Virus record (IMG/VR): IMGVR_UViG_3300038701_001167
Span: 1 to 64,000 of that record
DNA: 64,000 nt
Source of the DNA: a virus
Reading direction: 5' to 3' (one strand)
Shown here: one piece after another, positions 1 through 64,000 of the stretch
Numbering within the stretch: the stretch's first letter is position 1
Layout: the number at the start of each line of letters is the position of its first letter
Notes under the pieces: model-generated
Databases searched by the model: none
Told to the model about the DNA's origin: nothing
The model's input: the letters and a program-made list of their open reading frames with translations, nothing else
Position numbers and translations under genes: made by a program

Positions 1-1635
1 AGGCTCGATGTAGACTTCCTTGAAGTCCTCGAAGGGAATGTCTTCAGGGCAGTTGACCGTCTTGGAGATCGATGTGTCGACATGCTTCTGCAGAGCAGCT
101 TGCATACGCACATGATCCATAGGTGTGAGGGTCTGAGCTGACACGAAGTAGTCCGGTAGGTCCATTCCAGGATTGAGCTCATTGAAGAGCGCAACAGCAT
201 AGTCCTGAACCAGCTGTGATCGATGAGAGCCATCTTTCTCGAGAACCTTGCGGGTATATTCGAATGCGAAGATGGGCTCACCACCGGAGGACACGTTCCC
301 GGCATAAAGCGAGATTGTCCCGGTTGGTGCAATCGAGGTCAGGTGAGAGTTGCGGATACCATGCTGACGGATTTGATCGATGATGTCAGGAGACCGGCTC
401 ATAACGTGAGAACCTTCGATCAGATAGTTATCCAGATCGAATGCAGGGAACGGACCCTTCTCTTGAGCCAGATCGATCGATGCCATGTAGGCCATGTCAG
501 CGATAGCTTCCATGATGTCCTCTGTCTCCATCACAGCGTAAGGAGACCCGTAGGCAAGCTTGAGCATTGCCAGTGCATCAGCCAAGCCGGTGACACCAAG
601 ACCGATACGACGTTTGGCCTGTGCTTCAGCAAGCTGCTGTGGGAGAGGGAATTTGGAGATGTCATTGACATTGTCCATCATCCGAACAGCCAGTCGCACA
701 GTGTCTTCGAGAGCTTCCTTATCGATCTCAGCAGAGTCGGTGAAAGGATTGGAGATGAACTTCACCAGATTGATGGAGCCAAGCAGACAAGCACCATAGG
801 GAGGCAGTGGCTGTTCACCACACGGGTTGGTGGCAGCAATGCGCTCAATGGCCTTGAGATTGTTGGCCTGATTGATCCGGTCGATGAAGATCACACCTGG
901 TTCAGCAAAGTCGTAAGTGGACTGCATGATCTGGTTCCACAGATCTTCAGCCTTCACCGTCTTCATGACTTCACCATTCCAGGTCAGGTCCCAGTCTTTG
1001 CCTGCAAAGACGGCTTCCATGAAGGCATCAGAGACAAGCACAGAGAGATTGAACTTCCGAAGGCGTCCAGCTTCTCGTTTGGCAGTGATGAAGTCCTCGA
1101 TGTCCGGGTGATCACAGCGCATGGTTGCCATCATGGCTCCACGACGAGCACCTGCGGACATGATGGTGTTGCACATGGCATCCCACACATCCATGAAGCT
1201 GAGTGGTCCTGAAGCATCAGAGCCAACACCTTTGACGAGAACGCCTTTGGGTCGGATCGGAGAGAAGTCGTAGCCGATGCCACCACCCTGTTGCATGGTC
1301 AGGGCAGCTTCTTTGAGCATGTCAAAGATACCGGACATGCTGTCAGGAATGGTTCCCATCACGAAGCAGTTGAACAGTGTGACGTCACGACCTGTACCGG
1401 CACCAGCAATGATGCGGCCAGCAGGAAGGAATTTGAAGTCTTCCAGAGCTGTGTAGAATTTGCCTGCCCAGTAATCAGGAGCTGTTTCTGGTTCAGCAAG
1501 TGCATTGGCAATACGGAGCCAAGTGTCTTCGACAGTGTAGTCGATAGGAGCACCGTCTGGATGTTTGAGTTGGTATTTTGAGCCCCAGATCTGTTCAGAG
1601 ATCGGAGCTGCGAAAGAAGAGTGGATGTCTTTCAT
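1..1635 (-). CDS. nrdJ: Class II (B12-dependent) ribonucleotide reductase, C-terminus cut by window edge
   Basis: Reduces ribonucleotides to deoxyribonucleotides for phage DNA synthesis. I read 545 codons from ATG at 1635 (GAGG five bases upstream) to the window edge without a stop. Visible are the N-terminal redox cysteine (LFNC, C90), the GGGIGYDFSPIRP segment near 117-130, the finger loop NPCGEQPLPPYGACLLGS around N270/C272/E274, and further on APTGTISL. The NPCGEQPLPPYGACLLGSINL pattern is that of the adenosylcobalamin-dependent NrdJ family, so no NrdB subunit is expected and none is seen. A CACACCA-type leader motif lies just upstream. The C-terminal cysteine tail is outside the window. 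Confidence 0.93.
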   Translation of the reverse strand, partial: MKDIHSSFAAPISEQIWGSKYQLKHPDGAPIDYTVEDTWLRIANALAEPETAPDYWAGKFYTALEDFKFLPAGRIIAGAGTGRDVTLFNCFVMGTIPDSMSGIFDMLKEAALTMQQGGGIGYDFSPIRPKGVLVKGVGSDASGPLSFMDVWDAMCNTIMSAGARRGAMMATMRCDHPDIEDFITAKREAGRLRKFNLSVLVSDAFMEAVFAGKDWDLTWNGEVMKTVKAEDLWNQIMQSTYDFAEPGVIFIDRINQANNLKAIERIAATNPCGEQPLPPYGACLLGSINLVKFISNPFTDSAEIDKEALEDTVRLAVRMMDNVNDISKFPLPQQLAEAQAKRRIGLGVTGLADALAMLKLAYGSPYAVMETEDIMEAIADMAYMASIDLAQEKGPFPAFDLDNYLIEGSHVMSRSPDIIDQIRQHGIRNSHLTSIAPTGTISLYAGNVSSGGEPIFAFEYTRKVLEKDGSHRSQLVQDYAVALFNELNPGMDLPDYFVSAQTLTPMDHVRMQAALQKHVDTSISKTVNCPEDIPFEDFKEVYIEP

Positions 1636-1648
1636 TCGGTCCTCTTAT

Positions 1649-1666
1649 TGGTTTGGTGTGGTGTGA
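1649..1666 (-). repeat. CACACCA leader motif upstream of nrdJ
   Basis: In the nrdJ sense strand this reads TCACACCACACCAAACCA and ends 13 bases before the nrdJ ATG, just upstream of its GAGG. It is one member of a dispersed leader family described in the findings. Confidence 0.6.
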
Positions 1667-1740
1667 CTCCTGACCGTGAACCAGAGTAATTCACAGGCGA
1701 GAAGGGGGTATAGAAGCCCTGCATGAAAGAGGGCAGAGCT

Positions 1741-2799
1741 TCATAGATGATGCGAGGAATGGGGATCACAGGACCCCTCCGTTTTGGCTTCGTTGGGGAT
1801 GGTTTTACGGAACTGGATGTAGCCGGAAAGGTTGCCGTGAAGATGTTGTTTTATCCAAACATCTTTGGCATCTAGAGTTATATCTGGGGAAAGGCTTTTG
1901 TTGTCTTTCAAAAACAAGTCCATAGAACCGATTGCTTTCTCGTCTGGTGTTGCTTGATGTTCCAGCGGCGAAGCGTGAACCCGATCGGATGACATGAGCA
2001 TGTCGAAGGTTTTCATTTCACGTTCAAAGTTGGAATTGGTTCCACCACCGAAAGGCTTGTAGGAGATCCAAGCACAACGTGCAGCAGAAACTTTGCAAAG
2101 AATTTCGCGTGTTTGAAGAAGCCTTTCTTTGTAATCAGGAGCAGAGCCTCCATTGGCGATCATCCACTTTCTTGCGTAGTAAAAGTCTTCTTCTGGTTTG
2201 ATGTAAGGAAGGTGCCATTCACCTGGTTTAAGATCCCAGACTTTCGCATTCTCGATAGCTACTTTGACCAGTCGGGCCAGGTCCTGCAGATGTGGCTCAG
2301 CATCAGCATGATCCCGGAGCCACAGGAAGTTGTCCCATTCGGTTGAAGTGATCAGCGTATCGATCCAGGAGTACGGCTCGAGCAGACGGTTGGGGATCTG
2401 TTTGTGATAGCCAGCATTCATGTACGCTTCCGCAATATCAGCAGAACGATCACGAACAAGAAGCCAAGCATCTTCACGATTATTCCAATGATCATCGTCT
2501 TCATGAACAAAAAGCAGCTCATCACATTCTTCGTTAGCTTGCATTCCCTTCTGGTTCTTGCCCCAATGCCAGGGAATGAACGGAGTGTTCCTGACTTCGT
2601 TGAGCATGGTCTTGACCGGTACAGCACGAGAGGAACGAGCATTCCGTGAGAAGACCCGGTGGGTCATGATTTCACCGTGAATGATGCGCGGATAGCGAAG
2701 GCGGATTGTATAGATTGGCTTCTGATCTGGTCCTTTAGAGGCCAGGATCACTTCTGCCTGCATCTGGTCTTGACCGGGATGTGTGTAAATCTGGTTCAT
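1741..2799 (-). CDS. thyX: Flavin-dependent thymidylate synthase ThyX
   Basis: Makes dTMP from dUMP with FAD/NADPH and methylene-THF. The 352-residue product has the ThyX signature at about 46-58 as THRVFSRNARSSR; the usual first Arg of the RHRxxSxNxxSxR motif is Thr here. A second block, HLPYIKPEED, is at about 215. It is longer than many ThyX proteins (about 220-250), through an insertion near 70-130 and a C-terminal tail. The start overlaps the stop of the next upstream gene by ATGA, so they are translationally coupled. It lies directly upstream of nrdJ, consistent with a nucleotide-supply operon. Confidence 0.9.
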   Translation of the reverse strand: MNQIYTHPGQDQMQAEVILASKGPDQKPIYTIRLRYPRIIHGEIMTHRVFSRNARSSRAVPVKTMLNEVRNTPFIPWHWGKNQKGMQANEECDELLFVHEDDDHWNNREDAWLLVRDRSADIAEAYMNAGYHKQIPNRLLEPYSWIDTLITSTEWDNFLWLRDHADAEPHLQDLARLVKVAIENAKVWDLKPGEWHLPYIKPEEDFYYARKWMIANGGSAPDYKERLLQTREILCKVSAARCAWISYKPFGGGTNSNFEREMKTFDMLMSSDRVHASPLEHQATPDEKAIGSMDLFLKDNKSLSPDITLDAKDVWIKQHLHGNLSGYIQFRKTIPNEAKTEGSCDPHSSHHL

Positions 2800-3011
2800 G
2801 CGTACTTCTTCTCGATCTGCTGGATGATGGAGGTGTTCAGCTCTGTGTCGCTGAGAGGGCGAGACATTTTCTCGTTCATCTCTTTGACTTTGGTCAGGAT
2901 CGTAGGTTTGGCGATCCGGGTCTGGATGAGAGCTTGAGCGTACTGGAGGAGTGCGTTCACTCGATCTCCGACCTTGGCTTTCTCAAGGAAGAATTCTTGA
3001 AGCTGGTTCAT
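2796..3011 (-). CDS. Small charged protein, unknown
   Basis: A 71-residue helical, lysine/glutamate-rich protein beginning MNQLQEFFLEKAKVGDRVN. It overlaps thyX downstream (ATGA) and its own ATG overlaps the stop of the gene upstream, so it is a tight member of the thyX operon. I recognise no domain. The coupled overlaps on both sides are the main reason to call it real. Confidence 0.65.
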   Translation of the reverse strand: MNQLQEFFLEKAKVGDRVNALLQYAQALIQTRIAKPTILTKVKEMNEKMSRPLSDTELNTSIIQQIEKKYA

Positions 3012-3256
3012 GCTGAGACTTTCTGGCGCCGGTATTCGTGGCGTGCCTTCTCAATGTGATTGATGGAGATGGGAGTGTTTCTGCGGAACCAGATTTCAGC
3101 CAGTCGAGGGAATGAATCCCCTGCGATGACTTTCCCATCTGAAGTGAGAGTGCGAAGCTTCTGGAGCTCTGCTTGAGCCCAGTGCATCTCTTTGTTGTAG
3201 CGTACACAGCAACGATAAATTGCTGCCACACGCCAGTGTTTGTCTGGGTGGCTCAT
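3008..3256 (-). CDS. Small basic protein, unknown
   Basis: 82 residues starting MSHPDKHWRVAAIYRCC. The ATG at 3256 is chosen because GGAG sits eight bases upstream; a longer in-frame start at 3331 would run into the terminator region and has no ribosome site. The product is basic and aromatic-rich with a C-terminal HEYRRQ segment. No family recognised. First gene of the thyX-nrdJ transcript after the ligase terminator. Confidence 0.65.
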   Translation of the reverse strand: MSHPDKHWRVAAIYRCCVRYNKEMHWAQAELQKLRTLTSDGKVIAGDSFPRLAEIWFRRNTPISINHIEKARHEYRRQKVSA

Positions 3257-3339
3257 GCCTGTATCTCCAGTGATCGGTTGATCAATCTGTGGTGGGGAAG
3301 GGTATGTAAGGAACCAGAGATTGAGGTTCACTTAAAAGA

Positions 3340-3367
3340 AAAGACCGGAGCTGTTGCTCCGGTCTTT
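3340..3367 (-). terminator. Intrinsic terminator after DNA ligase
   Basis: Perfect 12-bp stem (AAAGACCGGAGC / GCTCCGGTCTTT) with a TGTT loop, followed on the minus strand by TCTTTT. It separates the ligase operon from the thyX-nrdJ operon. Confidence 0.85.
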
Positions 3368-3378
3368 GTTTCTTACCC

Positions 3379-4491
3379 TTAGTCAGCACGTTCTCCTTGG
3401 CCCCAGTCATGGGCAGTCGGGAAACGTAACTTTCCGGCAGGAGTGAATCCGAAATGTTGGATGGTTGCCCAATCAGGAGTGTCGCCAGCAAGCCAAAGAG
3501 CTGCCAGGTCTTCGTATTTACCTTTGGGTGTGGCTTCCCCTTCGATGCCGTTGGGGAGCTGGATAATGAAGCGTTTGACAGCACCGGCCCAATTACCGTT
3601 GCCTTCTTCCATACGCAGAACAGGGAACTCTTCTGAGATGAAAGTCTTGCGCTTCATAAGGTTGTTGGACCGCTTGAATTCGTACTCGCCTTCAAGACGG
3701 ACCATTTGACCTTCATACCCCTGTTGGAGCCAAGAAGTATAATCCGCATCCAGATCTTCCTGGTTCGTCACGTAAGTGGTGGGAACTACACAGATAGAGT
3801 TTAGAGGCGGTTGGCGGATGAGCAGGGAGACAGCGGAAGAATACCGCTCGATGAAGTTCCCTTCATGAGAAGGCATGTCATAGACATGATACTCGATCAT
3901 CTCACGGGAGGTCTGGAGCTGGTCTTCTGTCGGGGACTGCTTGCGGCAGATCGACATGAGGCCGTTGAAGTCGTCTTTGAGCTTGTGGTTGTAGAGCTCC
4001 CCGTCGAGGATGAGATCGGGATTGAGATCAAAGATCGGCTTCAGTTCTTCCATGATGTGAGGACAGGCTGTGATGGGCTTACCAGTCCGGGTCCACAGAC
4101 CATCCGCACGAGCAATGCAGCGCATTCCGTCGAGCTTGGGTTGGGCATAAACAGGGAAGGACCACTTGCCTTCACGCTTCTCGATGTCCTGAGCGAGCAT
4201 CGGCTTGGTGAAAGCCACGTTGTCGATCTCATCAACGGACGTGAAATAACCGGTCTTCAGCTTCTTGGTGTATGTGGCAGCCACCTCAGCTTCAGCCTGC
4301 TCGATGGCAGTGGTCTCATTGGAGCGGCCGACATTCTTGGGGACACATGTGACCCAGCCAGTTGTGACCATGGTTCCGTCTTGAATGCCTGAGATGGTCC
4401 GATAGCTTTCAGCGTCCCGTTCCATGAACCAGACACGGACACCACCTGTCGTGTCACGCTTGAAGAGGGTGTTGTAGATTTCGTTTGTCAT
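3379..4491 (-). CDS. ATP-dependent DNA ligase
   Basis: Seals nicks during phage replication by an AMP-lysine intermediate. The 370-residue product has motif I KLDGMR with the nucleotidyl Lys at K119, motif III DGELYNH, motif IV EGQMVRL and motif V-like LMKRKTF. The first 80 residues resemble a WGR-type N-terminal domain (TISG..DG, W, KNVGRSN, EQA, KK..GY). The ATG at 4491 overlaps the upstream stop by ATGA; the longer frame to 4584 lies inside that gene and is rejected. Ends just before a strong terminator. Confidence 0.93.
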   Translation of the reverse strand: MTNEIYNTLFKRDTTGGVRVWFMERDAESYRTISGIQDGTMVTTGWVTCVPKNVGRSNETTAIEQAEAEVAATYTKKLKTGYFTSVDEIDNVAFTKPMLAQDIEKREGKWSFPVYAQPKLDGMRCIARADGLWTRTGKPITACPHIMEELKPIFDLNPDLILDGELYNHKLKDDFNGLMSICRKQSPTEDQLQTSREMIEYHVYDMPSHEGNFIERYSSAVSLLIRQPPLNSICVVPTTYVTNQEDLDADYTSWLQQGYEGQMVRLEGEYEFKRSNNLMKRKTFISEEFPVLRMEEGNGNWAGAVKRFIIQLPNGIEGEATPKGKYEDLAALWLAGDTPDWATIQHFGFTPAGKLRFPTAHDWGQGERAD

Positions 4492-4697
4492 TGGGTGAGA
4501 CTTTCTTCCTGGCTCACGAGATCGATGAGATCGTCGAGAAGCTTGTTGACGGTGTTCTGGTGTTCGTAGATTTTGCCGGCCCACTGGTGCCGGTCGTCTT
4601 TCAAGGCCTGAGAGGATTGCTTGAAATTCTCTTCAGCCGTGACGAGCTTGGCTCGTGCTTTGGCGAGTTGCTGGAATGCGTTTGGGATGTCAGCCAT
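4488..4697 (-). CDS. Small coiled-coil protein, unknown
   Basis: 69 residues from ATG 4697, with AGGAA eight bases upstream. The sequence is mostly helical with heptad-like character (FQQLAKARAKLVTAEENFKQ onwards). It overlaps the ligase start by ATGA and the stop of the gene upstream by eight bases. Unknown function; it may be a ligase-operon accessory or an assembly factor. Confidence 0.65.
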   Translation of the reverse strand: MADIPNAFQQLAKARAKLVTAEENFKQSSQALKDDRHQWAGKIYEHQNTVNKLLDDLIDLVSQEESLTQ

Positions 4698-4971
4698 GGG
4701 AGTTTCCTGGGGGATATTGCGCCAGGGAAATCTCTCGAAGGGTCCAGTAGCTGATGCCTGTGACTTGCTGAGCTTCAATGAGGGATTTGAAAGTGGTTCC
4801 CTCGATGGTCACAGGTCGACCCCGGCCACGTCCTTGATAGGACAGGCCTACGGATTTCAGACGACGTTCTTTCCTGGCTCGGTGAAGGGTGTAGGGAGCA
4901 ACACCAAGAGCATCTGCAGCTTCCTTGTGGCTCTTGTAGCGTTTCCCACGGACGGTAATGGGACGCTTCAT
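4690..4971 (-). CDS. Two-repeat NUMOD1-like DNA-binding protein
   Basis: 93 residues made of two related HTH units: GKRYKSHKEAADALGVAPYT (about 9-28) and GTTFKSLIEAQQVTGISYWT (about 58-77). These look like the NUMOD1-type modular HTH usually fused to homing nucleases, but no nuclease domain is present. Basic linker (RGRGRP) between the repeats. Part of a coupled cluster with both neighbours. Probably a sequence-specific DNA binder; it could be a remnant of a homing endonuclease or a regulator. Confidence 0.65.
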   Translation of the reverse strand: MKRPITVRGKRYKSHKEAADALGVAPYTLHRARKERRLKSVGLSYQGRGRGRPVTIEGTTFKSLIEAQQVTGISYWTLREISLAQYPPGNSHG

Positions 4972-5267
4972 TCTGCGGCCCTCCCGTATGTGATGATCTG
5001 GTCTAGGTCCTGTTCAGAGAGGGGACTGGGACCAATACGCTTGGGAAAACCCATCTCGATGATGCTCCGCATAAGACGTAAATTCGGGTAACCATACGGA
5101 GAGATGTCGATCTCTTTTTGTTCTGCGGTCTGCTTGTTCACCGCAAAGTAGAGGCCTTTGACTTTCCCTTGTCCGTGATCGTCCTCGACCAAAAAGACAT
5201 TCCAGCCGTGGTAATCGAAGAAGAACTGAGCGTCTGGCTTGTTATTGGGAGGAAGTGGCTCTGACAT
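4968..5267 (-). CDS. Conserved-looking small protein, unknown
   Basis: 99 residues starting MSEPLPPNNKPDAQFFFDYH. ATG 5267 is preferred over 5288 because AAGGA lies eight bases upstream of it. Contains NVFLVEDDHGQGKVKGLYFA and an acidic/aromatic core; no motif I can assign. Its stop overlaps the start of the NUMOD1-like gene. First gene after the RNAP2 terminator, so it probably has its own promoter or depends on read-through. Confidence 0.65.
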   Translation of the reverse strand: MSEPLPPNNKPDAQFFFDYHGWNVFLVEDDHGQGKVKGLYFAVNKQTAEQKEIDISPYGYPNLRLMRSIIEMGFPKRIGPSPLSEQDLDQIITYGRAAE

Positions 5268-5286
5268 GAGACTATCCTTTCTGGAC

Positions 5287-5323
5287 AAAAAAGAGCCCCC
5301 TGCACCACGAGGGTGAGGGGGCT
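5287..5323 (-). terminator. Intrinsic terminator after RNAP2
   Basis: Stem AGCCCCCT / AGGGGGCT with an inner CACC/GGTG helix. On the minus strand it is followed by C and then six T residues, a canonical Rho-independent terminator closing the RNAP2 transcript. Confidence 0.88.
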
Positions 5324-5405
5324 GAAGGAAACGATCGATGATCCGAAACTTAGGATCGAGACTGGTACTGCACTAAATAGGGGTGTGTAAGGAACTCAGC
5401 TCAGC

Positions 5406-7565
5406 TCAGGACAAAGCGTAATTCGCAACCAAGACAGACTCTGTCAGGTCGCCATACTTTTCCACTGTGAGCTGATCCTTGGAGATCTGGTTCACGATGA
5501 ACTGCAACAGGTTGGACCGTGCAATCTCGCTCAGGATCTGGTTGTACTGGCGACGGAGATCGTTGCCATAGTGTGGCAAAACCCTAAAGCAATCATGAAC
5601 TGCGATCACCGGGAAAGGTTTCTTGGGAAGTGTCTCGATCATGTCCAGAACAACATGACGATCCACCCACCAAAGGTTTTCAGCATCCAGCAGTTCAAGG
5701 ATACGAGCACTCAGAAAACCGGACTGTAAATAGTTGTCCCAGAGGGTCATCACAAGTTGATCATGTTCCCGGTCCATCGAGCTTTTTGGCTCATAGAGAC
5801 CAGACTTCAGCATTATGGTGACATCAGTGATCTTGTTGAAGTTGAAGTAGCACCGGCGTTCCATTTCACGGACAACCATGCCATCCACAGAGTGAGTGGT
5901 GTTGGCGCCAAGAGATAGATCGATATCAACCGGTGCCTGAACCTTACGGGGAACCATGTAAGTCTCGCCAAGGAAGGTGATTGGTTCTTCAATCGTGTTC
6001 ATGACCTTGACGTGGACATGAAAGTTGTCAGGCAGGACCCAAGAATAGGATGTTGCTTCAGGGTCAGCCAAGGACAGGAGAGACTGGTTCAGATCCCAGA
6101 TACCGGGAGCCTGTTCATTCATCACCTGATAGAAGGCATCGAGACGTTCACCTTCACCGAAGACTTCCTTGGGCTTGGCAGTGGAACCGTACAATGCGTT
6201 GTGTTCAACGAGGGTTCGTTACTCCCTCGCCCGTCCTGATGGCTCACTTCAGGACTGCTGCATGTTACCATACAGACCAGACTATATCTTCATCCTCTTA
6301 CGAGGAGTTCTGCGCTTCGGACCACTTGGTCCTACTCCCTTACGGGATAGTCGTTGCACGTTCCGATACTTCAACCACTCGTCGACACATCTCGATAAAA
6401 TCGAAATTTGTCAAATCACCCTTGGCTCTGTTGGCAGCCCATGAGAGCCACTGCACGTTGCCCTTGACGTAACCTAGAGATGGTTCAATCTTGTCCAGTG
6501 AAGGACAAAGCGGGTGTTTCTTTTCAATCACGAAAGCACAACCTGTTGCGGCGCATTTTCGGTCTTGTGAGTGCATAAGCTCGTAGAGATAGTCCTCATC
6601 AATATCAGGGATAGCCTGATTGTACTTATTGGCTCTGCCTTTGGCCTCAGTGATCCTACCTCGAATGAGGGACATCAACTTTCGGTCTTCTGGCGGAACT
6701 TTCTTGAGTTTTCCTGTACCTTGATATCCTCGTCCATGCTTTTCGGAATAGGCTTTCCGATAGGCTCTGGCTTTCTCTGCGTTACAGATTTTACAGTATG
6801 AGTGATATTGCTGATATGAGGCGTGTCTGAAGTCATTGGACTTCTTCCAGTTCTTATTCAGCCTGGCTTTGGTGAACTCTTGAAGAGGTTTTTCTATGCC
6901 ACATTCTTTGCAGCTACGAGTGGTTGCGTTATCCATATAAGCTCTCTTGTTTTGCTTATACGGTTGTATCGGCTTCGCTCAGGATTGTCCACACCATTAT
7001 GTGTTGGGAGGTTCCCTGAATTCACAGAATTGCGTATCACCTGTTACCAGGTGAGTGACCCCTATGCAGTTAAGGTCATCACAGCGGCTTTGGCATCACT
7101 ACGTGTGATTCCACCGGTGCCATCCACAACAGCGTCATCGCCTTCGACATAGCCGAAGTCTCCGGACGCAAGGATGTCCCGCATCAGGTTGTAGACGTTG
7201 GTGTAGAGGTCTTCACGATTGCCTGTGTCGACCACGTTGCAGAGGCGGCCAGACTTCTCGCAACCAATCAACACAGCCAGCAGCTGAGCCCCTGAAGCAG
7301 TGGCATCAAGGCTGATAGGGTAGGTGATGCTCTCACCCTTAATGGCTTTGCGGTATGCAAGGCAACCAGTGAAGAAGAGAGCTGGTTCAGCAGCCTCTTT
7401 GTTGAGAGCCCGGAAGATGGGGCTTTTGTTCAGATCGTCTGCTTGCGTGATGATCCCTTCAACGGTTTTGAACCAGTCGAGGCGTGCATCCCATGTCTCT
7501 TTATCGAGGCCATAGTTCGAAGCGATATCCAGCATCAGGTACTCGATAGGAGTGAAAGTCTGCAT
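5406..7565 (-). CDS. Early RNA polymerase subunit RNAP2 (N4 gp16-like), split by an intron
   Basis: C-terminal catalytic part of a T7-family single-subunit RNA polymerase, encoded in two exons: 7565-7073 and 6196-5406 (minus). Joined, they give 427 residues. Exon 1 starts at ATG 7565 with AAGGA upstream. Motif A is LDATASGAQLLAVL, motif B RSDAKAAVMT-SLYGS across the splice site, motif C VHDCFRVL. Joining as proposed restores the R-x3-K-x7-Y spacing of motif B seen in T7 RNAP (R627, K631, Y639). In N4 the homologous pair RNAP1/RNAP2 transcribes middle genes. Without splicing, exon 1 meets a TAG about ten bases into the intron, so catalysis depends on splicing. Confidence 0.9.
6197..7072 (-). 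mobile_element. Group I intron in RNAP2 motif B
   Basis: 876-nt intron. The 5' exon end UGACCU pairs perfectly with intron GGGUCA (6 bp, U-G wobble at the cleavage site), the classical P1/guide pairing, and the intron ends in G. Core signatures on the minus strand include AAUUCAGGGAACCU and GACAAUCCUGAGCGAAGCC (P4-P6 type), CAACGACUAUCCC with GGGAGUAGG (P8 region), and AAGAUAUAGUC (3' strand of P7). The HNH gene sits between the 5' and 3' core halves. The insertion point lies within codons for the catalytic O-helix, a typical conserved target for homing. Confidence 0.9.
6340..6936 (-). CDS. Intron-encoded HNH homing endonuclease
   Basis: 198 residues. An N-terminal zinc-finger-like CKECGIEKP and YCKICNAEKARAY segment (four cysteines) is followed by a C-terminal HNH-type core, CPSLDKIEPSLGYVKGNVQW then NRAKGDLT, as in phage intron HNH enzymes. 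Expected to cut intronless RNAP2 alleles and drive homing. The last codons (ATTIP-stop) lie inside the intron core, with the TAA in the loop of the P8-like hairpin. A 7-bp hairpin TATAAGC/GCTTATA just before the ATG holds the AAGAGAG ribosome site in its loop, which may damp translation. Confidence 0.88.
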   Translation of the reverse strand: MDNATTRSCKECGIEKPLQEFTKARLNKNWKKSNDFRHASYQQYHSYCKICNAEKARAYRKAYSEKHGRGYQGTGKLKKVPPEDRKLMSLIRGRITEAKGRANKYNQAIPDIDEDYLYELMHSQDRKCAATGCAFVIEKKHPLCPSLDKIEPSLGYVKGNVQWLSWAANRAKGDLTNFDFIEMCRRVVEVSERATTIP

Positions 7566-7579
7566 GGGATGTTCCTTGT

Positions 7580-7924
7580 TTATGAGAAGAGGGATCTAGG
7601 CACTGGAGCTAACAAGAAGGATCTCACAGTTGGATATCCTTCCAGAAGTGCTTGAGCTTTTGTGATGGCTTGGTTGATTTCGTCCCGGTGTTCATCAGGG
7701 GTTATTTGACCGAGATACGAATCGTAATACCACGCATCATGCATCCAGGTATCAAGCATGAGTGATTGTCGGAGAAGAGAGAGAACTTCTTTCATGGATG
7801 GTCGATAGATAACCTTCCATTGTTCTTTTTCAGTCTGGATGTAGGCATTGATGCAGACTTGTTCAGCGTATTTTCTGATGAGAGGATGTGTGTCAACCAA
7901 CCGCAGATGAGCAGTTTGTGTCAT
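7580..7924 (-). CDS. Small early/middle protein, unknown
   Basis: 114 residues from ATG 7924 (AAGGA five bases upstream), beginning MTQTAHLRLVDTHPLIRK. The longer in-frame start at 8125 would lie inside the next gene and lacks a ribosome site. Tryptophan-, tyrosine- and histidine-containing helical protein (LDTWMHDAWYYDSYL). No family recognised. One of five small genes placed between the two RNAP subunit genes. Confidence 0.6.
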   Translation of the reverse strand: MTQTAHLRLVDTHPLIRKYAEQVCINAYIQTEKEQWKVIYRPSMKEVLSLLRQSLMLDTWMHDAWYYDSYLGQITPDEHRDEINQAITKAQALLEGYPTVRSFLLAPVPRSLFS

Positions 7925-7934
7925 TGGATCCTTA

Positions 7935-8165
7935 TTAGATATCTGGTTCTGGTGGATGTCGAAGTTTGCGAGCAGGATTAAGATAAATCTTGGATCGATC
8001 TGCGATGAACTTTTCCTTGAGTTCCAAGATGTAGGCATCACGAGCCAAGTCCTTACATATTCTTTGCGCGTGATCTCTGGCCACTTCTTTTGAAGAGAAG
8101 AACTTAAAGATGGGTTTAGTGCCATCCGGTTCTGTAGTGACCACAGCGATATTTGAAAGAGCCAT
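7935..8165 (-). CDS. Small protein, unknown
   Basis: 76 residues starting MALSNIAVVTTEPDGTKPIF. ATG 8165 overlaps the stop of the upstream gene as TGATG, with AAGGA about nine bases upstream. Contains a mixed beta/alpha pattern (VVTTEPDGTKPIFKFFSSKE followed by a basic helix). Unknown. Chosen over the much longer open frame to 8411 because that part is antiphase to the better-supported gene 8165-8485. Confidence 0.6.
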   Translation of the reverse strand: MALSNIAVVTTEPDGTKPIFKFFSSKEVARDHAQRICKDLARDAYILELKEKFIADRSKIYLNPARKLRHPPEPDI

Positions 8166-8485
8166 CAAGGACATCCTTTTGAAACAGTGTTGGGGTGTTT
8201 GGACACGTCTTGGACATCGAAAGTTTCGGGTTGTGGAACCACGAGTTGCATGTTCAGACAGGCCATGTTGTTTGCTTCTCCGTATTTGACATGACGTAGA
8301 ATGATGAACCGAGCGAACTGACTTGGCCGACAAATGACTTGGAGGTCTTTGTCCCTGTTTGCGAGAACCAAGAGATGTGATCGATCGAGACCGAATACTT
8401 CGACAAGGCAATCAATGTACGCTTCACGCTTGAGGTAACGTTCTGAAACTGTGAAGTGGACTCGATCATGAGACATTTTGGACAT
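8165..8485 (-). CDS. Small basic protein, unknown
   Basis: 106 residues from ATG 8485 with GGGAG eight bases upstream. Rich in Arg/His/Cys (DRVHFTVSERYLKREAYIDC). Coupled to the downstream gene through TGATG. No recognised domain; position suggests expression together with RNAP1 and RNAP2. Confidence 0.62.
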   Translation of the reverse strand: MSKMSHDRVHFTVSERYLKREAYIDCLVEVFGLDRSHLLVLANRDKDLQVICRPSQFARFIILRHVKYGEANNMACLNMQLVVPQPETFDVQDVSKHPNTVSKGCP

Positions 8486-8488
8486 GAG

Positions 8489-8611
8489 TTATTCTCCCTC
8501 ATACTGCCATAAGACAGCGTTACAGTGAGCATGCACGGCGCCGATTGTCATACCGGTGTCGTGGTTGTGGTGAAGATGGATGAGGCTGTCGAAGAAGTTG
8601 ATTTCAGGCAT
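8489..8611 (-). CDS. Very small His-rich protein, unknown
   Basis: 40 residues, MPEINFFDSLIHLHHNHDTG onwards, with a HLHHNH cluster that could bind metal. The ATG at 8611 overlaps the stop of the upstream gene by eight bases (ATGCCTGA) and the stop is four bases before the next ATG. Its upstream ribosome site is weak, so translation would rely on coupling. An in-frame extension to 8767 overlaps gene 8604-8804 and is not supported. Confidence 0.45.
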   Translation of the reverse strand: MPEINFFDSLIHLHHNHDTGMTIGAVHAHCNAVLWQYEGE

Positions 8612-8804
8612 AGAGAGCACTTTCGTAACCGTCATTGCCTTTGACCACGTCTTCCTTGGTATAGACGTTACCGCACATCTCGACTTCATCTGGCCAATCA
8701 TCCATGACTGATTCACCAAGATAGGCGTAAAGTTTTCCATCTTTCCTGCGCTGAGCTGCGAGATCAAAACCAGCGAGAAAGTGTTTTTTCATTTCTTCAG
8801 TCAT
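8604..8804 (-). CDS. Small acidic protein, unknown
   Basis: 66 residues starting MTEEMKKHFLAGFDLAAQRR and ending GYESALYA. Its start overlaps the 3' end of RNAP1 by eight bases, so it is probably coupled to RNAP1 translation. The sequence reads like a compact alpha/beta protein; no family known to me. Confidence 0.6.
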   Translation of the reverse strand: MTEEMKKHFLAGFDLAAQRRKDGKLYAYLGESVMDDWPDEVEMCGNVYTKEDVVKGNDGYESALYA

Positions 8805-9645
8805 TGAGTGGTTCTCCTTCTGCGAATTCGATTACAGCTTTATTCCAGTCGTTACCTTGCGTAGTAACGTGATATCCCTGACAGTATGTCCGGCCACGCT
8901 TGTCGTACTTGTGAGTGAGCCAGAAGCGATTACCTGAGGCGATCAGTCCGTCGATCACATCTCGAGATGAAACATCATACTTCTTGAAGGCTTTCTGACG
9001 CTTCTTGAAGTCTTGGTAGAGTTCGTCCTTTTTCGGTTTGTCGAGGCGAGACCATTGGTTCTGTACGAAAGCCACCACATCTGGGTTCACAGACAAAGGG
9101 ATGCTGTTCATCCGGTTTATGTGATCGAGACAAATGTCTTCGTCGTGGTGGTTGTTCTTGAGTAAGAGTGAGCCAGGGATCGTCTGGTAACCAGTCTCCT
9201 TGTTGTTGGTGACTGGCTCAGGGTGCTCAATCATTGGCAGTGGATACTGGAACTGATCTAGTTGCTGCTGCTCCTCTTTCTGGATGTCGTGCTCGACGAT
9301 GAAGACCATCATCTGAGCACCGAAGTTTACAGCATCCACATCGACTGCCTGACAGAGCATGTCCGTACATTGCTGGACAGCTGAGGCTTCATCTGTGTCA
9401 GTGAAGTGGTGACGCAGAATGCCCACCAGAGTTACGATGTTGGCTCGCTTGCACAGCATCATGTGAGAGAGAAGTTGGATACCAAACTCGACTGGGAGAC
9501 CTAGTTCTTTGAGGGTTTCAGGATAGCCACGATCTTCACAAATCTGACGAAGGAAGGGCATCACTTGGTGCTTGGAGAAGAGACTTTCGAGCTCCTTCTG
9601 AGAGGAGAAATCCGCGGTATTTTGGGGGGTTTTACGGTCCTGCAT
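8797..9645 (-). CDS. Early RNA polymerase subunit RNAP1 (N4 gp15-like)
   Basis: 282 residues supplying the N-terminal and thumb-side part of the split T7-family RNA polymerase. The last 45 residues carry the DxxGR element as THKYDKRGRTYCQGY and then VIEFAEGEPLND. This matches the T7 region just before motif A, exactly where the N4 enzyme is split. With RNAP2 it would form the heterodimer that transcribes middle genes. A vRNAP-type hairpin promoter starts 146 nt upstream. In N4 the two subunit genes are neighbours; here five small genes lie between them. Confidence 0.88.
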   Translation of the reverse strand: MQDRKTPQNTADFSSQKELESLFSKHQVMPFLRQICEDRGYPETLKELGLPVEFGIQLLSHMMLCKRANIVTLVGILRHHFTDTDEASAVQQCTDMLCQAVDVDAVNFGAQMMVFIVEHDIQKEEQQQLDQFQYPLPMIEHPEPVTNNKETGYQTIPGSLLLKNNHHDEDICLDHINRMNSIPLSVNPDVVAFVQNQWSRLDKPKKDELYQDFKKRQKAFKKYDVSSRDVIDGLIASGNRFWLTHKYDKRGRTYCQGYHVTTQGNDWNKAVIEFAEGEPLND

Positions 9646-9789
9646 GAGTGCTCCAGTGTCTTAGATGTTCTTTAGCCATCTGAGGAGTTTTTTGAGTGAT
9701 TTAGGTTTTAGCCGGTCAACTCGAGAGTTGAACTTTCCAACTTGGAAAGACTGTCGAAGACAGCACAAAACAAGTATGGACAAACCAAG

Positions 9790-9810
9790 CCACTGCCTTC
9801 GTAGAAGGCA
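9790..9810 (-). promoter_or_regulatory. Candidate virion-RNAP promoter H1 (RNAP1 operon)
   Basis: On the plus (template) strand: CCACTG, then hairpin TGCCTTC-GTA-GAAGGCA (7-bp stem, 3-nt loop, 9794-9810). Putting the loop centre at -11 places template CC at +1/+2 (9791, 9790), as in N4 virion RNAP promoters, so the RNA would start GG. Same CCANTG...C-GTA layout as H2-H4. Confidence 0.75.
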
Positions 9811-9920
9811 CAAATACTATCTAAAGATACTTTTGTTGCTCAAGAGTATAGACTCTCTTGTCAACTCTTTCACCTAATGGCTACCTAAGGCATGAGTTGA
9901 AACTGCTTGGTGAAACTTAA

Positions 9921-9950
9921 AGTCCCACTCAGCTTGCGCTGAATGGGACT
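9921..9950 (-). terminator. Probable terminator after gene 9984-10391
   Basis: Stem AGTCCCA...TGGGACT with inner CAGC/GCTG and a short loop; on the minus strand it is followed by TTTAAGTTT. Separates the 9984 gene from the RNAP1 promoter region. Confidence 0.7.
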
Positions 9951-9983
9951 GAGTCTGTGAGAAGAGGGTTTTGTTGAGCTGAC

Positions 9984-10391
9984 TTAGGCTGCTTTCTTAG
10001 TGAAACCGAGGCGGCTCAGGTTGGAGAGATGTGGATTCCGATCTGACGGACCTTCTTCTTGTGCTGCCTCATCTACCCGACGAACCTGAATCTGCAGGGT
10101 TTCGATGATCTCTGTCTGACCCGGTTCCATACCGGCAATCAGTTTCTGCAGCTGGTCTAGCAGTTCGTTCTTGGCAATCGTCATGTCTCGATAGTCGCTG
10201 TCCTTATTAGGGACATTGGAAGGTTTCATGGTATCAATCGCCAGACCGAGAGGCAGGCTGATAAACACATCATCACCATTCGAGTCAGTCGAGGTGAAGC
10301 CAATGTTCAACCACGACTGTGTCTTCTCACGTTCCTGACCGTTGTTGTTGTTGGAGCGTGTGTTCTGTTCGTTTGTTTTGTTCCAAGCCAT
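9984..10391 (-). CDS. Early protein, unknown
   Basis: 135 residues from ATG 10391 (AGGAA nine bases upstream), beginning MAWNKTNEQNTRSNNNNGQE. The Asn/Gln-rich N-terminus is followed by a structured part (LNIGFTSTDSNGDDVFISLP) and a C-terminal segment with PSDRNPHLSNLSRLGF. No domain assigned. Candidate vRNAP promoter H2 starts 57 bases upstream, so it is expected to be an immediate-early gene. An in-frame extension to 10496 would run through the promoter hairpin and is rejected. Confidence 0.68.
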   Translation of the reverse strand: MAWNKTNEQNTRSNNNNGQEREKTQSWLNIGFTSTDSNGDDVFISLPLGLAIDTMKPSNVPNKDSDYRDMTIAKNELLDQLQKLIAGMEPGQTEIIETLQIQVRRVDEAAQEEGPSDRNPHLSNLSRLGFTKKAA

Positions 10392-10446
10392 GATGAGTTC
10401 CTTTTTCGTTGGCGTGATTGGAAGGGTTGACTGTATCCGACTACAA

Positions 10447-10467
10447 CCATTGGCATCGTAGATGCCA
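10447..10467 (-). promoter_or_regulatory. Candidate virion-RNAP promoter H2
   Basis: Template-strand CCATTG followed by TGGCATC-GTA-GATGCCA (7-bp stem, 10451-10467). Predicted start at 10448 with template CC, 57 bases before the ATG at 10391. Confidence 0.75.
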
Positions 10468-10496
10468 GTTTTGTAAAGGGTGAAATTGTCCTTCAC

Positions 10497-10648
10497 TCAA
10501 GAGTAATTAACTCCATAAAAACAATCTGTTAGGTTATCTGAGTGAGGAGTATCTTGGATTGTATCTAGGTGATTGTACCGAGGAAGTATGTAAGCTAGAC
10601 ACAACCTGCAAGAGCAAAACTACACCAGTTAATACAGTTACCCTTTAG
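10497..10648. other. Short noncoding stretch
   Basis: No ORF with a ribosome site on either strand; AT-rich, with imperfect repeats of TATCTnGG. Nothing further that I can identify. Confidence 0.4.
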
Positions 10649-10777
10649 TCAGTTTATGACCAAGAAGTAGAGACAGACCCAAGCACAGACAGTCGCCACG
10701 AAGGCGAATATGGTCTTGTCCTCGAGGTCGATCTGGTTGAGTTCGTCGATTAGAAAGTCAGTCAGTTTGGTGAGCAT
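10649..10777 (-). CDS. 42-residue single-span membrane protein
   Basis: Too short for usual ORF cut-offs. ATG 10777 has AAGGA seven bases upstream. The product begins MLTKLTDFLIDELNQIDLED and ends in a hydrophobic segment (IFAFVATVCAWVCLYFLVI) that should span the membrane with the acidic N-terminus outside it. Preceded by a CACACCA leader motif. Early phage membrane microproteins often act on the host envelope or on superinfection; no specific role can be read here. Confidence 0.65.
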   Translation of the reverse strand: MLTKLTDFLIDELNQIDLEDKTIFAFVATVCAWVCLYFLVIN

Positions 10778-10792
10778 GGCTCTATCCTTTCT

Positions 10793-10814
10793 GATTTGGT
10801 GTGGTGTGGTGTGA
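10793..10814 (-). repeat. CACACCA leader motif, triple unit
   Basis: Sense-strand reading TCACACCACACCACACCAAATC, 15 bases upstream of the ATG at 10777 and just before its AAGGA. This copy has three CACACCA units in tandem. Confidence 0.6.
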
Positions 10815-10815
10815 A

Positions 10816-10837
10816 GAGTGAGCCTTCGGGCTCACTC
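10816..10837 (-). terminator. Perfect TTCG hairpin at the end of gene 10832-11206
   Basis: GAGTGAGCC / GGCTCACTC, a 9-bp perfect stem on the plus strand with a TTCG loop, overlapping the stop codon. The T-run afterwards is poor (TTCACACC), so it may be a processing or stabilising hairpin rather than a full terminator. Confidence 0.6.
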
Positions 10838-11206
10838 AGCGTTGACGAGAGGATGAAGCTCGGCAGGCTTCATCACGCGGTTCATGAGATTCGCATCATA
10901 GAAGTCTTTCGCTTCCCTTAATCCACATCCTGTGATCTTACGAATAAGCTTGATCCTGTTGATAGGGCCAAATGTACCGTAGGTTAGGCCGTAGAGCTCT
11001 TCCAGTGAGATGATTGGGACCGGACGACTGTTCTCACGAACAAGCTCATCCAACTGCGCTTGTAGGTCTGTGATCTGTGTCTGTAAGGTACAAATCTGGT
11101 GATGTAGATCATCATTGTATTCAGCCAGACAGATGTTGCGTTGAGTGAGATTCTCGATCTGTTTGATCTGGTTCTCAATGATGACAGTCATGACGGATTT
11201 CTTCAT
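10832..11206 (-). CDS. Coiled-coil protein with L7/L12 C-terminal-like motif
   Basis: 124 residues. About 10-60 is a coiled coil (QIKQIENLTQRNICLAEYND then repeated LQ.QI heptads). Residues around 82-104, NRIKLIRKITGCGLREAKDF, closely resemble the C-terminal-domain helix of ribosomal protein L7/L12 (IKVIREITGLGLKEAKDLV type). L7/L12 CTD binds translation GTPases, so interference with or recruitment of host translation factors is conceivable; this is inference. ATG 11206 has AAGGA plus the shared CTGAACCA spacer. Transcribed from the promoter H3 unit. Confidence 0.7.
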   Translation of the reverse strand: MKKSVMTVIIENQIKQIENLTQRNICLAEYNDDLHHQICTLQTQITDLQAQLDELVRENSRPVPIISLEELYGLTYGTFGPINRIKLIRKITGCGLREAKDFYDANLMNRVMKPAELHPLVNAE

Positions 11207-11210
11207 TGGT

Positions 11211-11441
11211 TCAGTCCTTTCTAAGAAGGGTTTCCATTTCGTTACAGAAGCGAGATCGAGCTTCGATCACCTGTTCTGCTATGTGTTTGGGAACACGTTG
11301 GATGATGTCCTGATCAGAGTCAGCGATATCAACAGTCCCATCAGGATGCTCACCGAAGATCATCCAATGATTAAACATGGTTGTCTCTCCGGTGAGATAC
11401 TTGATCTTGTGTGGAGCTGGGTACTGAATGGGAAGCTGCAT
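11211..11441 (-). CDS. Small early protein, unknown
   Basis: 76 residues starting MQLPIQYPAPHKIKYLTGET. ATG 11441 is preferred because it has the same AAGGA-TCTGAACCA leader as its neighbours. A second in-frame start at 11378 (MFNHWMIFGEHPDG) has its own GGAG and could give a 55-residue form. The core GEHPDGTVDIADSDQDI suggests a small beta-rich fold. Unknown function. Confidence 0.6.
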   Translation of the reverse strand: MQLPIQYPAPHKIKYLTGETTMFNHWMIFGEHPDGTVDIADSDQDIIQRVPKHIAEQVIEARSRFCNEMETLLRKD

Positions 11442-11458
11442 TGGTTCAGATCCTTGGT

Positions 11459-11533
11459 TTACAGTGCTGAGAGGATGGGTGTGATGACAGCGAAGAGGAT
11501 CATCCAGAAGGCGCAAGTGATGTAAAGTTTCAT
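11459..11533 (-). CDS. 24-residue membrane micropeptide
   Basis: ATG 11533 follows AAAGACTGAACCA, the same initiation region as two neighbouring genes. The product (MKLYITCAFWMILFAVITPI then LSAL) is a single hydrophobic span with one basic residue near its N-terminus, and its stop is 18 bases before the next ATG. Missed by length cut-offs; the shared leader is the main evidence that it is translated. Confidence 0.5.
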   Translation of the reverse strand: MKLYITCAFWMILFAVITPILSAL

Positions 11534-11568
11534 TGGTTCAGTCTTTCTCTATCAGGTTGAAGTAAGAA

Positions 11569-11584
11569 CAGGCCTTATGGCCTG
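11569..11584 (-). terminator. Hairpin after gene 11604-11762
   Basis: CAGGCC / GGCCTG stem, 4-nt loop, followed on the minus strand by TTCTTACTT. Probably an attenuating terminator within the early operon. Confidence 0.55.
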
Positions 11585-11603
11585 CTCATGTTATGAGGTT
11601 CAA

Positions 11604-11762
11604 TCAGGCAGCCAGCCTGAGCTGTTCCTGAAGATCGAAGTATTGCTGAGTGAGTTGTTCAGCACGGTGATCACTGATGACCGGATTGCTGAGGTACGAG
11701 AGCAACGCAGCAGACTTGGCTTTGATCTGAGCTGCAGTTGTGTTGTTGCTACGTGTGGACAT
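11604..11762 (-). CDS. 52-residue early protein
   Basis: ATG 11762 with GGAGG five bases upstream, a very strong site. Begins MSTRSNNTTAAQIKAKSAAL, with a Ser/Thr/Asn-rich N-terminus and helical C-terminus ending QEQLRLAA. First gene of the H3 unit. An overlapping 62-residue frame in another register has no ribosome site. Unknown function. Confidence 0.65.
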   Translation of the reverse strand: MSTRSNNTTAAQIKAKSAALLSYLSNPVISDHRAEQLTQQYFDLQEQLRLAA

Positions 11763-11784
11763 GAGAGCCTCCATTGATTTGATT

Positions 11785-11803
11785 CCAATGGAGCCGTAGG
11801 CTC
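11785..11803 (-). promoter_or_regulatory. Candidate virion-RNAP promoter H3
   Basis: Template-strand CCAATG then GAGCC-GTA-GGCTC (5-bp stem, 11791-11803). Predicted start at 11786 with template CC, 24 bases before the ATG at 11762. The flank is nearly identical to H4. Confidence 0.75.
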
Positions 11804-12186
11804 TGCCTACCTAAAACATAGAGATCGCACTCCTGAAGCAACTGAGAGAGTCTCAGGTACAATTCAGGTATGCTCACACACAGGGAGTTACACGACTGTG
11901 TTCCTACTCAAGTTCAACTTCATATCTACTTTTGGAGATGTGTTGACAAAGAGAGTGTGACGTAGAGGAATGTTTAGGGTGATTGTAGTGGTTTAGGTGA
12001 GGGAAGTGAGTGTTTAGGAGATGAGACCCTTGAGATAGATGTTAGCTAGATTAGAGTGTTTTACAGCATTATTCTCCACCATTTACTCTATATGTTCGAA
12101 GATTCTTCGAATGGTTCAGACATAAGTGGGAGATTCTCCCATCTCTATCATCTCTATCAGAGAGAGTGTTGAGTGTTATTGTATTA
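11804..12186. other. Noncoding stretch with palindromes having 3-nt loops
   Basis: No credible gene. Contains CTGAGA-GAG-TCTCAG (11842-11856), TTCGAAG-ATT-CTTCGAA (12095-12111), GGGAG-ATT-CTCCC (12128-12140) and TCTCT-ATC-AGAGA (12151-12163). None has the CCANTG start element of promoters H1-H4. Possible operators, processing hairpins, or part of a terminal repeat. Confidence 0.5.
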
Positions 12187-12212
12187 GGCTCCCACCCCGA
12201 AGGATGAGAGCC
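12187..12212 (-). terminator. Hairpin after gene 12218-12583
   Basis: GGCTC...GAGCC stem with an inner wobble-containing helix closing on CCGAAGG; on the minus strand followed by TAATACAATAA. Plausible terminator with a weak T-run. Confidence 0.5.
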
Positions 12213-12217
12213 ATAGT

Positions 12218-12583
12218 TTATTCAGCAGCGATCTTGGTGACGTTGGTTGTGCCTTTGTATTCGGCATAGGCAGAACGGTAGCGAGAGAGGGAAGCCTCAT
12301 AGTGGGACTTGAGGCGAGGATTGCCATCGAGTTGTTTGTCGAGGTCTTCATAGAAGGCAGCGTCATCGACAGCCTTTTGGTGGAAGCGACGTTCGAGAGC
12401 ATCTTCTTTGTCAGCGATCATGCCGATAGCTGTGCGTTCACGGTAGTGCTCAGCGTGCATGGTGAGAGTGGATGCGTATGTTGCAGCAGCTGTAGCCACA
12501 GTCTCAAGAGCCATTGCTGATGAGGTGACAACACCAAGAGTGGAAGTAGCAGTGCGAGTAGCAGCGGTAAGTACGTTAGCCAT
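12218..12583 (-). CDS. Alanine/threonine-rich early protein
   Basis: 121 residues from ATG 12583, GGAG seven bases upstream. The N-terminal 45 residues are Ala/Thr/Val-rich (MANVLTAATRTATSTLGVVT), followed by a charged helical region (DKEDALERRFHQKAVDDAAF) and a basic C-terminus. The low-complexity start followed by a helical body recalls early inhibitor proteins, but I cannot assign a function. It is the first gene of the H4 promoter unit and would be among the first proteins made. Confidence 0.65.
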   Translation of the reverse strand: MANVLTAATRTATSTLGVVTSSAMALETVATAAATYASTLTMHAEHYRERTAIGMIADKEDALERRFHQKAVDDAAFYEDLDKQLDGNPRLKSHYEASLSRYRSAYAEYKGTTNVTKIAAE

Positions 12584-12618
12584 GAGTTAACTCCATTGAT
12601 TGATTGACGGTAGGTATA

Positions 12619-12636
12619 CCAATGGGGCCGTAGGCC
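12619..12636 (-). promoter_or_regulatory. Candidate virion-RNAP promoter H4
   Basis: Template-strand CCAATG then a G-rich arm, GGCC-GTA-GGCC (4-bp core stem, 12626-12636). Predicted start at 12620 with template CC, 37 bases before the ATG at 12583. Confidence 0.72.
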
Positions 12637-12791
12637 AGTATCTCACAGAGAACATACCGGGGGGGTATCTCTCCTAGTGTTAGTCGAGTGTTATAGTAGT
12701 ACAATCGGAAGTAACTATGAAAAATTCCCTATAGGCGGCTTACCTTAGGGAATCTCCATCTACGAACTTCACAAAAAATATGCTGAGAATT

Positions 12792-12971
12792 TTAGCTATC
12801 AGGGCCTCCGTGATCTCCACCTCTGATGCCTGAACTCTTACCGTAGGCAATCCGATATACTATCCAGGAACCAATGCCTAAGACGGCTGCAATCCAACCA
12901 ACAAACAAAGAACCAACACCCACAAGAACAGTGAGTGCAATGATCGACCAGACAAGATCTTTGGTGTTCAT
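12792..12971 (-). CDS. 59-residue membrane protein
   Basis: ATG 12971 with AAGGA eleven bases upstream. MNTKDLVWSIIALTVLVGVG starts a hydrophobic stretch that can form two short spans (about 8-24 and 27-44), followed by a Gly/His-rich tail (GIRGGDHGGPDS). Not detected at usual length limits. Leftmost-starting member of the leftward early region. Phage membrane protein of unknown role. Confidence 0.6.
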   Translation of the reverse strand: MNTKDLVWSIIALTVLVGVGSLFVGWIAAVLGIGSWIVYRIAYGKSSGIRGGDHGGPDS

Positions 12972-13027
12972 AGTGTAAGTTATCCTTTCATAAACAGCAC
13001 TAATTTGGTGAACCAGAAGTCAGTTTC

Positions 13028-13057
13028 TTGACTTACATACTCGCGCGTGGTTATACA
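13028..13057 (+). promoter_or_regulatory. Sigma70-like promoter for late genes
   Basis: TTGACT and TATACA separated by 18 bp, with a second TATAAT at 13060-13065. Faces the late genes, the first of which starts at 13252. Fits N4, where host RNA polymerase transcribes late genes. Confidence 0.65.
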
Positions 13058-13084
13058 GTTATAATCCCTATATAAACAGTTCCA

Positions 13085-13145
13085 GATAATAAGATCTTTC
13101 GAGGAGAAAGGGCGGAGCCCTTTGACGAAGGAAGATCTTATTATC
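13085..13145. repeat. 61-nt cruciform with perfect outer and inner arms
   Basis: Outer arms GATAATAAGATCTT / AAGATCTTATTATC match over all 14 bp. Inside is AAAGGGC-GGA-GCCCTTT (7 bp, 3-nt loop, 13107-13123) plus TCG/CGA. Could be a terminus structure, a bidirectional terminator, or a polymerase recognition hairpin; the GGA loop equals that of the N4 P2 promoter but no CC lies at the start position. Confidence 0.75.
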
Positions 13146-13251
13146 GTCTTATATTATATATAAGAGACCTAAGCCCAACCTAAAGGGTTCCTTACATCAA
13201 GTGCAAGCAGATAGGCGTCAAAGAGAAACAACTCTTTGAGGTTCTAAACAC

Positions 13252-13476
13252 ATGCTGACTGTAAAGATTAACACTGGGAAAAGTGTTCGCACGTTCCAGA
13301 ATGTATTAACCTTCATTGAAACCAAGGCGTTCATGCAGGTGATATGGGACGATGGACCCAACACACATCACTCACTTGTCCCGATCAATGACATCGCTGG
13401 AGTAGAGATCATTGATGACAACGAAGATATGCAAGGTGAAGAACTTGGTTCGACAGGGAAGGTGGTGTTTCAATGA
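13252..13476 (+). CDS. Small protein at head of late operon, unknown
   Basis: 74 residues, MLTVKINTGKSVRTFQNVLT onwards; beta-rich core and acidic tail (EIIDDNEDMQGEELGS). GAGGT lies nine bases upstream of the ATG. Overlaps the next gene by ATGA. Probably the first product of the late transcript. No family recognised. Confidence 0.65.
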   Translation: MLTVKINTGKSVRTFQNVLTFIETKAFMQVIWDDGPNTHHSLVPINDIAGVEIIDDNEDMQGEELGSTGKVVFQ

Positions 13477-14159
13477 TCACCGTCGACGAACTCGAGGTCT
13501 GTCTCCCGGCCAATATCAAATCTGCTGCAACCCAAGAGCTGGCTGACAAGATCAATCAACTGGCTCAGGATCCGGATGTTGCAGAGCAGATCACCCGGAA
13601 CTTCGTGACACTGACTTCAGTGCTGCGAGAGGGGAAGTACAAGCTCGATGACTACCTGCATGCTGTGCATTACGTGTCGTTCAAGCTGATGGGCATGACC
13701 AACAAAGATGCCTACATGTACACCTTCCCTCAGAGGTATCAGAAGCTACAGGCACGGGGAGCCAGTGAGAAGGATATCTCGGCTTACGTGGCCGGCTACA
13801 GTAAGGGTAAGTTGGTAGGGGCATTGCTTGAACAGGCTGCCATTCCTGTCTGGGTATTGAACCAGGGAGTGTATCAGGAAGCGATCAACCGTCAGGCTTA
13901 CCTCATGCAGCATGCTGACAGTGAGAAGGTCCAGACAGAGGCTGCCAACTCTTTGCTGACACATCTCAAGCGCCCTGAGACCAAACAGGTCGAGCTGTCG
14001 TTGGAAGTCGGTGAAACCGATAACATGCGAAGCATGAAAGACATGCTTGTGAAGATGGCTGAAACACAACAGCAGCTGATCCAACAAGGGGTCAATACTC
14101 GCAAGATTGCTCATCAAAAGATGGGTGAAATGATCGATATCACGCCTGAAGAGGCGTGA
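13473..14159 (+). CDS. Possible small terminase or packaging-associated protein
   Basis: 228 residues. Features: helical N-terminus, a segment GMTNKDAYMYTFPQRYQKLQ, then AIPVWVLNQGVYQEAINRQA and EAANSLLTHLKRPETKQVEL, and a C-terminal helical tail. The middle part resembles the phage packaging-adaptor pattern in which a primed HTH region precedes AA.SLL.HLK.P. It lies three genes before the large terminase. Call is by pattern and position; a search of structure databases would decide. Confidence 0.5.
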   Translation: MITVDELEVCLPANIKSAATQELADKINQLAQDPDVAEQITRNFVTLTSVLREGKYKLDDYLHAVHYVSFKLMGMTNKDAYMYTFPQRYQKLQARGASEKDISAYVAGYSKGKLVGALLEQAAIPVWVLNQGVYQEAINRQAYLMQHADSEKVQTEAANSLLTHLKRPETKQVELSLEVGETDNMRSMKDMLVKMAETQQQLIQQGVNTRKIAHQKMGEMIDITPEEA

Positions 14160-14172
14160 GCGGTTGCTGACG

Positions 14173-14219
14173 TTGTGGTGTGCATGGTTCTGATCACACC
14201 AAAGCACACCACATCAAAG
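14173..14219 (+). repeat. CACACCA leader motif with inverted copy
   Basis: TTGTGGTGTG, eleven bases, then TCACACCAAAGCACACCA and CATCAAAG. Lies 13 bases upstream of the ATG at 14232. Both orientations are present, giving an imperfect palindrome. Confidence 0.6.
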
Positions 14220-14231
14220 GGCAAGTTGCTC

Positions 14232-15386
14232 ATGCAAACCAATGATATCTTGAGAGAGCAGGCGACTTGTCTTGCTTTGAAAGAGCAAGGTCACACACGT
14301 GCAGAGATTGCCGAAGCAACAGGGCTCAGTTTTGCTCAAGTTGCTCGGCGTCTCAGCGGAGCAGCTAAAGCCGCTCGCCTCGACCCATCACTCAAACATA
14401 GGCTAGAGGAGAAGGGGATTACGGACTTTGCCGGACTGCATTCAGGCTGGCTACTTGAAAAGGATCAATATGGTTCCGGATCCTCCCTCTATTTCTACCT
14501 CGGGCCAGACGAAGAAAAGATCGACTTTGTTGATGCCCTGACAGAAGTCCTTTCTGACATTACCAAACTACCGCCAATCCCTGAACCAGCTTACAGTGTT
14601 GCCACCCAAGATTATTGCAACTGGCTCTTTCTGGCTGATCTACACATTGGTGGGGATTACGGAGACAGTCGTCAGACTGAAGATTTCATTGTCTGTATTG
14701 ATGATTTGGTACGCCGTATGCCACTGGCTCAGAAAGCAGTGCTGTGTGAGCTGGGTGATCTTCTGGATGCCAATGACCATAAGGGTGTCACACCAGCGTC
14801 AGGCAACCCCACAGACACAATCCGCGATGGCCATCTACAAAATACGATGGAGGCTATCCGGCTGCTGAAATACGCATCCTATCGGTTGCTGGAAAAGCAT
14901 GAAGAAGTCGAGCTTCACCTGATCCGAGGGAACCATGATGAGACTGCCTTCTACGCAGTTCTCTTGGCTCTCCAAGAACACTTCCGGGAAAATCCCCGTC
15001 TGAAGGTGTTCGTACCTACCTGCCCTGAAGAAGAAGAGTTCCGTGTGATCTCTTGGGGCAACTGTGCCTTCCTGCCTCACCATGGTGACAAGGCAAAGCC
15101 TGAAGGTCTGAAGGAAGTCTTCACTGATCAGTTCCCTGACGAGTTTGCCGCGGCGAAAGCCTACCGGCTTATCGCCACTGGCCACCTTCACAATCTGAAA
15201 GTCCAAAGCCTGGGAGCGGTAGAGCACCGCCAGTTCAGCACAATCCACCGTCCCAATCGCTGGGCTCGGATGAAGGGTTTTTTCAACCATGGCCGACTCT
15301 CAGTCCTCACCGTCCACAAGACCTTGGGTCTGCAGGACGAAACCATGTCGAACATCACACCAATGCTGCGGGGAAAAGTCCAATGA
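14232..15386 (+). CDS. HTH-containing calcineurin-like metallophosphoesterase
   Basis: 384 residues. An N-terminal HTH (EQGHTRAEIAEATGLSFAQV, about 15-34) is followed from about 135 by a metallophosphoesterase core: FLADLHIGGD, ELGDLLDAND, IRGNHDE, LPHHGDK and ATGHLHN supply the metal-binding Asp/His/Asn set. ATG 14232 is chosen over the upstream start at 14175 because the CACACCA leader falls between them. Probable nuclease or phosphodiesterase acting on DNA ends or nucleotides. Coupled to the next gene by a 4-base overlap. Confidence 0.82.
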   Translation: MQTNDILREQATCLALKEQGHTRAEIAEATGLSFAQVARRLSGAAKAARLDPSLKHRLEEKGITDFAGLHSGWLLEKDQYGSGSSLYFYLGPDEEKIDFVDALTEVLSDITKLPPIPEPAYSVATQDYCNWLFLADLHIGGDYGDSRQTEDFIVCIDDLVRRMPLAQKAVLCELGDLLDANDHKGVTPASGNPTDTIRDGHLQNTMEAIRLLKYASYRLLEKHEEVELHLIRGNHDETAFYAVLLALQEHFRENPRLKVFVPTCPEEEEFRVISWGNCAFLPHHGDKAKPEGLKEVFTDQFPDEFAAAKAYRLIATGHLHNLKVQSLGAVEHRQFSTIHRPNRWARMKGFFNHGRLSVLTVHKTLGLQDETMSNITPMLRGKVQ

Positions 15387-15841
15387 GCATGAGCCAAATG
15401 CAAGAGCGTGTGAACGCTCAGATCAAACCAGACAATCAGGATGTGAACCAAGGTGCTGCAAAGTTCGATGGAGCCAAGGTCCGTGTTGACCTGGTTCCGG
15501 CAGAGTTCACCTACGCCACAGCGGCAACCCTGACCTACGGGGCCATCAAGTACGAAGAATGGAACTGGGCCAAGGGTCTTCGCAAAGGCCGGATCATGGC
15601 CGCTCTCATGCGCCATGCCATGAAATACCTGGTTCGGGAAGAGATCGATCAGGAAAGTGGTCTTCCTCACACTTGGCACATGGCTGCCTGTCTGGCGATG
15701 CTGATTGCATCTGAGGCTCGTGGCACAGCCGTAGAGGATCGTCAGGAAGCTGTCTCTGCTCTGGAAGAAATGGAAGCTCAGTTCTCCAACATGAACGACC
15801 CCCGCAACACTGTGAAGAATGCAGGGGGATCTCTAGTATGA
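15383..15841 (+). CDS. dATP/dGTP diphosphohydrolase-like protein (MazZ/DUF5664 type)
   Basis: 152 residues with KFDGAKVRVDLVP, then YGAIKYEEWNWAKGL and MRHAMKYLVREEIDQESGLP, followed by HTWHMAACLAMLI. This is the pattern of the dATP/dGTP diphosphohydrolase N-terminal domain found in many phages, a MazG-like all-alpha nucleotide pyrophosphatase with acidic metal ligands (EE..N). In Z-genome phages the relative MazZ supplies dGMP for 2-aminoadenine synthesis; no PurZ is seen here, so a housekeeping or pool-editing role is more likely. Confidence 0.78.
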   Translation: MSMSQMQERVNAQIKPDNQDVNQGAAKFDGAKVRVDLVPAEFTYATAATLTYGAIKYEEWNWAKGLRKGRIMAALMRHAMKYLVREEIDQESGLPHTWHMAACLAMLIASEARGTAVEDRQEAVSALEEMEAQFSNMNDPRNTVKNAGGSLV

Positions 15842-16053
15842 CCACCCGCATCCGCAAAGGGGCGAGTAGCCTCAATGCCTACATCATCGCTTACGCCGAT
15901 GATGAGACAGAACACATTGCTCTCGCTGTTGCCAAGAACACAGGGGAGCTCTTTGTCTGTCATCAAGTGATCTCTGTGACAGCGGATTGGTGGGAAGCCA
16001 CAACGGTCTCCCCCAACCACTACAAGTGGGAATTCGTGAGGCCAGCTAAGTAA
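15838..16053 (+). CDS. Small protein before terminase, unknown
   Basis: 71 residues starting MTTRIRKGASSLNAYIIAYA. Overlaps the upstream gene by ATGA and the terminase start by TAATG. Beta-rich core (LAVAKNTGELFVCHQVISVT) and an aromatic C-terminus (WWEATTVSPNHYKWEFV). No family recognised; conserved overlap with terminase suggests co-translation. Confidence 0.65.
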   Translation: MTTRIRKGASSLNAYIIAYADDETEHIALAVAKNTGELFVCHQVISVTADWWEATTVSPNHYKWEFVRPAK

Positions 16054-17747
16054 TGGCCAAGATCACTGCAGAAGAGCTGATCCCAGATGAAGAGCTTTCC
16101 GCCGTAGAGCGGGATGCTGAAGAGCTGAGTGCAGCAATGGCCGGTAGAGGCCTGATGAAACAGACCGTGGATGATTGGCTGAACCAAGTCGATTACGCGG
16201 AGCTGAACTCAGGTCACTACATGCCGTCGACCTTCTCTCTGATGTTCATGAACTTCATCAAACTGGTGAATGGTGAAGAAGGTGAGCAGAACAAAACACC
16301 CGTGGTTCACCTGGCCATGCTCGATCAGATGGCTGGGAACAAGAAACAGATCGCCAATCTGTGTCATCGAGGCTTGGGCAAGACAACAGTATTCGCTGAA
16401 TACCTATTGCCATACATTGCGATATTCGAAGGGATCGAAGGCTTCGGGGAGGTCGATGGTATCATCTACATCTCTGACTCGATGGACAACGGTGTAAAGT
16501 CCCTTCGTAAGAACCTTGAGCACCGGTACGACAACTCGGAATACCTTCGTGAATGGCTCCCAGAAGCCAACTTCACTGACGCCTATATTGAGTTCAGAAA
16601 CAAGAACGGCCGCAAGACCGGCATCAAGATGTTTGGCGCCAAGACAGGTATTCGAGGAACCAAGATCTTCGGAAACCGTCCAACGCTGTGTATTCTCGAT
16701 GACCTTGTGTCGGATGATGACGCCAAGTCGAAAGCAGCAATGTCTTCGATCAAGGACACTGTCCACAAAGGTGTGAAGGCGGCTCTGCATCCAACCAAGC
16801 GGAAGATCATCTTCAACGGTACTCCGTTCAACAAGAACGACATCCTTTACGAGAGCGTTGAGTCCGGTGCTTGGCACGTCAACGTGTGGCCGGTCTGTGA
16901 GAAATTCCCGTGTTCACGTGAAGATTTCCGTGGCTCCTGGGAAGATCGTTTCACCTATGACTTTGTGCAGGAAGAATATCAGAATGCTCTGATGGAAGGT
17001 CAGCTTGGTGCCTTCATGCAAGAATACATGCTGAGGATCACTTCTGCAGAAGAACGTCTGGTTCAGGATGAAGAAATCCGTTGGTACAGCCGCATCGCTC
17101 TGCTGAAAGCTCGGAACAACTTCAACTTCTACATCACCACAGACTTTGCCACCAAAGGCAAACAGCACAATGACTTCTCGGTCATTTCTGTCTGGGCCTA
17201 CAACGCCAATGGTGACTGGTTCTGGGTGGATGGTATCTGCGCCAAGCAGACGATGGATAAGAACATCAACGATCTGTTTCGTCTGGCTCAACAGTATCAG
17301 CCACAGTCTGTCGGGATTGAGATTTCAGGACAACAGGGTGCATTCATCCAGTGGATCCAGAATGAGATGATGGTCCGGAATGTCTGGTTCAATCTTGCCA
17401 ACGGAAAGAACAACCAGCCTGGTATCCAGCCTGAAGTGGACAAGCTCAGCCGGTTTAATCTGGTCGTTCCCTGGTTCAAAGCTGGCAAGATGTATTTCCC
17501 GACAGAGATGCGGGGAACCAAGGTCATTGGAGAGTTCATCGATGAGATGACGATGGCCATGATCACTGGGTTCAAATCCAAGCACGATGATGCGGTCGAT
17601 ACGATATCGATGCTTGCTTACCTCAAGGCTTGGAAGCCATCCAGTGACACAAAGATGGTTGAGAGCTCAGACGCAGATGGGGTCTGGGATTTGAACGATG
17701 GATTTGAAGAAGAAGAGCTCAGTGGGCTCTCAGCTTACCTGGGATAA
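16053..17747 (+). CDS. Terminase large subunit (N4 gp68-like)
   Basis: 564 residues. The packaging ATPase and headful/unit-length nuclease. Walker A HRGLGKTTV at 105-113, Walker B TLCILDDLVSDDD near 210, coupling motif region IFNGTPFN, and a C-terminal RNase H-fold nuclease with FYITTDFATKGKQHNDFSVI, VGIEISG and KHDDAVDTISML as the three acidic blocks. Start overlaps the preceding stop (TAATG). Position and length fit N4 gp68. Confidence 0.92.
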   Translation: MAKITAEELIPDEELSAVERDAEELSAAMAGRGLMKQTVDDWLNQVDYAELNSGHYMPSTFSLMFMNFIKLVNGEEGEQNKTPVVHLAMLDQMAGNKKQIANLCHRGLGKTTVFAEYLLPYIAIFEGIEGFGEVDGIIYISDSMDNGVKSLRKNLEHRYDNSEYLREWLPEANFTDAYIEFRNKNGRKTGIKMFGAKTGIRGTKIFGNRPTLCILDDLVSDDDAKSKAAMSSIKDTVHKGVKAALHPTKRKIIFNGTPFNKNDILYESVESGAWHVNVWPVCEKFPCSREDFRGSWEDRFTYDFVQEEYQNALMEGQLGAFMQEYMLRITSAEERLVQDEEIRWYSRIALLKARNNFNFYITTDFATKGKQHNDFSVISVWAYNANGDWFWVDGICAKQTMDKNINDLFRLAQQYQPQSVGIEISGQQGAFIQWIQNEMMVRNVWFNLANGKNNQPGIQPEVDKLSRFNLVVPWFKAGKMYFPTEMRGTKVIGEFIDEMTMAMITGFKSKHDDAVDTISMLAYLKAWKPSSDTKMVESSDADGVWDLNDGFEEEELSGLSAYLG

Positions 17748-17758
17748 CGGAGAATTTC

Positions 17759-18484
17759 ATGAAGGTATCAGAATTGTTCGAAGCGTTGTCTGTTGGAGAG
17801 CTCAACAGCTTGAGTATCTCTTTGGATGGGAGTGGAGATATTGACGACATTCAGAAATCGAAGGTGATGTATTTCGCCAACCAATCACTGACGGCACTTT
17901 ACACACGATTCCCGCATAAGATTGATTATGTTAAGGTTGGTCTCTCAGGGGATGTGTATCGCTACTATCTACGAGATGAGCATACTGTCTCAAACACCGA
18001 TCCGACAAACACCGCGGATCGATACATCATGGACACTGAGGCCGATCCCTTTGAAGGCCCGATCTCCAAGATCTTGTCGATCAGGGACGATGACGCTGAG
18101 TGCTTCCGGGACCGGGACATTCTAATCAATGAACTCTCTGCTGAGAACGCTGTACGCAAGCTCTCACATGATGGGTTCCGTGTTGAGAAGCCTGTGGATG
18201 GGAACGTGTATCTGGTCGAGTACCAGGCGCTGCATCCTAAGCTGTCTGTCACAGAGCCAAACGATGACGAGCTCATTGAACTGGCTCCAGTCTTGTATGA
18301 AGCCCTGACCACTCGCATTGCGTCCAAGGTCTACAAAGCCATGGGCAATGAAGATGCTGTCGTAAAAGCAAACCTGTTGATGCAGGATTACGAGGATATC
18401 TGTCTACGTGCAGAAGCAGATGACTCGCTACAGCTTAGTGTTTCCAACAATCACGACAAGCTGCGTGAGGGAGGCTGGAAATAA
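17759..18484 (+). CDS. Virion protein after terminase, probable portal adaptor (N4 gp67 position)
   Basis: 241 residues beginning MKVSELFEALSVGELNSLSI. Acidic, alpha/beta, with a helical C-terminal part (LYEALTTRIASKVYKAMGNE) typical of head-tail adaptor proteins. In N4 the gene beside terminase in this direction is a structural protein of the connector/tail. Coupled to the tail-fibre gene downstream by TAATG. Assignment is by synteny; no unambiguous motif. Confidence 0.6.
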   Translation: MKVSELFEALSVGELNSLSISLDGSGDIDDIQKSKVMYFANQSLTALYTRFPHKIDYVKVGLSGDVYRYYLRDEHTVSNTDPTNTADRYIMDTEADPFEGPISKILSIRDDDAECFRDRDILINELSAENAVRKLSHDGFRVEKPVDGNVYLVEYQALHPKLSVTEPNDDELIELAPVLYEALTTRIASKVYKAMGNEDAVVKANLLMQDYEDICLRAEADDSLQLSVSNNHDKLREGGWK

Positions 18485-20139
18485 TGCCTCTGGATACTCT
18501 CCAACAAATCTCTGATGCCCTGGATCAACACTCTGTTCGGATCACTACGGCACAGAATTCAGCTGACTCTGCCAATACCGAAGCAGCTCGTGCGTTGTCC
18601 CGGATCTACGATGTGGATCTGGGCGCAACCATTTATACCGATACCGAGATCGAGAAGCTCAAGACGCAGCTGAGACAAGAGTTTGATCAGTATCTGACCA
18701 ACACGTTTGGTAATATTGATGCGACACTTGTCGACAGAATCAACAACCATGTTCCTGGTCTGTTGCTCGATCGATATGGCAGCTACTCCCAAATGCAGGC
18801 ACTCAATGATGCTCTGCTGCACCGGTTTGGTCAGAGTGATGCTGCCATTGCCACTCTACTTGATGAGATAATCCCAGGAATTTTGGGAACAGTGGATCAA
18901 CTGTCCAATCAGTCAGACAATGTCGCACAAGACTTCGTTCTGCTGCAGAACGCTCTGAAGTCTGTATTGGTGGTCTATGCAGCTGATGCAGCTGGTTCAG
19001 ATCAAAGTCTGACACCGAGCAACCGAGAGTATGTCCAATACGTCGAGTACAATGGAACTCCCCCTACTCTACCAGTGACAGGCACATTCACCAAGTTCGT
19101 GGGTGTAGGCCAGTCCACATGGCCAATCTATGCGTCAACAAGTTCTGGACAGGATCAGTCTTTTGAGCCTGGTTCAAGAACTTATGTGACTTTTTACAAC
19201 TCCCCTGTGGCTCCTGATCTTCCTGTGTCTGGAGAGACCTTCGTCAAGTATGTGGGAGAAGACGGGGCATCCGGTGAACGAGGAGCCGGGGTCTGGTACG
19301 TCTCGGTATTATCCCTACCTTTGACGTCCTCGACCGCTGCCCAGGATGCCTGGAACTCTGCTGTATCCGGGGGACAGGATATTCCCACTCGGCCGAAGAT
19401 ACAGGATCAGGTATATTTCTATACCGGCACAGCGGGCAATCCTACCGGGCAGAGAGTATTCATCTGTCAATGGGCAACAAGCGACACCAGTCATGGATGG
19501 GATTACCAAGAGAACGTGATGAGAGGGGATCTCCTGGTTCCCGGAACTGTCACGACAAACGAGATCAACAGTCGTGGTCTCTCGATTCATGATGAGAATG
19601 GGAACGTCATACTCCAGGCAACTGGTGGATCTGCTGGGATCAACCTTAGTAAAGTTATTGGTGCCGGAAACTTCGCTGGATTGAACCAGCTGACAGCGGC
19701 AAACATTGGCACTTATATTTCTACGGCCGCCATTGGATCAGCATACATCCGAGACCTCGCGGTGGACACACTCAAGATCAAGGGCAACGCTGTCACCATA
19801 CCGCTTTCACAGACTCTTACCTCCAATACTGAATTCGGAAACGGTACATTCAACGAGATCCAATGGCTAAACCATACTCTGGATTTCCCCGGAGAATTGC
19901 TGGTGCTGTGGAACGGCAAACAGGACTATATCTCACAACCGACTCCTCACGAGATAGAAGTGCGGATTGGCGGGACGACCGTGCTTTTGCGAGGGGGGGA
20001 TGAGACAAACGACTACCCCACAATTCATTACTCTGCCACTTACCCGGCAGGAACACGAAGAATAGGGATCTGGTACAAGAACAACGGTGGTGCCCGTATC
20101 CAGTCAAGAACCCTCACAATCCTTGGGGTCAAGAAGTGA
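18484..20139 (+). CDS. Tail appendage / fibre protein
   Basis: 551 residues. N-terminal coiled-coil portion (ALDQHSVRITTAQNSADSAN), then two related modules beginning AGSDQSLTPSNREYVQYVEY and SGQDQSFEPGSRTYVTFYN, followed by GTVTTNEINSRGLSIHDENG and AAIGSAYIRDLAVDTLKIKG, a layout known from tail-tip/host-specificity fibre C-termini. The C-terminal 100 residues are a beta-rich jelly-roll-like domain. Expected in the virion tail, contacting the host surface. The duplicated module is visible by eye at about 175-205 and 218-245. Confidence 0.78.
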   Translation: MPLDTLQQISDALDQHSVRITTAQNSADSANTEAARALSRIYDVDLGATIYTDTEIEKLKTQLRQEFDQYLTNTFGNIDATLVDRINNHVPGLLLDRYGSYSQMQALNDALLHRFGQSDAAIATLLDEIIPGILGTVDQLSNQSDNVAQDFVLLQNALKSVLVVYAADAAGSDQSLTPSNREYVQYVEYNGTPPTLPVTGTFTKFVGVGQSTWPIYASTSSGQDQSFEPGSRTYVTFYNSPVAPDLPVSGETFVKYVGEDGASGERGAGVWYVSVLSLPLTSSTAAQDAWNSAVSGGQDIPTRPKIQDQVYFYTGTAGNPTGQRVFICQWATSDTSHGWDYQENVMRGDLLVPGTVTTNEINSRGLSIHDENGNVILQATGGSAGINLSKVIGAGNFAGLNQLTAANIGTYISTAAIGSAYIRDLAVDTLKIKGNAVTIPLSQTLTSNTEFGNGTFNEIQWLNHTLDFPGELLVLWNGKQDYISQPTPHEIEVRIGGTTVLLRGGDETNDYPTIHYSATYPAGTRRIGIWYKNNGGARIQSRTLTILGVKK

Positions 20140-20714
20140 AGTACGCACTCTACAATAAATCTGACGGGCATGTCTTGGGTCATGGATCTGCACCTGACGG
20201 TTACGATCTGGCGCAGCTTGAAGATGCGGAGACAGGAGTTATCGAGGTCAGCGAAGAGCCTGATCCCCATACGAAGGTCGTAGAAGGCTCGATCGTCCCG
20301 ATGATGCCGGAAGAAATCGAGCAGGTGAAATTCCCTTCGATAAAGATGCAAGCGCCTGCGCGGGTGCGCCAAATTGTTTCGTCAGCGCGGCAGACATACA
20401 TAACTGAACTTCCCGGCCAAGATGCGCTTTATCAGGCAAAAGAGACCGAGGCAAAAGCCTTTCTGGCAGAGGCAAACCCAGTCATGGCTGATTACCCGCT
20501 TCTCTCTGCCGAGACCGGCATCACTGCCCCAACGGCGGCCGAGCTTGCGAACCTTTGGATCTCAATGGGTATGCAATGGCGCAGCGTGGCCGCCCAGATC
20601 GAGGCGGCCCGCATGACGGCCAACACGGCAATCGGGGCTGCAACGACTGTCTTGGAGATCGAAGCTGCCCTCGCCGCACTGGACACCGCCATAGCAGGAT
20701 TGCCGACACCATGA
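20136..20714 (+). CDS. Tail-fibre-associated protein, paralogue A
   Basis: 192 residues, GTG start overlapping the fibre stop (GTGA). The N-terminal 65 residues (MKYALYNKSDGHVLGHGSAP) are unique; residues from about 70 (APARVRQIVSSARQTYITEL, PGQDALYQAKETEAKAFLAE) match the next gene. The 3' half is clearly more GC-rich than the neighbour. Probably a fibre chaperone or tail-fibre assembly factor. No enzyme motifs. Confidence 0.65.
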   Translation: MKYALYNKSDGHVLGHGSAPDGYDLAQLEDAETGVIEVSEEPDPHTKVVEGSIVPMMPEEIEQVKFPSIKMQAPARVRQIVSSARQTYITELPGQDALYQAKETEAKAFLAEANPVMADYPLLSAETGITAPTAAELANLWISMGMQWRSVAAQIEAARMTANTAIGAATTVLEIEAALAALDTAIAGLPTP

Positions 20715-20729
20715 GGTTTGACCTGCGTA

Positions 20730-21137
20730 ATGCCTACAATTGGTCCCAATTTGGAATGGCACAAAGTTCAAGCATTAGATCGAGTGAATCAAATGATTGG
20801 AGATGCCCGGAAGAAATACATTACACATATTCCGGGACAGGATGCACTCTACCAAGCAAAGAAAGATACTGCTCTCAGGTATCTTGCCGAAAACCCTGAG
20901 CCAAGTTTGTTGGATGGGTATTACTTGATAAAGAAGGAAGTCGGTAAAACGGCTCCCACGGCATATGAGTTGTGTCAGCTTTGGCTCAACATGAACCAGA
21001 TGTGGGAGATGATTGCTGGAGATCTAGAGTACATACGAGTTCCAACAAACACGGCAATCGAGAACGCAAATTCACGGAGTGAGATCGATAGCCTTGTGAA
21101 CCAAGCAGAGGCAGACATTAAAATGACTGGTTACTGA
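20730..21137 (+). CDS. Tail-fibre-associated protein, paralogue B
   Basis: 135 residues from ATG 20730 (MPTIGPNLEWHKVQALDRVN). Shares RV.Q....AR..YIT..PGQDALYQAK, AEN, TAPTA.EL..LW..M..MW and NTAI with paralogue A, so the two arose by duplication or were brought together from related phages. AT-rich compared with A. The start is uncertain: TTG 20718 is in frame, and an ATG at 20711 sits in another frame with good coupling to the upstream stop, so a small frame error cannot be excluded. Confidence 0.6.
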   Translation: MPTIGPNLEWHKVQALDRVNQMIGDARKKYITHIPGQDALYQAKKDTALRYLAENPEPSLLDGYYLIKKEVGKTAPTAYELCQLWLNMNQMWEMIAGDLEYIRVPTNTAIENANSRSEIDSLVNQAEADIKMTGY

Positions 21138-21156
21138 TAACTAGTTCCTTCCATCC

Positions 21157-21195
21157 TGTGTGCTGTGGTAAGACACACCATAGCACACCATAGCG
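21157..21195 (+). repeat. CACACCA leader motif with inverted copy
   Basis: TGTGTGCTGTGGT, then ACACACCATAGCACACCATA, ending about 15 bases before the ATG at 21209. Lies in the short gap between paralogue B and the collagen-like fibre. Confidence 0.6.
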
Positions 21196-21208
21196 AACGG
21201 AAACCCTC

Positions 21209-22963
21209 ATGACTGATTACTGTAACGTAACTGGGCAAATTTCTGACATTTTTGCAGATGCTATGGGTGAGCTGACTGTAGAGTTTCGTTCAGCTAAAAG
21301 TAGTCCTCATAGGGTTGGAAGTTTTGTTGTTTCAACAAAACGAGTTCAAGTAAGAACAACTGAACAGGGTTTAATAGACGTTAATCTTGTTCCCGGTAAT
21401 TACTATGTAAAATTAAAGACAAATGCTCGTGATACGGACGAATTTTTAATTGCTGTTCCAAGCCAACAAAATGCACTTATTCATGAGTTATTGATTGGAA
21501 CTTTTCCCGATGATATTGATTCGGTAACTCAAGCAGTTATTGATGTTCAGTCATACTTTAGCCAGACAGTTGCAATAAGAGACGAAGTACAAATTTTAGC
21601 TCAAAATTTTTCCGATGGGGAAGATGGAAACAGTGCTTATGAAGTAGCAGTGTTACAAGGGTATAGTGGAACAGTAAGTGATTGGCTCACATCTTTAGTA
21701 GGTCCCCAAGGGAATGTAGGTCCACAAGGAATACAAGGAGAGATCGGTCCCGTAGGTCCGCAAGGCATACAAGGTCTGAAAGGCGATACAGGTAATACTG
21801 GTCCCGTCGGTCCTGCAGGTGTTCAAGGTCCTCAAGGTGTGACCGGACTTACCGGTGAAACAGGGCCTGTTGGTCCACAAGGTATTCAAGGCCTGAAAGG
21901 TGATACTGGTGAGGCCGGCCCACAAGGCGTGAAAGGTGATCAAGGACGTGGGTTCACTGTTCTTGGGAATGTTACAACAGTAAGTGACCTGCCTAGTACG
22001 GGAAACACAGCTGGGGATGCTTACTCAGTTGGGTCTACATCTCCACGGGACATTTATGTCTGGGATGGAGTCAATCTACAATGGGACAACATTGGCCCCT
22101 TAGAAGGACCTATTGGTCCACAAGGCCCACAAGGTATTCAAGGTATTCAAGGTATTCAAGGTGATACTGGCTCCCAGGGTATACAGGGACCTGCCGGACC
22201 AGCTGGCCTGAAGGGAGATAAAGGTGATGCTGGAGATATCGGACCACAGGGTCCTCAAGGCATCCAAGGTATTGCAGGTCCACAAGGCGCTCAGGGTGCT
22301 GTCGGTGATAGTGCTTATGATGAAGCTGTCTCTGAAGGGTTTGTAGGAACCAAGGCAGAATGGTTGGTATCATTGGTTGGTCCTGAAGGGCCGACTGGAC
22401 CTCAAGGTATTCAAGGCATTCAGGGTGAGCAAGGTAATACAGGGCCGGAAGGTCCACAGGGTATTCAAGGTCCACAGGGAATACAGGGACCTCAAGGAAT
22501 ACAGGGCGAAATCGGCCCTGCTGGAACCACTGATTACAATCTGCTGAACAATGTCCCAACGCTGGGAACTGCTGCAGCTGAAGATACAACGGCTTTTGCT
22601 ACAGCCGCTCAAGGCACCAAGGCTGACGCGGCACTGCCTCGTTCTGGCGGTGTTATGACAGGCAACATCACGCTCGATGAGGTCACGGAGAAAGTCAACG
22701 AGATTACCGGCACGGTGATCGAACCCGCAAACGGTACGGTGCAGTGGAAGCACCTCCTTGCAAATGTGGCGTTCACAGAGAGCTTTACGAGCGGACAGAG
22801 TGTGCTGCTTCGGCTGAGTAATACGGTCACTTATGCCGTCACATGGCCCACAATAACGTGGGTGAACGACTCTGCACCGGACCTGACTACGGGCGGAGTA
22901 CACGCCCTCGTGCTCTGGAAAGAAGGCTCTACGCTCTACGGGCAATATGTGGGGACTGTCTGA
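21209..22963 (+). CDS. Collagen-like tail fibre protein
   Basis: 584 residues. N-terminal attachment-type domain (about 1-160, with VPGNYYVKLKTNARDTDEFL), then two Gly-X-Y collagen-like runs (about 170-246 and 294-367, and a third near 393-440) made of GPQGIQG and GLKGDTG units, separated by short globular inserts (NSAYEVAVLQGYSGTVSDWL and SAYDEAVSEGFVGTKAEWLV are related). A C-terminal beta domain follows. Should form a trimeric fibre for receptor contact. The first 1.3 kb is visibly AT-rich against its surroundings, a sign of transfer. SD site weak (ACGGAAACC). Confidence 0.85.
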   Translation: MTDYCNVTGQISDIFADAMGELTVEFRSAKSSPHRVGSFVVSTKRVQVRTTEQGLIDVNLVPGNYYVKLKTNARDTDEFLIAVPSQQNALIHELLIGTFPDDIDSVTQAVIDVQSYFSQTVAIRDEVQILAQNFSDGEDGNSAYEVAVLQGYSGTVSDWLTSLVGPQGNVGPQGIQGEIGPVGPQGIQGLKGDTGNTGPVGPAGVQGPQGVTGLTGETGPVGPQGIQGLKGDTGEAGPQGVKGDQGRGFTVLGNVTTVSDLPSTGNTAGDAYSVGSTSPRDIYVWDGVNLQWDNIGPLEGPIGPQGPQGIQGIQGIQGDTGSQGIQGPAGPAGLKGDKGDAGDIGPQGPQGIQGIAGPQGAQGAVGDSAYDEAVSEGFVGTKAEWLVSLVGPEGPTGPQGIQGIQGEQGNTGPEGPQGIQGPQGIQGPQGIQGEIGPAGTTDYNLLNNVPTLGTAAAEDTTAFATAAQGTKADAALPRSGGVMTGNITLDEVTEKVNEITGTVIEPANGTVQWKHLLANVAFTESFTSGQSVLLRLSNTVTYAVTWPTITWVNDSAPDLTTGGVHALVLWKEGSTLYGQYVGTV

Positions 22964-23622
22964 TGTTGGTATCCAGAAAACTTCTGATGAAACAGTCAGC
23001 GAATAACATCACTTATATCGGATCGGTCACAAAGTCAGTGAAAAACGCAGGTGATTGGGACACGGCTCTGGACGCGTTAGATGTTTTGAGCATCGCATCA
23101 CCGGGTGATTTGGCAGTCATTGCTTTTACGTTTGACACCAATGAAGACAGCATTTGGACTTGGAGCGGAATGCCCTTTACCGAAATCGAGCACCACGGCG
23201 GCGGAGTCGCGGGGACATATGTGGGGTATCGTTTCGTGGACGCTGCGGACAGCAACCCCTACGTCACTGACGTTGCTGGGTGGGATGGGCTGACTGTTGT
23301 GTGTTCCGTGTTCCGCAATGTTGGAGCGTATGCTGGCGGCACCACGGCAGCGGGGGGATCAGGCTTTCCAGACCCACCACTACACACAGCAAGTGCGGGT
23401 GACTTGTGGATTGCAACAGGCCACATAGACGACGATGGGGTGACAGATTTCTCTGCACCGACAAATTACACACTGGCCGGAAGCGCCGCGTACTCCCGTG
23501 CAACCGGGTCTTCTACGGCTATCGCCTATCGGATTGAGTCTCTCTCATCAGATGATCCGTCAGCTTTTGGCGGCACGGGCGATGACGCTTGGCGGGCCTA
23601 CACAATAACATTTTCGGGGTAA
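22963..23622 (+). CDS. Tail-fibre/tip protein, beta-rich
   Basis: 219 residues from ATG 22963 overlapping the fibre stop (TGATG). Pattern of short beta strands, many Gly/Ser/Thr/Asp (SIASPGDLAVIAFTFDTNED, SAGDLWIATGHIDDDGVTDF). Resembles phage carbohydrate-facing tip domains. GC-rich compared with the 5' part of the fibre gene. It probably forms the tip of, or decorates, the collagen-like fibre. Confidence 0.6.
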   Translation: MLVSRKLLMKQSANNITYIGSVTKSVKNAGDWDTALDALDVLSIASPGDLAVIAFTFDTNEDSIWTWSGMPFTEIEHHGGGVAGTYVGYRFVDAADSNPYVTDVAGWDGLTVVCSVFRNVGAYAGGTTAAGGSGFPDPPLHTASAGDLWIATGHIDDDGVTDFSAPTNYTLAGSAAYSRATGSSTAIAYRIESLSSDDPSAFGGTGDDAWRAYTITFSG

Positions 23623-23625
23623 GAC

Positions 23626-24213
23626 ATGACAACATACGCAGAAAAAATCGACGGCACTTGGATCATCAAAACACCTCGCCAGTTCATGACCGAGCGAAAT
23701 GCCAGCATCCCTGCCGCGCAACTTGCAGACTACGGCCTGCATGAAGTTACGACAGACCCAAGACCTGCGGGCAAATATGTCTACGGCCCCATAGAGGACC
23801 GTGACGGCCTGCCAGTCCGCACATGGGTCCAGCAGGCCGTCACTGCCAAAGACGTAAACAAGGAACGAAACCGGCGTCTTGAAAGCGACTTCGGGTTTAT
23901 GGGTAAGATGTTCCAACGTGATACAAAGTCTCTCCAGCGGATCACAGGGGCCGGAACACTAGCAGGTCTTTACATGGGTAATGGGGGAGACCCCCTATCA
24001 CTAAAATGGCATGCTACAACCGAGAACCCTAATCCAGAAGATTTCATGTGGATCGCCAGTGATGACACTCTGGTTCCGATGAATGCAGCAACTGTATTCA
24101 CATTCTCTCGTGAGGCGGCTGCTGTGGAAACTCGCCTGATCTTCAAAGCGAAAGTATTGAGGGCAATGGACCCGATCCCCGACGATTTCAAAGACGACAA
24201 ATGGTGGACCTAG
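23626..24213 (+). CDS. DUF4376-like tail-fibre accessory protein
   Basis: 195 residues. The second half (VNKERNRRLESDFGFMGKMF, then LQRITGAGTLAGLYM) has the pattern of the DUF4376 domain common in phage tail-fibre assembly or accessory genes; the N-terminal half is beta-rich with PAAQLADYGLHEVT. Begins three bases after the previous stop. Likely chaperone or terminal part of the fibre module. Family assignment is from memory of the motif. Confidence 0.65.
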   Translation: MTTYAEKIDGTWIIKTPRQFMTERNASIPAAQLADYGLHEVTTDPRPAGKYVYGPIEDRDGLPVRTWVQQAVTAKDVNKERNRRLESDFGFMGKMFQRDTKSLQRITGAGTLAGLYMGNGGDPLSLKWHATTENPNPEDFMWIASDDTLVPMNAATVFTFSREAAAVETRLIFKAKVLRAMDPIPDDFKDDKWWT

Positions 24214-24309
24214 TGCTTTGTATCACCTTGTGCACTCTTTTACGCACAGTCCTGCTTATTTGAAGGAAGTGGGATTGGTCGAAAGGTTGCTTACTCTATG
24301 GTTCTGCTG

Positions 24310-24332
24310 TCACACCACATCAAAGCACACCA
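24310..24332 (+). repeat. CACACCA leader motif
   Basis: TCACACCACATCAAAGCACACCA, taken here as the best example of the consensus. Lies 17 bases upstream of the ATG at 24349. Confidence 0.6.
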
Positions 24333-24348
24333 GACAGGTCAAGCTCCC

Positions 24349-24828
24349 ATGACTATTCATATCGCGGCCTACAAAGGCTCAGGTAAATTGGTGGATAAGG
24401 CGGTAAGACTTGCCTTGTCTACCTACTACCAAACACCGGTCCCCTACGCTCATGTGGAGTTGATGAAGGGACCTCGGACATTCCCTCTTCGTGGATCAGA
24501 TACATCGAGTCAGATGTGTCTTGCTGCCTCCAAGCGAGATAAAGCTCGTGTTCGGAAAGAACAGATCTTCTTCAAGCCGAACCATTGGGATTTCTACACG
24601 ATTCCCCAAGATGATATTTGGGATGAAGCTCAAGCAACTCTAGGTAATGGTTATGACACCCTCGGTGCCATACTCTGCATTACACCTTGGGCTCGTCTTC
24701 ACCCTAAAAAAGAATGGTGCTCTGCCCTGATCGCTGACCTGGCCGGTTGGAAAGATCCGGAGCTCTATGATCCATATTTGGTCACACTGAAGGCGATGAG
24801 CCTCGGTGGCACAGTGACGGTGGGATAA
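24349..24828 (+). CDS. YiiX/NlpC-P60-like cysteine peptidase fold protein
   Basis: 159 residues from ATG 24349. AHVELMKG near 45 gives a candidate catalytic His and KKEWCSALIADLAGW near 125 a candidate Cys, the His-before-Cys order of the circularly permuted NlpC/P60 (YiiX/YebB-like) group. This family cleaves peptidoglycan stem peptides or lipids. First gene of the lysis region, so a role in wall processing at entry or lysis is likely. A GC-neutral gap of 135 bases precedes it. Confidence 0.65.
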   Translation: MTIHIAAYKGSGKLVDKAVRLALSTYYQTPVPYAHVELMKGPRTFPLRGSDTSSQMCLAASKRDKARVRKEQIFFKPNHWDFYTIPQDDIWDEAQATLGNGYDTLGAILCITPWARLHPKKEWCSALIADLAGWKDPELYDPYLVTLKAMSLGGTVTVG

Positions 24829-24831
24829 ACC

Positions 24832-25119
24832 ATGATTGAGCATCCCACTATGCCACCGATCGATCCACTTCTGGATTTCCGTATGAAACATCTGGAAAGA
24901 CTGACGATTGAGCAAGCTGAACATATCAAGCAGCTCGAAAACTCTGTCAGAGAAAACCGCTCCTATTACGACAAACGTATCCAGGAGATCAAAGACCACT
25001 ACGAGGAGCAGGAACGAAGTCGACTGATGTGGGGTATTTCCTCACTTGGTTCTTTGGTCATGCTGCTGGTTGGTATTGTCTGGAACTACAGAGCGGTGAT
25101 TTTCAAAGGAAGCAGCTGA
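24832..25119 (+). CDS. XhlA-like coiled-coil membrane protein
   Basis: 95 residues: charged coiled coil (about 17-65, with IEQAEHIKQLENSVRENRSY), then a C-terminal transmembrane span (SLGSLVMLLVGIVWNYRAVI) and short tail. This is the arrangement of the haemolysin XhlA family, which assists holins. Sits directly before two further membrane genes of the lysis cassette. Three bases after the peptidase-like stop. Confidence 0.72.
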   Translation: MIEHPTMPPIDPLLDFRMKHLERLTIEQAEHIKQLENSVRENRSYYDKRIQEIKDHYEEQERSRLMWGISSLGSLVMLLVGIVWNYRAVIFKGSS

Positions 25120-25120
25120 T

Positions 25121-25330
25121 ATGACTGTTTCCAATAAATTCCTTCGTCGAGCTCACTTTATCCTGCTCATCGGAGCTTGGATGCTGACACTGACTTTGGT
25201 GGATCGCACCCTTTTCAAGCTGTCAAGGCTTTCTCCCCCAATAGCTGCACAGATTGAATTGCCTATCTGTGACAGCTCCCTCTGCAACACTGTCTTCAAC
25301 AAGGTAAATCACTATGTCACTTCTCCCTGA
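25121..25330 (+). CDS. Small membrane-anchored lysis-region protein
   Basis: 69 residues with one N-terminal hydrophobic span (AHFILLIGAWMLTLTLV) and a C-terminal part with two Cys (LPICDSSLCNTVF) that could form a periplasmic disulphide. Overlaps the start of the holin-lysozyme fusion by 17 bases. It could be an antiholin or a small holin; sequence alone does not say. Confidence 0.6.
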   Translation: MTVSNKFLRRAHFILLIGAWMLTLTLVDRTLFKLSRLSPPIAAQIELPICDSSLCNTVFNKVNHYVTSP

Positions 25331-26021
25331 TTGGAAAAACATTCTCAAGCATGCCTGGTCTGCTTGGCTCCTCATCGCAGCTGTCTTGCTCACTGGATTG
25401 GAGGTGGTTCTGCCCCTCATCGATCTGGGCCTGCCGAATGGTCTTTACGCAGTTCTCATGGGCGCAATAACATCCTTAGCTCTTTTGGCTCGTCTTCTGG
25501 TTCAGCCTGATGAGATCATTGAGGATTTCAAAAAGGATGAATCCGGTCGAGCATCCAAACGAGCCATTGGTGGAATAGCTGGTTCTGCTGCTGCCATTGC
25601 TGCAGCTGCTGCATTCATTGGTGCTTGGGAAGGCAAAGAGAACACCGCATACCAAGACATCGTTGGTGTTTGGACCGTCTGCTATGGTGAGACCAAAGGT
25701 GTTCGTCCTGGAGATACCTACTCTGATGCTGAGTGCTCAGAGATGCTCGAAGAGGAGATCGTCGCATATGAGAAAGGCCTCGATCGCTGCCTGACAGCAG
25801 ATGTCCCTATTGGTGCCAAGATTGCCTTTGTCTCTTGGACCTACAATGTCGGCGTTGGAGCCGCCTGCCGATCTACACTGGTTCGAAAAGCCAATGCCGG
25901 TGATCTGGTAGGCGCCTGTAATGAACTACCGCGGTGGAACAGAGCAGGTGGCAAAGTCATACGTGGTCTGACCAACCGCCGAATATCTGAGCGAGAGATG
26001 TGTCTGGAGTCTCTTAAATGA
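25314..26021 (+). CDS. Holin-like / T4-type lysozyme fusion endolysin
   Basis: 235 residues. Residues 1-65 contain two transmembrane spans (AWLLIAAVLLTGLEVVLPLI and GLYAVLMGAITSLALLARLL), a layout like phage holins of the DUF7940 type. Residues 84-101 are an Ala/Gly-rich span resembling a signal-arrest-release segment. From about 101 follows a GH24 lysozyme with the E-x8-D-x5-T triad at E106, D115, T121. Combining membrane and muralytic parts in one chain is unusual; cleavage or SAR-type release may be involved. Overlaps Rz downstream by four bases. Confidence 0.85.
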   Translation: MSLLPDWKNILKHAWSAWLLIAAVLLTGLEVVLPLIDLGLPNGLYAVLMGAITSLALLARLLVQPDEIIEDFKKDESGRASKRAIGGIAGSAAAIAAAAAFIGAWEGKENTAYQDIVGVWTVCYGETKGVRPGDTYSDAECSEMLEEEIVAYEKGLDRCLTADVPIGAKIAFVSWTYNVGVGAACRSTLVRKANAGDLVGACNELPRWNRAGGKVIRGLTNRRISEREMCLESLK

Positions 26022-26320
26022 GAGCAAACCTTCTTCCTCTTATCATTGTGAGCTTCTTCGCCGGCCTGGGTTACTGGGTCGGTGTTGAGCGTACTGAGAA
26101 CCAATACGAAACAGCGAGAGAGAACCTTCAGAGGGAACTTTTCGAAGTGTCTGATGATCTTTCGAAAGCAAAACAAGAACTGGAGTTTCTTCGTGCAAAC
26201 CAAGCAGACCGATCCAAGAAGATTGAAGATGAAATTCGTAATGATCCCGACACTTCTCGTCCTGGTATCAGTGCTGACGGGTTGCGCCGATTGGAACGGA
26301 GATGGACGCTTCCAGATTAG
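26018..26320 (+). CDS. Rz-like inner-membrane spanin
   Basis: 100 residues: N-terminal transmembrane anchor (LLPLIIVSFFAGLGYWVGVE), then a long coiled coil (ENLQRELFEVSDDLSKAKQE) and a polar tail. Standard i-spanin layout. Overlaps the lysozyme stop (ATGA). The o-spanin gene starts inside it in another frame. Confidence 0.82.
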   Translation: MRANLLPLIIVSFFAGLGYWVGVERTENQYETARENLQRELFEVSDDLSKAKQELEFLRANQADRSKKIEDEIRNDPDTSRPGISADGLRRLERRWTLPD

Positions 26321-26507
26321 TGAACTTCCGGAAGCTGTATCAGAGCCCTGCCCTCACCCTCTGACATTGGTCAGTCGTGGTGGAACAGTTGCAGATGATG
26401 AGATTACTGTTGGACGGCTTGGAGATGCTCTGATCGAGTGTGGCCGGGAAAAAGAAGTGGCTGTGTATGGGTTCAACAAACTGAAACAAGTTCTGACTGA
26501 TGAGTAA
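26229..26507 (+). CDS. Rz1-like outer-membrane lipoprotein spanin
   Basis: 92 residues from ATG 26229 (or 88 from ATG 26241), starting inside Rz in a different frame. Signal peptide with lipobox VLTGC, C19 being the lipidated cysteine (MIPTLLVLVSVLTGC). Mature part is proline-containing and acidic. Nested Rz/Rz1 genes are known in lambdoid phages; together the two proteins fuse the membranes at lysis. Confidence 0.82.
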   Translation: MKFVMIPTLLVLVSVLTGCADWNGDGRFQISELPEAVSEPCPHPLTLVSRGGTVADDEITVGRLGDALIECGREKEVAVYGFNKLKQVLTDE

Positions 26508-26524
26508 TTCTCTTTGTTGGTGGT

Positions 26525-26547
26525 TGCTTTGGTTTGATTTGGTGTGA
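26525..26547 (+). repeat. CACACCA family motif in reverse orientation
   Basis: Reads TGCTTTGGTTTGATTTGGTGTGA on the plus strand, so CACACCA is on the template strand of the plus gene at 26573; an exception to the sense-strand rule. Ends 25 bases before the ATG. Confidence 0.5.
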
Positions 26548-26572
26548 AAGAAGATTTCGAAACGGAGATTAC

Positions 26573-27235
26573 ATGCAAAAGAATATAGGCCCTGTTGAGA
26601 TGGTTCAGATCGATCCACGAGTTGCTGAAATGCAAGCTCGTGCTCATGCTGCCATGTCTGGTGATCTTTCTGATGGGTGGTTCCAAGCATCCCTTTCCAT
26701 TCCGAACCAAGACAAGGGGAAGCTCTCTCGGGATATGCGTCAGTGGATGGATTCTCAGGGTGGAGCCCAAGGAGCACAAAATCAGCCTCGTCCAGTAGCT
26801 CGACCAGGGACTGCAGTTCAGGGATCAATGGATGACCGGGAACTCTTGGCCAAGACTTTGATGGCTGAGGCAGGTGCTGAAGGATACGACGGTCTTCTGG
26901 CTGCTGGTGCTGTGATTGCCAACCGAGCCAACAATCCCAAAGGAACATATGGAACTGGGTTGAGAGGCGTCATCATGAAACCCGGTCAGTTCTCTGCATG
27001 GAACTCCGTAACTGGATACGCAAACGGAGAAGGTGGTCTGAACATGGACAGGATTAGTCCAAGTGAAGCCGCCTACCGTGCCGCAGATGCCATCATGCAG
27101 GGTCAGTACCAAGACCCAACTGGTGGAGCCACTCATTACTACAATCCCGCTGTTGCAAGCCCTGTGTGGGGTCAGACGGCTGAAGAACCATGGCAGAAGA
27201 TCGGAAATCACGTCTTCGGCTGGGGCGACAGATAA
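26573..27235 (+). CDS. SleB-type cell-wall hydrolase
   Basis: 220 residues, ATG 26573 with GGAG five bases upstream. The C-terminal 135 residues are a Hydrolase_2 (SleB/CwlJ) domain: LLAKTLMAEAGAEGYDGLLA, then AVIANRANNPKGTYG and GQFSAWNS, with the active-site Glu in MAEAGAEG. N-terminal part is linker-like (Gly/Gln/Pro). Next to the portal gene, so it is more likely a virion-carried hydrolase for DNA entry than the lysis enzyme. Confidence 0.85.
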   Translation: MQKNIGPVEMVQIDPRVAEMQARAHAAMSGDLSDGWFQASLSIPNQDKGKLSRDMRQWMDSQGGAQGAQNQPRPVARPGTAVQGSMDDRELLAKTLMAEAGAEGYDGLLAAGAVIANRANNPKGTYGTGLRGVIMKPGQFSAWNSVTGYANGEGGLNMDRISPSEAAYRAADAIMQGQYQDPTGGATHYYNPAVASPVWGQTAEEPWQKIGNHVFGWGDR

Positions 27236-27253
27236 GGACATAGGTGAAAGACC

Positions 27254-29428
27254 ATGAACCAAGAAGATCAATACGTTCACCTAAATCCGGGTGAGACCCA
27301 GAAGCTGACAGAGTGGAAGAAAGAGCCAACGATCTTGGACCTGGCTCACGATCTCAGCATTGCCAAAGAGAGTCATGATGCTCACTCAAAAAAGGTTCAG
27401 CACTGGCTCGATCTTCGTAATGTCACAGGCTCTGCCAAACCAAAGACCCTGAAGAACCGGTCTTCTGTTCAACCTCCTCTCATTCGCAAACAGAATGAGT
27501 GGCGGTATTCTGCATTGTCCGAACCTTTCTTGTCTTCTGATGGGATGTTTGAGATTTCTCCTCGGACCTGGGAAGACAAACAAGGTGCTGAGCAGAACCA
27601 ACTGGTTCTCAACTGGCAGTTCCGAACGAAGATCGACTCTGTGGACTTCATCGACAAGTTCGTCCGTACAGTGGTGGATGAAGGCACTGTTGCTGTTCGA
27701 CTTGGCTGGGAACGACAAACCCGCATGGTCAAGAAGACGGTTCCTGTCTGGGGCTTCTATGTTGCCGAAGATGAAGAAGAACTCTTGGCTCTACAAGAAG
27801 CCATGCTCACCCGCAAGAATGATCCTCGTGGATTTACCAAGCTGCCTCCTGAACTCCAGGCCGCGGCTGAATACTCCATGGAACAGGGTGTCCCGGTTGT
27901 TGCAGTACAGGTGGGTGAAGAAGAAGTTGAAGAAGAAGAGATCATTCGGAACCGTCCGACACTCGACTTCCTCCACTACGAGAACCTTTACCTCGATCCG
28001 ACATGTCAGGGTGACATCAGCAAAGCACGCTTTGCGATTATTTCGTTTGAGACGTCCTATGCTGAGCTGAAGAAAGAGGGGAAGAAGTACAAGAACCTCG
28101 ATCAGATCGACTACAATAGCAACAACCCTATCATGGTTCCAGACCATGAAGTTGGTGACACTCCCACATCGATCCAGTTCAAGGACAAAGCCCGTAAGCG
28201 TATCGTGGCCTATGAATACTGGGGCTGGTACGATGTTGAAGGTGATGGTGTTCTGGTTCCAATCGTTGCGACCTATGTTGGCAACACTATTATCCGCATG
28301 GAAGAGAACCCCTTCCCGGATAAGTCTCTGCCGATCGTTCTGACCAAGTATCTCCCGGTTAAGAACTCTCTGACAGGTGAACCAGATGCAGAGCTGCTCG
28401 AAGACAACCAGAAAGTTCTGGGTGCTGTTACTCGTGGCATGATCGATCTCATGGCTCGTTCTGCAAATGGTCAGACCGGTTTTGCCAAAGGAATGCTCGA
28501 TCCTGTGAACCGTCGTCGGTATGATGCTGGCGCCGATTACGAGTTCAATCCAAACCTACAGCCCAGTGCTGGCATCTATGCTCACAAATATCCGGAAATT
28601 CCTCAATCTGCTCTGACCATGCTGTCTCTACAGAACCAGGAAGCAGAATCCCTGACAGGCGTGAAAGCCTTCTCAGGTGGCTTGTCTGGTGAAGCTTATG
28701 GTGAAGTGGCGGCCGGTATTCGAGGCATGCTTGATGCAGCCTCCAAGCGTGAGATGGCCATTCTTCGTCGTCTGGCAAAAGGTATCGCTGAGATCGGTAA
28801 GAAGATCATCAGTATGAACCAAGAGTTCCTCTCTGAAGAGGAAGTCATTCGTGTCACCAATGAAGACTTTGTCACGATCAGCCGTGAAGAACTTCGTGGT
28901 GATTACGATCTGAAAGTGGACATCTCCACTGCAGAAGTTGATGAAGCCAAAGCACAAGACCTGGCCTTCATGCTTCAGACCATGGGCAACAACATGGACT
29001 TCTCCATGGTTCAAATGGTTCTGGCAGAGATCGCCAAACTCAAGCGTATGCCTGAACTGGCCGAGAAAATCCTAAGCTTCCAGCCGCAGCCTGATCCTCT
29101 GGATCAACAGCTCAAACAACTGGAGATACGTAAGTTGCAGGCAGAAGTTCAGAAGACAGAAGCCGACGCTCAACTGTCGATGGCCAAAGCCCGTAAAGAA
29201 CTCTCTGAAGCTGATCTCAAAGACCTCGACTACGTGGAACAAGAGACTGGAACCAAGCACGAACGGGATCGTGATCTGCACGGTGCTCAAGCTGAAGCTA
29301 ACCAAAAGCATGAGATCACTAAGGCATTCTTGGCTCCTCAAAAAGAAGGTGAGAGCCGCCCAGATATTGCTGGCGCGGTTGCTTACAACCAGTTCACCAA
29401 ACTACTCGATGGCGTAGTCGGTAACTAA
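27254..29428 (+). CDS. Portal protein (N4 gp59-like)
   Basis: 724 residues, large for a portal, as expected in this lineage. Segments typical of the N4 portal: SSVQPPLIRKQNEWRYSALS near 75-95, FVRTVVDEGTVAVRLGWERQ near 136, NLYLDPTCQGDISKARFAII near 241, LTGVKAFSGGLSGEAYGEVA near 470, and a long C-terminal helical part (LEIRKLQAEVQKTEADAQLS). Forms the dodecameric DNA gate. Followed after 23 bases by a small helical gene. Confidence 0.9.
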   Translation: MNQEDQYVHLNPGETQKLTEWKKEPTILDLAHDLSIAKESHDAHSKKVQHWLDLRNVTGSAKPKTLKNRSSVQPPLIRKQNEWRYSALSEPFLSSDGMFEISPRTWEDKQGAEQNQLVLNWQFRTKIDSVDFIDKFVRTVVDEGTVAVRLGWERQTRMVKKTVPVWGFYVAEDEEELLALQEAMLTRKNDPRGFTKLPPELQAAAEYSMEQGVPVVAVQVGEEEVEEEEIIRNRPTLDFLHYENLYLDPTCQGDISKARFAIISFETSYAELKKEGKKYKNLDQIDYNSNNPIMVPDHEVGDTPTSIQFKDKARKRIVAYEYWGWYDVEGDGVLVPIVATYVGNTIIRMEENPFPDKSLPIVLTKYLPVKNSLTGEPDAELLEDNQKVLGAVTRGMIDLMARSANGQTGFAKGMLDPVNRRRYDAGADYEFNPNLQPSAGIYAHKYPEIPQSALTMLSLQNQEAESLTGVKAFSGGLSGEAYGEVAAGIRGMLDAASKREMAILRRLAKGIAEIGKKIISMNQEFLSEEEVIRVTNEDFVTISREELRGDYDLKVDISTAEVDEAKAQDLAFMLQTMGNNMDFSMVQMVLAEIAKLKRMPELAEKILSFQPQPDPLDQQLKQLEIRKLQAEVQKTEADAQLSMAKARKELSEADLKDLDYVEQETGTKHERDRDLHGAQAEANQKHEITKAFLAPQKEGESRPDIAGAVAYNQFTKLLDGVVGN

Positions 29429-29451
29429 ACCTGAAGTAAGGCAACACACCA

Positions 29452-29823
29452 ATGCAAACCAAATCAACTCTTGATGGCGTTCTAAAGTCTCCGGAAAACG
29501 AGATTGAAGAACTGCAGATTACACTGGAAGATGCAAAGCGTACTGTCGCCCTTCGTGATGACCTCATGAAGCTGGCGAAGAACAAGCTGTTCAAATCGAT
29601 CATCGTCGAAGCCTACATGAAAGATGAAGCTCTTCGTCTCACCCAAATCATCGGTGAAATTCAACATGTCGAGTACCGAGATGAGATTGTCGATGCTCTG
29701 AAAGGCATTTCTCATTTTCGTCAGTGGATGGACCGCATTCTTGGAATGGGTGACGTGGCTGAACAGTCAATCAAAGAATACGAGCAGGTTCTACAGGACG
29801 CCTATGCAGAGATGGAGGAGTAA
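29452..29823 (+). CDS. Small helical protein between portal and scaffold genes
   Basis: 123 residues, almost entirely helical and charged (ENEIEELQITLEDAKRTVAL; IIVEAYMKDEALRLTQIIGE). Start is preceded by AAGGCAACACACCA, a weak ribosome site overlapped by a CACACCA unit. Unknown, probably head assembly. Confidence 0.62.
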   Translation: MQTKSTLDGVLKSPENEIEELQITLEDAKRTVALRDDLMKLAKNKLFKSIIVEAYMKDEALRLTQIIGEIQHVEYRDEIVDALKGISHFRQWMDRILGMGDVAEQSIKEYEQVLQDAYAEMEE

Positions 29824-29829
29824 TCTGAC

Positions 29830-31098
29830 ATGAGCACTCCTGATTATGAAAACATGACAGACGAGGAGTTTGCAAAGCTGGAGAGCCCCCAAGGCTCGGA
29901 AGCGGAGCAGGCTCCCGTCGATGATACAGTAGAAGAGACCCCTACCCTTCCTGAAGGATCAAGTGGTCTGTTTGCTGATGACTTTGATGAAGACGATACT
30001 GTCGAAGCATCTCTGAACACAAAAACAGAAGAACCATCTGAAGAAGCTGATCCGGTTGAAGGGGGTGATGAAGCTCCGGACGCAGAGACCCCGGCAGAAG
30101 AGACTGCTGAGGAGAACGCTGAAGACGTTGCTGAAGATGCTGCCACTGTTCCTGGTTCAGAAGACAGTCACACCAAATCAAAGCAAACCACAGAAGCAGA
30201 GACAAAGACCGAAACACCTGCCGAGACCAAAGGCAATGGCGGATCCAGTCTCTCTCCTGAGGATGCGTACAAGCGCATCATGGCTCCGTTCAAAGCGAAC
30301 GGCAAAGAGTTCACACCCAAAGATCCGGATGAAGTCATCCGTCTGATGCAGATGGGTGCGGGCTACAATCGCAAGATGGCAGAACTCAAGCCGAACCTTC
30401 GCATGATGAAGATGCTTGAGAAGAAAGGATTGCTTGATGAAGGGAAGCTCAACTTCCTCATCGACGTGAATGACCGCAACCCTGCGGCCATACAGAAGCT
30501 CCTTCATGACTCCAAGATCGATCCCCTCGATCTCGATACGTCGGAAGAGCCGAAGTACCAACCAACCAACCACTCTGTAAGTGATGAGGAATACACTTTC
30601 ACAGAAACCCTTAACGCAATTAAGCGTGAAGAAGGTGGAAGCGAAACTGTAAACGTCATCAACCAGCAGTGGGATCGTGCCTCGAAAGAGGAAGTGTTCA
30701 AAGAACCGAGCATCATCGGTTTGATCCACGAACAGCGGCAGAATGGAATTTACGACAAGATCACCGCTGAACTTGATCGACAGAAGATGCTGGGCGCCTT
30801 TGAAGGCGAGCCATTTATCTACGCTTACAAAGCTGTTGGAGACTACCTCCATTCCCGTGGTGAACTGATCCCCGCATCCACCGAAACATCTTCGGCTGGC
30901 CCTGCAGAGACCACTTCGAAGCCTCGTGAAATGGTCGAGACACGCACAGCGACACAGAAAGCGAAATTGGCAAACAGCGACCGGGTACAGGCAGCAGCCT
31001 CCCCTCGGTCAAATCCTGGTCAACCGAAAGCTCCCTTCGATCCGGTCAACATGTCGGACGAAGAGATCATGCGGATGACCCGTCCCCCAAGTTCGTAA
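29830..31098 (+). CDS. Probable scaffold/head-assembly protein (N4 gp57 position)
   Basis: 422 residues. Strongly acidic, low-complexity first 120 residues (ETPTLPEGSSGLFADDFDED; Glu/Thr/Ala-rich run), then a helical charged body (APFKANGKEFTPKDPDEVIR) and a C-terminal DPVNMSDEEIMRMTR that echoes the N-terminal ENMTDEEFAKLES. Located immediately before the capsid gene, as for scaffolds. A CACACCA-like motif lies within the acidic linker at 30168-30193. Confidence 0.7.
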   Translation: MSTPDYENMTDEEFAKLESPQGSEAEQAPVDDTVEETPTLPEGSSGLFADDFDEDDTVEASLNTKTEEPSEEADPVEGGDEAPDAETPAEETAEENAEDVAEDAATVPGSEDSHTKSKQTTEAETKTETPAETKGNGGSSLSPEDAYKRIMAPFKANGKEFTPKDPDEVIRLMQMGAGYNRKMAELKPNLRMMKMLEKKGLLDEGKLNFLIDVNDRNPAAIQKLLHDSKIDPLDLDTSEEPKYQPTNHSVSDEEYTFTETLNAIKREEGGSETVNVINQQWDRASKEEVFKEPSIIGLIHEQRQNGIYDKITAELDRQKMLGAFEGEPFIYAYKAVGDYLHSRGELIPASTETSSAGPAETTSKPREMVETRTATQKAKLANSDRVQAAASPRSNPGQPKAPFDPVNMSDEEIMRMTRPPSS

Positions 31099-31110
31099 GG
31101 AAATCGCCAA

Positions 31111-32316
31111 GTGCAAACCTACAATGATCCCGCTGGTGGAACACAGTCGTCTATCGAAGGCGCTGGCTCCACTCAAATGAACACCTTCTTCTGGCAGAAA
31201 AAAGCTCTTATCGAGGCTGCCAAAGAAATGTTCTTCTCCCCGTTGGCCGATGTGACCAACATGCCGAAGCATTATGGTAAGACGATCAAAGTCTACCACT
31301 ACATGCCTCTGCTCGATGATCGCAACGTCAACGACCAAGGTCTTGATGCGAACGGTGCATCGTATGCCAACGGTAACCTGTATGGCTCGTCCAAGGATAT
31401 CGGCACCATCGATGGTCGTCTTCCGACGCTCACCGAGAATGGTGGTCGTGTGAACCGCGTTGGTTTCACCCGTATCCAGATCGAAGGAACCATGCAGAAC
31501 TTCGGTCTCTTCCATGAGTTCTCGGAAGACAGCATCCAGTTCGACTCGGACGAAGATCTGTATTCGCACCTCTCCCGTGAGATGGTGACGGGTGCAACTC
31601 AGCTGTCCGAAGCTGTGCTGCAGAAAGAACTGTTGGCAGGTGCAGGTATCACTATCTGGACTGGTGACGCCACATCGAACGTCACAGTGTCTGGTGAATC
31701 CGCTGATCCGGCAGTTGCCACCTACGAAGACCTGATGGCTCTGAACCGTATTCTGAACGACAACCGCACTCCGATGCAGACGAAAGTCATCACCGGTTCG
31801 CGTATGATCGACACGAATACGATTGGTGCTGGCCGTGTCCTCTACATTGGTTCCGAACTGGAATCGATTGTTAAGGGCATGACTGACCTCTTCAATGATC
31901 CGGCATTCGTTCCGGTCCACAAGTATGCAGCTGCTCAGACCACTCTGAACGGTGAGATTGGTACTGTCGATCACTTCCGTATCGTCGTGGTTCCGGAAAT
32001 GCTGCATTGGGCTGCTGCTGGTGCTGCTGCAACTGCATCGAACCCTGGCTACGAAACCTCCGACATGGGTGCTGGTGAGAAGTACAACATCTACCCGATG
32101 CTCGTCGTTGGCGGTGGTTCGTTCACTACCATTGGTTTCCAGACCGGTGGTAAGTCGATGAAGTTCAAGATCATCACCAAGAAGCCGGGTGAGAAGACCG
32201 CTGACCGTAACGATCCTTACGGGAAGATGGGCTTCAGCTCGATCGCTTGGTGGCACGGTACGATGATCCTCCGTCCGGAGCGTCTGGCTGTCGTGAAGAC
32301 CCTGGCCAAGATCTAA
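31111..32316 (+). CDS. Major capsid protein (N4 gp56-like)
   Basis: 401 residues, GTG start with AAGGA nine bases upstream. HK97-fold, N4 type: [20 protein letters not shown], then [40 protein letters not shown] and a C-terminal [20 protein letters not shown]. Builds the icosahedral shell. Followed by a perfect 9-bp terminator-like hairpin that probably sets its abundance relative to downstream genes. Confidence 0.93.
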
Positions 32317-32329
32317 TCTGAGCCAATGA

Positions 32330-32351
32330 GAGAAGGGCTTAGGCCCTTCTC
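32330..32351 (+). terminator. Hairpin after capsid gene
   Basis: GAGAAGGGC / GCCCTTCTC, 9-bp perfect stem with TTAG loop; ATTTTT appears 12 bases later. Probably a partial terminator or mRNA-stabilising end. Confidence 0.7.
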
Positions 32352-32387
32352 CACCTCCCCCAATTTTTCCCTTATAGGACCGTCACA

Positions 32388-32990
32388 ATGTCTGAAGACA
32401 AAACAAACACCCCTGAAGATCAGAACAACATCGAGAACCAGCCGACCAAGGAAGAGCTTCTGGCTGGCCTGAAGCGCAAAGCAGATCTGCTTGGTGTGAC
32501 CTACTCGAACAACATCGGCATAGACTCGCTGCGTACTCGTATTGCTGAAGCACAGGCCGAGAACAAACCGGACGAAGAGACAGAAGAAGTTGCTGCTCCC
32601 AAGCTCACGTCGAAGATGGCCATTCGCCAGAAACAGCGTGCTGAACAGCTGAAACTGGTTCGCTGCCGTATCGTGAACATGAACCCGAACAAGTCTGAGA
32701 TCACTGGCGAATTCGTCACGGTCCGGACCAAGTATCTGGGTACAGTGTCTAAGATGATCCCGTTTGGTGATGAGACCGACAACGGATATCACATCCCGTA
32801 CATCCTCTACAAAGAGCTCAAAAACCGTCAGTTCCTGCAGACCAAGGTCAAGAAGTCCAAGAATGGTCAGCAGCGTTTGCCGGTTTCTCGCTGGGTCAAC
32901 GAGTTCAACATCGAAGTGCTTCCGCCCCTGACACCGGAAGAGCTCAAGAAGCTGGCTGCCCAACAGGCTGCATCGGCTGGGATTGAGTAA
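32388..32990 (+). CDS. Structural protein (N4 gp55 position)
   Basis: 200 residues. Acidic linker-like first 60 residues (with a SAP-like KEELLAGLKRKADLLGVTYS), then a beta-rich domain (EITGEFVTVRTKYLGTVSKM; GYHIPYILYKELKNRQFLQT) and a helical C-terminus. Synteny beside the capsid gene suggests a head decoration or virion protein. Ends overlapping the next gene by TAATG. Confidence 0.68.
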   Translation: MSEDKTNTPEDQNNIENQPTKEELLAGLKRKADLLGVTYSNNIGIDSLRTRIAEAQAENKPDEETEEVAAPKLTSKMAIRQKQRAEQLKLVRCRIVNMNPNKSEITGEFVTVRTKYLGTVSKMIPFGDETDNGYHIPYILYKELKNRQFLQTKVKKSKNGQQRLPVSRWVNEFNIEVLPPLTPEELKKLAAQQAASAGIE

Positions 32991-33178
32991 TGAGCAAACC
33001 AAGTACACTGCCTGAATTTAACCCTTCTGGTTCTGATGTTGTAAAAGAGATTAAATCCAAGACCGAAGATCTCCTAAAGTACATCGAACAGAACGTACCG
33101 GCAAACCGTGAACGTAGCATTGCCCTTACCAACTATGAGCAAGCCGCAATGTGGGCTGTTAAAGCAAACTTCACCTAA
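32990..33178 (+). CDS. Acb2-like (anti-CBASS/anti-Thoeris sponge type) small protein
   Basis: 62 residues, helical. The C-terminal half NRERSIALTNYEQAAMWAVK matches the pattern of the Acb2/Tad1-type hairpin family, in which T4 Acb2 has a similar IAKTKL.EASMWA block; the N-terminal half (VVKEIKSKTEDLLKYIEQNV) fits the first helix. Acb2 hexamers bind cyclic nucleotide signals and block CBASS. It sits alone in the capsid operon, coupled to the previous gene, and is followed by a perfect 11-bp hairpin. Family assignment by motif memory; binding residues are not verified. Confidence 0.62.
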   Translation: MSKPSTLPEFNPSGSDVVKEIKSKTEDLLKYIEQNVPANRERSIALTNYEQAAMWAVKANFT

Positions 33179-33181
33179 AAA

Positions 33182-33206
33182 GTAGGGGAGCCAATGGCTC
33201 CCCTAC
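33182..33206 (+). terminator. Perfect 11-bp hairpin
   Basis: GTAGGGGAGCC-AAT-GGCTCCCCTAC, then CCTTATAAATAA. Lies between the Acb2-like gene and the next structural gene; probable partial terminator. Confidence 0.75.
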
Positions 33207-33235
33207 CCTTATAAATAACTGGAATTGAGGTAAAC

Positions 33236-34339
33236 ATGTCCAGCACCACTTGCGGCAGTGATGTAGCAGCCAACACTCTCTTTAATAATCTGGTTGATCC
33301 AACGGACTTTGCTCTTCCAGTCATCGACCTTACAGACCCACAGTTTCAAATCCCTGACACCAGCAACAACGCAGTCTACGAGACCGCGGATAAGCTGACG
33401 GAAGCTGACCTCACAGAACGTAAGGTTGGCGGGGCAGGTATGTTTGATGCTCTCATGGAAGCCAACAAGCGGCATCTCCATGAAGAGTTCGCAGCAGGGC
33501 GTATCAGCTCAGCGATGTATTCAGAGACCTATGTGGCAATGACCACAGCCGTCATGAGTGCAGCTGTTCAGTATCTCCTGCAGAAAGACAATGCCTACTA
33601 CCAATCTCTCCTGGTTCAGAAACAAGCAGAAGCAGCTGAGATTGGTGTGGTTCAGGCAAAGGTACAGCTTGAGGGAACCAAGGCGGATCTGGTTCGTCAA
33701 CGTGTTCTGGCCAAGACAGCCTCTGCTCAATATGCACACACCAAGCTGATGATCGCTACTGAGGATGCCAAGCGGTGCCTGACAGAAGCGCAATCTGAAC
33801 AAACAAAGTACGAGACTGAGTTTGTGTTGCCGAAGCAGGTTGAGACAGCAACAGCACAAATCTCTAAGCTAACAGCAGACAAAGATCAGGTGCTCTATCA
33901 GACTTCTGCAATCCTGCCGGCACAGCTTGCAGGTATCCAAGCAGATACAAACAACAAGGTCTACACGCACGAAAACGTACTCCCGGCACAGGTGGCAAAC
34001 ACTACTGCCGATACTGAGATCAAGGACTTCACGCATACGTTCATTCAGCCTGTCCAGAAGGACAATCTGCTCGAGCAGTGGGAAGCAAACCGGGCTCAGA
34101 CCAAAGACACTCGTTCGGATGGCTCTCCTGTGAATGGTTCTATTGGCAAGCAGAAAGAGCTGCACTCTCAGCAGATTGAAAGCTACCAGCGTGACCAAGA
34201 GTGGAAGGTTGCCAAGGGTCTTATTGATGTGTGGATTACAACCAAGTCTCTTGACGAAGGAACCCTCACACCTTCAAGCCTGAATGAAGGTGCCGTCAAC
34301 TCTGTGATGGGTAATGTCCGGACAAACTTGGGCATCTAA
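33236..34339 (+). CDS. Internal virion protein (N4 gp54 position)
   Basis: 367 residues. Central part (about 110-260) is a long Gln/Ala/Lys/Thr-rich helical region (SLLVQKQAEAAEIGVVQAKV; VLPKQVETATAQISKLTADK) with three repeats of LPAQ/LPKQ.....TA. It is like the elongated internal head proteins of N4-like phages. Overlaps the next gene by TAATG. Confidence 0.7.
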   Translation: MSSTTCGSDVAANTLFNNLVDPTDFALPVIDLTDPQFQIPDTSNNAVYETADKLTEADLTERKVGGAGMFDALMEANKRHLHEEFAAGRISSAMYSETYVAMTTAVMSAAVQYLLQKDNAYYQSLLVQKQAEAAEIGVVQAKVQLEGTKADLVRQRVLAKTASAQYAHTKLMIATEDAKRCLTEAQSEQTKYETEFVLPKQVETATAQISKLTADKDQVLYQTSAILPAQLAGIQADTNNKVYTHENVLPAQVANTTADTEIKDFTHTFIQPVQKDNLLEQWEANRAQTKDTRSDGSPVNGSIGKQKELHSQQIESYQRDQEWKVAKGLIDVWITTKSLDEGTLTPSSLNEGAVNSVMGNVRTNLGI

Positions 34340-36669
34340 TGGGCCTGTTTGCTGACAAGATAAGCACCGTCGTTGCGTCGAGTGCCTATAACCTGGCTGG
34401 GGATGAAAGTTCCCAGCCAGACCCTGTGAAGTCAGCAATCATAAGTTCAGTGCTTGCAGACCGGACGGATCAGATCGGTAAGGTCTTGAGCCAGTCTATC
34501 ACGCAGGGGACAGTTGTGTCTCAGAAGCGGTTTCTTCGTTTCATGGAAGAGAACCATTCTGATTACATGATCACTGGTTCAGTCAACAGCTTCACCACTG
34601 TCCAAGCTCAAGACATCGTGGCTCCGGTATCGACGCTGTTGGGATTGAACCAAGATCAAATCCTCAGGATCGCTGCAGCAAAGATCGATGTGGGTGAGAT
34701 CGATTATTGGGCCGAAGACTGGGTAGGAAAGAACCACCCTGATCTGGAGCGAGATGATTGGTTCGCTGAGTTCATTGATGCGTCCAACACGATCAGGATC
34801 AACTTGCCTGGGCAGGTGAGCGTCGACATTGCTGCCCCTAGTGATTTGCTTTGGGCTACGGCGCCTCAGACTGGCTTAGAATTACGCAAGCTTCTCTACG
34901 TGGCGTACACGGTGGTGGAACCAGGTGAGACTAATGAGGAAGCGGCTGAGAGCTCTCTCGACTTGTTTGTGTATCGGATGGGATCGGGCAATGCTGTTTT
35001 GGATGCTTTGACTGGTTCATCTCAGGTGATGACAGAGTTCTATCCATCCTTGCCTGTTCGGTTGAGAAACCGGAGTTTGCGGCATGAGGATTACACGGCC
35101 GAATATGCCATCGCAAAGACAGCCTACAAAAAACTGACCGGACAAAAGCTCGATGATCTTCTCGACACAGTGGAAGACAACGAGAACATTGATGATATTG
35201 ACTACGCGTTCATCACGATGGGAGTGGCTCTCAACACCCAGAACCAGACAGCCAAAGAGTATCTCTACAAGTTCCTGGCTCAGCTGAAAAACACACAGTC
35301 TGCTACCAAGGTGGAGTATGACACGTTCAAAGACCGTGTAGTTGCAGCTGAAAGATCTCGCCTGGAATGGGAACGGTATCTTAGTCGACAAGAGCAAGGG
35401 ATTGGTTGGAACTTTGGGGAAGAGCCTCCCGAAGAACCTCAGGAAGTGGCTACGGTTCCTCCCCTCAATACGTTTGAGATGAATTCCCCGGCTTTGGATA
35501 ATCTTCGTCAGCGTCTGTCATGGTGCTTCATGACGGAGAGCCAAAGAGTTGGAAACTGTAATCGCTTTGATGGGGACCCAAACCGCACCAAAGCAAAGAA
35601 AGGTGATTACTTCATTCATGTTGGTTCTCCCTATCAGTTTGAGACCCGGTACAAGAGAGTAGGCCAAGGCGAAGATGGATATGTAGAAAGGTACTTTTGG
35701 AAGACAGTGGATCTTCCCCGTATCTTTTTGTTCCATCAGACTGGGGAGTTCACGTACACTCAGCTTGAGATCGTTGGCTTCAAGCATGAGAACTTCGTCT
35801 ACAAAACAGAAGCTGTTGAGATCACGGCTCAGGAAGCTCTGGAAGAAACCGATGAAACTGGTTTCATAATTCCATTGCATGCCCCTACCCTGACTGAAAT
35901 GGGAATGTCTAAGGCTACCCGTATGTCGGGCAGTGTGAGCCACATTGTGTTCAACAGCTATGAGCGTGTTCGACAGAAGTGGTATGAGAAGACCGTCTTC
36001 AAGATCTTGCTTGTGGTGGTTGCTGCTGCTCTGAGTGTGATTATCCCTGGATTGGGTGGAGCCGCAGCCTCTGGTATTCTTGGTTCCAATGTCGCCGTTG
36101 GCATTTCACTAGGGATGACCACTGCTTTCTCTGCTGCCCTTGCTGGTGCCATTGCCAATGCTCTGGCTGCTGTTGTCATCACAACACTCATCTCAACTGG
36201 TTCAACAGCTGTGTTCGGAGAGAAGATTGGTGCTGTGATCGGAACCATCGCCTCGTTTGTGGTCATGAGCTATGGATCGTTCAACACCACTACGAATACC
36301 TTCAGCGTAGACTGGAGCCAGATGATGAGGGCAGAGAATATCCTCAAACTGGCTGATGCAGCTTCTGATGCAATCTCTCGGTTTATGGCTGCCGAGGTTG
36401 TTGAGATGCAGGGAGACCTGAGTGACTTGAGTGCTGATTACGCTCAAGAGCTTGAAGACATGCAGGACCTGACACAGAAGGTACTTGGTTCCACTGGTGT
36501 CGAACTGGATTTCAGCATTATTCAGGATGCCTCTTTGAATTATGGAGAGTCTCGGGATGCGTTCCTAAGCAGGACGTTGCTGACAGGAACTGACGTCGTT
36601 AAAATATCACAGAACATGATCTCGGATTTTGCTGAGATCTCATTGAGGCTACCAAAGGCGTTTGTCTAA
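34339..36669 (+). CDS. Large virion protein with membrane-active segment (N4 gp52/53 position)
   Basis: 776 residues. Mixed alpha/beta N-terminal 540 residues; then three to four hydrophobic spans at about 554-645 (FKILLVVVAAALSVIIPGLG, AFSAALAGAIANALAAVVIT, GAVIGTIASFVVMSYGSF) and a helical C-terminus. The glycine-rich hydrophobic block would suit insertion into the host membrane on DNA ejection. Last base is two before the palindromic CACACCA motif. Function inferred from position only. Confidence 0.68.
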   Translation: MGLFADKISTVVASSAYNLAGDESSQPDPVKSAIISSVLADRTDQIGKVLSQSITQGTVVSQKRFLRFMEENHSDYMITGSVNSFTTVQAQDIVAPVSTLLGLNQDQILRIAAAKIDVGEIDYWAEDWVGKNHPDLERDDWFAEFIDASNTIRINLPGQVSVDIAAPSDLLWATAPQTGLELRKLLYVAYTVVEPGETNEEAAESSLDLFVYRMGSGNAVLDALTGSSQVMTEFYPSLPVRLRNRSLRHEDYTAEYAIAKTAYKKLTGQKLDDLLDTVEDNENIDDIDYAFITMGVALNTQNQTAKEYLYKFLAQLKNTQSATKVEYDTFKDRVVAAERSRLEWERYLSRQEQGIGWNFGEEPPEEPQEVATVPPLNTFEMNSPALDNLRQRLSWCFMTESQRVGNCNRFDGDPNRTKAKKGDYFIHVGSPYQFETRYKRVGQGEDGYVERYFWKTVDLPRIFLFHQTGEFTYTQLEIVGFKHENFVYKTEAVEITAQEALEETDETGFIIPLHAPTLTEMGMSKATRMSGSVSHIVFNSYERVRQKWYEKTVFKILLVVVAAALSVIIPGLGGAAASGILGSNVAVGISLGMTTAFSAALAGAIANALAAVVITTLISTGSTAVFGEKIGAVIGTIASFVVMSYGSFNTTTNTFSVDWSQMMRAENILKLADAASDAISRFMAAEVVEMQGDLSDLSADYAQELEDMQDLTQKVLGSTGVELDFSIIQDASLNYGESRDAFLSRTLLTGTDVVKISQNMISDFAEISLRLPKAFV

Positions 36670-36670
36670 A

Positions 36671-36699
36671 TGGTGTGACATCACACCAAATCACACCAC
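36671..36699 (+). repeat. CACACCA leader motif, perfect palindrome
   Basis: TGGTGTGACATCACACCA (GGTGTGA/TCACACC around CA), then AATCACACCACG. Followed by TAAGGAG and the ATG at 36722. Most symmetrical copy in the window. Confidence 0.65.
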
Positions 36700-36721
36700 G
36701 TAAGGAGACATGAGGTGAAAT

Positions 36722-37255
36722 ATGGGACTTAATCTAATCCCCGCTCAACCGGCAGGATCCGGGTTGGACTCGATGTTCAACTACGGCCAGCCCTACAACA
36801 TGGGAATGCCTGCAGGCCCTGCCCCGGCTGCCAATGCTGCTCCGACAGTACCTTCGGTGCCTGGTGTTATGCCATCAGCTCCTGGGATGAATACAGGTGT
36901 TGGGCTCACTCCAGATGCTGTTGCGAACTGGTCTGTGCCAACTGCTGAGACTGCACCGGGAAATTTGGCTCAGGGAATGACATGGGGAACCATGCCAATG
37001 GCCAACAAGATGCAGACCATCTTTGGTGGCATCTCGACACTGGGCAAACTCTATTCGGCATTCCAGTCCCACAAGCTGGCTCGTGACTCGTTGGACTTCC
37101 AGAAGAAGAGCTACAAAGAGAACCTGAACAATCAGCGGACCTCTTTTAACATGGCTCTGGAAGATCGAGCCAATGCTCGTGCGTCTTACTCTGCGTCTGA
37201 TACCGCTCAACAGGATGCCGAAGCCTACATCGAAAAGCATCGGCTGGGAGGCTAA
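36722..37255 (+). CDS. Small virion protein, Pro/Ala/Met-rich
   Basis: 177 residues. First 90 are Pro/Ala/Gly/Met-rich (GMPAGPAPAANAAPTVPSVP) and probably flexible; the remainder is helical (KLYSAFQSHKLARDSLDFQK). N4 gp52-like position. The upstream TAAGGAGACATGAGGTGAAAT has an alternative ATG eleven bases earlier, out of frame. Structural role inferred from the operon. Confidence 0.62.
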   Translation: MGLNLIPAQPAGSGLDSMFNYGQPYNMGMPAGPAPAANAAPTVPSVPGVMPSAPGMNTGVGLTPDAVANWSVPTAETAPGNLAQGMTWGTMPMANKMQTIFGGISTLGKLYSAFQSHKLARDSLDFQKKSYKENLNNQRTSFNMALEDRANARASYSASDTAQQDAEAYIEKHRLGG

Positions 37256-37258
37256 ACC

Positions 37259-38947
37259 ATGCGTGGACGTATTACTTGGCAGAACGTCGCTGCCCCGGAT
37301 TTTCGTGATGCTCTCATGGGGACACGTCAGGCTGGGGATTCGTTCTCGGAAGCTTTTGGAACCCTGGCCGGATTGGCCGGGGATTATCGCAATCTCCAAA
37401 AGGAAACTGCATCAAATGATGCCATCACCAAAGCATTGGGGATCACTGACCCTAATGTTTTGGCTCAAGCTGCTGCAAATGGCGGTCTGTTCAATCCTCA
37501 GGATATGACGGCAGAAGCCATGGACTTTTTCCAGAACCGCCGAACTACATTGCTTGGGGATCAGAACACTCAAGCAAGCACTGCTGGTACTCGGGCCAGA
37601 ACTGCAAAGACTTTGGCTGACACAGCTTGGGATGCTCAACGTCGTCCTGTTGAAGCTGCTCGTGAAGATGCACTGTGGTATGACAGTCGGATTGATAGGG
37701 AGTTTACACTAGATCAGCGGAAACTTGGGGTTGAACGGGATGATGTGAATTGGTATGACAGTCGCATTGATAGACAATTCGAACTGGATCAGCGGGAACG
37801 TGATGCGGGACGTGCTGATGTAAGCTGGAATGATAACCGGATCGATCGGGAGTTTGCACTGGATCAACGTGAACGCGGGATTGCAGCTCAAAACAAAGCA
37901 GATGCTACCGCAGCACTCCAAAGCGAAGCACGTCGAGTTGCCAACACTGTGGCAGATGGCTCATTGAACTTGGAAGAAGCAAAAGGACATATTATCCGAA
38001 TGGGTCTGGCTCCTGATGCAGAACAGTTTGCTCTGGCAGAACTAGACAAGGTTGATCCAGCTCAGTGGGCAATCTCAGACACAACTCGTCGTGAAGTGGC
38101 TGCAAAACCTGTCTTCAATCAGTTGGGTGAAAGCCTGGACAGCCGTCGTGCTGAGATGAACATCGCTTTTGGTGCTGACGCAGATACTCGTCTTTGGGCA
38201 ACATCGATCGATCGTTTTGAGGGAAGCTCAAACCCAATTCTTGATGTGATTGAAGGGCAGTTCAGCGGTAAGGCTGAGTCGCCGGAACTCAACGAGAGCC
38301 GGAACTCAATTGTGTCGGCATATGAAAGACTGAACAAGCAGTTTGATCTACCTCCCGAAGTGATTGCCGGTGTTGTTGAAGAGTCTCTCACAGATGGCGG
38401 TTGGTTCTCTGATGGTAAGCTCGAAGTGGATGAACGAGCTGCTGCACAACGTCTTGCTGCTATGTCTACCCCAAAAAAGCGCAATCGTCTTGAGAGTGCT
38501 CGTCAGGCCTATCTCCGGGAAGACCGGAACATTGGAGACATTGAAAGCAAGTATGAACGCTTGCTGGAGCAGGCTGCCAAAGCAACACGGGATGGTAAAC
38601 CTGAAAAGGCACGGGAGTTTGAAGAAGACGCAAAAGAACTCTTTGATGACTTCGTGAAGTACCGCCGAGCTGCCCCGGTAGACGGATTGATGATTGAAAA
38701 AGAAAGTCGTAAAGACGAAGTAAGCCAAGCAGATGCAGCGTTCCAAGCCGCAGCTCAACAAGCGGCACAGAACCCCAATCAATCCTTGGCTCTCCCAATG
38801 GGTCCGACTGCTGATGGAGTAGCCAATACTTCAACCGCACGAGGCGTGGACTACACACAAAGCATTGCAGCCAACCCAGGAAATAGAGGGATAAATTTCT
38901 GGGATCGTTTTATGTCAGAGCTGAGGGGTGGTTCGGCATACGATTGA
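37259..38947 (+). CDS. Internal virion protein with 25-residue tandem repeats (N4 gp51 position)
   Basis: 562 residues, Glu/Arg/Asp/Ala-rich and largely helical. Residues about 141-215 hold three 25-residue repeats with the core (Y/N)D(S/N)RIDR(E/Q)F.LDQRE, encoded by 75-bp DNA repeats at roughly 37676-37890. A second coiled region (IESKYERLLEQAAKATRDGK) lies near 427. Followed by a strong terminator before the virion RNAP gene. Likely ejected with the polymerase, as N4 internal proteins are. Confidence 0.72.
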   Translation: MRGRITWQNVAAPDFRDALMGTRQAGDSFSEAFGTLAGLAGDYRNLQKETASNDAITKALGITDPNVLAQAAANGGLFNPQDMTAEAMDFFQNRRTTLLGDQNTQASTAGTRARTAKTLADTAWDAQRRPVEAAREDALWYDSRIDREFTLDQRKLGVERDDVNWYDSRIDRQFELDQRERDAGRADVSWNDNRIDREFALDQRERGIAAQNKADATAALQSEARRVANTVADGSLNLEEAKGHIIRMGLAPDAEQFALAELDKVDPAQWAISDTTRREVAAKPVFNQLGESLDSRRAEMNIAFGADADTRLWATSIDRFEGSSNPILDVIEGQFSGKAESPELNESRNSIVSAYERLNKQFDLPPEVIAGVVEESLTDGGWFSDGKLEVDERAAAQRLAAMSTPKKRNRLESARQAYLREDRNIGDIESKYERLLEQAAKATRDGKPEKAREFEEDAKELFDDFVKYRRAAPVDGLMIEKESRKDEVSQADAAFQAAAQQAAQNPNQSLALPMGPTADGVANTSTARGVDYTQSIAANPGNRGINFWDRFMSELRGGSAYD

Positions 38948-38990
38948 TAAGCAAAGCTTGCTTACACACTCTTCTGTAAAAGATACGCAT

Positions 38991-39014
38991 AGGGAGCCTT
39001 AGGGCTCCCTTTTG
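38991..39014 (+). terminator. Intrinsic terminator before vRNAP gene
   Basis: AGGGAGCC-TTAG-GGCTCCCT followed by TTTG. Attenuates late transcription before the 10-kb polymerase gene. Confidence 0.8.
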
Positions 39015-39036
39015 CTGTTGAAGAAGTGGAACAATA

Positions 39037-42000
39037 ATGTCCGGCATCGATCTCAACTTTGGAAACCAACCCAAAGTGAACCAAACCAAATCAAATCAAA
39101 AGCAGGCACAGGTGGAAGACACCTCACTCGCCAAGAAGCTTCAGTTTGGTTCTCAGCAGGATCAGTGGGCTCTGGCTACAGCCATGCAGAATGGCAATGC
39201 CATTTCCCAAGATGAGTTCATGCGAGACATGACCAATGCCAGCGACACAGATATCGCTGCAAAATATGGCTTTGAGGTGGTTCAGAATCGTGCCGGATAC
39301 CTTCAACAGTATCGTGATCTGGAAGCCTTCAAGCAAAGCTCAGGTGAGCCAGTAGACATTGCAAACGATACCGCAGTGTCTGTTACCAAAGGAGCTATGA
39401 ACACAGCTGGAGCCATGGGATCGATCGCTGCCTCTGCATGGGATGCCGTAACAGCCGGTCCTCGTGCTCTGGGTGAGCAAATTCATGGCCAGGCTCAGAC
39501 ACCTCTGAGTGAGGTTGCTGCAGAAGGATTGAACTGGGCCAATGAAGCAGTAGACGGACTGAAGTCGGATCGGTCTGTTGAGATGCGGAACCAGTTTGCT
39601 TTGGAACAATCCCTGGATCAGCAAGATCGGGATGCAGAATTCGAAGCTGGCGAGACCAAAGGGTTCGTGGATCAGGCCATCACTGAAGCCAAGAAGTTTG
39701 GTGACACAATCGCAAACCTTGCTGACAATCCGTATACGGCAATGGAAACTGTTGCTGAAGGTATTGGCTCACTTGGCCCAATAGCAAAGACCATTCAAGG
39801 TCTGGCTCGTGCAAACACAGCTCGAAAGCTTGTTGCCGAAGGAATGACCAAAAAAGAAGCTCGTGATCTGATACAAAGGGATGCTGGTCAGGCACTGGTT
39901 CAAGAAGAAGCTCTTCGTCTGGTACCCACAGTTACTGCTCTCACTGAAGGTGGAAGTGCTGGTCTTCAGGCTCGTCAAGAAATTCTGGCCATGTCCGAAG
40001 AAGAGCTGATGCAGTCTCCTGAATATCAGAAGATGATTGAGGACGGGATGGATCCGGATCAGGCACGATCCAAACTCATCGAGATGGCAGGCCGCCCTGC
40101 AGAACTGACTGGTGCCACTCTCGGTTTGTTGACAGGTCGTATCAGCAGAGCGTTCGAAGCCTCTCCCGGTAAGGTTGGTTCCGGCGCTGGTGCAGGCAAG
40201 ACAGTGGCTCTGGAGACCGGTGAAGAAGCTCTACAAGAAGCCTCGAACCAAGCTGCCTCGAATGTGGGTGTGAATGCTGCAGGCTTTGAACGTGAGATCA
40301 CAGATGGACTTGGTGAAGCAGCTGCCATGGGTGCCGCAGGTGGATTGGGAACAGCCGGTGTCATGCAGGCGCCTGGAGCAGCAGCCACAGCCGTTGTTGA
40401 GACAGCCAAGGCCACAGGTCGAGCAGCAGAAGCCGGGTTCAAAGCTCGTATGAATTCTATCGAGCAGGCAACTGATGATGCCAGCCCAGTTGGTCAGAAA
40501 GCCGTTTCTGGAACCAGTGAGCAGATGCGCAAGGATGCAGCTGTGATCTCTGAAGTGGCAGCAAATGAAACCACACCAGAGCAAATCAAAGCACTTGATA
40601 CCAAAGTACAGGAAGCCCTGTATCTGCCAGATGAAGATGCTGACAGCTACATCGAGAGCTTGCCTGCTCTGGCTCAAGTGAAAGAGTCCACCGGGAAAGT
40701 CGATCGATACTCGCTCATCAACGAAGTCTCTCCGATCATCACCAATGAAGAAATCGCTCCGGTAGATCGTCTGGGAGCAGCTGTGCTTGTGATGGAGTCC
40801 TTCGATGCACTCCGGTCGCTGGACAATGATGAGAGCAATGCACTGGTTCAGTCATTGGAAGCTGGAGATCAGACTGGTTCTCGCTTTGGTCGACTAAAGA
40901 AAGACGTGAACAAGCTGACGTCTTCTCCGGCAGTGAAGCGTGCTGAAGAGATCATCCGTACTCTTGAGCCTGAGATGATCAATGCAGTGTTTCCTCTTAC
41001 TGAGAATGCTGATGCTGCAACTCTGCAGGCCTACCGTACAATCAGCCGGTACAATACTCTGGCCATCGATGAGAGCCAGTATGACATGGTTCTGGAACAG
41101 GTGAGTGAGAACGACGCTCTTCGAAAGGAGTTCACTGCAGGCAAAGAAGCTCGCAAGATCTTCGACGAGGCTGACAAAGCAAAAGCGTCTCTCTCAGAAG
41201 AGGTAGGTGGTTCCTACAACACCAAGTCCATGGTGCGTGAACAGATCTTGTCTACCGGCAACAAGAACAATGACATGCCATCGATTGTGGAACATTACCG
41301 CAATGTGATGGATAACATGGCCATTGGTCGTAAAGAAGAAGCAGCCGCAGCACTGGTTGAATTGCGTGAGTTTGCGCAGTCCCAAGTGAACAAGACCGTT
41401 GCATTCAACACAGCTGCAGATACTGGCGTGACCAATGCAGCAGACGGTATTGGCTATGAAGCTTACGGACCGTTCAAGAATTACTTCCGCAAAGAGGGCG
41501 GAGCCTGGTTCAACAAGAACTCTCCCAACTCTGTTGCTCTGGCTCGTGATGTCCATGTGGACACAACAGCAGTGGCAAACACATACAACACTCTGGCTGA
41601 GATTTATCCCGAACTGGTGAGCAACGGTGAGACTCGGATTGATGTTCCTGAGCTGAGTCAGATAATCACCGAATCCAAATCTGCACCGATTGAGACCGAT
41701 CCAGTTGAGCCTGAAAAGGCAGAACGTCGTATTCGTAAAGACGCAAAGCCGGATGCTTCTTTGACAGATGCAGTCACACCGGAAGGGCAGGCTGTTAAAG
41801 ATGCTGTGACGAAAAAGGCAAAAGCTCAGAAGCGTACCACAGCAAAGCAAACCACACCCAAACCAACCAAGTCAGAACCAGTCAAAGCAGAGGAGCCGGT
41901 CGAAAGCACCACGAAGGTGGAGGCAGAGCCGGAACCTGAAGTGATTGCTGAAGACAAGGCGGATGTGGAAGAGTTGATCTCTGAAGCAGACACCATTGCC

Positions 42001-45000
42001 GAAGTCGAAGAGACACCTGAGACAGAACAAAAGTCTCTGGCAGATGTGTTCCCGAACCTCATCAAAGAGAACGGAAACAACTGGTTCCTCAAGACCTTCA
42101 GCCGTCGTGAAAATGGCTCCAAGTTTCTAGATCAAGACAGCCCTATGGAAACCCTGTTGCGTGAAGTGACCGGGCTCAATGCAGAGCAGTCCAATGAACT
42201 GAAGACCCTCAAAGATGTTCTGGCTCCGAAGCTCCAGGAGTATCTGGATGGGATGGCCAAAGACGGATTGCTCAATCCGAAGATGGGCTGGCTCAAGAGC
42301 CTGATGGAAGGAACCAAGGACGTTCTGGGATACAAGAACGCTTCCTCACTCAACTTCCGCAGCACAGTCGATGGGAAAGGTCAGTTTGATCCGAAAGTGA
42401 TCGAAGCCTTCACCATGGCTGTTGGGGAATGGATGCTGAAATCTGAAGCGCGTTTGCCGCGGCAACTGGACAATGAAGAGATCAATAAGCGGTTCGGCCG
42501 CAACCGTGATCATGCCGTCACTGACTTTGAACGTCAGCTGGTGAACCTTGGTGGTATCCAGCTTCAGTCAGTGATCGATGACATCAGTGGTTCCGCCATG
42601 AAACTGATGGGCGTCACAGCTGACAAGTCTCAGCCGGTGAAGTTCTCTCAAGGTATCTTCCGGGGTATGGCTGCCAACGTGCTGGAAGCTCTGGCTGATA
42701 GTGAAGGTGCCGACTGGATTGGGATCACCCAGTATGACTATGACGTGAATGGCTCCAAGCGGACCTACACCTCGATCCAACTCAACAAGGATGTGGATGC
42801 GGTCAAAGACTTCACTCAAGCACTAAAAGGCCGACAGGACCTGTTTGAAAAGGTGTTCTTGGAAGCGCCAGAAGCAGATTACTTCTTTGAGCCAATTCAA
42901 GAGACACCTCGCTCTGTCACACGTCAGCGGTTCAATGAAGTTCAGCCGATTGCCGAGAAGGTTATCAAACGGCTCCAAAGCACACCAAACCGCTTTGTAG
43001 CACCGATGATGGAATTTCGTAGTGCTTTGGGAGATGACGTGTTCAAGCGTCTGGCAGGGTTCCGTGACTTCGATCCGAAGACCACAAATGAAGCGCATGC
43101 TACCAGCATTCAGTCCAAGAACCGGTCCATTGAACGGGCTCTGGATGGGATCGATCAGCACTATGCTCGTGCAGAAGCCTATGCGGCAGAGCAGGGCAAG
43201 ACAGCTGAGCAGACTGATCTGTTCTTCAAGTGGAACATTTCGAGCGTGGGACGTCTTCAGCAGGAAGGGTACATCACACCTCAGGGTGACAAGATTGCCC
43301 GTGAAATGATCTCTTCCACCATGTCGACACTGGATCTCAACAATGAGAACCATGTGAAAGCGATCTGGCTCGCTGCAGCACAGGCATTTGATATCAAGCC
43401 TGGTATCGAGAAGCAGTCACATGAAAAGTCTGTTCGGGACATTCAGGAACTCTTCAACGGTGATCTGAAGCCAGCCATGGAGCTGGTCAAAGACTGGATG
43501 ATCTCTGGTGAGATGACAGATGCCGATGCACTGGAAGCAGCTTTGATCAACTCTGGTGCAGACATCTCTATGAAATCTGTTCACGCTCTGTTGACCGTGG
43601 CCCAGATGGAATACGTGCTTGAAAATGACCCAGAAGGTGCAGGAATTTTCCAAACATCTTTGGCTCTTGAAGCGGACGGCAAGACTGATGGTCCGATTAA
43701 TGCGATGATCAACGTGGGCTTTGGACAATTCACACCCCATCAAATCAAAGTAATGGCCAAGGGTGGTCTGATCGTCTCTGGTTCAGAGATGAGCCTGAAC
43801 CGGTACATCGAAGGCGATGCAGAACACACAGGGGACAAAGAAGACCTCTACGAAGTGGCTGCACAGAGCCTGGAACGGAACCTGGGATCGTACACAGCTG
43901 AGAATGCTCCGGTGATCTTTGACCTGATGGACACATTCCTGAAAGGTTTTTCCTTCAAAGACGGCAAGCTCGACATTGGCCGGAACCTGATCAAGAACCC
44001 TCTGACGGTGTTGCTCTATGGTTCGGGCAAAGCAGGTATCGCATCCAAGCTGGCGTCTGCCATCAAAGACGAACTGCATGCGTTGATGAGTGACATCGCT
44101 GAGTCCGGTAAGCCGTGGCATCAGCATCCGAAGTTCATTGAGAACCCGGCTCTGGTTGATACCCTGAAAGCTGTGTTTGGGAACCAGATCATTTCACTGC
44201 TGGAAAACCCAATCAAATCCAAGATCGAGGGACCTCTTGAGAAAGCTCTGAGTGGTCAGATCGACGAGACGATAGGGGAAGCCCTTGTAGAAGCGATCGA
44301 CGAAGCCACAGGTGGCCTGCGTGAAGCCATGGAGCTTGTTCGGACTGCAACCCAGATCCAAGGAATTGCTTTCGAGGATGCCTATGACAAGGCCATCGAG
44401 CGTATCCGGACCGAGAAAGGTCTCAAGAAGAGCCAGCTGAGTGAGAAGGATTACGAGACAGCTTTCGTGGAAGCATCTCAAGTGGCTCCGATCTACAACA
44501 ACGGTGCTCAGGAATTCCACATCGTTGCATCTGAGAAATACTCCAGCGAGAACCAGATCTCATCTTCGTTGCGGGAACGGTTGTCCAGTGGTGCCACTAT
44601 TCCGAAGCCTGGTGCCGTGGGTGTGAAGGGTCAGCCTTATCTGGTGATTGGTACTGGTGATGGTAGGATGATCATCAACATCCTTGAAGCCGGCGATGCA
44701 GATATGGACCGGACACTGATGGTGTTCGATGGTGTGGAAATTGCTCTCGACAACGTCTTCAGTGCATCCCGTCAGATCAACCAAGCTGTCTGGAAAGGAT
44801 GGCAGGAAGAGAGCGTGACCACATTGGTTCACGATGGCTATCAGAACTTCCTGCGTCAGTTCAAACCCGATGAGTTGGGTGAGAAAGGCAAAGAAGCGCT
44901 CAACAAGCTGGCCAAGTCCAACAAGACTGGTGTGGACAATCTGATCTCTGGTGTTGGTTCCCAACTGCAAGCTAAGTCGGCTCAGAACCTGGCTCGTAAG

Positions 45001-48000
45001 AAAGCCCTGTCCAAAGTCCAAGCCTACATCGATCACATGGCCGGTGCCGAAGCGCCTCATATGAATGAAGGTGAAGTGGTTGAAAGTTCTGTTCCGTTTG
45101 ATCCTGAGCTGATCGCTGAGAAGCTGAACCAGTTCTATCAAGAAGCTTTGGAAGAAGCTCGGGAAGGTATTCGAACAGAGCGTCGTGCAGCTACTATTCA
45201 GGCGCCGAGTGCCAAGCTGATGAACCAGCTCAAGAAGATCGGTGAGCAGGTAGAAGGAACAGAAGCGGTCAAGCTTACTGGTTCCCAACTGACACAAGAC
45301 GTCTTCAAGATGAGCAACGATGCAAGTCGTGAGCAGAACTCTGTGTTCTGGAAGCTGCTGTCTGAGCAAGACAGTCTTGCAGATTACACCTTCTATGTCG
45401 GTGAACAGGCTGACCTGGAAGACATCCGGTCTGATCTGGGAATTGACTCCTCGGTGAGCATCAAAGCCGGTGCCATGTATCCGAAGAACAAAGTAGTGTT
45501 CATTGCCAATGCGTCTCCGGAAACACTGCTGCATGAAGCTCTGCACACACAGACGGCTCGGACATTGGTCGATCACTATGCGGACCCGGAGAACAGTGCT
45601 GACTATGTGGCAGATGCCATTGGCCGGTTGGAGAACCTCAAAGACTTCTTCATGAACATGAGCTTCACCAAAGACACGGCTGAAGATCGGGCAGCCAATC
45701 TGTTGAAGGAACAGCTCACAGAGAAGGCGAATGATCCAGCTGCTGCAATGTCAGAGTTCATCTCTTGGACTTTGTCGAACCAGAAGCTGATCAAGATTGG
45801 TCAGGACACCAAGGTCTACTCTCCACTGCAGAATGTCGGCCGCAAGGTACTGGCTCTGTTGGGTCGTCTATTGGGGATCAAAACTCGACCGGGCAAAACC
45901 CTGTTTGAGAAGGTCCGTTTCAACAGCGAGATCATCATCAAGAGCCAAGACAAAGGCAGCAACAATCTCGATCTGCTCAAGCAAGAAGCCGAAACACAAG
46001 CTGTGTTTGAACAGGCTTACGGAGAAGATACCAATCTGGATCGTCTGGAGAGCAAGTTCCAGCGTCGGATCCAGTCTGCATTGGAAGCGGCTGTCCGTCG
46101 TGTAGATGATCCGATGAGCACAGAGAGCGATAGCTCCGTGGTCAAGCGGGCAGGGGACCTCACTGCTATGGCCGAGAAAGCGGCTGAGCAAGTCGAGAGC
46201 TTTGGGTTTGCAATGAACCAGCGTGAGAAGGCTGTATTCATGAGCATTCACACAGGCATGATGACGGATTTTGAAAGCAATCCGGCTGCACAGCGCAAAG
46301 CCTATGAGCTCTACTCTCACATGCTGAAGAATGCCAAGCCCGGATCACTGAGTGTGTTGGCCGGCAAAGGTGGATTGCGACAAACCAGTGAAGGTCAGAC
46401 AGACCTGCTGGCAACCTTTGTGGCATTGGGCATGGTTCATCCTGGCTTCAAAGCTGAGCTTGCTGAGATGGACGGACCCAAGAACATGGTCGAGTATGAG
46501 CGCAGTGTAGATGGCACCCTGAGATGGTTGGCCAACAGCTCGATCAACTATCTGACTCAGTCTGCCATTGCGATGAAGAAGTCCGGCAAGAAGATGGACA
46601 CTCAACTTCTGGCTCTGGAAAACGCTCTGTCGACCTATCAAGTAGAGCGCCGTCATACAGCTGACCGGATTGCGATGAAGCCTCAGGAAGTGCTCGATCA
46701 GAAACTGTCTGTTCTTCTGGATCGTGGTTCCAAGAAGGCAGTGGCTTTCCTACGGTCCAAACAAAAGCCCACAGATGGTGTGCTCAAGTCTGGTGCTTTC
46801 GTCAGTGCTGAACTGATTGCAGCTATGGGATCGAAAGAGAGCATGGAAGATGTGGGCAATGGCCTGACCTACATGCTTAATGAGCTTGAGCCCTTCAAAG
46901 CTCTGCAAGAAATCTGGACCGATCTGCAGGGTGTGACCAAATCCAATGCAGCTGTGATGGATCTGGTCAACAAGGTGAAGAGCCATGTCGATGCCATGCG
47001 TCAGGATTACCGGGAGAAGATCCCTCAAATCCTGTCCGAGAAGTTCACTCGCAAGATCACCCGTGATGAGTGGACACAGATGTTCGAGGGCATCTCTCAG
47101 ACCGATCTGACCACATTGGGTAACAAGCAGGCTCTGACCCTGCTGAAAGACCTGACCCAACTGCCTGTGAAGATCAAACGAGCAGAGGCACTGGTTTCCG
47201 AATTGGCAAGCAACAACGGGACCCTTTACAAGAAGAAAGCCAACGCACTTGCACACTGGATGGTCAACAAGGAAGCCATCTCAACCAATCTGCTACGTAA
47301 TGCAGAAGCCATCGCCAATCTCTACGGTGAAGGTGTTCAGGTTGGTTCTGAAATCACACCCGATCTGATCGAAGCCATTGACGATCTGACAACCCTCTAT
47401 GCGTTGGACAAGGTGAGCCAAGAGACCAAGGACACATTGCAGGACTTGGCCAATACCGCAGAGGAAGGCCTGAAGTTCATCATTGGGTATCAGGCTTCTA
47501 CCAAAGGTCTGGAGCTACAGCGTATTGCTGATGGAGAAGATGGGGCTGTGTCTCGGATCAACGGCTGGAAAGGCTATGCTCCTGTGACGGCTGCTGCTGG
47601 CAACTCGTTGGTTGTTCGAGACGACGTAGACTTCAAAGAGATGGTGAAACTCGGTTACGAACGTGTTGGTGACTACGAAGGAGATGCTCAGGAGAACTAC
47701 CGTGGCAGCCGTGGATATTACCAGTCCACAGTGGGTGGTCGGTCTGCATATCGTCAGGGTGTAGCTCAGACTGTTCATGCTACGTTCCAAGGTGTTGATC
47801 CTCGAACTGGTGTGTCTCGGACAGGTGAGATGGCAGGGTTCATCTCCGGTCGGAAAGCTGAACTGGCAAAGAGAGCCAAGAAGCGAGTGAACAACGATCT
47901 GGCACCGGGCAATGGTGAAGTCATGGTTCCTGTCTATGGCGCCAATGGAGACATCACCGGGTATGAGCTGACCATGGACCCCAAGCGTCGGGAAGCGTTG

Positions 48001-49326
48001 CAGGAAGACAAGCACATGGCTCGGATGCTCGGTGCCTGGTCTGGCCGTATCGTGGAAGAAACCATGTCGGATCGCTACAACAAGACCTTGGTTCAAACCC
48101 TGAAAGCTCAGTGGGATGAAGCAAGCCCTGAAGAGCGTCGGACCCAGTTCACCAATGTGGCGGATCCCAAGCACAAAGATGCTGTCATTCGAGATGCTTG
48201 GAACACCATGGGTTTCGGGATCAAAGATGCTGCTCGTGATGTGTTCAATGAGAGTGATACTCTCATGGTTCGCAAAGATCTGGTGAATGATGCACTGGGC
48301 TTCCACCAAGCGTCTGTCCGGGATGCCTTCACAGGAACGTCTCGTTGGTCTCCTGAGACACAGCAAGCTTTGGTGACGGCTGCTACAGCTGTCATGGGCA
48401 AGGATGCCTATAAGTACATGGTCAAAGCTGAAGACGGAATTGGTGATCTGGTGTCCTATGCCAAGACCACAATCGTGGTTCGATCGATGACTGTGATCTG
48501 GGAGAACTTGCTGTCCAACAACCTGCACCTGCTGACATGGGGTGTAGGACCGGTAGAGCTGGTCAAGGCACAGAGAGCCAAGTTCATTGAGATCAATCAG
48601 TATGTAAAGAACCAGGAGCGTATTCTGGAACTGAACGCTGAACTGGCAGCCAACATCGAAAATGCAAGCAAAGCTCGTCGGATCACTGCTGAGTTGCGAA
48701 TGCTCGATGATGCCAATCAGAAGCTGAGCATTCGTCCTCTGCTGGAAGCCGGTGAATTCTCAACAGTCTCTGAGAGCCTCACTGAAGCCGATCAGGCCAT
48801 TCGGGAAGGGAAGCTCAGTGACTTCTTTGAGAAGGCTGCTGACAGGCTGCCTGGTGGCGTGCAGACAGCATTCAAGAACTTTGCCATCACCAAAGACACT
48901 GCATTGTTCCAAGGTCTCAACCGGGCTGTCCAGTATGGGGACTTTGTGTCCAAGGCTGTGCTCTACGATCACCTGACAAAAGTGAAAGGCAAGACCGAAG
49001 CTGAAGCGATGGATGTGATCAAGGAAGAGTTCGTGAACTATAACCGCCTGTCTGGTCGAGATCGGGATTACCTGGAAAGCACAGGCATGCTCTGGTTCAT
49101 GAACTATAAGATCCGGATCATGAAGATCATGGCTCGGATGGTACGTGAACGGCCAGCCTCCGCTCTGTTCTATGCTGGTGGGGTAGGTCCGATGGCAGAC
49201 ATTGACACAGTTGTAACTGGTTCAGGTCTGGGGGCTTATCTCGACAATCGCCTCGGATACGCGATTGGGCCTGAAATGGGTGTAAACGGGATCTTCATGA
49301 ACCCGTGGAATAGCTTGGTGAACTGA
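39037..49326 (+). CDS. Virion RNA polymerase (N4 gp50-like) with embedded zincin domain
   Basis: 3,429 residues, packaged and injected to transcribe early genes. The polymerase core lies centrally: motif A ADGKTDGP (D1547), motif B R1649-x3-K1653-x7-Y1661-G (as R666/K670/Y678 of the N4 mini-vRNAP), motif C MVFDGVEI (D1898). N-terminal 900 residues are helical with a KPTKSEPVKAEEPVE linker. A separate HEALH at H2166-H2170, SEFISWTLSN (E2240) and LLGRLLGIKTRPGKTLFEKV look like a gluzincin peptidase domain. The C-terminus carries MARMVRERPASALFYAGG. CACACCA-like DNA motifs occur in several linkers. Ribosome site is weak, preceded by GAAGTGGAACAATA. Confidence 0.93.
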   Translation: MSGIDLNFGNQPKVNQTKSNQKQAQVEDTSLAKKLQFGSQQDQWALATAMQNGNAISQDEFMRDMTNASDTDIAAKYGFEVVQNRAGYLQQYRDLEAFKQSSGEPVDIANDTAVSVTKGAMNTAGAMGSIAASAWDAVTAGPRALGEQIHGQAQTPLSEVAAEGLNWANEAVDGLKSDRSVEMRNQFALEQSLDQQDRDAEFEAGETKGFVDQAITEAKKFGDTIANLADNPYTAMETVAEGIGSLGPIAKTIQGLARANTARKLVAEGMTKKEARDLIQRDAGQALVQEEALRLVPTVTALTEGGSAGLQARQEILAMSEEELMQSPEYQKMIEDGMDPDQARSKLIEMAGRPAELTGATLGLLTGRISRAFEASPGKVGSGAGAGKTVALETGEEALQEASNQAASNVGVNAAGFEREITDGLGEAAAMGAAGGLGTAGVMQAPGAAATAVVETAKATGRAAEAGFKARMNSIEQATDDASPVGQKAVSGTSEQMRKDAAVISEVAANETTPEQIKALDTKVQEALYLPDEDADSYIESLPALAQVKESTGKVDRYSLINEVSPIITNEEIAPVDRLGAAVLVMESFDALRSLDNDESNALVQSLEAGDQTGSRFGRLKKDVNKLTSSPAVKRAEEIIRTLEPEMINAVFPLTENADAATLQAYRTISRYNTLAIDESQYDMVLEQVSENDALRKEFTAGKEARKIFDEADKAKASLSEEVGGSYNTKSMVREQILSTGNKNNDMPSIVEHYRNVMDNMAIGRKEEAAAALVELREFAQSQVNKTVAFNTAADTGVTNAADGIGYEAYGPFKNYFRKEGGAWFNKNSPNSVALARDVHVDTTAVANTYNTLAEIYPELVSNGETRIDVPELSQIITESKSAPIETDPVEPEKAERRIRKDAKPDASLTDAVTPEGQAVKDAVTKKAKAQKRTTAKQTTPKPTKSEPVKAEEPVESTTKVEAEPEPEVIAEDKADVEELISEADTIAEVEETPETEQKSLADVFPNLIKENGNNWFLKTFSRRENGSKFLDQDSPMETLLREVTGLNAEQSNELKTLKDVLAPKLQEYLDGMAKDGLLNPKMGWLKSLMEGTKDVLGYKNASSLNFRSTVDGKGQFDPKVIEAFTMAVGEWMLKSEARLPRQLDNEEINKRFGRNRDHAVTDFERQLVNLGGIQLQSVIDDISGSAMKLMGVTADKSQPVKFSQGIFRGMAANVLEALADSEGADWIGITQYDYDVNGSKRTYTSIQLNKDVDAVKDFTQALKGRQDLFEKVFLEAPEADYFFEPIQETPRSVTRQRFNEVQPIAEKVIKRLQSTPNRFVAPMMEFRSALGDDVFKRLAGFRDFDPKTTNEAHATSIQSKNRSIERALDGIDQHYARAEAYAAEQGKTAEQTDLFFKWNISSVGRLQQEGYITPQGDKIAREMISSTMSTLDLNNENHVKAIWLAAAQAFDIKPGIEKQSHEKSVRDIQELFNGDLKPAMELVKDWMISGEMTDADALEAALINSGADISMKSVHALLTVAQMEYVLENDPEGAGIFQTSLALEADGKTDGPINAMINVGFGQFTPHQIKVMAKGGLIVSGSEMSLNRYIEGDAEHTGDKEDLYEVAAQSLERNLGSYTAENAPVIFDLMDTFLKGFSFKDGKLDIGRNLIKNPLTVLLYGSGKAGIASKLASAIKDELHALMSDIAESGKPWHQHPKFIENPALVDTLKAVFGNQIISLLENPIKSKIEGPLEKALSGQIDETIGEALVEAIDEATGGLREAMELVRTATQIQGIAFEDAYDKAIERIRTEKGLKKSQLSEKDYETAFVEASQVAPIYNNGAQEFHIVASEKYSSENQISSSLRERLSSGATIPKPGAVGVKGQPYLVIGTGDGRMIINILEAGDADMDRTLMVFDGVEIALDNVFSASRQINQAVWKGWQEESVTTLVHDGYQNFLRQFKPDELGEKGKEALNKLAKSNKTGVDNLISGVGSQLQAKSAQNLARKKALSKVQAYIDHMAGAEAPHMNEGEVVESSVPFDPELIAEKLNQFYQEALEEAREGIRTERRAATIQAPSAKLMNQLKKIGEQVEGTEAVKLTGSQLTQDVFKMSNDASREQNSVFWKLLSEQDSLADYTFYVGEQADLEDIRSDLGIDSSVSIKAGAMYPKNKVVFIANASPETLLHEALHTQTARTLVDHYADPENSADYVADAIGRLENLKDFFMNMSFTKDTAEDRAANLLKEQLTEKANDPAAAMSEFISWTLSNQKLIKIGQDTKVYSPLQNVGRKVLALLGRLLGIKTRPGKTLFEKVRFNSEIIIKSQDKGSNNLDLLKQEAETQAVFEQAYGEDTNLDRLESKFQRRIQSALEAAVRRVDDPMSTESDSSVVKRAGDLTAMAEKAAEQVESFGFAMNQREKAVFMSIHTGMMTDFESNPAAQRKAYELYSHMLKNAKPGSLSVLAGKGGLRQTSEGQTDLLATFVALGMVHPGFKAELAEMDGPKNMVEYERSVDGTLRWLANSSINYLTQSAIAMKKSGKKMDTQLLALENALSTYQVERRHTADRIAMKPQEVLDQKLSVLLDRGSKKAVAFLRSKQKPTDGVLKSGAFVSAELIAAMGSKESMEDVGNGLTYMLNELEPFKALQEIWTDLQGVTKSNAAVMDLVNKVKSHVDAMRQDYREKIPQILSEKFTRKITRDEWTQMFEGISQTDLTTLGNKQALTLLKDLTQLPVKIKRAEALVSELASNNGTLYKKKANALAHWMVNKEAISTNLLRNAEAIANLYGEGVQVGSEITPDLIEAIDDLTTLYALDKVSQETKDTLQDLANTAEEGLKFIIGYQASTKGLELQRIADGEDGAVSRINGWKGYAPVTAAAGNSLVVRDDVDFKEMVKLGYERVGDYEGDAQENYRGSRGYYQSTVGGRSAYRQGVAQTVHATFQGVDPRTGVSRTGEMAGFISGRKAELAKRAKKRVNNDLAPGNGEVMVPVYGANGDITGYELTMDPKRREALQEDKHMARMLGAWSGRIVEETMSDRYNKTLVQTLKAQWDEASPEERRTQFTNVADPKHKDAVIRDAWNTMGFGIKDAARDVFNESDTLMVRKDLVNDALGFHQASVRDAFTGTSRWSPETQQALVTAATAVMGKDAYKYMVKAEDGIGDLVSYAKTTIVVRSMTVIWENLLSNNLHLLTWGVGPVELVKAQRAKFIEINQYVKNQERILELNAELAANIENASKARRITAELRMLDDANQKLSIRPLLEAGEFSTVSESLTEADQAIREGKLSDFFEKAADRLPGGVQTAFKNFAITKDTALFQGLNRAVQYGDFVSKAVLYDHLTKVKGKTEAEAMDVIKEEFVNYNRLSGRDRDYLESTGMLWFMNYKIRIMKIMARMVRERPASALFYAGGVGPMADIDTVVTGSGLGAYLDNRLGYAIGPEMGVNGIFMNPWNSLVN

Positions 49327-49331
49327 ATAGG

Positions 49332-49365
49332 GTAGGGAAGGATGTGAAAGGCCATCCTCCCCTAC
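49332..49365 (+). terminator. Hairpin after vRNAP gene
   Basis: GTAGGG-a-AGGATG / CATCCT-c-CCCTAC, 12 bp with one mismatch and an 8-nt loop. Ends the late transcript; no T-run follows. Confidence 0.65.
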
Positions 49366-49525
49366 ATCTATGACAGCCACGACTGCAATGCAGACTGTCA
49401 CAGAATATTTGTCTCTCTCAAGAGCCACTGGGTCATGAAGCCATATGGATGACTACGAGAAGAGAGACAGGACGCCTTGCAAGTAGGCTAGTTATGCACT
49501 TAGCCACGCCCTAACTGAATGAGTA
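49366..49525. other. Structured noncoding gap between convergent blocks
   Basis: No gene. Successive stems: TGTCTCTCT/AGAGAGACA around 49408-49468 enclosing GTCAT/ATGAC with CCATATGG, then GCCT/AGGC and GGCTA/TAGCC near 49473-49504. Not a tRNA as far as I can fold it. Could be an RNA made by read-through of the late transcript. Confidence 0.45.
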
Positions 49526-49560
49526 TAAGGAGCCAGGATCAATCACCTGACTGCTCCTTA
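49526..49560. terminator. Bidirectional terminator at convergent ends
   Basis: TAAGGAGC-CAGG / CCTG-GCTCCTTA with an interrupted upper stem; it contains the stop of the leftward gene 49539-49856. Its right arm is also the conserved cassette junction described in the findings. Confidence 0.65.
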
Positions 49561-49856
49561 GATTCAATGAAAGTCATCACGCGGCGCTCAAACTCAGCTT
49601 GTGCCGCAGCCATGGCGCTATCCACATCGGGATAGGTATGATCTTTCATTCCGATATTAAGCGTGACGCCCAATTTACGTTTCACGCGAGGGTCAACAAT
49701 CTTTGTGATGTTAAAGTCGCTTGCCAAGAACCGTGGGGCGGCACTCCAATGCTCACTCGACGGTACAGACTTGCGCTCTGTGCGGTCGTCGTTCCAAACA
49801 TCAACTGTCAAAATGTCGTGCGACCATTGCAGTTTTTTGACCTGAACGTCAGTCAT
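49539..49856 (-). CDS. Cassette gene A (small protein, unknown)
   Basis: 105 residues from ATG 49856 with AGGAGG nine bases upstream (not from 49877, which lacks a site). Begins MTDVQVKKLQWSHDILTVDV and ends RRVMTFIESKEQSGD. Beta-rich first half, helical end. The 5' and 3' borders match those of gene 63472-63702 although the body is unrelated, suggesting an exchangeable cassette. Function unknown. Confidence 0.68.
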   Translation of the reverse strand: MTDVQVKKLQWSHDILTVDVWNDDRTERKSVPSSEHWSAAPRFLASDFNITKIVDPRVKRKLGVTLNIGMKDHTYPDVDSAMAAAQAEFERRVMTFIESKEQSGD

Positions 49857-49873
49857 CTCTGGCCCTCCTTGGT

Positions 49874-50209
49874 TCAAACTGGTGCGTGGTGCATGGTCAC
49901 ACCTTCGCTATGGGCAACATATGCCTCAGCTTCTTCCTGAGAGAAGAGGCCAGCTTTCAGATGTGTGCCGGTGTAGCCTTTGGCTCCAGGACGGAAGTAA
50001 TAGCCGTTCTTGCGAAGAAAGAATTTGTTGCCGGGATTGTATTTGGCCTTGAGTGTATCTTCATAACCATGCCACGCGATTCCAGCGTTAATGAGAGCTT
50101 CAGCCTGGGTGTTTCCAAGTCCAGAGTGACCTGGACCATCATTGATGACACAGAGCCATTTGTGTCCGTAGACATGACCGTCAAGAAATTTGATTGTTGG
50201 AGTATTCAT
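49874..50209 (-). CDS. Small protein, unknown
   Basis: 111 residues, ATG 50209 with AAGGA nearby. Contains FLDGHVYGHKWLCVINDGPG, NAGIAWHGYEDTLKAKY and a C-terminal EEAEAYVAHSEGVTMHHAPV. His/Gly/Tyr-rich; may be a compact nucleic-acid or metal-binding fold. Stop is directly followed by the cassette junction that provides the ribosome site of gene A. Confidence 0.62.
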   Translation of the reverse strand: MNTPTIKFLDGHVYGHKWLCVINDGPGHSGLGNTQAEALINAGIAWHGYEDTLKAKYNPGNKFFLRKNGYYFRPGAKGYTGTHLKAGLFSQEEAEAYVAHSEGVTMHHAPV

Positions 50210-50221
50210 GGTGGTTCCTTT

Positions 50222-50479
50222 TTATTGAACCGCTTCAATCACTTGTTCGATGAAGTAAGCACAAGCAGTCCATTGTTGTTCAGTATCGAATGATCTGTCA
50301 CGAAGGAAGGAAACACATCTTTCAAGAGAGGGCTGGTTAATCCTCCAAGAAATTTGAGATTTTCCTAAGTTCATGTAGGTATCCATGGCCATTTGAGTGA
50401 TGCCAATAAAGCCAACAACAGCACCAAAAAGAAAGCCTAACCCAAGACCAATCAGTGTGAATATAGAAGGTTCTTTCAT
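50222..50479 (-). CDS. Small membrane protein of the accessory island
   Basis: 85 residues from ATG 50479 (MKEPSIFTLIGLGLGFLFGA), with a single Gly-rich transmembrane span at about 6-30 and a Cys-containing soluble tail (SLERCVSFLRDRSFDTEQQW). The larger open frame to 50665 runs through the structured RNA and is not supported. Unknown; possibly superinfection exclusion. Confidence 0.6.
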   Translation of the reverse strand: MKEPSIFTLIGLGLGFLFGAVVGFIGITQMAMDTYMNLGKSQISWRINQPSLERCVSFLRDRSFDTEQQWTACAYFIEQVIEAVQ

Positions 50480-51048
50480 AGTTTTGATACCTTTTTCTGA
50501 TGTCCGATAATACAAGATTATTGGACATATAAGTGTGGTGAAGGGTGGGGCGCTTTCATACTTAATTGAACCAATAAAGCGCCATGACAGCTTTCTGTGG
50601 GGCCTGAGTCTGCCAAGGTGTATCGGCACCAAGGGATCGCTCTCCGATAAGAACCGGCCCTCCACGGACCGCTCAGGCTACCCAGAAAACTGTCATGGAA
50701 ACAAAAGACTGAATGAAAGTGCAGGCTCACATTGAGCTATCTCCAACCTCCGCGGTTAGCGGGTTAAGCAGGTAATGGGTCTCAGTGGTACGTGCATGAT
50801 ATCCTACACGTTCTTAAGAGCACCTTCCCTCGCAACCAGATCCACCTCCGTCGAGGTCGTCATCATCCGGTTCACAGTTCCCTACTGCACATTTATTTAG
50901 TCTTGGGGTTACTTACATTGGTTAAGGGTCATACGTGTGAAGCATCGACGCTTACTCCAGTTTTCCCCCTCGTGTGGTTAGTGTTGATTTTCACATCTTC
51001 AGTGTGACCGGCTGGGCTCCCCTCTATTTGAGGGGAGTCCTACCTGGT
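50480..51048 (-). ncRNA. Long structured leader or noncoding RNA
   Basis: 569 bases without a supportable gene. Stems, in order: TGTCCgATAAT/ATTATtGGACA (50501-50527); GGCGCTTT/AAAGCGCC (50549-50583); a nested element CATGACAG/CTGTCATG (50583-50590 with 50690-50697) enclosing GCCTGAG/CTCAGGC (50602-50608 with 50672-50678) and TATCGG/CCGATA (50621-50626 with 50644-50649); CTCCCCTC/GAGGGGAG near 51017-51036. Strand is assumed from the flanking leftward genes. Could be a 5' leader or a stand-alone phage RNA. No tRNA found. Confidence 0.5.
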
Positions 51049-51237
51049 TCAACCAAGTGGATCGTTTGAATCATTGGGCGTTTTATCGGTGACGCCTTGA
51101 TAACAAATCGATCCGATGAGTAGCAGACCGGCGATAGCACCGATCTGCACAATGATCATCCAAGCCATCGAGAGCACGTTTGAAACGAGCAACCCGATGA
51201 CGAGGAGATAAAGACCGATGACTGTTTTCCAGAGCAC
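51049..51237 (-). CDS. Small two-span membrane protein
   Basis: 62 residues, GTG start at 51237 (MLWKTVIGLYLLVIGLLVSN) with two hydrophobic segments (about 5-22 and 26-46) and a short polar C-terminus (GVTDKTPNDSNDPLG). The ribosome site is distant (AAGG), so translation may depend on coupling with the gene six bases upstream. Unknown role. Confidence 0.55.
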   Translation of the reverse strand: MLWKTVIGLYLLVIGLLVSNVLSMAWMIIVQIGAIAGLLLIGSICYQGVTDKTPNDSNDPLG

Positions 51238-51243
51238 AGCTGA

Positions 51244-51693
51244 TTAGCTGGCCTTGGAGAAGATCGACTTGCCACCAGCAGGCTTCGAAGCGGAAGCTTC
51301 AGCTTTGCCACCGAAGATCGATTTGCCCGAAGTGGATTCTGCCGGAGCTTCATCTTCTTCTGAGGTCTCGGGTTCAGTGCTGTCGGTGCCAACATCCGGT
51401 TCAGCTTCTTCTTCTGCTTCTTCCGGCTGAGCTTCAGTCTCAGGGGTCGGTTCCGGTTCAGCAGCAGGAGCAGGAGTGTTTTTTACTGCTTTCGGTGCAG
51501 TCCGGGTCGGTGCCGATTCAGGAGCAGCAACGGGAGCTGCAGACCGGATATCGATTGCAGCTGTGAGACCATTGGGTCCACGGCCAGCGGTGAAATCGAT
51601 CGAGAACTTTTGGCCTTCTGCGATGTTGATCTGGCTGTGCAGATACATTTCAACGGCCGAGTTGATCTCGTCTTGGTTCAGTGTGATTTGCAT
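51244..51693 (-). CDS. Protein with acidic Pro/Glu-rich linker
   Basis: 149 residues. A small N-terminal domain (MQITLNQDEINSAVEMYLHS, about 1-50), then a Pro/Ala/Glu-rich acidic region (about 55-120), and a C-terminal tail with two GKSIFGGK / GKSIFSKA repeats. Acidic linkers with short conserved tails are common in single-stranded DNA or polymerase partners, and the neighbours are RuvC-like and SSB genes, so a replication or recombination accessory role is plausible. Unknown. Confidence 0.65.
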   Translation of the reverse strand: MQITLNQDEINSAVEMYLHSQINIAEGQKFSIDFTAGRGPNGLTAAIDIRSAAPVAAPESAPTRTAPKAVKNTPAPAAEPEPTPETEAQPEEAEEEAEPDVGTDSTEPETSEEDEAPAESTSGKSIFGGKAEASASKPAGGKSIFSKAS

Positions 51694-51719
51694 GTGTTTT
51701 TCTTTCTTATTAGAATAGG

Positions 51720-52187
51720 TTAGAGAAGTTTCTCTTTGCCGTAGAGAGCCAACAAAGCAGCTTCGGCTCGTCCATCATCCTTCTTTCGGGAGAACAGATC
51801 AGCATTGGCTGGAAAGCGTTCAGAGGCAAGTTTGCGTGAACCATCTTTGTCTTTTCCAAGCTTGAAGTGCTTCTTCCAAACATTGGGTGTGGGATTGTGG
51901 AACTCATGACCATGGCCGATCAGAGCCATTCGGAGAGCTCCGTAACAATCACCGAAGCGGAATGCGCTGGAGATGCCTTGACCTTGGAAAGCCCAGACTT
52001 TTTCCAGTACAGCCATGCTCCTTGGTTCATCCGAAGACAGGAGCGTTCCTACCATGTGGCAGTTCAGTTCTGTCTTCGAATTGGAACCAGGCAAGATCGG
52101 CATGTCATGGACCTCAAGCGCCCATGTGTCGGAGTTCAGTAGAGCGATTGCTCCACTGAATCCTGGGTCTATGCCGATGATGAGCAT
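51720..52187 (-). CDS. RuvC-like Holliday junction resolvase
   Basis: 155 residues with the RNase H-fold resolvase layout: first acidic residue in LIIGIDPGFSGA (D7), second in MAVLEKVWAF (E62), third in KKDDGRAEAALLALYG (D137/D138). Expected to cut branched replication DNA before packaging. Starts by TGATG overlap with the SSB stop. Confidence 0.85.
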   Translation of the reverse strand: MLIIGIDPGFSGAIALLNSDTWALEVHDMPILPGSNSKTELNCHMVGTLLSSDEPRSMAVLEKVWAFQGQGISSAFRFGDCYGALRMALIGHGHEFHNPTPNVWKKHFKLGKDKDGSRKLASERFPANADLFSRKKDDGRAEAALLALYGKEKLL

Positions 52188-52936
52188 CAGCCGAAGAGTT
52201 TCTTCTTCGGAGTGGCTTCACCGGAAGTGCCTGCAGAACCAGGTGTACCGGTTCCTGAAGTGCCTGCACCGCCACCTTCAATGACTTGGAACTTGTTCAG
52301 ATCTTTGTCACCGAAACGGTTGGTCCATTCAGTCATCCAGACCGGATCTTCGATCTCCTGCATGTACTCGTTCACAGTGCGGGAAGTTTCCGGGTGCATG
52401 AACTTCACGATCTCGTTGATGGTACGAGACTCGTTGATCGGTTCATAGCGACCACTGTTGGTGTCTTTCTGGGTTTTGTTCTCGATCTTACGGAACAGGG
52501 CAACTTTGACCGGCTGACCGAGCATCGCAGTGATAACAGGAACTTCGGTCGGGACTTCACCCTGAGCTTCCTTGTTGTAGATTTTGACCATCTTGTTTTC
52601 CATCTCGACTTCAGCGAGGTGGGTTTCAGTGGTCAGCAAGCAGAGCTCATCAATGGTGGTGAAGCCCGGCATCGGACGACGGGTCTTGTTGTCGTTTTTG
52701 TCGATGTAGAAGTTTTCACCAGTCTTTTTGGTAACATAGACGGTTTCACGGACTTCCTTGCCACCGACGTCGAGGATCAGGGAGACGCCCTTGGCTCCAC
52801 CAGCAGAAGTGATGGCATATGCCAGCTTGACGATTGCATCATAGACGCCTGTGGGAATCGGATCGAAGTTGCCGCCACCGACGACGTCTTCTGCTTTTTC
52901 CATACCTTCAGTGGTGAGATTGGAAAACATACTCAT
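52187..52936 (-). CDS. Single-stranded DNA-binding protein (N4 gp45-like)
   Basis: 249 residues with an OB-fold-like core (FDPIPTGVYDAIVKLAYAIT; GVSLILDVGGKEVRETVYVT) and a Gly/Thr/Ser-rich flexible C-terminus ending KKKLFG. N4 SSB is needed for replication and also activates host RNA polymerase at late promoters through its C-terminus, so this gene probably links replication to late transcription. Preceded by a CACACCA leader. Assignment from synteny and pattern. Confidence 0.75.
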   Translation of the reverse strand: MSMFSNLTTEGMEKAEDVVGGGNFDPIPTGVYDAIVKLAYAITSAGGAKGVSLILDVGGKEVRETVYVTKKTGENFYIDKNDNKTRRPMPGFTTIDELCLLTTETHLAEVEMENKMVKIYNKEAQGEVPTEVPVITAMLGQPVKVALFRKIENKTQKDTNSGRYEPINESRTINEIVKFMHPETSRTVNEYMQEIEDPVWMTEWTNRFGDKDLNKFQVIEGGGAGTSGTGTPGSAGTSGEATPKKKLFG

Positions 52937-52951
52937 ATGAGTTTCCTTGTT

Positions 52952-52974
52952 TTGGCTTGAATTGGTGTGGTGTG
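52952..52974 (-). repeat. CACACCA leader motif upstream of SSB
   Basis: Sense reading CACACCACACCAATTCAAGC, 15 bases upstream of the SSB ATG and just before its AAGGA; two tandem units followed by a CAA-rich tail. Confidence 0.6.
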
Positions 52975-53706
52975 TTAGGCGGCTTTAGAGGCGCCGTAGT
53001 AGGACTTCAGGCGATCAAAGACGAGGTTGACATCGTTGTCGATGTAGAGCTCTTCCCGATTCCAGAAGCCAATGGGAGCACGCATCTTTTCACCAGGATG
53101 ATCCTTGGTGACACGGGTGGTGAAGACGTATTTGACGCCATCCTCTTCTTCTTCATCGGTGATGTTGAGAAGGGCGTTCTCGTGCTTTTTGAGCTTGGTC
53201 ACAGGCATTTGCTTGGTTCCAAGAATGGTGGTGAAGTCAGCTTCTACGCCAACTTTACCCACGGCACCTTTGATCGGCACCTTGGTCTCGTTTGTAAGAG
53301 TGGCTTCATTATAGACGGTGTCTTCGTGAGCCAGGATCACATAGTCCTTGGTTCCAGATTTGATAGCGTGAATGAAGTCACGGTAGAAGTTGCCGTAGTT
53401 GCCCCAGGCTTTCTGGGTGTCTTTGGCTGTTGCGACGTTCTGGCGCTCATACATCATCATCAGGAAGGTGACGGTATCGAGCACAGCACCGGTGATACCG
53501 GGGTTGGTTTCGATCTCCTGAATGAATTCCAGGATGTCGGTTGCATTGGAGATTTCTGCCTCAGCCGCGAAACGAGACTGGAAGGGAATTTCTTTGAGGT
53601 CTGTGTTGAGATAGACCATCGATTCCATCGGCAGGTTGCGAAGCGAACTGGATTTGCCAGTGTTCGGTCGGCCCATGATGAGAACAATGTTTTTGTTCTG
53701 GCTCAT
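52975..53706 (-). CDS. AAA-type ATPase (N4 gp44-like)
   Basis: 243 residues. Walker A GRPNTGKSS (about 12-20), Walker B GAVLDTVTFLM (about 73), and sensor-like DYVILAHEDT. This is the phage AAA/RecA-like ATPase commonly found beside SSB in this lineage. May load recombination or replication proteins on ssDNA. Upstream leader contains only a degenerate CAAATCAAG. Starts after ribosome site AAAGGA. Confidence 0.8.
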   Translation of the reverse strand: MSQNKNIVLIMGRPNTGKSSSLRNLPMESMVYLNTDLKEIPFQSRFAAEAEISNATDILEFIQEIETNPGITGAVLDTVTFLMMMYERQNVATAKDTQKAWGNYGNFYRDFIHAIKSGTKDYVILAHEDTVYNEATLTNETKVPIKGAVGKVGVEADFTTILGTKQMPVTKLKKHENALLNITDEEEEDGVKYVFTTRVTKDHPGEKMRAPIGFWNREELYIDNDVNLVFDRLKSYYGASKAA

Positions 53707-53777
53707 ACGATTTCCTTTGTTTTCTTGATTTGTTCTTCACGCAAAAACGCTCAGAGGTAAGATTGGAGAGACCTCAA

Positions 53778-55934
53778 TTAAGGGGTCTTCTCTTCGATCC
53801 GTTTTGCTGCTGTGACCAACACCGTGGACTTGAGCTCATTGATATCGAGCTTGTCCGTGAGCTTGTCGTTGAACTCGATGACACTGCGTTCAACCGTCAG
53901 GTAATCCATTCCGCTATCGACAAGAGCCAATGCGAACTTGATCATCTGATTGTTCCGGTTGCCGTTTGCCATACGTTCCGCGAACCAACGCTCAAGGTTG
54001 TCCAAGCTGGCCAGTTCTTTGTTCCGCTCATGGAAGGCATCGTTGCGGGATGTCTTCGGGATGAACGGCAGAATATCCACCAGCTTGCCATGGTTTATAT
54101 GATAGGTGCCTTTGGGATTGGTCATCCACTTACGGCTCCGTTGCATGGCTTGCTCATCGACCTTGATCGGGAGCCACTGAAGGAAGTTCTTGATGAACTG
54201 GTCAAAGTCTTCCTGGTCGAGATTAAGCTCATAGTTCATTGGGAAGATCAGGCGGAAACGGTGTTCTGTCTGCGTATGACGCTTGGTGGTGTACGTCATG
54301 AACGTGTAGTCTTCGAGCAAAGCATGGGTTTGATCCATGTCTGCTGTTCCGTCTACATCCACAACCAGGAGATTGAAGCCTGGAATGACATTGTCTTCAG
54401 AGCGGTGCTCATTCAGAAATGCGTGGTTTGCCCAATGAAAGCCATCCAACTGGGTCAACCTGTGAAGCTCATCAAAGGGAGCCTCATCTGCTGTATAGCC
54501 AGCAGCATAGTCGGTTGAGTAGGAGATCTTCACAGAGTTCAGATCAGTCTCTTTGAGGGACTCACCTGAAAAGAACTCGATCCCATCCGAAAAGGTTTTC
54601 CGCATGATGACGTTGTTCCGGTAACCCCAAGCGATTGCTAGACCCATGAGTTCGTTACGGGCAGTGGCACTCTTGGGATAGAACGGTAGCTCATCCACCA
54701 GATCGGCATGGGTGAGTTCCCGGTCCACGTCAGCGACGTGCTTTGCAAGCTTCATGTGAGGCTTGTCCCGTGAGAGCAGTTCTTTGAATGCTTCCCCTGA
54801 CTCTTCCACCAGTTTGATGGCTGAGTTGAGGTGATCCATGGTGACAACAGAGGACTCATCAATGAAGGCAAATGCCCCTGCAAGCTTGAGAGCTTTGAAG
54901 TACCGGTGCATCATCTCTGCACGACGAATGCTGTCGTACCGAGGCATCATGTCTGCCAGAGTTTCACAGTGGATTTTGTACTCAAGTAGAGCGATCCCCT
55001 CATCATCAGGCAGTTCCATAAGCCAGTTATGCTTGTCTGGATCAGCCAGATAGGTGAAATGAGTGGACCACTTTGCGATATCTGAACCAGTCGCAGGATT
55101 GATCAGTTCTTGATAGATCTCGGCCGCAGTCTTTTCCTGGGCTGCTCGTTTGGGTTTACCAAAAGCGAAGAGTGAGCGACGGGCATAACCGGTCTCAAGC
55201 ATTGAGTAGAATGCTTCTTCAATCTTGGCTCCATCTAGAAGCTTGTCAGGAGAACCGAACCAGAAAGAGTTGGCGGGTGTTTTGCCATGAATCTCTTCTG
55301 TCCGCTTGTTGTCGGCTCCGTTCTTGGTGAGCTTGTTCTTGATCAGGCCCTGGTCATAGAGTTCCAGGTACGTGGTCATTGCCTCTATAACATGGCCCTG
55401 ACCGAACTTGAGACCGATCTCATCGATCTGCAAGTTGATGGAACCAATGTCAGCAAGCAGAAGCTTTTGACGTACCTGTTTGATGGCAGCTTCAGAGCCA
55501 CCATCAAAAGAGAACGGGTAGGCACCGGTGCTTTTGAACTCTTTCTCCAGACCATCATATTCGTCTTGAGCTTCTGTCTGGTTCCGAGCAGAGCGGCTCA
55601 TGGCATGACGCCACAAGGTCCGTTCAGCAATGATGGGAAGGGTCTCTGTGGTGAAGCGATCACGGAAGCCTTCAAGGAATGAGTTCTCCATGAGGCCTGT
55701 AGAGTAGCCTTTGCCGGCGCCAGATGTGGCGAGAGCAATAGCATAGCAGTTCACAGGGATTTCACCGCGGTCTTTGGTGGAGACACGGGCTCGCATAGAA
55801 GAGCCAATGGTGGTGAGATAATAGGCTGCGATCACACGAAAGAAGTGACGGTCGTTGTTCTGCAGGCGAGCGCAGAGAACGTCAGTGATCTCTTCGATAG
55901 CCGGGTGGTGGGGAACTTGGTCGAAATCAACCAT
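53778..55934 (-). CDS. Primase-like / AAA fusion (N4 gp43-like)
   Basis: 718 residues from ATG 55934 (the in-frame ATG 55985 would overlap the upstream gene by 59 bases). The N-terminal half has a P-loop-like ALATSGAGKGYSTGLMENS and the DUF3987-type helicase pattern; the C-terminal part (about 490-600) has an AEP-like primase set, NLLVVDVDGT, then TQTEHRFRLIFPM. N4-lineage gp43 is considered a primase or primase/helicase. Essential for lagging-strand synthesis. No zinc finger is visible. Confidence 0.72.
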   Translation of the reverse strand: MVDFDQVPHHPAIEEITDVLCARLQNNDRHFFRVIAAYYLTTIGSSMRARVSTKDRGEIPVNCYAIALATSGAGKGYSTGLMENSFLEGFRDRFTTETLPIIAERTLWRHAMSRSARNQTEAQDEYDGLEKEFKSTGAYPFSFDGGSEAAIKQVRQKLLLADIGSINLQIDEIGLKFGQGHVIEAMTTYLELYDQGLIKNKLTKNGADNKRTEEIHGKTPANSFWFGSPDKLLDGAKIEEAFYSMLETGYARRSLFAFGKPKRAAQEKTAAEIYQELINPATGSDIAKWSTHFTYLADPDKHNWLMELPDDEGIALLEYKIHCETLADMMPRYDSIRRAEMMHRYFKALKLAGAFAFIDESSVVTMDHLNSAIKLVEESGEAFKELLSRDKPHMKLAKHVADVDRELTHADLVDELPFYPKSATARNELMGLAIAWGYRNNVIMRKTFSDGIEFFSGESLKETDLNSVKISYSTDYAAGYTADEAPFDELHRLTQLDGFHWANHAFLNEHRSEDNVIPGFNLLVVDVDGTADMDQTHALLEDYTFMTYTTKRHTQTEHRFRLIFPMNYELNLDQEDFDQFIKNFLQWLPIKVDEQAMQRSRKWMTNPKGTYHINHGKLVDILPFIPKTSRNDAFHERNKELASLDNLERWFAERMANGNRNNQMIKFALALVDSGMDYLTVERSVIEFNDKLTDKLDINELKSTVLVTAAKRIEEKTP

Positions 55935-56892
55935 GGGTGTACAAATCCTTCTGGGTGCAGATGGGAGCAGCGTCACAGTAGCCACATGCTTTCACGACAC
56001 CGGGAACCTCGATCACAACTCCCTTCCCACCTTTGTCTTGCATAAAGCGGTAGGCTTGGGCTTTGTCGTCGAAGTTCTTGGTGGATCGACCATCTGTTTT
56101 GTTGGGATTGGAGTAGTATTTCCAAACTGTTTCGCTGCGCCAAAGAGCTTCTTCAGGACAGAAGGGGAGCTCACTTTCAGGCTTGTCGGCATTCATTTCC
56201 AAAGAACGAATACGCTCTTTGATCCACTTCTCTGTCTCCTCAAGAGACATGAGCTGGACACGATGTTCCTTCACACGTTGAGACGGGTAGTTCGGGTTGG
56301 CTTTGGCCATTCCCCGCTGCCAATCAGTAAAGATGAAGTTGATCGTGATGTAATCGGAGGTGATCTTTTCTGGGTGGATCCAGCGATAAATGCTGCCTTG
56401 GAGACAGTAATCTTCTTCTTTGGAGCCATTGAGCCAGGTGTAGACTGAAGTGGTCTTGAAGTCGTTCAGCTCGCCATCGACAACAATGTCGAATTTGCCT
56501 GAGATGATGTATCCCATGATTTCACGAGAGCCACGAAGCTCAAGGTAGACAGGGAGATCTCCATCTTCGACGGTCTCGGGATTGATCCTTACTCGATCGA
56601 TGACTTGCTGGGGATATCCCAGCTTCTGCATGGCGTCTTGATAGGAGGTTTTCCAAGACTGCTCGATACCGTCATGGATCGAATGACCCAAGCGAGAAGC
56701 AATGTAATCGGCAAGGTCGGGTGTCTTTTCAACCTTCTCTGTCAGCCGTTCTTTCAACAGAATCTGTCGAACAGGCTTGAGAAGGGATGTGGCTGAAATA
56801 GACCGATTGTCTGGTGTAAAGTCGTAGCCATCAGATGCCAGCCAGACGGCCATGGGCAGGCCGATGCCTGTGATGTTGGTGATTTTTCCCAT
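55927..56892 (-). CDS. PD-(D/E)XK nuclease with Cys cluster (N4 gp42-like)
   Basis: 321 residues. Nuclease core SGKFDIVVDGELNDFKTTSV (about 131-150) supplies the D...D/E-x-K acids; later Cys residues FCPEE and a terminal KACGYCDAAPICTQ make a four-Cys set of Cas4/RecB type that could hold an Fe-S cluster. Likely 5'-3' or end-processing exonuclease for recombination. Start is behind a CACACCA leader. Confidence 0.8.
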   Translation of the reverse strand: MGKITNITGIGLPMAVWLASDGYDFTPDNRSISATSLLKPVRQILLKERLTEKVEKTPDLADYIASRLGHSIHDGIEQSWKTSYQDAMQKLGYPQQVIDRVRINPETVEDGDLPVYLELRGSREIMGYIISGKFDIVVDGELNDFKTTSVYTWLNGSKEEDYCLQGSIYRWIHPEKITSDYITINFIFTDWQRGMAKANPNYPSQRVKEHRVQLMSLEETEKWIKERIRSLEMNADKPESELPFCPEEALWRSETVWKYYSNPNKTDGRSTKNFDDKAQAYRFMQDKGGKGVVIEVPGVVKACGYCDAAPICTQKDLYTHG

Positions 56893-56914
56893 GAGTGTAT
56901 TCCCCCTGGCTCTA

Positions 56915-56937
56915 TGGTTTGATGTGCTTTGGTGTGA
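56915..56937 (-). repeat. CACACCA leader motif upstream of nuclease gene
   Basis: Sense reading TCACACCAAAGCACATCAAACC, 22 bases upstream of the ATG at 56892; one of the copies nearest the consensus of 24310. Confidence 0.6.
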
Positions 56938-56987
56938 TGGTGGTTGGTCCTAAACCCCAGATAGGGATGTGACCAACCACCGATCGA

Positions 56988-57356
56988 TCAGCTTTTCACT
57001 GTTTCTGGAACAGCGGAAGCTTTAGAGAAGTCTTCCTGCGTGGTGTAAGCAAGCGGGAAGATGTTTAGGAGAACGATGTCTCGGAGTTGATCCGGAGTGA
57101 CATCGTTCTCCTTATTCAAACGTGCCATGACACCCTGGTTCGCCTTGTCGAGATCGTCTCGGAGAATGTTGGGTGACGATGTGATCAACATGATGTTGAC
57201 CGTGCGCTGTTTGAGTTGGTCATCTTTTGAGTAGATGGCCTGAGCTGCAACAAGGTGAAAATATTCCTTCACCTCGCCTTGTGGGGTATCAGCAGCTTTG
57301 CTCGATGCTTTCTTGTTTTTTGGAGCTGTGTCCGTTCCTGGATATAGAGGATTCAT
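56988..57356 (-). CDS. Small replication-region protein, unknown
   Basis: 122 residues. Lys/Ser/Ala-rich N-terminus (PKNKKASSKAADTPQGEVKE), then a compact domain (QRTVNIMLITSSPNILRDDL; DQLRDIVLLNIFPLAYTTQE). N4 gp40/41 position. Start overlaps the DNA polymerase stop (TAATG). No fold recognised. Confidence 0.65.
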   Translation of the reverse strand: MNPLYPGTDTAPKNKKASSKAADTPQGEVKEYFHLVAAQAIYSKDDQLKQRTVNIMLITSSPNILRDDLDKANQGVMARLNKENDVTPDQLRDIVLLNIFPLAYTTQEDFSKASAVPETVKS

Positions 57357-59965
57357 TAAGCAGCTTTCTTTCCTGTTTTGTTGAGGTCATCGAGATGTTC
57401 CGAGATGCAATCAAAGATCGTGTCATTGCTTGCATGGTTCGGGATTTCCTTCTCGTAAGCCCATGAGGGCCAGAAGATGGAGAGCTCCCCACCCAGCTTT
57501 ACCTGGTCATGTGCAATAGCAGGATGTTCTTGCCACTGTACGGCTTTAACCAAGTGCTCATTGACATATTGAACCACGTCAATGTCATCTGGGATGAGGA
57601 AGTATTGCGCATCATGGATATGCGCTATTGGCCGGATCAGCAGGCGATAAGGGCTTCGACGCACCTTGCCCATAAACTCAGTGCTTGCGCGAGAGTTCAG
57701 GAGACACCAGGACTGTCCTAGTGCATTGCCTGCTGTCCGACCTTCGGCCGCAGCTTCATAGGGCGTCTTGGACGTCCCTCTGATGACCTGATGGAGTAGG
57801 GGAGTCCGAACCCTCAGGCCAAACGCTGCCGTGATATAGCCAGTATGTGAAGCCTCTTCGAGCTGCTCATCTACCCATTCATCACTCACTCGGTAGAGTT
57901 CATGATATCTGGCTTCGATGCTGCGAGCTTCCTCTTCAGAGAACCCGCATTTCGCCATCAGGGTGATGTATGTACCCTGATAAGTTAATGCGAAGGTTGG
58001 CGTCTTGGACGCCTGCCGAAGCGGCTTGTATTTTCCAGCAATGGAATTGATGCTCTCAACAGTGTCTTCGATATCTGGCATCTGCTCCCGGAAGTAGGAG
58101 AATGCCCGCATCGAGTGACCGTCGTACCCATCCGTGTAGACCTTCAATTTGTTGGGGTCTTTGGTGGTGAGAGCAGAGATCCGGTCTTCAAGTGAAGCGA
58201 AATCCAGTCCAATCATCAAGTAGCCCTTTGGCGCACGGAAACAGTCCTTGATCAGTTTCGCGTACTTGGATCCGGTGGCTGGGATGGTCTGAAGATTGGG
58301 CCCGGATGAACTCAACCGGCCAGAGACAGTGCCTCCGAGGTTGAAGTTACCGAACAGGTAGTAGGCGCCATCAGATGCTTTGATGGCTTCTTCCATTGCA
58401 GGAATGAACGTCCCATAGATTTTGTCCACGGCTTTGAAGTCGAGAACAGCATCCAAGAAAGCTTTGATGGCTGGCTCTTCTGTGAAAGCTTTGAGCTTCT
58501 CCAGAATTTCCGCACCAGTGGCTGGCTGTTTGGACTTGGTTCGTTCAATGACTGGCAGGCCCAGTTCTTCGTAGAGAAGACGCTGAACCTGGTCTGGCGA
58601 GTTTGGATTAAACTCCTTGTCGAAATTACCAGACGTGTAGGCTCTCACCTTGGTTCCGGCTGCCTTACGGTTGAGCCATGCTTGATAGCGTTCTGTTTCG
58701 GCTTCCTCGTTCAGTTTGTGAACAAATTCCCGAACCAGTGCATGACCATGGATCCGCTTGAGCGAGTCGTCCCGGTCCACTTCCAAGAGCAGCTTGGTCT
58801 CTTTGACCTTGTCCATGTCCAAAGGCATGCCCGTGAGCTGCATTTGAATGATGTCCAAGATCGCTGGCTTGAAGAGTGTCTCGTAGATGTGAAGCTGCTC
58901 ATCAGCCACCATGGTGGCATAGTGCTTGTGGTAGACATACCAGGTGGCACAGGCGTCAATGAGGTTGTATTCAAGAAGCTCAGCCATCGGAATTGACCGA
59001 ATGTCTTTGATCTCTTCAACCGCATAGTTGCCGGTGAATTCTTGGCTCTGGTCCTTGAGGCCGAGGCTGTTGCCTGCACAGGAGTTTGTTGCCAAGTAGG
59101 TGATGAGCTTGGTGTCTTCCCAGTTCTTGAGCATGACGTCCATGCCATCGAGCAGACCTTCCGTATCCAAGAGATCGGACATGAAAAGCTGGTAGATGAG
59201 AATGTAGACGTCATAGCTAATGTTGTGGAAAATCAACTTGTGCTTCATCTCGTGGAAGAAAGTCCGAAGCATTTCCCGAACAGTTTCCGGGTTGGGCCCA
59301 CGATCAACAGGGAAAGCAATCCCTTCATGCTGGTTCCAAGCAAACGAGATCGTACCAATCCCGGCTGAATAGTGCTTCAGTGAGAAGGCCTCGATGTCAC
59401 AGGTGAGGTCACACTGCATGTCCAGCAGCTTGGCGAGCCATGCAGCGATATCGACCGTAGAGGTGGGGTAGGCGGCATGCTTGAGGATTGCATGCCCTGG
59501 TTCCTGGTATTGGCCGATACGATGATCCCAGAGAGCCTTGAAGGCATCCTGAATCTTCAAACGGGTCGGCTCAGGATTATAGAAGACCTGGCGATAGTTT
59601 GGAATGAAGATGACGTTGAACCTTCCTTGCAGGCTCTCCGGGTATTTGTTGGGCAGAACGTATCCTGCATAGGCTTGGGCTTTCTTCACACCGGTGAGGG
59701 TCTTGAAGTAATCCCCATCTGTGACCATCAGGTACTCTGTTCCGATGGTTGTCAGGGCAGGTAGGAGCTCATCGAGGAACTCCTTTTGGTCAGCCACAGA
59801 TGTTTTCTTACCAGTGATGTGCAGCTGGTAGGCCACCACTTCTTCTGGCTTGAGGCCGCTTTCCCCGAAATACTCTCTGACCATTCCATCCTTTTCGAGT
59901 TTGGGAGCCAGAAAGCAGATCGGGAAAGTTGACGGCTGAGTGTCGGTGAAAGTTTGGTATCGCAT
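57356..59965 (-). CDS. Family A DNA polymerase with 3'-5' exonuclease (N4 gp39-like)
   Basis: 869 residues. Proofreading exonuclease acids in CDLTCDIEAFSL (Exo I), HNISYDVYIL (Exo II) and YNLIDACATWYVY (Exo III); polymerase motif A MIGLDFASLEDRI, motif B RQASKTPTFALTYQGTYI and motif C HIHDAQYFLI. No 5'-3' exonuclease domain. Main replicative polymerase. TGATG coupling with the upstream gene. All key residues present. Confidence 0.95.
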   Translation of the reverse strand: MRYQTFTDTQPSTFPICFLAPKLEKDGMVREYFGESGLKPEEVVAYQLHITGKKTSVADQKEFLDELLPALTTIGTEYLMVTDGDYFKTLTGVKKAQAYAGYVLPNKYPESLQGRFNVIFIPNYRQVFYNPEPTRLKIQDAFKALWDHRIGQYQEPGHAILKHAAYPTSTVDIAAWLAKLLDMQCDLTCDIEAFSLKHYSAGIGTISFAWNQHEGIAFPVDRGPNPETVREMLRTFFHEMKHKLIFHNISYDVYILIYQLFMSDLLDTEGLLDGMDVMLKNWEDTKLITYLATNSCAGNSLGLKDQSQEFTGNYAVEEIKDIRSIPMAELLEYNLIDACATWYVYHKHYATMVADEQLHIYETLFKPAILDIIQMQLTGMPLDMDKVKETKLLLEVDRDDSLKRIHGHALVREFVHKLNEEAETERYQAWLNRKAAGTKVRAYTSGNFDKEFNPNSPDQVQRLLYEELGLPVIERTKSKQPATGAEILEKLKAFTEEPAIKAFLDAVLDFKAVDKIYGTFIPAMEEAIKASDGAYYLFGNFNLGGTVSGRLSSSGPNLQTIPATGSKYAKLIKDCFRAPKGYLMIGLDFASLEDRISALTTKDPNKLKVYTDGYDGHSMRAFSYFREQMPDIEDTVESINSIAGKYKPLRQASKTPTFALTYQGTYITLMAKCGFSEEEARSIEARYHELYRVSDEWVDEQLEEASHTGYITAAFGLRVRTPLLHQVIRGTSKTPYEAAAEGRTAGNALGQSWCLLNSRASTEFMGKVRRSPYRLLIRPIAHIHDAQYFLIPDDIDVVQYVNEHLVKAVQWQEHPAIAHDQVKLGGELSIFWPSWAYEKEIPNHASNDTIFDCISEHLDDLNKTGKKAA

Positions 59966-60474
59966 CAGTAGAGGATCCGGCTTGAGAGATAATACTGGAG
60001 CAGTTGTTCGGTCTTCTCGAACTGGCTCAGCAGCATCGGGTTATCTTGGAGGGTCCAAGCAACAGGTCTGGTGCGTTGTAAGGAACCCAGCTCAGGCAAA
60101 ATCATTCGAACTGCGTTTGGTAGAGCATCCCTGACATCCTGTTGGTTAGAGCAACCACGCAGAACGACGGAGAGACCTTGCCGAAGCCTGGTTTTGTCTC
60201 TCTGGAACTCATCGATGGATTTGGCGAGGCTCTCGCCAAGTTCATGAAGAGAGGGATGTAGAGGAAGCTTCTTGGTAGTCCGTTGCTCTTTGATAGAGAG
60301 CAGGCTGTAGAAGCGACCTCCAAAAAGAAAGCCCTCCCGATTGTTGGAGAGCTCAGCGTTTTGTTGAATGATTGTCTCGATTTCCCGATTGAACATCAGG
60401 GCATCGGCTTCTCCGATACCGTCAATGATGCGGGTGAGATACTCATTCTGCAGCGAGGGAGTTGGTTGTGGCAT
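59965..60474 (-). CDS. Replication-region protein, unknown
   Basis: 169 residues from ATG 60474, AAGGA ten bases upstream; the start lies 32 bases inside the helicase gene. Mostly helical (NEYLTRIIDGIGEADALMFN; LHELGESLAKSIDEFQRDKT), Leu/Gln-rich. N4 gp38 position. Unknown, perhaps a helicase or polymerase partner. Confidence 0.65.
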   Translation of the reverse strand: MPQPTPSLQNEYLTRIIDGIGEADALMFNREIETIIQQNAELSNNREGFLFGGRFYSLLSIKEQRTTKKLPLHPSLHELGESLAKSIDEFQRDKTRLRQGLSVVLRGCSNQQDVRDALPNAVRMILPELGSLQRTRPVAWTLQDNPMLLSQFEKTEQLLQYYLSSRILY

Positions 60475-61798
60475 GGTAATCTGGTCCTTGGTACTTGTAG
60501 GGGAGGTCCCCATAGAAGAAGACCTGTGAAGTGGCCCTGGACGCAGCGACGAAGAGCATACGAGCAACCATCTCTGCATCGTGGCAGCAGCCGATATTGC
60601 CCAGATCAACGAAGACCGTTTCGTAGGTGCTTCCTTGAGACTTGTGGACAGTGCAGGCTTCCTTGCCGCGAAGATCGGCCATGAAGTTTTTCAGCTCGAA
60701 ATACCGGCCCCATTCTTTACGCTTCTTGAGCACTTTGAGTGTGGCAGCCACATGAGCAGGACGAACGGCTACTGGGACTTCCACTGGCTCCATGAAAGAA
60801 GCACGAGGAGTGATCCCAAGGTTTCGGTATTCGATTTCTTGGCCGTCCGAAGTGACATCAGCATACCCAAACTTGTAGATTTGAGGATCAACACTGTGGA
60901 CGTAGACTTCCCGTTCCACGTTGAGAACCAGTTTGCCACGGGCAAAAGTTGTGGCAACGACGAGCTGGTCTCCTTTAACGAACTCCTTGGGCAATCCGCG
61001 GATTTCACGGATGTACTCATTATAGTCGCTGACCCTGTTGTTGCTGTAGCAAAGGATACGAGCAGAGTCGTTTTGCTCCAGGAAGTACTCGTTCATCTTC
61101 TCTTCCATCTGGGTAGGATTGAGGAACTGAATGGCTGGAGCATTGGGACGGATACGGTAGAACTGCTCTGTTTCCACGGTTTCTCGTAGCTGCTTACACA
61201 GGTCGACCAATGCCGGTGTGTTGGCATTACGGACAGGCTGTGTGAGGTGGACAAAGTAGTTTGGATCCACGTTGAGATAGACCGGTGAGATCTCTTCTCC
61301 GATAGGGGAGAGCTGAGACTTGTCCCCAACGAAGACGATCTTGCTGTCGACCACATGCTTGAGAATGATCTCGTAAAGCTCTGTGGAAATCATCGAAGAT
61401 TCATCGATGAACAAAATGATCTGACGATGTGTCTTGGTGTTGTGAGATGTCTCAATCTTGGTCTTGCCGGACTTGTAATCGTCCCAGACTCTCAGACCCA
61501 AGAAAGAGTGGATGGTTTGAACAGGCTGGTTCACAGACCGCTCAAGCACCTCTCCAGCCTTGTTGGTGGTGGCTGTGAAGTGGATGTTGTAGGGGACTGA
61601 ATCAATTCCCATGATACCACAGGAACGCTCATAGGTTTGCATGAGATCGTTGCTGAGATAGTTCATGAGGAACGTCTTGCCGACACCGGCACCACCAGAC
61701 AGAACGAAGGTGGAAGCGTCAGATACAAGAAACTCAAAGAAGGCATCGACGGCCACCTGCTGATCTGCAGTGAGTTGTGCTTTGGTAGGTGTAGGCAT
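60443..61798 (-). CDS. SF1 (Dda/RecD2-like) DNA helicase (N4 gp37-like)
   Basis: 451 residues. Motif I SGGAGVGKTFL (K41), motif II ILFIDESSMI, motif III GDKSQLSPI, motif IV region LTQPVRNANT, motif VI VHKSQGSTYETVFVDL. The Dda/Pif1-type set. ATG 61798 with AAGGA seven bases upstream. Unwinds template and possibly removes bound RNA polymerase ahead of the fork. Comes after the small gene 61808 by nine bases. Confidence 0.92.
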   Translation of the reverse strand: MPTPTKAQLTADQQVAVDAFFEFLVSDASTFVLSGGAGVGKTFLMNYLSNDLMQTYERSCGIMGIDSVPYNIHFTATTNKAGEVLERSVNQPVQTIHSFLGLRVWDDYKSGKTKIETSHNTKTHRQIILFIDESSMISTELYEIILKHVVDSKIVFVGDKSQLSPIGEEISPVYLNVDPNYFVHLTQPVRNANTPALVDLCKQLRETVETEQFYRIRPNAPAIQFLNPTQMEEKMNEYFLEQNDSARILCYSNNRVSDYNEYIREIRGLPKEFVKGDQLVVATTFARGKLVLNVEREVYVHSVDPQIYKFGYADVTSDGQEIEYRNLGITPRASFMEPVEVPVAVRPAHVAATLKVLKKRKEWGRYFELKNFMADLRGKEACTVHKSQGSTYETVFVDLGNIGCCHDAEMVARMLFVAASRATSQVFFYGDLPYKYQGPDYHATTNSLAAE

Positions 61799-61807
61799 TG
61801 TGTGTCC

Positions 61808-62089
61808 TTAGGCTGCTTTGCGCTTTTTGACTGGGAGCCAGACAAGACGACCTTGCTCGGTGGTGTAGTCACCTTCCGAGAGCTGAATATCTCGCCAGTA
61901 GGTTCCGGATTTGCTGGTGGAGTTTCCGTTGGGAGCAAGCTTGATGAAGGTTTTTCTGACCTGAGCAAAAAGCTCATGGTTTCGGTGGAAGAGGGGTGCT
62001 TCGAAGTATTCCCCGTTGCGACTCATCAGAGCATGCGAATCAACTATAGGGGTGAAGAAGTTTGAGATGTGTTCAACTTTAGAGGACAT
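61808..62089 (-). CDS. Small protein leading the replication operon
   Basis: 93 residues; ATG 62089 with GGAG seven bases upstream. Sequence MSSKVEHISNFFTPIVDSHA, an NGEYFEAPLFHRNHELFAQV segment and a basic end, VKKRKAA. Ribosome site is next to a degenerate CACACCA copy (CCCCACCAAATC). Unknown; compact beta/alpha. Confidence 0.65.
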   Translation of the reverse strand: MSSKVEHISNFFTPIVDSHALMSRNGEYFEAPLFHRNHELFAQVRKTFIKLAPNGNSTSKSGTYWRDIQLSEGDYTTEQGRLVWLPVKKRKAA

Positions 62090-62257
62090 TTTGGTCTCCT
62101 GATTTGGTGGGGTAAGTAGTATCTTTTGATGTAAGCAAGAATAAACTTTAAATAGTTTTCAGTACGTTAGTATAATCTGGTGTGGTGTGATGCGATTTAA
62201 CGTGACAGCACGTCATACGCTGTGTCAACTTGACCTCGGGAAAACTTGGAGCATGAT
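62090..62257. promoter_or_regulatory. Divergent regulatory gap before parA-like gene
   Basis: 168 bases between leftward replication genes and the rightward ParA-like pair. TATAAT at 62171-62176 is a plausible -10 for the ParA-like gene, with only a weak -35. A CACACCA family motif in reverse orientation (CTGGTGTGGTGTGA, 62177-62190) overlaps the expected start region and could be an operator. GTGACAGCACGTCA (62211-62215 region) forms an imperfect palindrome. Confidence 0.5.
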
Positions 62258-62968
62258 ATGCCGGTACTTACCTTCGCATCGTCTAAAGGAGGGGCAGGGA
62301 AAACAACCTCTGCAATCATCTTGGCGACGACACTATGTCGTGACCACAAAGTGTGTCTGATTGATGCTGATCCAGCCAAACGATTGATGGGCTGGTCAGA
62401 AAAGGGGAAGCTTCCTCTTCGTCTTGAAGTCATGAGCACTCGTGGAGAGAAGCACATCCACGAAGAGATCGAGGCAGCCAAAGAACGGGCTGAGTTCGTG
62501 ATCATCGATTTGGAAGGTGCAGCAACTCGCCTGAACGCATTTGCTATGGGAGAAAGTGATTTGGTCATCATCCCGATGGGAGATGAGCAGCAGGACGCTG
62601 AGGGAGCCATTGAGACAATGTCTGAGCTGGCTCTGGAAGCTCGTCAGATGCGTCGGGAGATCCCGGTACGCATCTTGTTTGCTCGTACTCAGGCCGCGGT
62701 TAAATCGCGTCTGGAGAAGTCTTTGAATGAGCAGGTACGTGATAAGGTAGGAGCATTTGCCACAGAGCTTCATCGCAGGACTGCATTCTCTTCACTGCAC
62801 AACCTTGGTGGTTCGCTCTACCAGATGAATACGAATGAAGTGACTGGTGTGGCTAAGGCCATCGCCAATGCAGAGCTGTTTGCAGAAGAGTTGAAGAAAG
62901 ACCTGAAGGTGATCGATCGTATGCGCAAGTCACCTCGCAAGATCAATGGGGAGATGAAGCATGCCTAA
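62258..62968 (+). CDS. ParA/VirC1-like ATPase
   Basis: 236 residues from ATG 62258, GGAG six bases upstream; the in-frame TTG at 62246 is not needed. Deviant Walker A SSKGGAGKTT (K10 and K15), A' LIDADPAKR and Walker B FVIIDLEGA: the ParA/MinD class that segregates DNA or positions complexes on the nucleoid. N4-type lytic phages do not usually need one. It is one of only two genes facing right in this region and has its own promoter candidate. Confidence 0.88.
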   Translation: MPVLTFASSKGGAGKTTSAIILATTLCRDHKVCLIDADPAKRLMGWSEKGKLPLRLEVMSTRGEKHIHEEIEAAKERAEFVIIDLEGAATRLNAFAMGESDLVIIPMGDEQQDAEGAIETMSELALEARQMRREIPVRILFARTQAAVKSRLEKSLNEQVRDKVGAFATELHRRTAFSSLHNLGGSLYQMNTNEVTGVAKAIANAELFAEELKKDLKVIDRMRKSPRKINGEMKHA

Positions 62969-63212
62969 GGCGATGGATTTTAAGAAACTGGATCAACTGA
63001 AAGAGTCAGAGCGTCGTGAACTTGAACGGGGACGTTGGAAGTCTCGTGACATCAATCCAACTGTGCAGATGTCTATCCGGATAGAAGAGGAAGAGTATCT
63101 TCGCTTCAGGGCTCTATGCAAAGCAGAGCGTCGAACCAATGGTGAGATGCTTATTCACTTGATGAATGCGTATCTGTCCACCACCGAGGAGCGAACGGAA
63201 CAACCCCGGTGA
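62961..63212 (+). CDS. Ribbon-helix-helix protein, partner of ParA-like ATPase
   Basis: 83 residues, ATG overlapping the ParA gene's end by eight bases, with GGAG upstream. Basic N-terminus (KLDQLKESERRELERGRWKS), then a beta strand TVQMSIRI and two helices (EEEEYLRFRALCKAERRTNG; EMLIHLMNAYL), the ribbon-helix-helix layout of ParG/CopG/Omega-type partition or autorepressor proteins. Would bind a palindromic operator/centromere, perhaps in the gap upstream of parA. Confidence 0.78.
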   Translation: MPKAMDFKKLDQLKESERRELERGRWKSRDINPTVQMSIRIEEEEYLRFRALCKAERRTNGEMLIHLMNAYLSTTEERTEQPR

Positions 63213-63261
63213 TGGACAGAAGGGAGGAGTGCTCCAGGTGTACCTGGTGACGTCCTCAAAG

Positions 63262-63291
63262 CCTGACCGGGAAAGGAACGAACCGGTCAGG
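63262..63291. terminator. Terminator between convergent genes
   Basis: CCTGACCGG / CCGGTCAGG, 9-bp perfect stem, 12-nt loop, followed rightward by TATCTTT. Overlaps the stop of the leftward gene 63287-63475; would serve both directions. Confidence 0.72.
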
Positions 63292-63475
63292 TATCTTTAG
63301 AAAGAGAGCCATCGCTCTGGCTCTCCATATGCTTTAAATCCTGTACGGCTTTTTTCCGAGACCAGTATTCTTTATAAGCGTGATCAAGCTGTAGCTTTGA
63401 CTTCTCTAACTGTACTTCAGCCCATGTAGTCTTGAGGCGAGACCATGCTCTTGATGTGATGGGAAATTGCATCAT
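63287..63475 (-). CDS. Small helical cassette protein
   Basis: 62 residues, ATG at 63475 overlapping the upstream stop (ATGA). MMQFPITSRAWSRLKTTWAE then a charged helix (LEKSKLQLDHAYKEYWSRKK). Ribosome site is the GGGGAGCAG of the cassette junction. Unknown. Confidence 0.58.
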   Translation of the reverse strand: MMQFPITSRAWSRLKTTWAEVQLEKSKLQLDHAYKEYWSRKKAVQDLKHMESQSDGSLSKDT

Positions 63476-63702
63476 TCTGACTGCTCCCCGGATTCAATCG
63501 CTTCTTTTATTTTGACGCGCGTGTCAGATGCAAATTTCATGGTCGCATGGAGTTCGCCCGCATAGGCGTGTCTTTGTGCAAATTCAGCGTCCCGCGCCAA
63601 AGTTCGTAAGACACCGCGTAGCCGTTCAATCTCGGCCATCAACTCAGCCTCGCGCGGCGCCGGTGGCAGTTTCACGTCTTGGCGTGGCATGGGGTCAAGC
63701 AT
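63472..63702 (-). CDS. Cassette gene B (small helical protein)
   Basis: 76 residues from ATG 63702, AGGAGG nine bases upstream; starts MLDPMPRQDVKLPPAPREAE and ends IKEAIESGEQSE. Helical, Arg/Glu-rich (AEIERLRGVLRTLARDAEF). GC-richer than the replication genes beside it. Its two borders are almost the same as those of gene A at 49.5 kb, though the bodies differ. Probably acquired. Confidence 0.65.
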   Translation of the reverse strand: MLDPMPRQDVKLPPAPREAELMAEIERLRGVLRTLARDAEFAQRHAYAGELHATMKFASDTRVKIKEAIESGEQSE

Positions 63703-63922
63703 CGCTCTGGCCCTCCTTGGATTCACAGTCAACATCGCCTACGAGGCGCGAGTTTTTCGGCATCAGCGCGCAGTACCCCACCTCGCGTATCAGGTTGGCT
63801 GCATCGTTTCGTAAAGGCTCATCGCTGATCCACCAGCGCCGAAAGAAGCCGCGCCAGCCCGTGCGCTCAACTGCCATGTTGTGAAGAATACAAAGCGCCC
63901 GCATTTGCTGTTCTCGGGTCAT
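63695..63922 (-). CDS. Cassette gene C (small basic protein)
   Basis: 75 residues, ATG 63922 with GGGGAGG five bases upstream. MTREQQMRALCILHNMAVER then FFRRWWISDEPLRNDAANLI; ends CESKEGQSDA. Aromatic/basic centre. GC-rich, member of the overlapping cassette string. Unknown. Confidence 0.6.
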   Translation of the reverse strand: MTREQQMRALCILHNMAVERTGWRGFFRRWWISDEPLRNDAANLIREVGYCALMPKNSRLVGDVDCESKEGQSDA

Positions 63923-63999
63923 TCTGCCTCCCCGGATTCACTCATTGCGGCGTCCCATCCAGCGTTGAAACCCATAACGTAGGGTCTATCGCTTTTCAT
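63919..63999 (-). CDS. Partial or short cassette gene at window edge
   Basis: 26 codons visible (MKSDRPYVMGFNAGWDAAMS, then ESGEAE and stop), ATG at 63999. Overlaps the next start by ATGA and ends in the same ESGE junction as genes B and A. It may extend beyond the window. Confidence 0.5.
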   Translation of the reverse strand: MKSDRPYVMGFNAGWDAAMSESGEAE

Positions 64000-64000
64000 C

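Follow-up and report, generated by a model that had tools for sequence, protein, structure and literature searches.

The virion RNA polymerase (vRNAP) of phage N4 is the standard case of a hairpin-reading polymerase, and its rules (a 3-nt loop, a central purine and -8G) come from this one phage. N4 vRNAP promoters have a purine at -11, G at -8 and C at +1; they need gyrase and SSB, and their RNA is rifampicin-resistant. In the N4 crystal, Arg904 contacts -8G, and Trp129 is the stacking residue at -11. Columns 110-130 form the -11 recognition element, and residue 901 contacts -9 and -10. Our hairpin scan found three sites in N4, which we take to be P1-P3, and four in Klebsiella phage KP8. The base requirements described for N4 hairpins include a C-G closing pair and a loop G and A for extrusion (PMC4496689). 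The KP8 scan sites coincide with the putative promoters P1-P4 in Table 1 of PMC6950046. For Pseudomonas phage LUZ7, early hairpins with 4-5 bp stems and a 3-nt loop were predicted, and the N4 -8G and -11G contacts were discussed (PMC3715699). Scanning of the LUZ7 record gave GTA loops at 797, 3669 and 3701 and a GAA loop at 86, which are not equated with the three hairpins of that paper. In the literature searched, supplementary tables aside, vRNAP promoters with a pyrimidine-centred loop or a tetraloop were not found described.

Criteria given for the Schitoviridae are a vRNAP of ~3,500 aa, three RNA polymerase genes and a genome of 59-80 kb (PMC7650795). The phage studied here carries vRNAP, RNAP1 and RNAP2, the last gene being present in two pieces, in a record of 72,475 bp. 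The window, the whole stretch that was analysed, covers positions 1 to 64,000 of this record. Podovirus morphology is a further criterion of the family, and this phage is known from sequence alone. An exact repeat of 125 bases near both record ends (4-128 and 72348-72472) resembles what an assembler leaves when it closes a circle. Near relatives were a contig (L009) carrying a vRNAP fragment at 98% and, by RNAP1, one match at 47% (L011), which has GGA loops and a different CC spacing.

Four hairpins ahead of leftward early genes

The original prediction placed four hairpins at 9790, 10447, 11785 and 12619 on the + strand, with 4-7 bp stems and a GTA loop throughout, each upstream of a leftward early gene. 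All coordinates were confirmed, and the gene arrangement was true for all four. The features were as follows.

9790..9810, (-): predicted vRNAP promoter; hairpin on the template (+) strand, 7-bp stem, GTA loop centre 9802, CC at +1/+2, predicted start 9791, leftward RNA
8797..9645, (-): RNAP1, N4 gp15-like subunit of the middle RNA polymerase, 282 aa; PHROG 2166, E 3.4e-93; 146-nt leader from 9791
9921..9950, (-): terminator-like stem-loop between the 135-aa gene and the 9790 hairpin, by pattern match
10447..10467, (-): predicted vRNAP promoter; 7-bp stem, GTA loop centre 10459, predicted start 10448, leftward RNA
9984..10391, (-): 135-aa early gene behind the 10447 hairpin; PHROG 4099 (unknown function); 57-nt leader
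11785..11803, (-): predicted vRNAP promoter; 5-bp stem, GTA loop centre 11797, predicted start 11786, leftward RNA
11604..11762, (-): small 52-aa early ORF behind the 11785 hairpin; GGAGG ahead of ATG; 24-nt leader
12619..12636, (-): predicted vRNAP promoter with the weakest stem (4 bp); GTA loop centre 12631, predicted start 12620, leftward RNA
12218..12583, (-): 121-aa early gene behind the 12619 hairpin; without PHROG match; 37-nt leader
39037..49326, (+): virion RNA polymerase, 3,429 aa, cysteine-free, N4-type by sequence

With the loop centre taken as -11, the template reads C at +1 and +2, A at -1 and T at -3 at all four sites, as had been predicted, and also G at -4. The hairpins had been called near-identical, which was not the case; the stem sequences differed, and the common part was only CCANTG and C-GTA-G. 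The C-G closing pair, the loop 5' G and 3' A (-10 G and -12 A, as in N4) and a +1 C at a distance of 11 nt from the loop centre were found in 4/4 sites. These sites share with N4 P1-P3 the template-strand hairpin, the 3-nt loop, CC at +1/+2 at the same distance and one site upstream of RNAP1. Their stems fall within the ~5-7 bp of N4 except the last, which is short (4 bp). In contrast, -11 is T in 4/4 sites, where N4 has A or G, and -8 is T, T, C and C, where N4 has G. The first departure had been predicted, and the second had gone unnamed. There are four sites here and three in N4. Two of the four base contacts reported for N4 are absent and one stem has only 4 bp, which counts against reading the sites as vRNAP promoters. 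KP8 also has four hairpins with a CC start, its P4 lying shortly before an RNAP1 match at 6263, but it differs in its GGA loops, -8G and Arg904. LUZ7 is similar in its 3-nt loops and short stems, and different in its CC spacing. When the Schitoviridae hairpin class was described as CC, 9-10 nt, C-GN(1-2)A-G and a stem of at least 4 bp, on the template strand and ahead of early genes, the full set of features occurred at 4/4 sites, with a spacing of 9.

We consider it very probable that the four hairpins are early promoters of the injected vRNAP and belong to a diverged branch of the promoter code that co-varied with the polymerase. By analogy with N4, gyrase supercoiling of the first DNA entering the cell would extrude the short template-strand hairpin, with stability coming from the C-G closing pair and the loop G and A. 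The vRNAP would bind the hairpin and start at the template CC, 11 nt away from the centre of the loop, and the GG-initiated leftward RNAs would serve RNAP1 and three other early genes. The diverged code would have T in the middle of the loop and a free -8, matched by loss of the -8-reading arginine. Ser1850 would lift the -8 demand, and Tyr1099 would stack on the loop T.

Polymerase residues and loop bases among relatives

The vRNAP was 28% identical to N4 mini-vRNAP across the whole length of the latter (BLAST) and sat on a long branch, with at most about 28-29% to any of 54 other rows; residue matches therefore depend on the alignment. In the multiple alignments, Tyr1099, Glu1847 and Ser1850 occupied the positions of N4 Trp129, Asp901 and Arg904 (mini-vRNAP numbering), and an alignment check that left out seven rows (LUZ7, Pollock, V13, DFL12, L157, L103 and L152) was made. 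Pairwise BLAST agreed on Ser opposite Arg904 and placed Thr, not Tyr, opposite Trp129. N4 Arg119 and Lys114 had no sure counterpart by alignment. The comparison with the N4 loop-binding residues that had been proposed thus gave the replacement of Arg904 by Ser1850 and, in the multiple alignments, a conservative change from Trp129 to Tyr1099, with Arg119 replaced by Leu or Ser in an unsure alignment.

Loops were compared in 55 genomes, reading 8 kb before RNAP1 under a looser rule. No site was found in 5 of the 55; the absence in V13 and DFL12 means little, because the early regions read spanned just 1.9 kb and 3.8 kb. Sixteen of the 50 site-bearing genomes rest on one site only. Loops varied by lineage and were GGA/GAA, GCA, GTA or a GNNA tetraloop. 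The majority loop was GCA in 8 genomes and GTA in 6, this phage included, several of them from one site. One genome (L166) was scored GCA from a single TC site within the 8 kb, and a GAA site lay further off in a wider scan. Taken more broadly, the loops cover GNA with any middle base or GNNA (GTAA, GGAA, GCAA, GTGA, GACA, GTCA), with a start spacing of 9 or 10. At least two GTA loops per genome, as in this phage, were found in four IMG/VR genomes (L131, with 8 sites; L134, 3; L107, 2; and L146) and in a GTDB contig (L211, 3), all distant from it; unlike this phage, L131 has TC instead of CC at +2/+1 in 7/8 sites. Since template-strand hairpins recur in relatives with lineage-specific loops, the non-purine loop is no local oddity. 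The predicted divergence of the promoter family was supported, and its non-purine -11 was not peculiar to this phage.

Association between hairpin bases and vRNAP columns was tested in 45 genomes, after dropping L103, L152, Holyagarpour, Pollock, LUZ7 (the last two too distant to align) and the 5 site-less genomes. Column 904 ranked 1/1,058 for association with -8G, 1/1,047 without the N4 clade and 1/1,055 without this phage, and dropped to rank 6 when Pollock, LUZ7 and the duplicates were added. All 24 Arg904 genomes were -8G by majority of sites in the first test, and 7 of the 31 -8G genomes had no Arg904. The same column ranked 59 for -8C. Column 901 showed no strong association (ranks 314 for -8 and 542 for -11), the sites having been selected for C at -9 and G at -10, its own contacts. 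Columns 110-130 ranked high for a -11 purine (Mann-Whitney p 4e-5, with neighbours not independent), and across the family this association at -11 is no more than suggestive. A rule linking purine -11 to an aromatic residue at column 129 was rejected; several GTA genomes carry W, F or Y there. The predicted co-variation of a contact residue was therefore best seen at -8 with Arg904, a pair that had not been named, and is less certain at -11.

The association is confounded by descent. It is possible, though in our view doubtful, that the hairpins are vRNAP promoters whose -8 association with vRNAP reflects shared descent only. Independent-pair tests were underpowered (3 supported pairs, 0 opposed, not significant), columns 805, 626, 750 and 430 also showed strong association, and the uncontacted trait -5G gave p 9.1e-7 with its own best column, 660, so a p-value of that size is not rare in itself. 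Against descent alone, the top column is the known -8G contact residue, with or without the N4 clade or this phage, and it ranked only 27 to 733 for traits at -7, -6 and -5. These results suggested that, from phage to phage, the code of the hairpin changes along with the residue of the polymerase that reads it. They also suggested wide sharing of the C-G..A frame and of the start C, with the remainder drifting along with the polymerase.

Across the Schitoviridae, it seems probable on balance that injected polymerase and DNA-hairpin promoter diversify as lock and key, with variable loop and spacing and an arginine of the specificity loop that fixes -8G wherever it occurs. If so, the polymerase/promoter pairs of different lineages, that of this phage among them, would not cross-talk. 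The authors of a 2023 study on N4-like viruses reported that they saw no hallmark gene as a covariance partner for vRNAP (PMC10654107); the partner may be the promoter DNA. Co-evolution of promoter and polymerase thereby becomes testable base by base, and the survey gives a set of possibly orthogonal single-strand promoters.

Strand, fold strength and chance

In IMG/VR relatives, 76 loci were counted after removal of four near-duplicates (L103, L119, L126 and L165) from 80. Within 7 kb before RNAP1, CC-N8-C-GNA-G with a stem of 5 bp or more gave 75 template-strand cases and one on the opposite strand, in a count made without selecting for a stem beforehand. Hairpins with CC at spacing 9 were distributed 86:2 between template and other strand upstream of RNAP1 (7 kb) and 0:5 downstream. 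In 27 of the 80 loci the scan gave no spacing-9 CC site whose stem reached 4 bp. Seven further IMG/VR stretches matching the 11785/12619 sequence (L012-L018) were taken as chance matches, because the available stretches encode no match to this RNAP1 or vRNAP at E 0.01.

The strand preference bears on a rival reading in which a repressor or another polymerase (RNAP1/2 or host) would bind the inverted repeats as double-stranded operators and no hairpin would be extruded. The sites are palindromic and lie before early genes, as operators would. However, their stem sequences vary among the four yet remain complementary, the loop G and A, like the CC, are constant on just one strand, and the 76 relatives show the template-strand motif at a fixed CC spacing, which makes operators very improbable. 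It is highly improbable that the hairpins work at the RNA level, as terminators of the leftward transcripts or as structures in their leaders. They are short GC-rich stem-loops between genes with the terminator-like structure at 9921-9950 nearby (terminator-like patterns in the region: 4 found, 2.8 expected), but 0/4 were called terminator-like, the predicted starts fall downstream of the hairpin, and the G..A loop form is kept on the template strand, of which RNA would carry the complement.

The site counts exceeded those in shuffled sequence. The pattern CCANTGNNNNCGTA had 4 matches in the window against a mean of 0.31 in 100 shuffles, 0/100 of which reached 4. The motif search of the full genome that had been proposed gave no further CC-spaced C-GTA-G hairpin of at least 4 bp in 72,475 bp. 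CC with C(GNA)G and a stem of at least 4 bp occurred five times in the whole record, all on the + strand: at the four GTA sites and, with a 4-bp stem and a GCA loop, at 64096. In the region 9646-13252 (+ strand), 2,000 shuffles gave a mean of 0.007 and a maximum of 1. Chance palindromes can practically be dismissed, since 0/300 dinucleotide shuffles of the record reached four GTA sites and relatives share the arrangement, even though the 4-bp site alone is unremarkable. The 12619 hairpin by itself folded barely better than shuffles (z -0.93, equalled by 35/200), and the other three gave z of -4.6, -6.1 and -2.2. Without a stem demand, CCN8CGNAG occurred 35 times on both strands of the record, the other 30 cases having 1-3 bp stems. 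Three of these 30 had a GTA loop, at 58570 and 67225 (2 bp each) and at 10978 (3 bp), the last within an early gene.

Probable variant hairpin promoters in the early region

The four C-GTA-G hairpins at 9790, 10447, 11785 and 12619 were found as originally noted, and the plus strand of each, which is the template strand, reads CCANTG, the remaining stem and a GTA loop. They had been called near-identical. This was true of CCANTG and GTA, but the stem sequences varied among the sites (7, 7, 5 and 4 bp), which meant that the common property was complementarity, not sequence. With the loop centre as -11, the bases common to the four sites were +2 C, +1 C, -1 A, -3 T, -4 G, -9 C, -10 G, -11 T, -12 A and -13 G. 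The non-purine noted earlier at -11, with -10 G and -12 A, was present in all four hairpins. CC-N8-C-GNA-G occurred at 35 places in the 72,475-bp IMG/VR virus record that contains the window. The stem was at least 4 bp in five of these, and four of the five were the GTA sites, concentrated within the 3-kb early region. Four GTA sites were reached in 0 of 300 genome shuffles. A fifth CC-N8-C-GTA-G at 10978 (+), within the ORF 10832-11206, had a stem of just 3 bp and is perhaps a chance or weak site.

In N4, the closing G:C pair and the loop 5' G and 3' A are described as necessary for hairpin extrusion and stability, and the virion RNA polymerase (vRNAP) recognizes -11 A/G, -10 G, -8 G and +1 C (PMC4496689). 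Like N4, the window hairpins retained the extrusion frame, -10 G and +1 C. Unlike N4, they had neither the -11 purine nor -8 G. The four hairpins are very probably vRNAP promoters. They are termed variant because N4-like working is predicted while the strict N4 rules are not followed. In the proposed steps, the hairpin would be extruded and bound by vRNAP, which would start at CC, with putative roles for Ser1850 and Tyr1099.

Early genes and record ends

A leftward gene followed each hairpin. Measured from the predicted starts (9791, 10448, 11786 and 12620), the leaders were 146, 57, 24 and 37 nt long, respectively.

Features between 5406 and 9950
9950-9921: terminator-like structure (pattern match only)
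8797-9645 (-): RNAP1, N4 gp15-like
7062-7565 and 5406-6194 (-): RNAP2 in two pieces, matching positions 1-140 and 141-401 of one PHROG, respectively
6258-7081: group I intron match between the RNAP2 pieces (RF00028, 42.6 bits, gathering 50, E 2.3e-8)
6340-6936: endonuclease VII/HNH-like ORF inside the intron match

The structure at 9950-9921, as a pattern match, would close the unit begun at 10448. Judged from sequence, the split RNAP2 probably reflects a self-splicing intron within an early-expressed RNA polymerase gene. A hydrophobic 59-aa ORF (12792-12971, -) was located upstream of the outermost hairpin, so none of the four hairpins accounts for its promoter. In the divergent intergenic region, a long imperfect inverted repeat spanned 13085-13145; the 7-bp C-GGA-G hairpin in the middle of this repeat (13107-13123) had no CC at the promoter spacing.

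An exact direct repeat of 125 bases was found at 4-128 and at 72348-72472 of the 72,475-base record. Such a repeat is left by an assembler closing a circle, suggesting a circularised assembly with arbitrary ends. The record probably represents the whole genome in permuted form, and leftward genes may therefore continue across its end.

Hairpins and loops in related phages

Early regions were scanned in 25 named phages including N4, one IMG/VR contig, the best 80 of 126 IMG/VR loci carrying RNAP1 and 8 GTDB contig loci. The scan of N4 gave three template-strand sites, which we take to be P1-P3. The scan of KP8 recovered the four promoters given in Table 1 of PMC6950046.

Strand counts were made on the 76 non-duplicate loci among the best 80 of 126 IMG/VR loci, comparing 7 kb upstream of RNAP1 with the downstream side.

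Counts in the 76 loci (template vs other strand)
C-GN(1-2)A-G hairpins, stem at least 5, upstream: 166 vs 54
The same, downstream: 38 vs 62
CC at spacing 9, upstream: 86 vs 2
CC at spacing 9, downstream: 0 vs 5
CC at spacing 10, a smaller peak (CCC counted at both spacings): 44 vs 4

Without stem selection, CC-N8-C-GNA-G on the template strand fell into two groups by stem length (143 with stem 1-3, 8 with stem 4 and 75 with stem 5-8), and on the other strand into a single group (100 with stem 1-3, 4 with stem 4 and 1 with stem 5). The four-base-loop version with a stem of at least 5 gave 11 template vs 1 other-strand sites. With four control loop patterns, the stem reached 4 bp or more at 23 of 514 places on the template strand and at 26 of 557 on the other. 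Of the best 80 of 126 IMG/VR loci, 27 lacked a CC site at spacing 9, and several of the 27 had spacing-10 sites. Sites were present in five of the eight GTDB loci, with three GTA loops in the contig L211, and none were found in the other three.

Loops were classified by the majority of sites in 55 genomes with aligned vRNAP, which include a few near-duplicates; 16 classes rest on a single site. Purine-centred triloops were found in 26 genomes plus one tie (L157, GAA and GTTA), GCA loops in eight, tetraloops in nine and GTA loops in six (the window phage, LUZ7, L107, L114, L131 and L134). No hairpin sites were found in five. The tetraloop genomes included Ea9-2 (GTAA, GGAA), EaP8 (GTAA), the rhizobial phages X2_28B, RHEph16 and I1_6 (GTAA, GCAA), and the contig L174 (IMGVR_UViG_3300025875_000016), whose six GTGA hairpins had the same plan as the other sites. 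The loop was often unlike between sister rows of the vRNAP tree, as in ort11 (GAA) vs X2_28B (GTAA), Zuri and Holyagarpour (GCA) vs CRC2 (GGA), and L136 (GCA) vs L174 (GTGA). No earlier report of such hairpin-loop diversity was found in the literature searched. Papers on other N4-like phages (PMC3715699, PMC6027278) present their predicted hairpins by the N4 scheme, naming -11G or a central purine, and the main text of PMC7650795, as available, has no word beginning "promoter".

The contig L131 (IMGVR_UViG_3300043409_000785) had eight template-strand GTA hairpins in the 7 kb before RNAP1, the highest site count per genome among the 55. Its start was TC in seven and CC in one, and every base occurred at -8.

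Polymerase contact residues

The window vRNAP has 3,429 aa and zero cysteine, and showed 28% identity along its length to N4 mini-vRNAP. A 2,821-aa part gave tblastn matches to 372 phage records, all below 60% identity; among the 60 matches listed, many subjects were annotated as virion RNA polymerase. The N4 contacts described in PMC4496689 are bonds from Lys114 and Arg119 to -10G and -11G, stacking of Trp129 on -11, and contacts of Asp901 with -9C/-10G and of Arg904 with -8G. These residues were confirmed at the published numbers in the N4 record.

The contact residues had been expected to co-vary with the loop. Trp129, Asp901 and Arg904 corresponded to Tyr1099, Glu1847 and Ser1850 in all four MAFFT modes (48 of 55 rows). 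Pairwise BLAST agreed on Glu and Ser but placed Thr opposite Trp129. Arg119 matched Leu in the four modes and Ser in the 55-row alignment, and the Lys114 match was unstable.

Each alignable vRNAP column was scanned for association with promoter traits, using Fisher p-values that ignore descent. For -8G, the top column of 1,058 in 45 genomes was 904 (p 7.0e-7): Arg occurred with G in 24 genomes and without G in 0, and other residues in 7 and 14, respectively. It also led the 1,047 columns compared when the N4 clade was left out, and was still first without the window phage, with "all sites G" or with strict sites only. It was sixth of 1,063 when Pollock, LUZ7 and duplicates were added. For other traits it ranked 59 (-8C) and 27 to 733 (-7, -6, -5). 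The p-value by itself proves little, since -5G reached 9.1e-7 at column 660. What gives the -8 result its weight is that the N4 structure had already pointed to the top-ranked column.

For the -11 purine in 35 triloop genomes, columns 126, 116, 119, 129 and 114 ranked 3, 7, 9, 21 and 28 of 1,070. Columns 110-130 were high as a block (p 4e-5, the columns not being independent). The signal was weaker without the N4 clade (column 119 rank 26 and 129 rank 40 of 1,056). A tree-respecting pairwise test gave just three supported pairs and 0 opposed, which was not significant. According to PMC10654107, a study of N4-like viruses, vRNAP showed no covariance partner among hallmark genes.

The column with the strongest tetraloop association was 896 (N4 mini numbering), next to the specificity-loop contacts, where Ser occurred in 9 of 9 tetraloop genomes vs 5 of 36 others.

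Follow-up and report, generated by a model that had tools for sequence, protein, structure and literature searches.

The virion RNA polymerases (vRNAPs) of N4-type phages have already been reported to carry a zincin domain (Iyer et al. 2017; PMC5512222). In that study the C1 domain of the N4 enzyme was assigned to the zincin-like metallopeptidases by means of a profile-profile (HHpred) link to the zincin superfamily. The claim is repeated for Pectobacterium N4-like phages in a 2021 review. A cryo-EM preprint on N4 from 2025 resolves C1, points out its conserved HExxH motif and describes the C2 region (PMC12633501); zinc does not appear in its text beyond the sentence on the motif, and no function is attached to C1. 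No report of a substrate, of zinc or of an activity of the N4 vRNAP zincin was found in the open-access PMC literature. Given the 2017 study and the 2025 preprint, the existence of the domain is not new. The peptidase role put forward in an earlier note on the present DNA, which was made from the letters alone, was likewise already published in 2017, and the C1 zincin of the virus described here mostly adds to the domain predicted for N4 in that year.

The vRNAP gene studied here is found in virus record IMGVR_UViG_3300038701_001167 (72,475 bases), of which a stretch of 64,000 nt, hereafter the window, was analysed. The open reading frame at window positions 39037-49326 (plus strand) encodes an N4-type vRNAP of 3,429 amino acids, as judged from Pfam vRNAP domains and from PHROG 2206 ('virion RNA polymerase'), which covers residues 27-3428 with E=0. 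Genes of the N4 type surround the locus, i.e., those for portal, major head protein, DNA polymerase, primase and ssDNA-binding protein. Megablast with the region against GenBank phages returned no match because the virus is highly diverged. Reading frames on the reverse strand and in other frames over the region (e.g., 44560-45576, minus strand) were taken as shadow ORFs and rejected.

Alignment of the whole protein with N4 and eight relatives placed the polymerase core at about residues 999-2047 (42031-45177, plus strand), corresponding to N4 residues 1007-2101, and PF21769, PF21894 and PF21867 all match inside it. The zincin-type domain follows at about residues 2068-2305 (45238-45951, plus strand), as delimited by alignment to N4 C1 (residues 2124-2375), by a family alignment of 88 sequences and by an AlphaFold2 model. 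The remainder, residues 2306-3429 (45952-49323, plus strand), aligns to C2 of N4, the N4 part of this alignment reaching only residue 3008. The end of C2 (residues 2631-3376, window 46927-49164) matches phrog_19273, a family of 4,846 positions and unknown function, with E 2.6e-36; judged by this match, C2 may be common to other giant phage proteins. The earlier note had located the peptidase at 45440-45920, which hits the right region of a somewhat wider domain. It had also described the peptidase as embedded in the polymerase. Both do lie on one chain, but the core ends near residue 2047 in the alignment to N4 gp50 and C1 aligns after this end; the domain is thus the first C-terminal subdomain and not an insertion.

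The three strings on which the proposal was founded are present in the frame and at the residues given for them: SPETLLHEALHTQTARTL at residue 2160 (window 45514-45567), SEFISWTLSNQKL at residue 2239 (45751-45789) and LLGRLLGIKTRPGKTLFEKV at residue 2274 (45856-45915). Residues H2166, E2167, H2170 and E2240 are likewise confirmed by the sequence. The motif HEALH (residues 2166-2170; 45532-45546, plus strand) is the sole HExxH in the 3,429 residues, about 0.03 being expected from composition. E2240 (45754-45756, plus strand), the likely third zinc ligand, is part of the string SEFISWTL.

Conservation was determined across vRNAPs. A first profile search was biased by the use of HExxH-like patterns, and conservation was therefore recounted on relatives gathered with a profile of the polymerase palm, i.e., with no HExxH in the query, so that selection by the motif was avoided. 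Of the vRNAP frames that continue for 350 residues or more downstream, every one (76/76) was found to have the C1 domain and an HExxH. A lack of the motif in relatives, which would have spoken against the earlier note, was not observed. Together with the low number expected from composition, this count indicates that the motif is more than chance. After removal of close copies, 59 palm-selected sequences with a median pairwise identity of 26% remained. H2166, E2167, H2170 and E2240 are invariant in this set (59/59), the distance between last histidine and glutamate ranging from 63 to 89 residues, and these four plus F2295 make up the only columns with 100% identity. Further downstream, the note had stressed a helix with an L..LG signature; the string exists, but the conserved feature is rather the pair F2295-N2296 (45919-45924, plus strand), found in 59 and 58 of the 59 sequences, respectively. 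In a larger mixed set of 100 sequences, partly collected with HExxH-like patterns, the H-E-H-E quartet comprises the only fully invariant columns (100/100). The lone domain match devoid of HExxH (contig L114) is a fragment of an interrupted reading frame that starts past the motif. The vRNAP reading frame of that contig is broken near the zincin domain, either by sequencing error or by a real split. Further, dN/dS values estimated by a simple counting method against one sister contig (94% identical) were 0.076 for C1, 0.052 for the polymerase end and 0.069 for C2; the resemblance of the C1 value to the other two was counted in favour of a zincin-type domain.

Additional observations were made on HExxH motifs and vRNAP genes elsewhere. 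A second HExxH (e.g., HEMAHVMDF) is present past the N-terminal domain but ahead of the polymerase, at residues about 1040-1290, in 19 long vRNAP frames, some of them near-identical (L005, L026, L122, L134, L135, L139, L149 and L164 are among them). Several of these frames are from phages of roseobacters, and the vRNAP of IMGVR_UViG_3300038701_001167 has no such second motif. A 39-kb plasmid of Roseivivax marinus (NZ_CP090154.1) holds a vRNAP gene fragment (L177:10999-12534) with the palm motif and a partial zincin domain containing HEMLH; N-terminal and C2 regions were not detected in it. Near-complete N4-type vRNAP genes were also present in L173-L176, contigs from bins assigned to Methylophaga, Aquabacterium and Flavobacteriaceae, which may be phage contigs or proviruses.

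The fold of the C1 domain was predicted with AlphaFold2 on the 88-sequence alignment (pLDDT 89.1, pTM 0.87). The model contains the helices expected by the earlier note, HEALH being located on helix 2161-2182 and E2240 on helix 2234-2247. The following features of zincins are all present in model and sequence: (i) HExxH on a helix; (ii) a glutamate on a following helix; (iii) core strands, here 2118-2121, 2145-2148 and 2153-2156, preceding the active-site helix. Among solved structures, those of N4 vRNAP come closest to the model (Foldseek E 3e-5; Z 12.2 for 189 residues). Next in rank are lethal-factor zincins of the M34 type with Z about 7.4 over 157 residues at 4.4 A and 10-12% identity, and a Z below 8, which applies to all zincins besides N4 C1, is weak taken alone and may reflect a merely common arrangement. 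This resemblance nevertheless agrees with the independent HHpred link to zincins drawn by Iyer et al. (PMC5512222). The C1 domain gave no sequence match to the M34 lethal-factor peptidase; the likeness appears to be one of fold rather than of membership. Searches of Pfam, NCBIfam and PADLOC with the domain yielded weak or scattered matches and no convincing metallopeptidase family, SprT-like being the most frequent Pfam match (33 of 88 members, best E 0.0026). MPTase-PolyVal (PF18818) matched neither this record nor N4, phiKMV or DFL12phi1, and the controls were likewise without match. Matches to phosphodiesterase, CDPK1 and similar proteins were discarded as chance. Conservation, predicted fold and homology to N4 C1 (E 1e-98 with the family profile) thus support the identification of the region as a zincin-like peptidase domain.

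A domain homologous to N4 C1 was also detected in gp37 of phage phiKMV (NC_005045, L172:1067-5080; PDB 9sfn chain G), which scored E 4e-12 against the family profile in the PDB search. When gp37 was compared with vRNAP outside the zincin, neither the N-terminal domain nor C2 was recognizable. As gp37 is an internal virion protein without a polymerase, the module accompanies virion-carried proteins and not the polymerase alone. Internal core proteins from Pseudomonas phages, together with further large phage proteins, also came up in a fold search of BFVD. The passages on phiKMV and zincins retrieved from the open-access PMC literature draw no link between the two, and the phiKMV domain may still be reported elsewhere. 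The occurrence of the homologous domain in gp37 suggests that it works during entry or on targets in the host.

The explanation we favour, at roughly even odds, is that residues 2068-2305 form a zincin-type metallopeptidase of the N4 C1 kind that is ejected with the polymerase and most likely cuts a host protein. Judging from invariant residues and fold, the domain would be gluzincin-like, with H2166, H2170 and E2240 holding a zinc ion and E2167 serving as general base. As is known for N4, the still intact polymerase chain would carry the domain into the virion and, upon ejection, out of it; its most likely target would then be a host protein, either cytoplasmic or located at the inner membrane. 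It is the association with virion-carried proteins, i.e., gp37 and the core proteins from BFVD, from which we infer this role. That the substrate is a host protein is conjecture, and host defence proteins, the target suggested by the earlier note, are possible candidates. A broader proposal is more tentative: the N4-type polymerase and the gp37-type internal virion protein of phiKMV, which come from two groups of podoviruses and are unrelated in other respects, could have in common one ejected zinc protease module whose host target is cut during the first minutes after infection.

Alternatively, the zincin might cut the vRNAP chain itself after ejection, for instance in the linker that joins the polymerase to C1, and thereby free the polymerase from an inhibitory C-terminal domain. 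Autoprocessing has been proposed for polyvalent proteins, and DdrB of P1 is cleaved before packaging (Iyer et al., PMC5512222). In N4, the linker between RNAP and C1 is flexible and unresolved, and the C-terminal domain represses transcription (PMC12633501), so that release of the polymerase would make sense. However, the N4 vRNAP enters the virion unprocessed (PMC5512222) and is also intact on purification, and no degradation of the full-length recombinant protein was seen (PMC12633501), which argues against processing before packaging. In a search for cleavage sites in the linkers, which covered only 10 diverse vRNAP sequences, no residue of the flanking stretches 2030-2075 and 2297-2333 was kept in at least nine of the ten, and hence no common cleavage site is evident. 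The occurrence of the domain in gp37 without a polymerase also speaks against this scenario. The suggestion of the earlier note that the 3,429-residue chain is self-processed is weakened by these data; on this analysis cleavage before packaging appears unlikely, the cutting of a host protein being preferred over it, and cleavage after ejection is perhaps a one-in-four prospect in qualitative terms, i.e., doubtful.

Somewhat less probable still is a role in entry itself, in which the domain cuts an envelope protein in passage or helps, in a metal-dependent manner, to package, refold or anchor the chain that is ejected. The C-terminal region of the N4 vRNAP was reported to be needed for encapsidation (PMC5512222). 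The presence of the same domain in gp37, whose annotation names an internal virion protein and an endolysin domain, would also suit such a role. In zincins, the general-base glutamate of HExxH is not a metal ligand. Full invariance of E2167 is therefore better explained by catalysis than by a purely structural function. It is very improbable that the domain is an inactive relic whose zincin fold serves as scaffold only: no activity is reported in the open-access PMC literature and the N4 preprint gives C1 no function (PMC12633501), but in a relic the catalytic residues should have disappeared from one lineage or another, whereas the catalytic-type quartet never varies across widely diverged vRNAPs and, with one phenylalanine, makes up all 100% columns of the unbiased 59-sequence alignment.

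The preferred reading thus remains that a host protein is cut once the domain has been ejected, and the invariance of the quartet together with the phiKMV-type homologue makes the question of target and timing directly testable in coliphage N4. The domain described here resembles C1 of N4 vRNAP (gp50, residues 2124-2375; PDB 9pnr, 9pnt) in that it occupies the same place in the same protein and has the same four invariant residues, which in N4 are contained in HELVH (2228-2232) and in an NEF motif with glutamate E2310. It differs from N4 C1 by strong sequence divergence (21% identity over 189 aligned residues) and by HEALH and SEF in place of HELVH and NEF. The same quartet is shared with phiKMV gp37, where it is represented by HEAVH at position 423 and the glutamate motif KELVAW; unlike vRNAP, however, gp37 contains no polymerase and, being an internal virion protein, has an annotated endolysin domain.

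Follow-up and report, generated by a model that had tools for sequence, protein, structure and literature searches.

A junction sequence family between unrelated small genes in an N4-like phage and other phage contigs

Small genes of an N4-like phage that differ in sequence carry similar short strings at their edges, each of which contains a ribosome site. What accounts for this likeness? The locus lies within the 64,000 nucleotides analysed here (the window), which form part of a 72,475-base N4-like phage record (IMG/VR IMGVR_UViG_3300038701_001167). An initial annotation proposed that the edges are junctions that bound exchangeable gene cassettes. Given the analyses presented below, we consider it likely that the junctions are conserved boundary sequences at which small genes were swapped with translational coupling preserved.

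Junctions and cassette genes of the window phage

We identified a minus-strand array of four small genes in the order C-D-B-E (record positions 64,146-63,287), and a fifth, cassette A, that stands alone on the minus strand at 49,856-49,539 (Table 1). The junction module, about 20-25 nt long, comprises a core, TGAATCC(RR)GGAG, and interchangeable tails. As the initial annotation stated, one junction encodes both the end of a protein and the ribosome site of the next: it contains the Shine-Dalgarno GGAG and a spacer, along with the upstream gene's final codons and stop and the start codon of the downstream gene, and stop and start codons overlap. The gene pairs C/D, D/B and B/E overlap, leaving no intergenic space, and the stretch 62,900-64,000 yielded no sigma-70-like promoter. 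The downstream cassette genes are probably translated by coupling. A further junction lies just beyond the window edge, at record position 64158 on the minus strand.

Table 1. Cassette genes, junctions and selected phage genes in the window.
Feature	Position	Strand	Comment
Virion RNA polymerase, 3429 aa, N4-like hallmark	39037..49326	+	PHROG 2206
Cassette gene A, 105 aa, final gene of its run	49539..49856	-	Without Pfam or PHROG match
Junction, 3' end of A, relic	49544..49565	-	GAATCTAAGGAGCAGTCAGGTG; only an 11-codon frame after
Junction, 5' edge of cassette A	49854..49876	-	TGAACCAAGGAGGGCCAGAGATG, shortened tail type 2; TGA is the upstream gene's stop
Single-strand DNA binding protein	52187..52936	-	PHROG 743
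Sak4-like single-strand annealing protein, candidate exchange partner	52975..53706	-	PHROG 124
N4-like DNA polymerase	57356..59965	-	57% identity with phage N4 enzyme
Cassette gene E, 62 aa, final gene of the array	63287..63475	-	
Degenerate junction closing the C-D-B-E array	63310..63334	-	GGAGAGCCAGAGCGATG at 63326-63310
Cassette gene B, 76 aa	63472..63702	-	
Junction B/E	63473..63495	-	GAATCCGGGGAGCAGTCAGAATG, core + tail type 1
Cassette gene D, 75 aa	63695..63922	-	
Junction D/B	63700..63724	-	GAATCCAAGGAGGGCCAGAGCGATG, core + tail type 2
Cassette gene C, 75 aa	63919..64000	-	Record 63919-64146, extends past the window
Junction C/D	63920..63939	-	GAATCCGGGGAGGCAGAATG, core + tail type 4

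The string CCAAGGAGGGCCAGAG is present exactly at 49872-49857 and 63720-63705 (minus strand); the ATG said to follow it does so directly at 49.86 kb, and at 63.70 kb comes after an intervening CG. The gene-end strings GAATCTAAGGAGCAGTCAG (from 49565) and GAATCCGGGGAGCAGTCAG (from 63495), as well as a related string, GAATCCGGGGAGGCAGAATGA, at 63939-63919 (all minus strand), lie where they had been reported. Genes A (...ESKEQSGD) and B (...ESGEQSE) do share the ESxEQS ending noted earlier, and pairwise protein comparison agrees that their bodies are unrelated. The junction DNA is read in differing frames, either in the ES-E frame or with its TGA as a stop, and thus the conservation is one of nucleotides and not of peptide.

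Single strings are weak evidence on their own. For the 16-mer CCAAGGAGGGCCAGAG, allowing up to 3 mismatches, the window holds 3 matches where 0.67 would be expected, and 1 of 100 shuffles also reaches this count; a lone 16-mer repeat in 64 kb is near chance. With 1 mismatch, GAGCAGTCAG has 4 matches against 8.43 expected, which is not above chance. Taken alone, these counts would fit a chance likeness of ribosome sites. Speaking against this explanation is a comparison of the 25-nt start regions of the record's 93 predicted genes, in which the longest strings in common, of 16 and 15 nt, both join cassette genes; one of two 13-nt strings also joins cassette genes, and the other joins two non-cassette predicted genes. 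Junction patterns also outnumbered reversed-pattern controls (36 vs 4, 20 vs 0 and 20 vs 0, in records mostly chosen for holding matches). Moreover, the junctions recur independently in arrays of other contigs, which contradicts chance likeness and leaves it hardly credible.

Nearly all junction copies lie at start codons, with GGAG kept 5-10 nt from the start. This placement would also be expected of a translation or regulatory signal needed by the ribosome or a factor, similar to the start-associated sequences (SAS) of cluster K mycobacteriophages (below), with exchange as a side effect. We regard such a signal as improbable, given that core and tails vary and swap, that several boundaries are coreless, and that the conserved bases beyond GGAG have no evident pairing partner. 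It also leaves unaccounted for the junction relics that have no gene after them, found at array ends in the window (49565 and 63326) and in contigs G004 and G007. The ribosome site is broken in two of these relics, and an 8-pair hairpin at 63304-63325 includes part of the degenerate junction.

Recurrence of the junctions in other contigs

Seven further IMG/VR contigs, two of which (G001 and G003) represent the same phage, carry junctions between other small genes and in differing orders, with 3-7 junctions per array. One junction family therefore lies between unrelated genes in several phages, in reshuffled order, and is not confined to this genome or to one set of gene bodies. The arrays all come from metagenomic contigs, which may include assembly chimeras. 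The integrase of G004 is of the phage type. Array contigs made up 4/14, 7/14, 7/27, 8/20 and 7/21 of the stretches matched by the successive patterns, the 8/20 including one contig (L069 and L076) with tail 2 only. Most matches outside array contigs look like chance, as judged by a clustering script and, for tail 2, also by checking the boundaries at 16 sites.

Gene C is the one window-phage cassette found elsewhere, the search for relatives having covered C alone. Its relative in contig L005/L012 has 95% amino acid and 98.3% nucleotide identity. In a siphophage-type contig, C is retained in a 234-bp stretch of 98.3% DNA identity that extends from junction to junction, with a different gene after it. 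At a BLAST limit of 1e-5, the window phage (G000) and G001 have in common only this 234-bp block (98.3%), which begins in AAGGAG and ends in GAATCCGGGGAGG and so corresponds to one cassette, and a 33-bp junction match. A near-identical cassette is thus found in N4-like and siphophage-type contigs. The endings of anchor gene a vary with the gene that follows (KKQKEQSDG, KKQKEGQSDG, QKEQSE, KK and KPKKAK); the same upstream gene with a new neighbour has a new tail.

No convincing junction was found in annotated isolate phages. Searched against phages, a 200-nt query spanning junction, gene and junction gave short partial matches only, and so did a 35-nt junction query, whose matches were at E=4 and included HK620, HK629, HK630 and phage 21. 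A 15-kb window segment had no megablast match among 50,697 phage records, and the cassette C and Q proteins had no phage match at E <=1. Anchor gene a had no match in plasmids and was detected in none of 385 genomes from the Asticcacaulis class, where an empty answer shows nothing. Among 84,980 species genomes, the junction pattern matched 14 stretches, which by a rough, uncomputed estimate is about chance level, and none of these 14 loci had at least four junction-like sites.

The cassette bodies themselves offer few clues to function. Searches of Pfam with 10 proteins (among them four window-record cassette proteins plus C) returned sub-threshold matches only. Proteins A, B, D and E had no PHROGs match at E <=0.001, and 10 others had weak matches only (E up to 0.1). 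The cassettes have too few relatives to give a useful alignment. Comparison of 24 cassette bodies revealed two weak pairs, B-H (50% over 20 aa, E 0.003) and C-Y (47% over 17 aa, E 0.045). These pairs could be read as traces of an old tandem duplication, with the genes as diverged copies and the junctions as remnants of their common ends. All other pairs were unmatched except for two Q copies, the only pair recovered by phmmer, and by eye the bodies vary from CxxC-rich to helical. Duplication also leaves unexplained the blocks common to otherwise unrelated phages, and we consider it very unlikely.

Ends of homology blocks and the proposed route of exchange

Homology blocks between contigs mostly end at cassette boundaries. 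Of the 38 distinct block ends across seven records, 30 fall within boundary intervals that cover 10.1% of the arrays (four of the 30 in starts without core or standard tail) and 8 fall outside; among 16 hand-picked independent edges, 13 lie in boundary intervals against 1.75 expected, a number reached in 0 of 200,000 random placements, with the qualification for both counts that intervals were hand-listed from array gene starts and that the likeness among junctions draws alignment ends into them. The block-end count omits blocks below 60 bp (junction-only matches), 20 end rows that are outer edges of arrays or contigs, and all G003 rows, since G003 is the same phage as G001. The claim that the cassettes are exchangeable is thus borne out insofar as between-contig homology mostly begins and ends at cassette boundaries.

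Edges at gene boundaries would be expected under either exchange at junctions or random (illegitimate) joining followed by selection. In the latter case joints could form anywhere, the survivors being those in which genes stay intact and a ribosome site is retained, and the junction strings would be passengers travelling with the genes. Consistent with random joining, uninterrupted identity at crossover points, read by eye, is short (a few to about a dozen nt), and the motif is absent from some joints: several working boundaries have no GAATCC core, and a 641-bp block common to G001 and G006 ends at gene starts without junction motif. Random joining does not explain, however, why unrelated genes have 10-16 nt in common beyond the ribosome site, at both edges. 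Nor does it account for the concentration of within-block differences in junctions: in a 363-bp block of G001 and G006 all three differences lie in the last 13 bp, which are junction, and in a 1003-bp block of G001 and G005 two of three are the AA/GG of a junction core. The gene-less relics at array ends are likewise unexplained. We therefore judge random joining unlikely, though less so than the other alternatives.

Exchange at junctions is supported by the piling up of differences in junctions, by the gene-less relics, and by the fact that both partner types encode an annealing protein, a Sak4-like one in the window and a RecT-like one in G003. Because many cassettes begin and end with versions of one junction string, they could be joined between phages. 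Specifically, where two phages occupy one cell, different cassettes would be joined at a junction through pairing between short stretches of identity, for instance in single-strand annealing or template switching, and the product would retain the ribosome site and the overlapping stop and start. We infer that exchange proceeds by short-homology recombination, as the initial annotation suggested. The junction sequence itself probably drives this exchange, and the phage annealing proteins are its presumed agents.

Relation to known systems and meaning

PMC3233612 sets out a model, which it ascribes to Susskind and Botstein (1978) and Clark et al. (2001), that short conserved strings at gene boundaries of lambdoid phages are targets of homologous recombination, giving mosaic genomes with edges at these boundaries. 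The junctions described here are likewise short conserved strings between unrelated genes, with which the edges of exchanged modules coincide (in hand-listed intervals). Unlike the lambdoid sequences as presented there, they overlap both genes, taking in the start codon as well as the ribosome site. In addition, an N4-like phage and a siphophage-type contig have one cassette in common.

The SAS/ESAS of cluster K mycobacteriophages, according to PMC3203893, are 13-bp GGGATAGGAGCCC strings in 11-19 copies over half a genome, essentially only in cluster K, about half of them with 17-bp inverted repeats. They are similarly repeated, contain AGGAG and lie just 5' of start codons of different gene families. 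The junction core and tails differ from GGGATAGGAGCCC, and the compact arrays of 3-7 junctions with interchangeable tails and mapped exchange edges contrast with the dispersed SAS as described. Citrobacter phage Mordin has a 26-bp GGAG repeat 5' of eight small-gene starts, whose role is stated to be unknown (PMC4611695); its sequence is another one, and the available part of that report describes no exchange. In T4-type phages, the PeSL or mobile regulatory cassettes are repeated intergenic elements linked to gene shuffling between phages (as cited in PMC4503421). They consist of a promoter and stem-loop between genes, whereas the present junctions overlap coding sequence, with no sigma-70-like promoter detected between 62,900 and 64,000. 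Integron cassettes also differ, as overlapping genes leave no space for attC. Among the papers listed by our literature searches, none was seen to describe these junctions. The boundary-sequence concept is already known from lambdoid phages and cluster K mycobacteriophages; the junction family and its traffic between an N4-like phage and siphophages look like a new form of it.

These arrays bear on an old question, namely whether mosaicism arises from boundary-targeted recombination or from random joining filtered through selection (as framed in PMC3233612). They provide a natural set in which near-identical cassettes lie in differing neighbourhoods, so that edges can be placed to the nucleotide, and in which junction-bearing and junction-free boundaries can be compared within the same phages. 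We tentatively raise the possibility, which we hold to be somewhat doubtful, that lytic N4-like phages and temperate siphophages sharing a habitat draw on a common pool of small genes, traded through standard junctions by means of phage annealing proteins, in a plug-and-play manner. If so, a joined cassette would be expressed at once in its new operon, being supplied with stop, ribosome site and start, and the trade would be integron-like without integrase or attC, acting on junctions of 10-25 nt. The finding suggests a simple route by which quite different phage types may pass on small accessory genes in ready-to-translate form.

Junctions and cassettes in the N4-like window phage

The record spans 72,475 bases, of which the window covers 64,000; the last 8.5 kb, outside the window, were also analysed. 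Because of matches to a virion RNA polymerase, a DNA polymerase (57% identical to its phage N4 counterpart), and a primase and an exonuclease that match their PHROG families, we classify the window phage, from its predicted genes, as N4-like.

The initial annotation proposed that two unrelated small genes, A and B, are bounded by the same junctions. Every one of its junction strings was located in the window sequence, and the minus-strand array extends further than it described, with the cassette order C-D-B-E in addition to the lone cassette A. Each junction contains the stop of the upstream gene, GGAG and the start of whichever gene follows. Any one junction string alone is weak evidence; a 16-mer with up to three mismatches gave 3 matches versus 0.67 expected, and GAGCAGTCAG showed no enrichment over chance. 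When the 93 start regions of the whole record were compared, the two longest common strings (16 and 15 nt) linked cassette genes, as did one of the two common 13-nt strings.

Directly upstream of the array, just outside the window, lies a gene for a Rep_3 initiator of plasmid type (Pfam Rep3_N and Rep3_C), which has a distant match in only 2 of 50,697 phage records. Its locus carries four iteron-like repeats spaced exactly 21 bp apart, and the gene is preceded by a fifth. The initiator and repeats may indicate that the phage replicates in a plasmid-like way.

Positions of features in the window record and in related contigs
Feature	Position	Details
N4-type virion RNA polymerase, 3,429 aa	39,037-49,326	PHROG 2206
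Gene A, lone cassette	49.5-49.9 kb	shortened junction copy before, GAATCTAAGGAGCAGTCAGGTG after
Sak4-like annealing protein	52,975-53,706	
Gene C, 75 aa	minus strand, array read downwards from record 64 kb	preceded by TAAGGAGCAGTCAGAATG
Gene D, 75 aa	minus strand, next after C	preceded by GAATCCGGGGAGGCAGAATG
Gene B, 76 aa	minus strand, next after D	preceded by GAATCCAAGGAGGGCCAGAGCGATG
Gene E, 62 aa	minus strand, next after B	preceded by GAATCCGGGGAGCAGTCAGAATG
Array-end junction	minus strand, after E	ATGGAGAGCCAGAGCGATG; no gene of note beyond
Array-end junction relics, window phage	63326 and 49565	no gene after
Rep_3 initiator	record 64230-65223 (L047:1231-2224)	
Four successive small genes, G009	L099:12627-13300	
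Paired CxxC motifs	L019:3868-4029; G004; G007	
Hairpin element	L096 about 2464-2583	
641-bp block, array orientation	G001 8188-8828 / G006 2278-2917	98.75% identity

Cassette arrays in other viral contigs

Pattern scans of viral contigs yielded seven array-bearing metagenomic contigs, G001 to G007 (L005, L009, L012, L016, L018, L019 and L020, in order). L005 and L012 (G001 and G003) match at 99.96% over 4,934 bp and are one phage. In G003, terminase, portal, RecT-like and replication genes are present. G004 has a tape measure protein and an integrase, which marks the group as siphophage-type and at least partly temperate.

With a denoting an anchor gene, the cassette orders are a-C-F-G-H-I-K (G001/G003), a-M-N-F-G-H-I-K (G002), a-F-G-H-I-K (G005), H-I-O-M (G006), a-P-Q-R-S-T-U (G004) and, in G007, a, an intervening stretch and then V-W-X-Y-Q. 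Comparison of these orders with one another and with the window phage reveals that C, M, Q and the pair H-I have different neighbours in different phages.

Among 24 cassette proteins compared with their tails trimmed (23 families, as Q is present twice), likeness was found for Q-Q and as weak, short B-H and C-Y matches, with no other detected. None of 10 proteins searched in Pfam was above cut-offs, and none of the cassette proteins searched in PHROGs had a match above cut-offs. Paired CxxC motifs, identified by eye in cassettes M, R, S, T and X, suggest small zinc-binding proteins; M and T, the CxxC cassettes searched in PHROGs, matched no family.

Tail 2, one of the interchangeable tails of the junction core, was found without other shared parts in two further contigs, L065 (G008) and L069 (G009). 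G008 encodes a distant relative of gene a (by eye) with the C-terminus KKQKEGQSDG, and G009 holds tail 2 in four tandem copies, one mismatched. Four successive small genes in G009 start after GGAGG(G/T)CCAGAGCGATG without the GAATCC core, and three of the genes preceding those starts end EGQSDA, EGQSDG or EGQSDVE. Single exact copies of GGAGGGCCAGAGCGATG lie at gene overlaps in L064, L066, L067, L068, L073 (which appears unrelated to the others) and L077, the upstream frame ending in EGQSD plus 0-3 residues; these could reflect wider use of the same tail, or convergence. Over 13 records, the core matched 36 times and tails 1 and 2 20 times each, versus 4, 0 and 0 for reversed controls, counts that describe rather than prove because most records were chosen for holding matches.

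The siphophage-type contigs also carry one to three copies each of a hairpin element of ~75-100 bp, seen in L096 and at eight further places in G001, G003, G004, G006, G007 and G008. It has a CCTGCCGGAYGCAGG hairpin, with a terminator-like stem behind it in most copies. It lies directly after the array in G006 and G007 and scores 30.9 bits against Rfam anti-hemB, below the cut-off of 49.5.

Edges of homology blocks

Between the window phage and G001, a BLAST limit of 1e-5 on the array strand leaves just two matches: a block of 234 bp (98.3% identity, with 4 differences) and 33 bp of matching junction. The block starts within AAGGAG before C and ends within GAATCCGGGGAGG after C, beyond which D follows in the window phage and F in G001.

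Across seven records (leaving out G003, blocks <60 bp and 20 outer-edge end rows), 30 of 38 distinct block ends fell within boundary intervals that, widened by ±3 nt, cover 10.1% of the arrays; the binomial figure of 3e-23 assumes an independence that the ends lack. When each edge was represented by a single hand-picked end, 13 of 16 lay inside, versus a mean of 1.75 under random placement, and 0 of 200,000 random-placement trials reached 13. Because the intervals were hand-drawn from array gene starts, these tests show that edges sit at cassette boundaries and by themselves do not separate junction targeting from selection for whole genes. Four of the inside ends fall at starts lacking the core or a standard tail. 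The eight outside ends comprise four on the far side of the anchor region, two in G006 opposite a junction in the other contig, and two in G007 after gene a.

Targeting or selection at the junctions

Several observations help to tell targeting from selection. G001 and G006 share a 363-bp H-I block whose gene bodies do not differ at all; its three differences are confined to the last 13 bp, in the junction. Two of the three differences in a 1003-bp G001/G005 block are the AA/GG of the junction core. Since this change alters the encoded residue, and since junction DNA is read in different frames, either as E-S-(K/G)-E or with TGA as stop (before gene A and after G004 gene R), conservation is of nucleotides, not peptide. 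The C-terminus of gene a varies with its neighbour (KKQKEQSDG, KKQKEGQSDG, QKEQSE, KK, KPKKAK). Junction relics with no gene behind them also stand at array ends in the window phage, in G004 (GAATCTAAGCAGCAGTCAGATT, with ribosome site and start lost) and in G007 (GAATCCGGGGGGGCAAAAAG).

Counted against targeting are the absence of the core from several boundaries, the very short identity at crossovers, the metagenomic nature of the contigs and a 641-bp block common to G001 and G006. That block, on the other strand and in opposite orientation to the arrays, has edges near gene starts without the motif, and is probably another exchange in the same phages.

We consider the junctions most likely to be boundary sequences where cassettes of co-infecting phages were joined through short pairing; products in which stop, ribosome site and start remain in register would then be selected. 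Annealing proteins occur in both partner types (Sak4-like in the window phage, RecT-like in G003) and would be the agents of joining, a part of the scheme that we infer.

PMC3233612 sets out both models, boundary sequences versus random joining followed by selection, and credits evidence for the former to Susskind and Botstein 1978 and Clark et al. 2001. Start-associated sequences, with such repeats proposed as possible recombination targets, are treated in PMC3203893; a similar repeat in phage Mordin appears in PMC4611695, and the PeSL elements of T4-type phages are cited in PMC4503421. Our literature search for a described case found no account of the present junctions. The boundary-sequence concept is already known, and the junction family described here looks like a new one within that concept.
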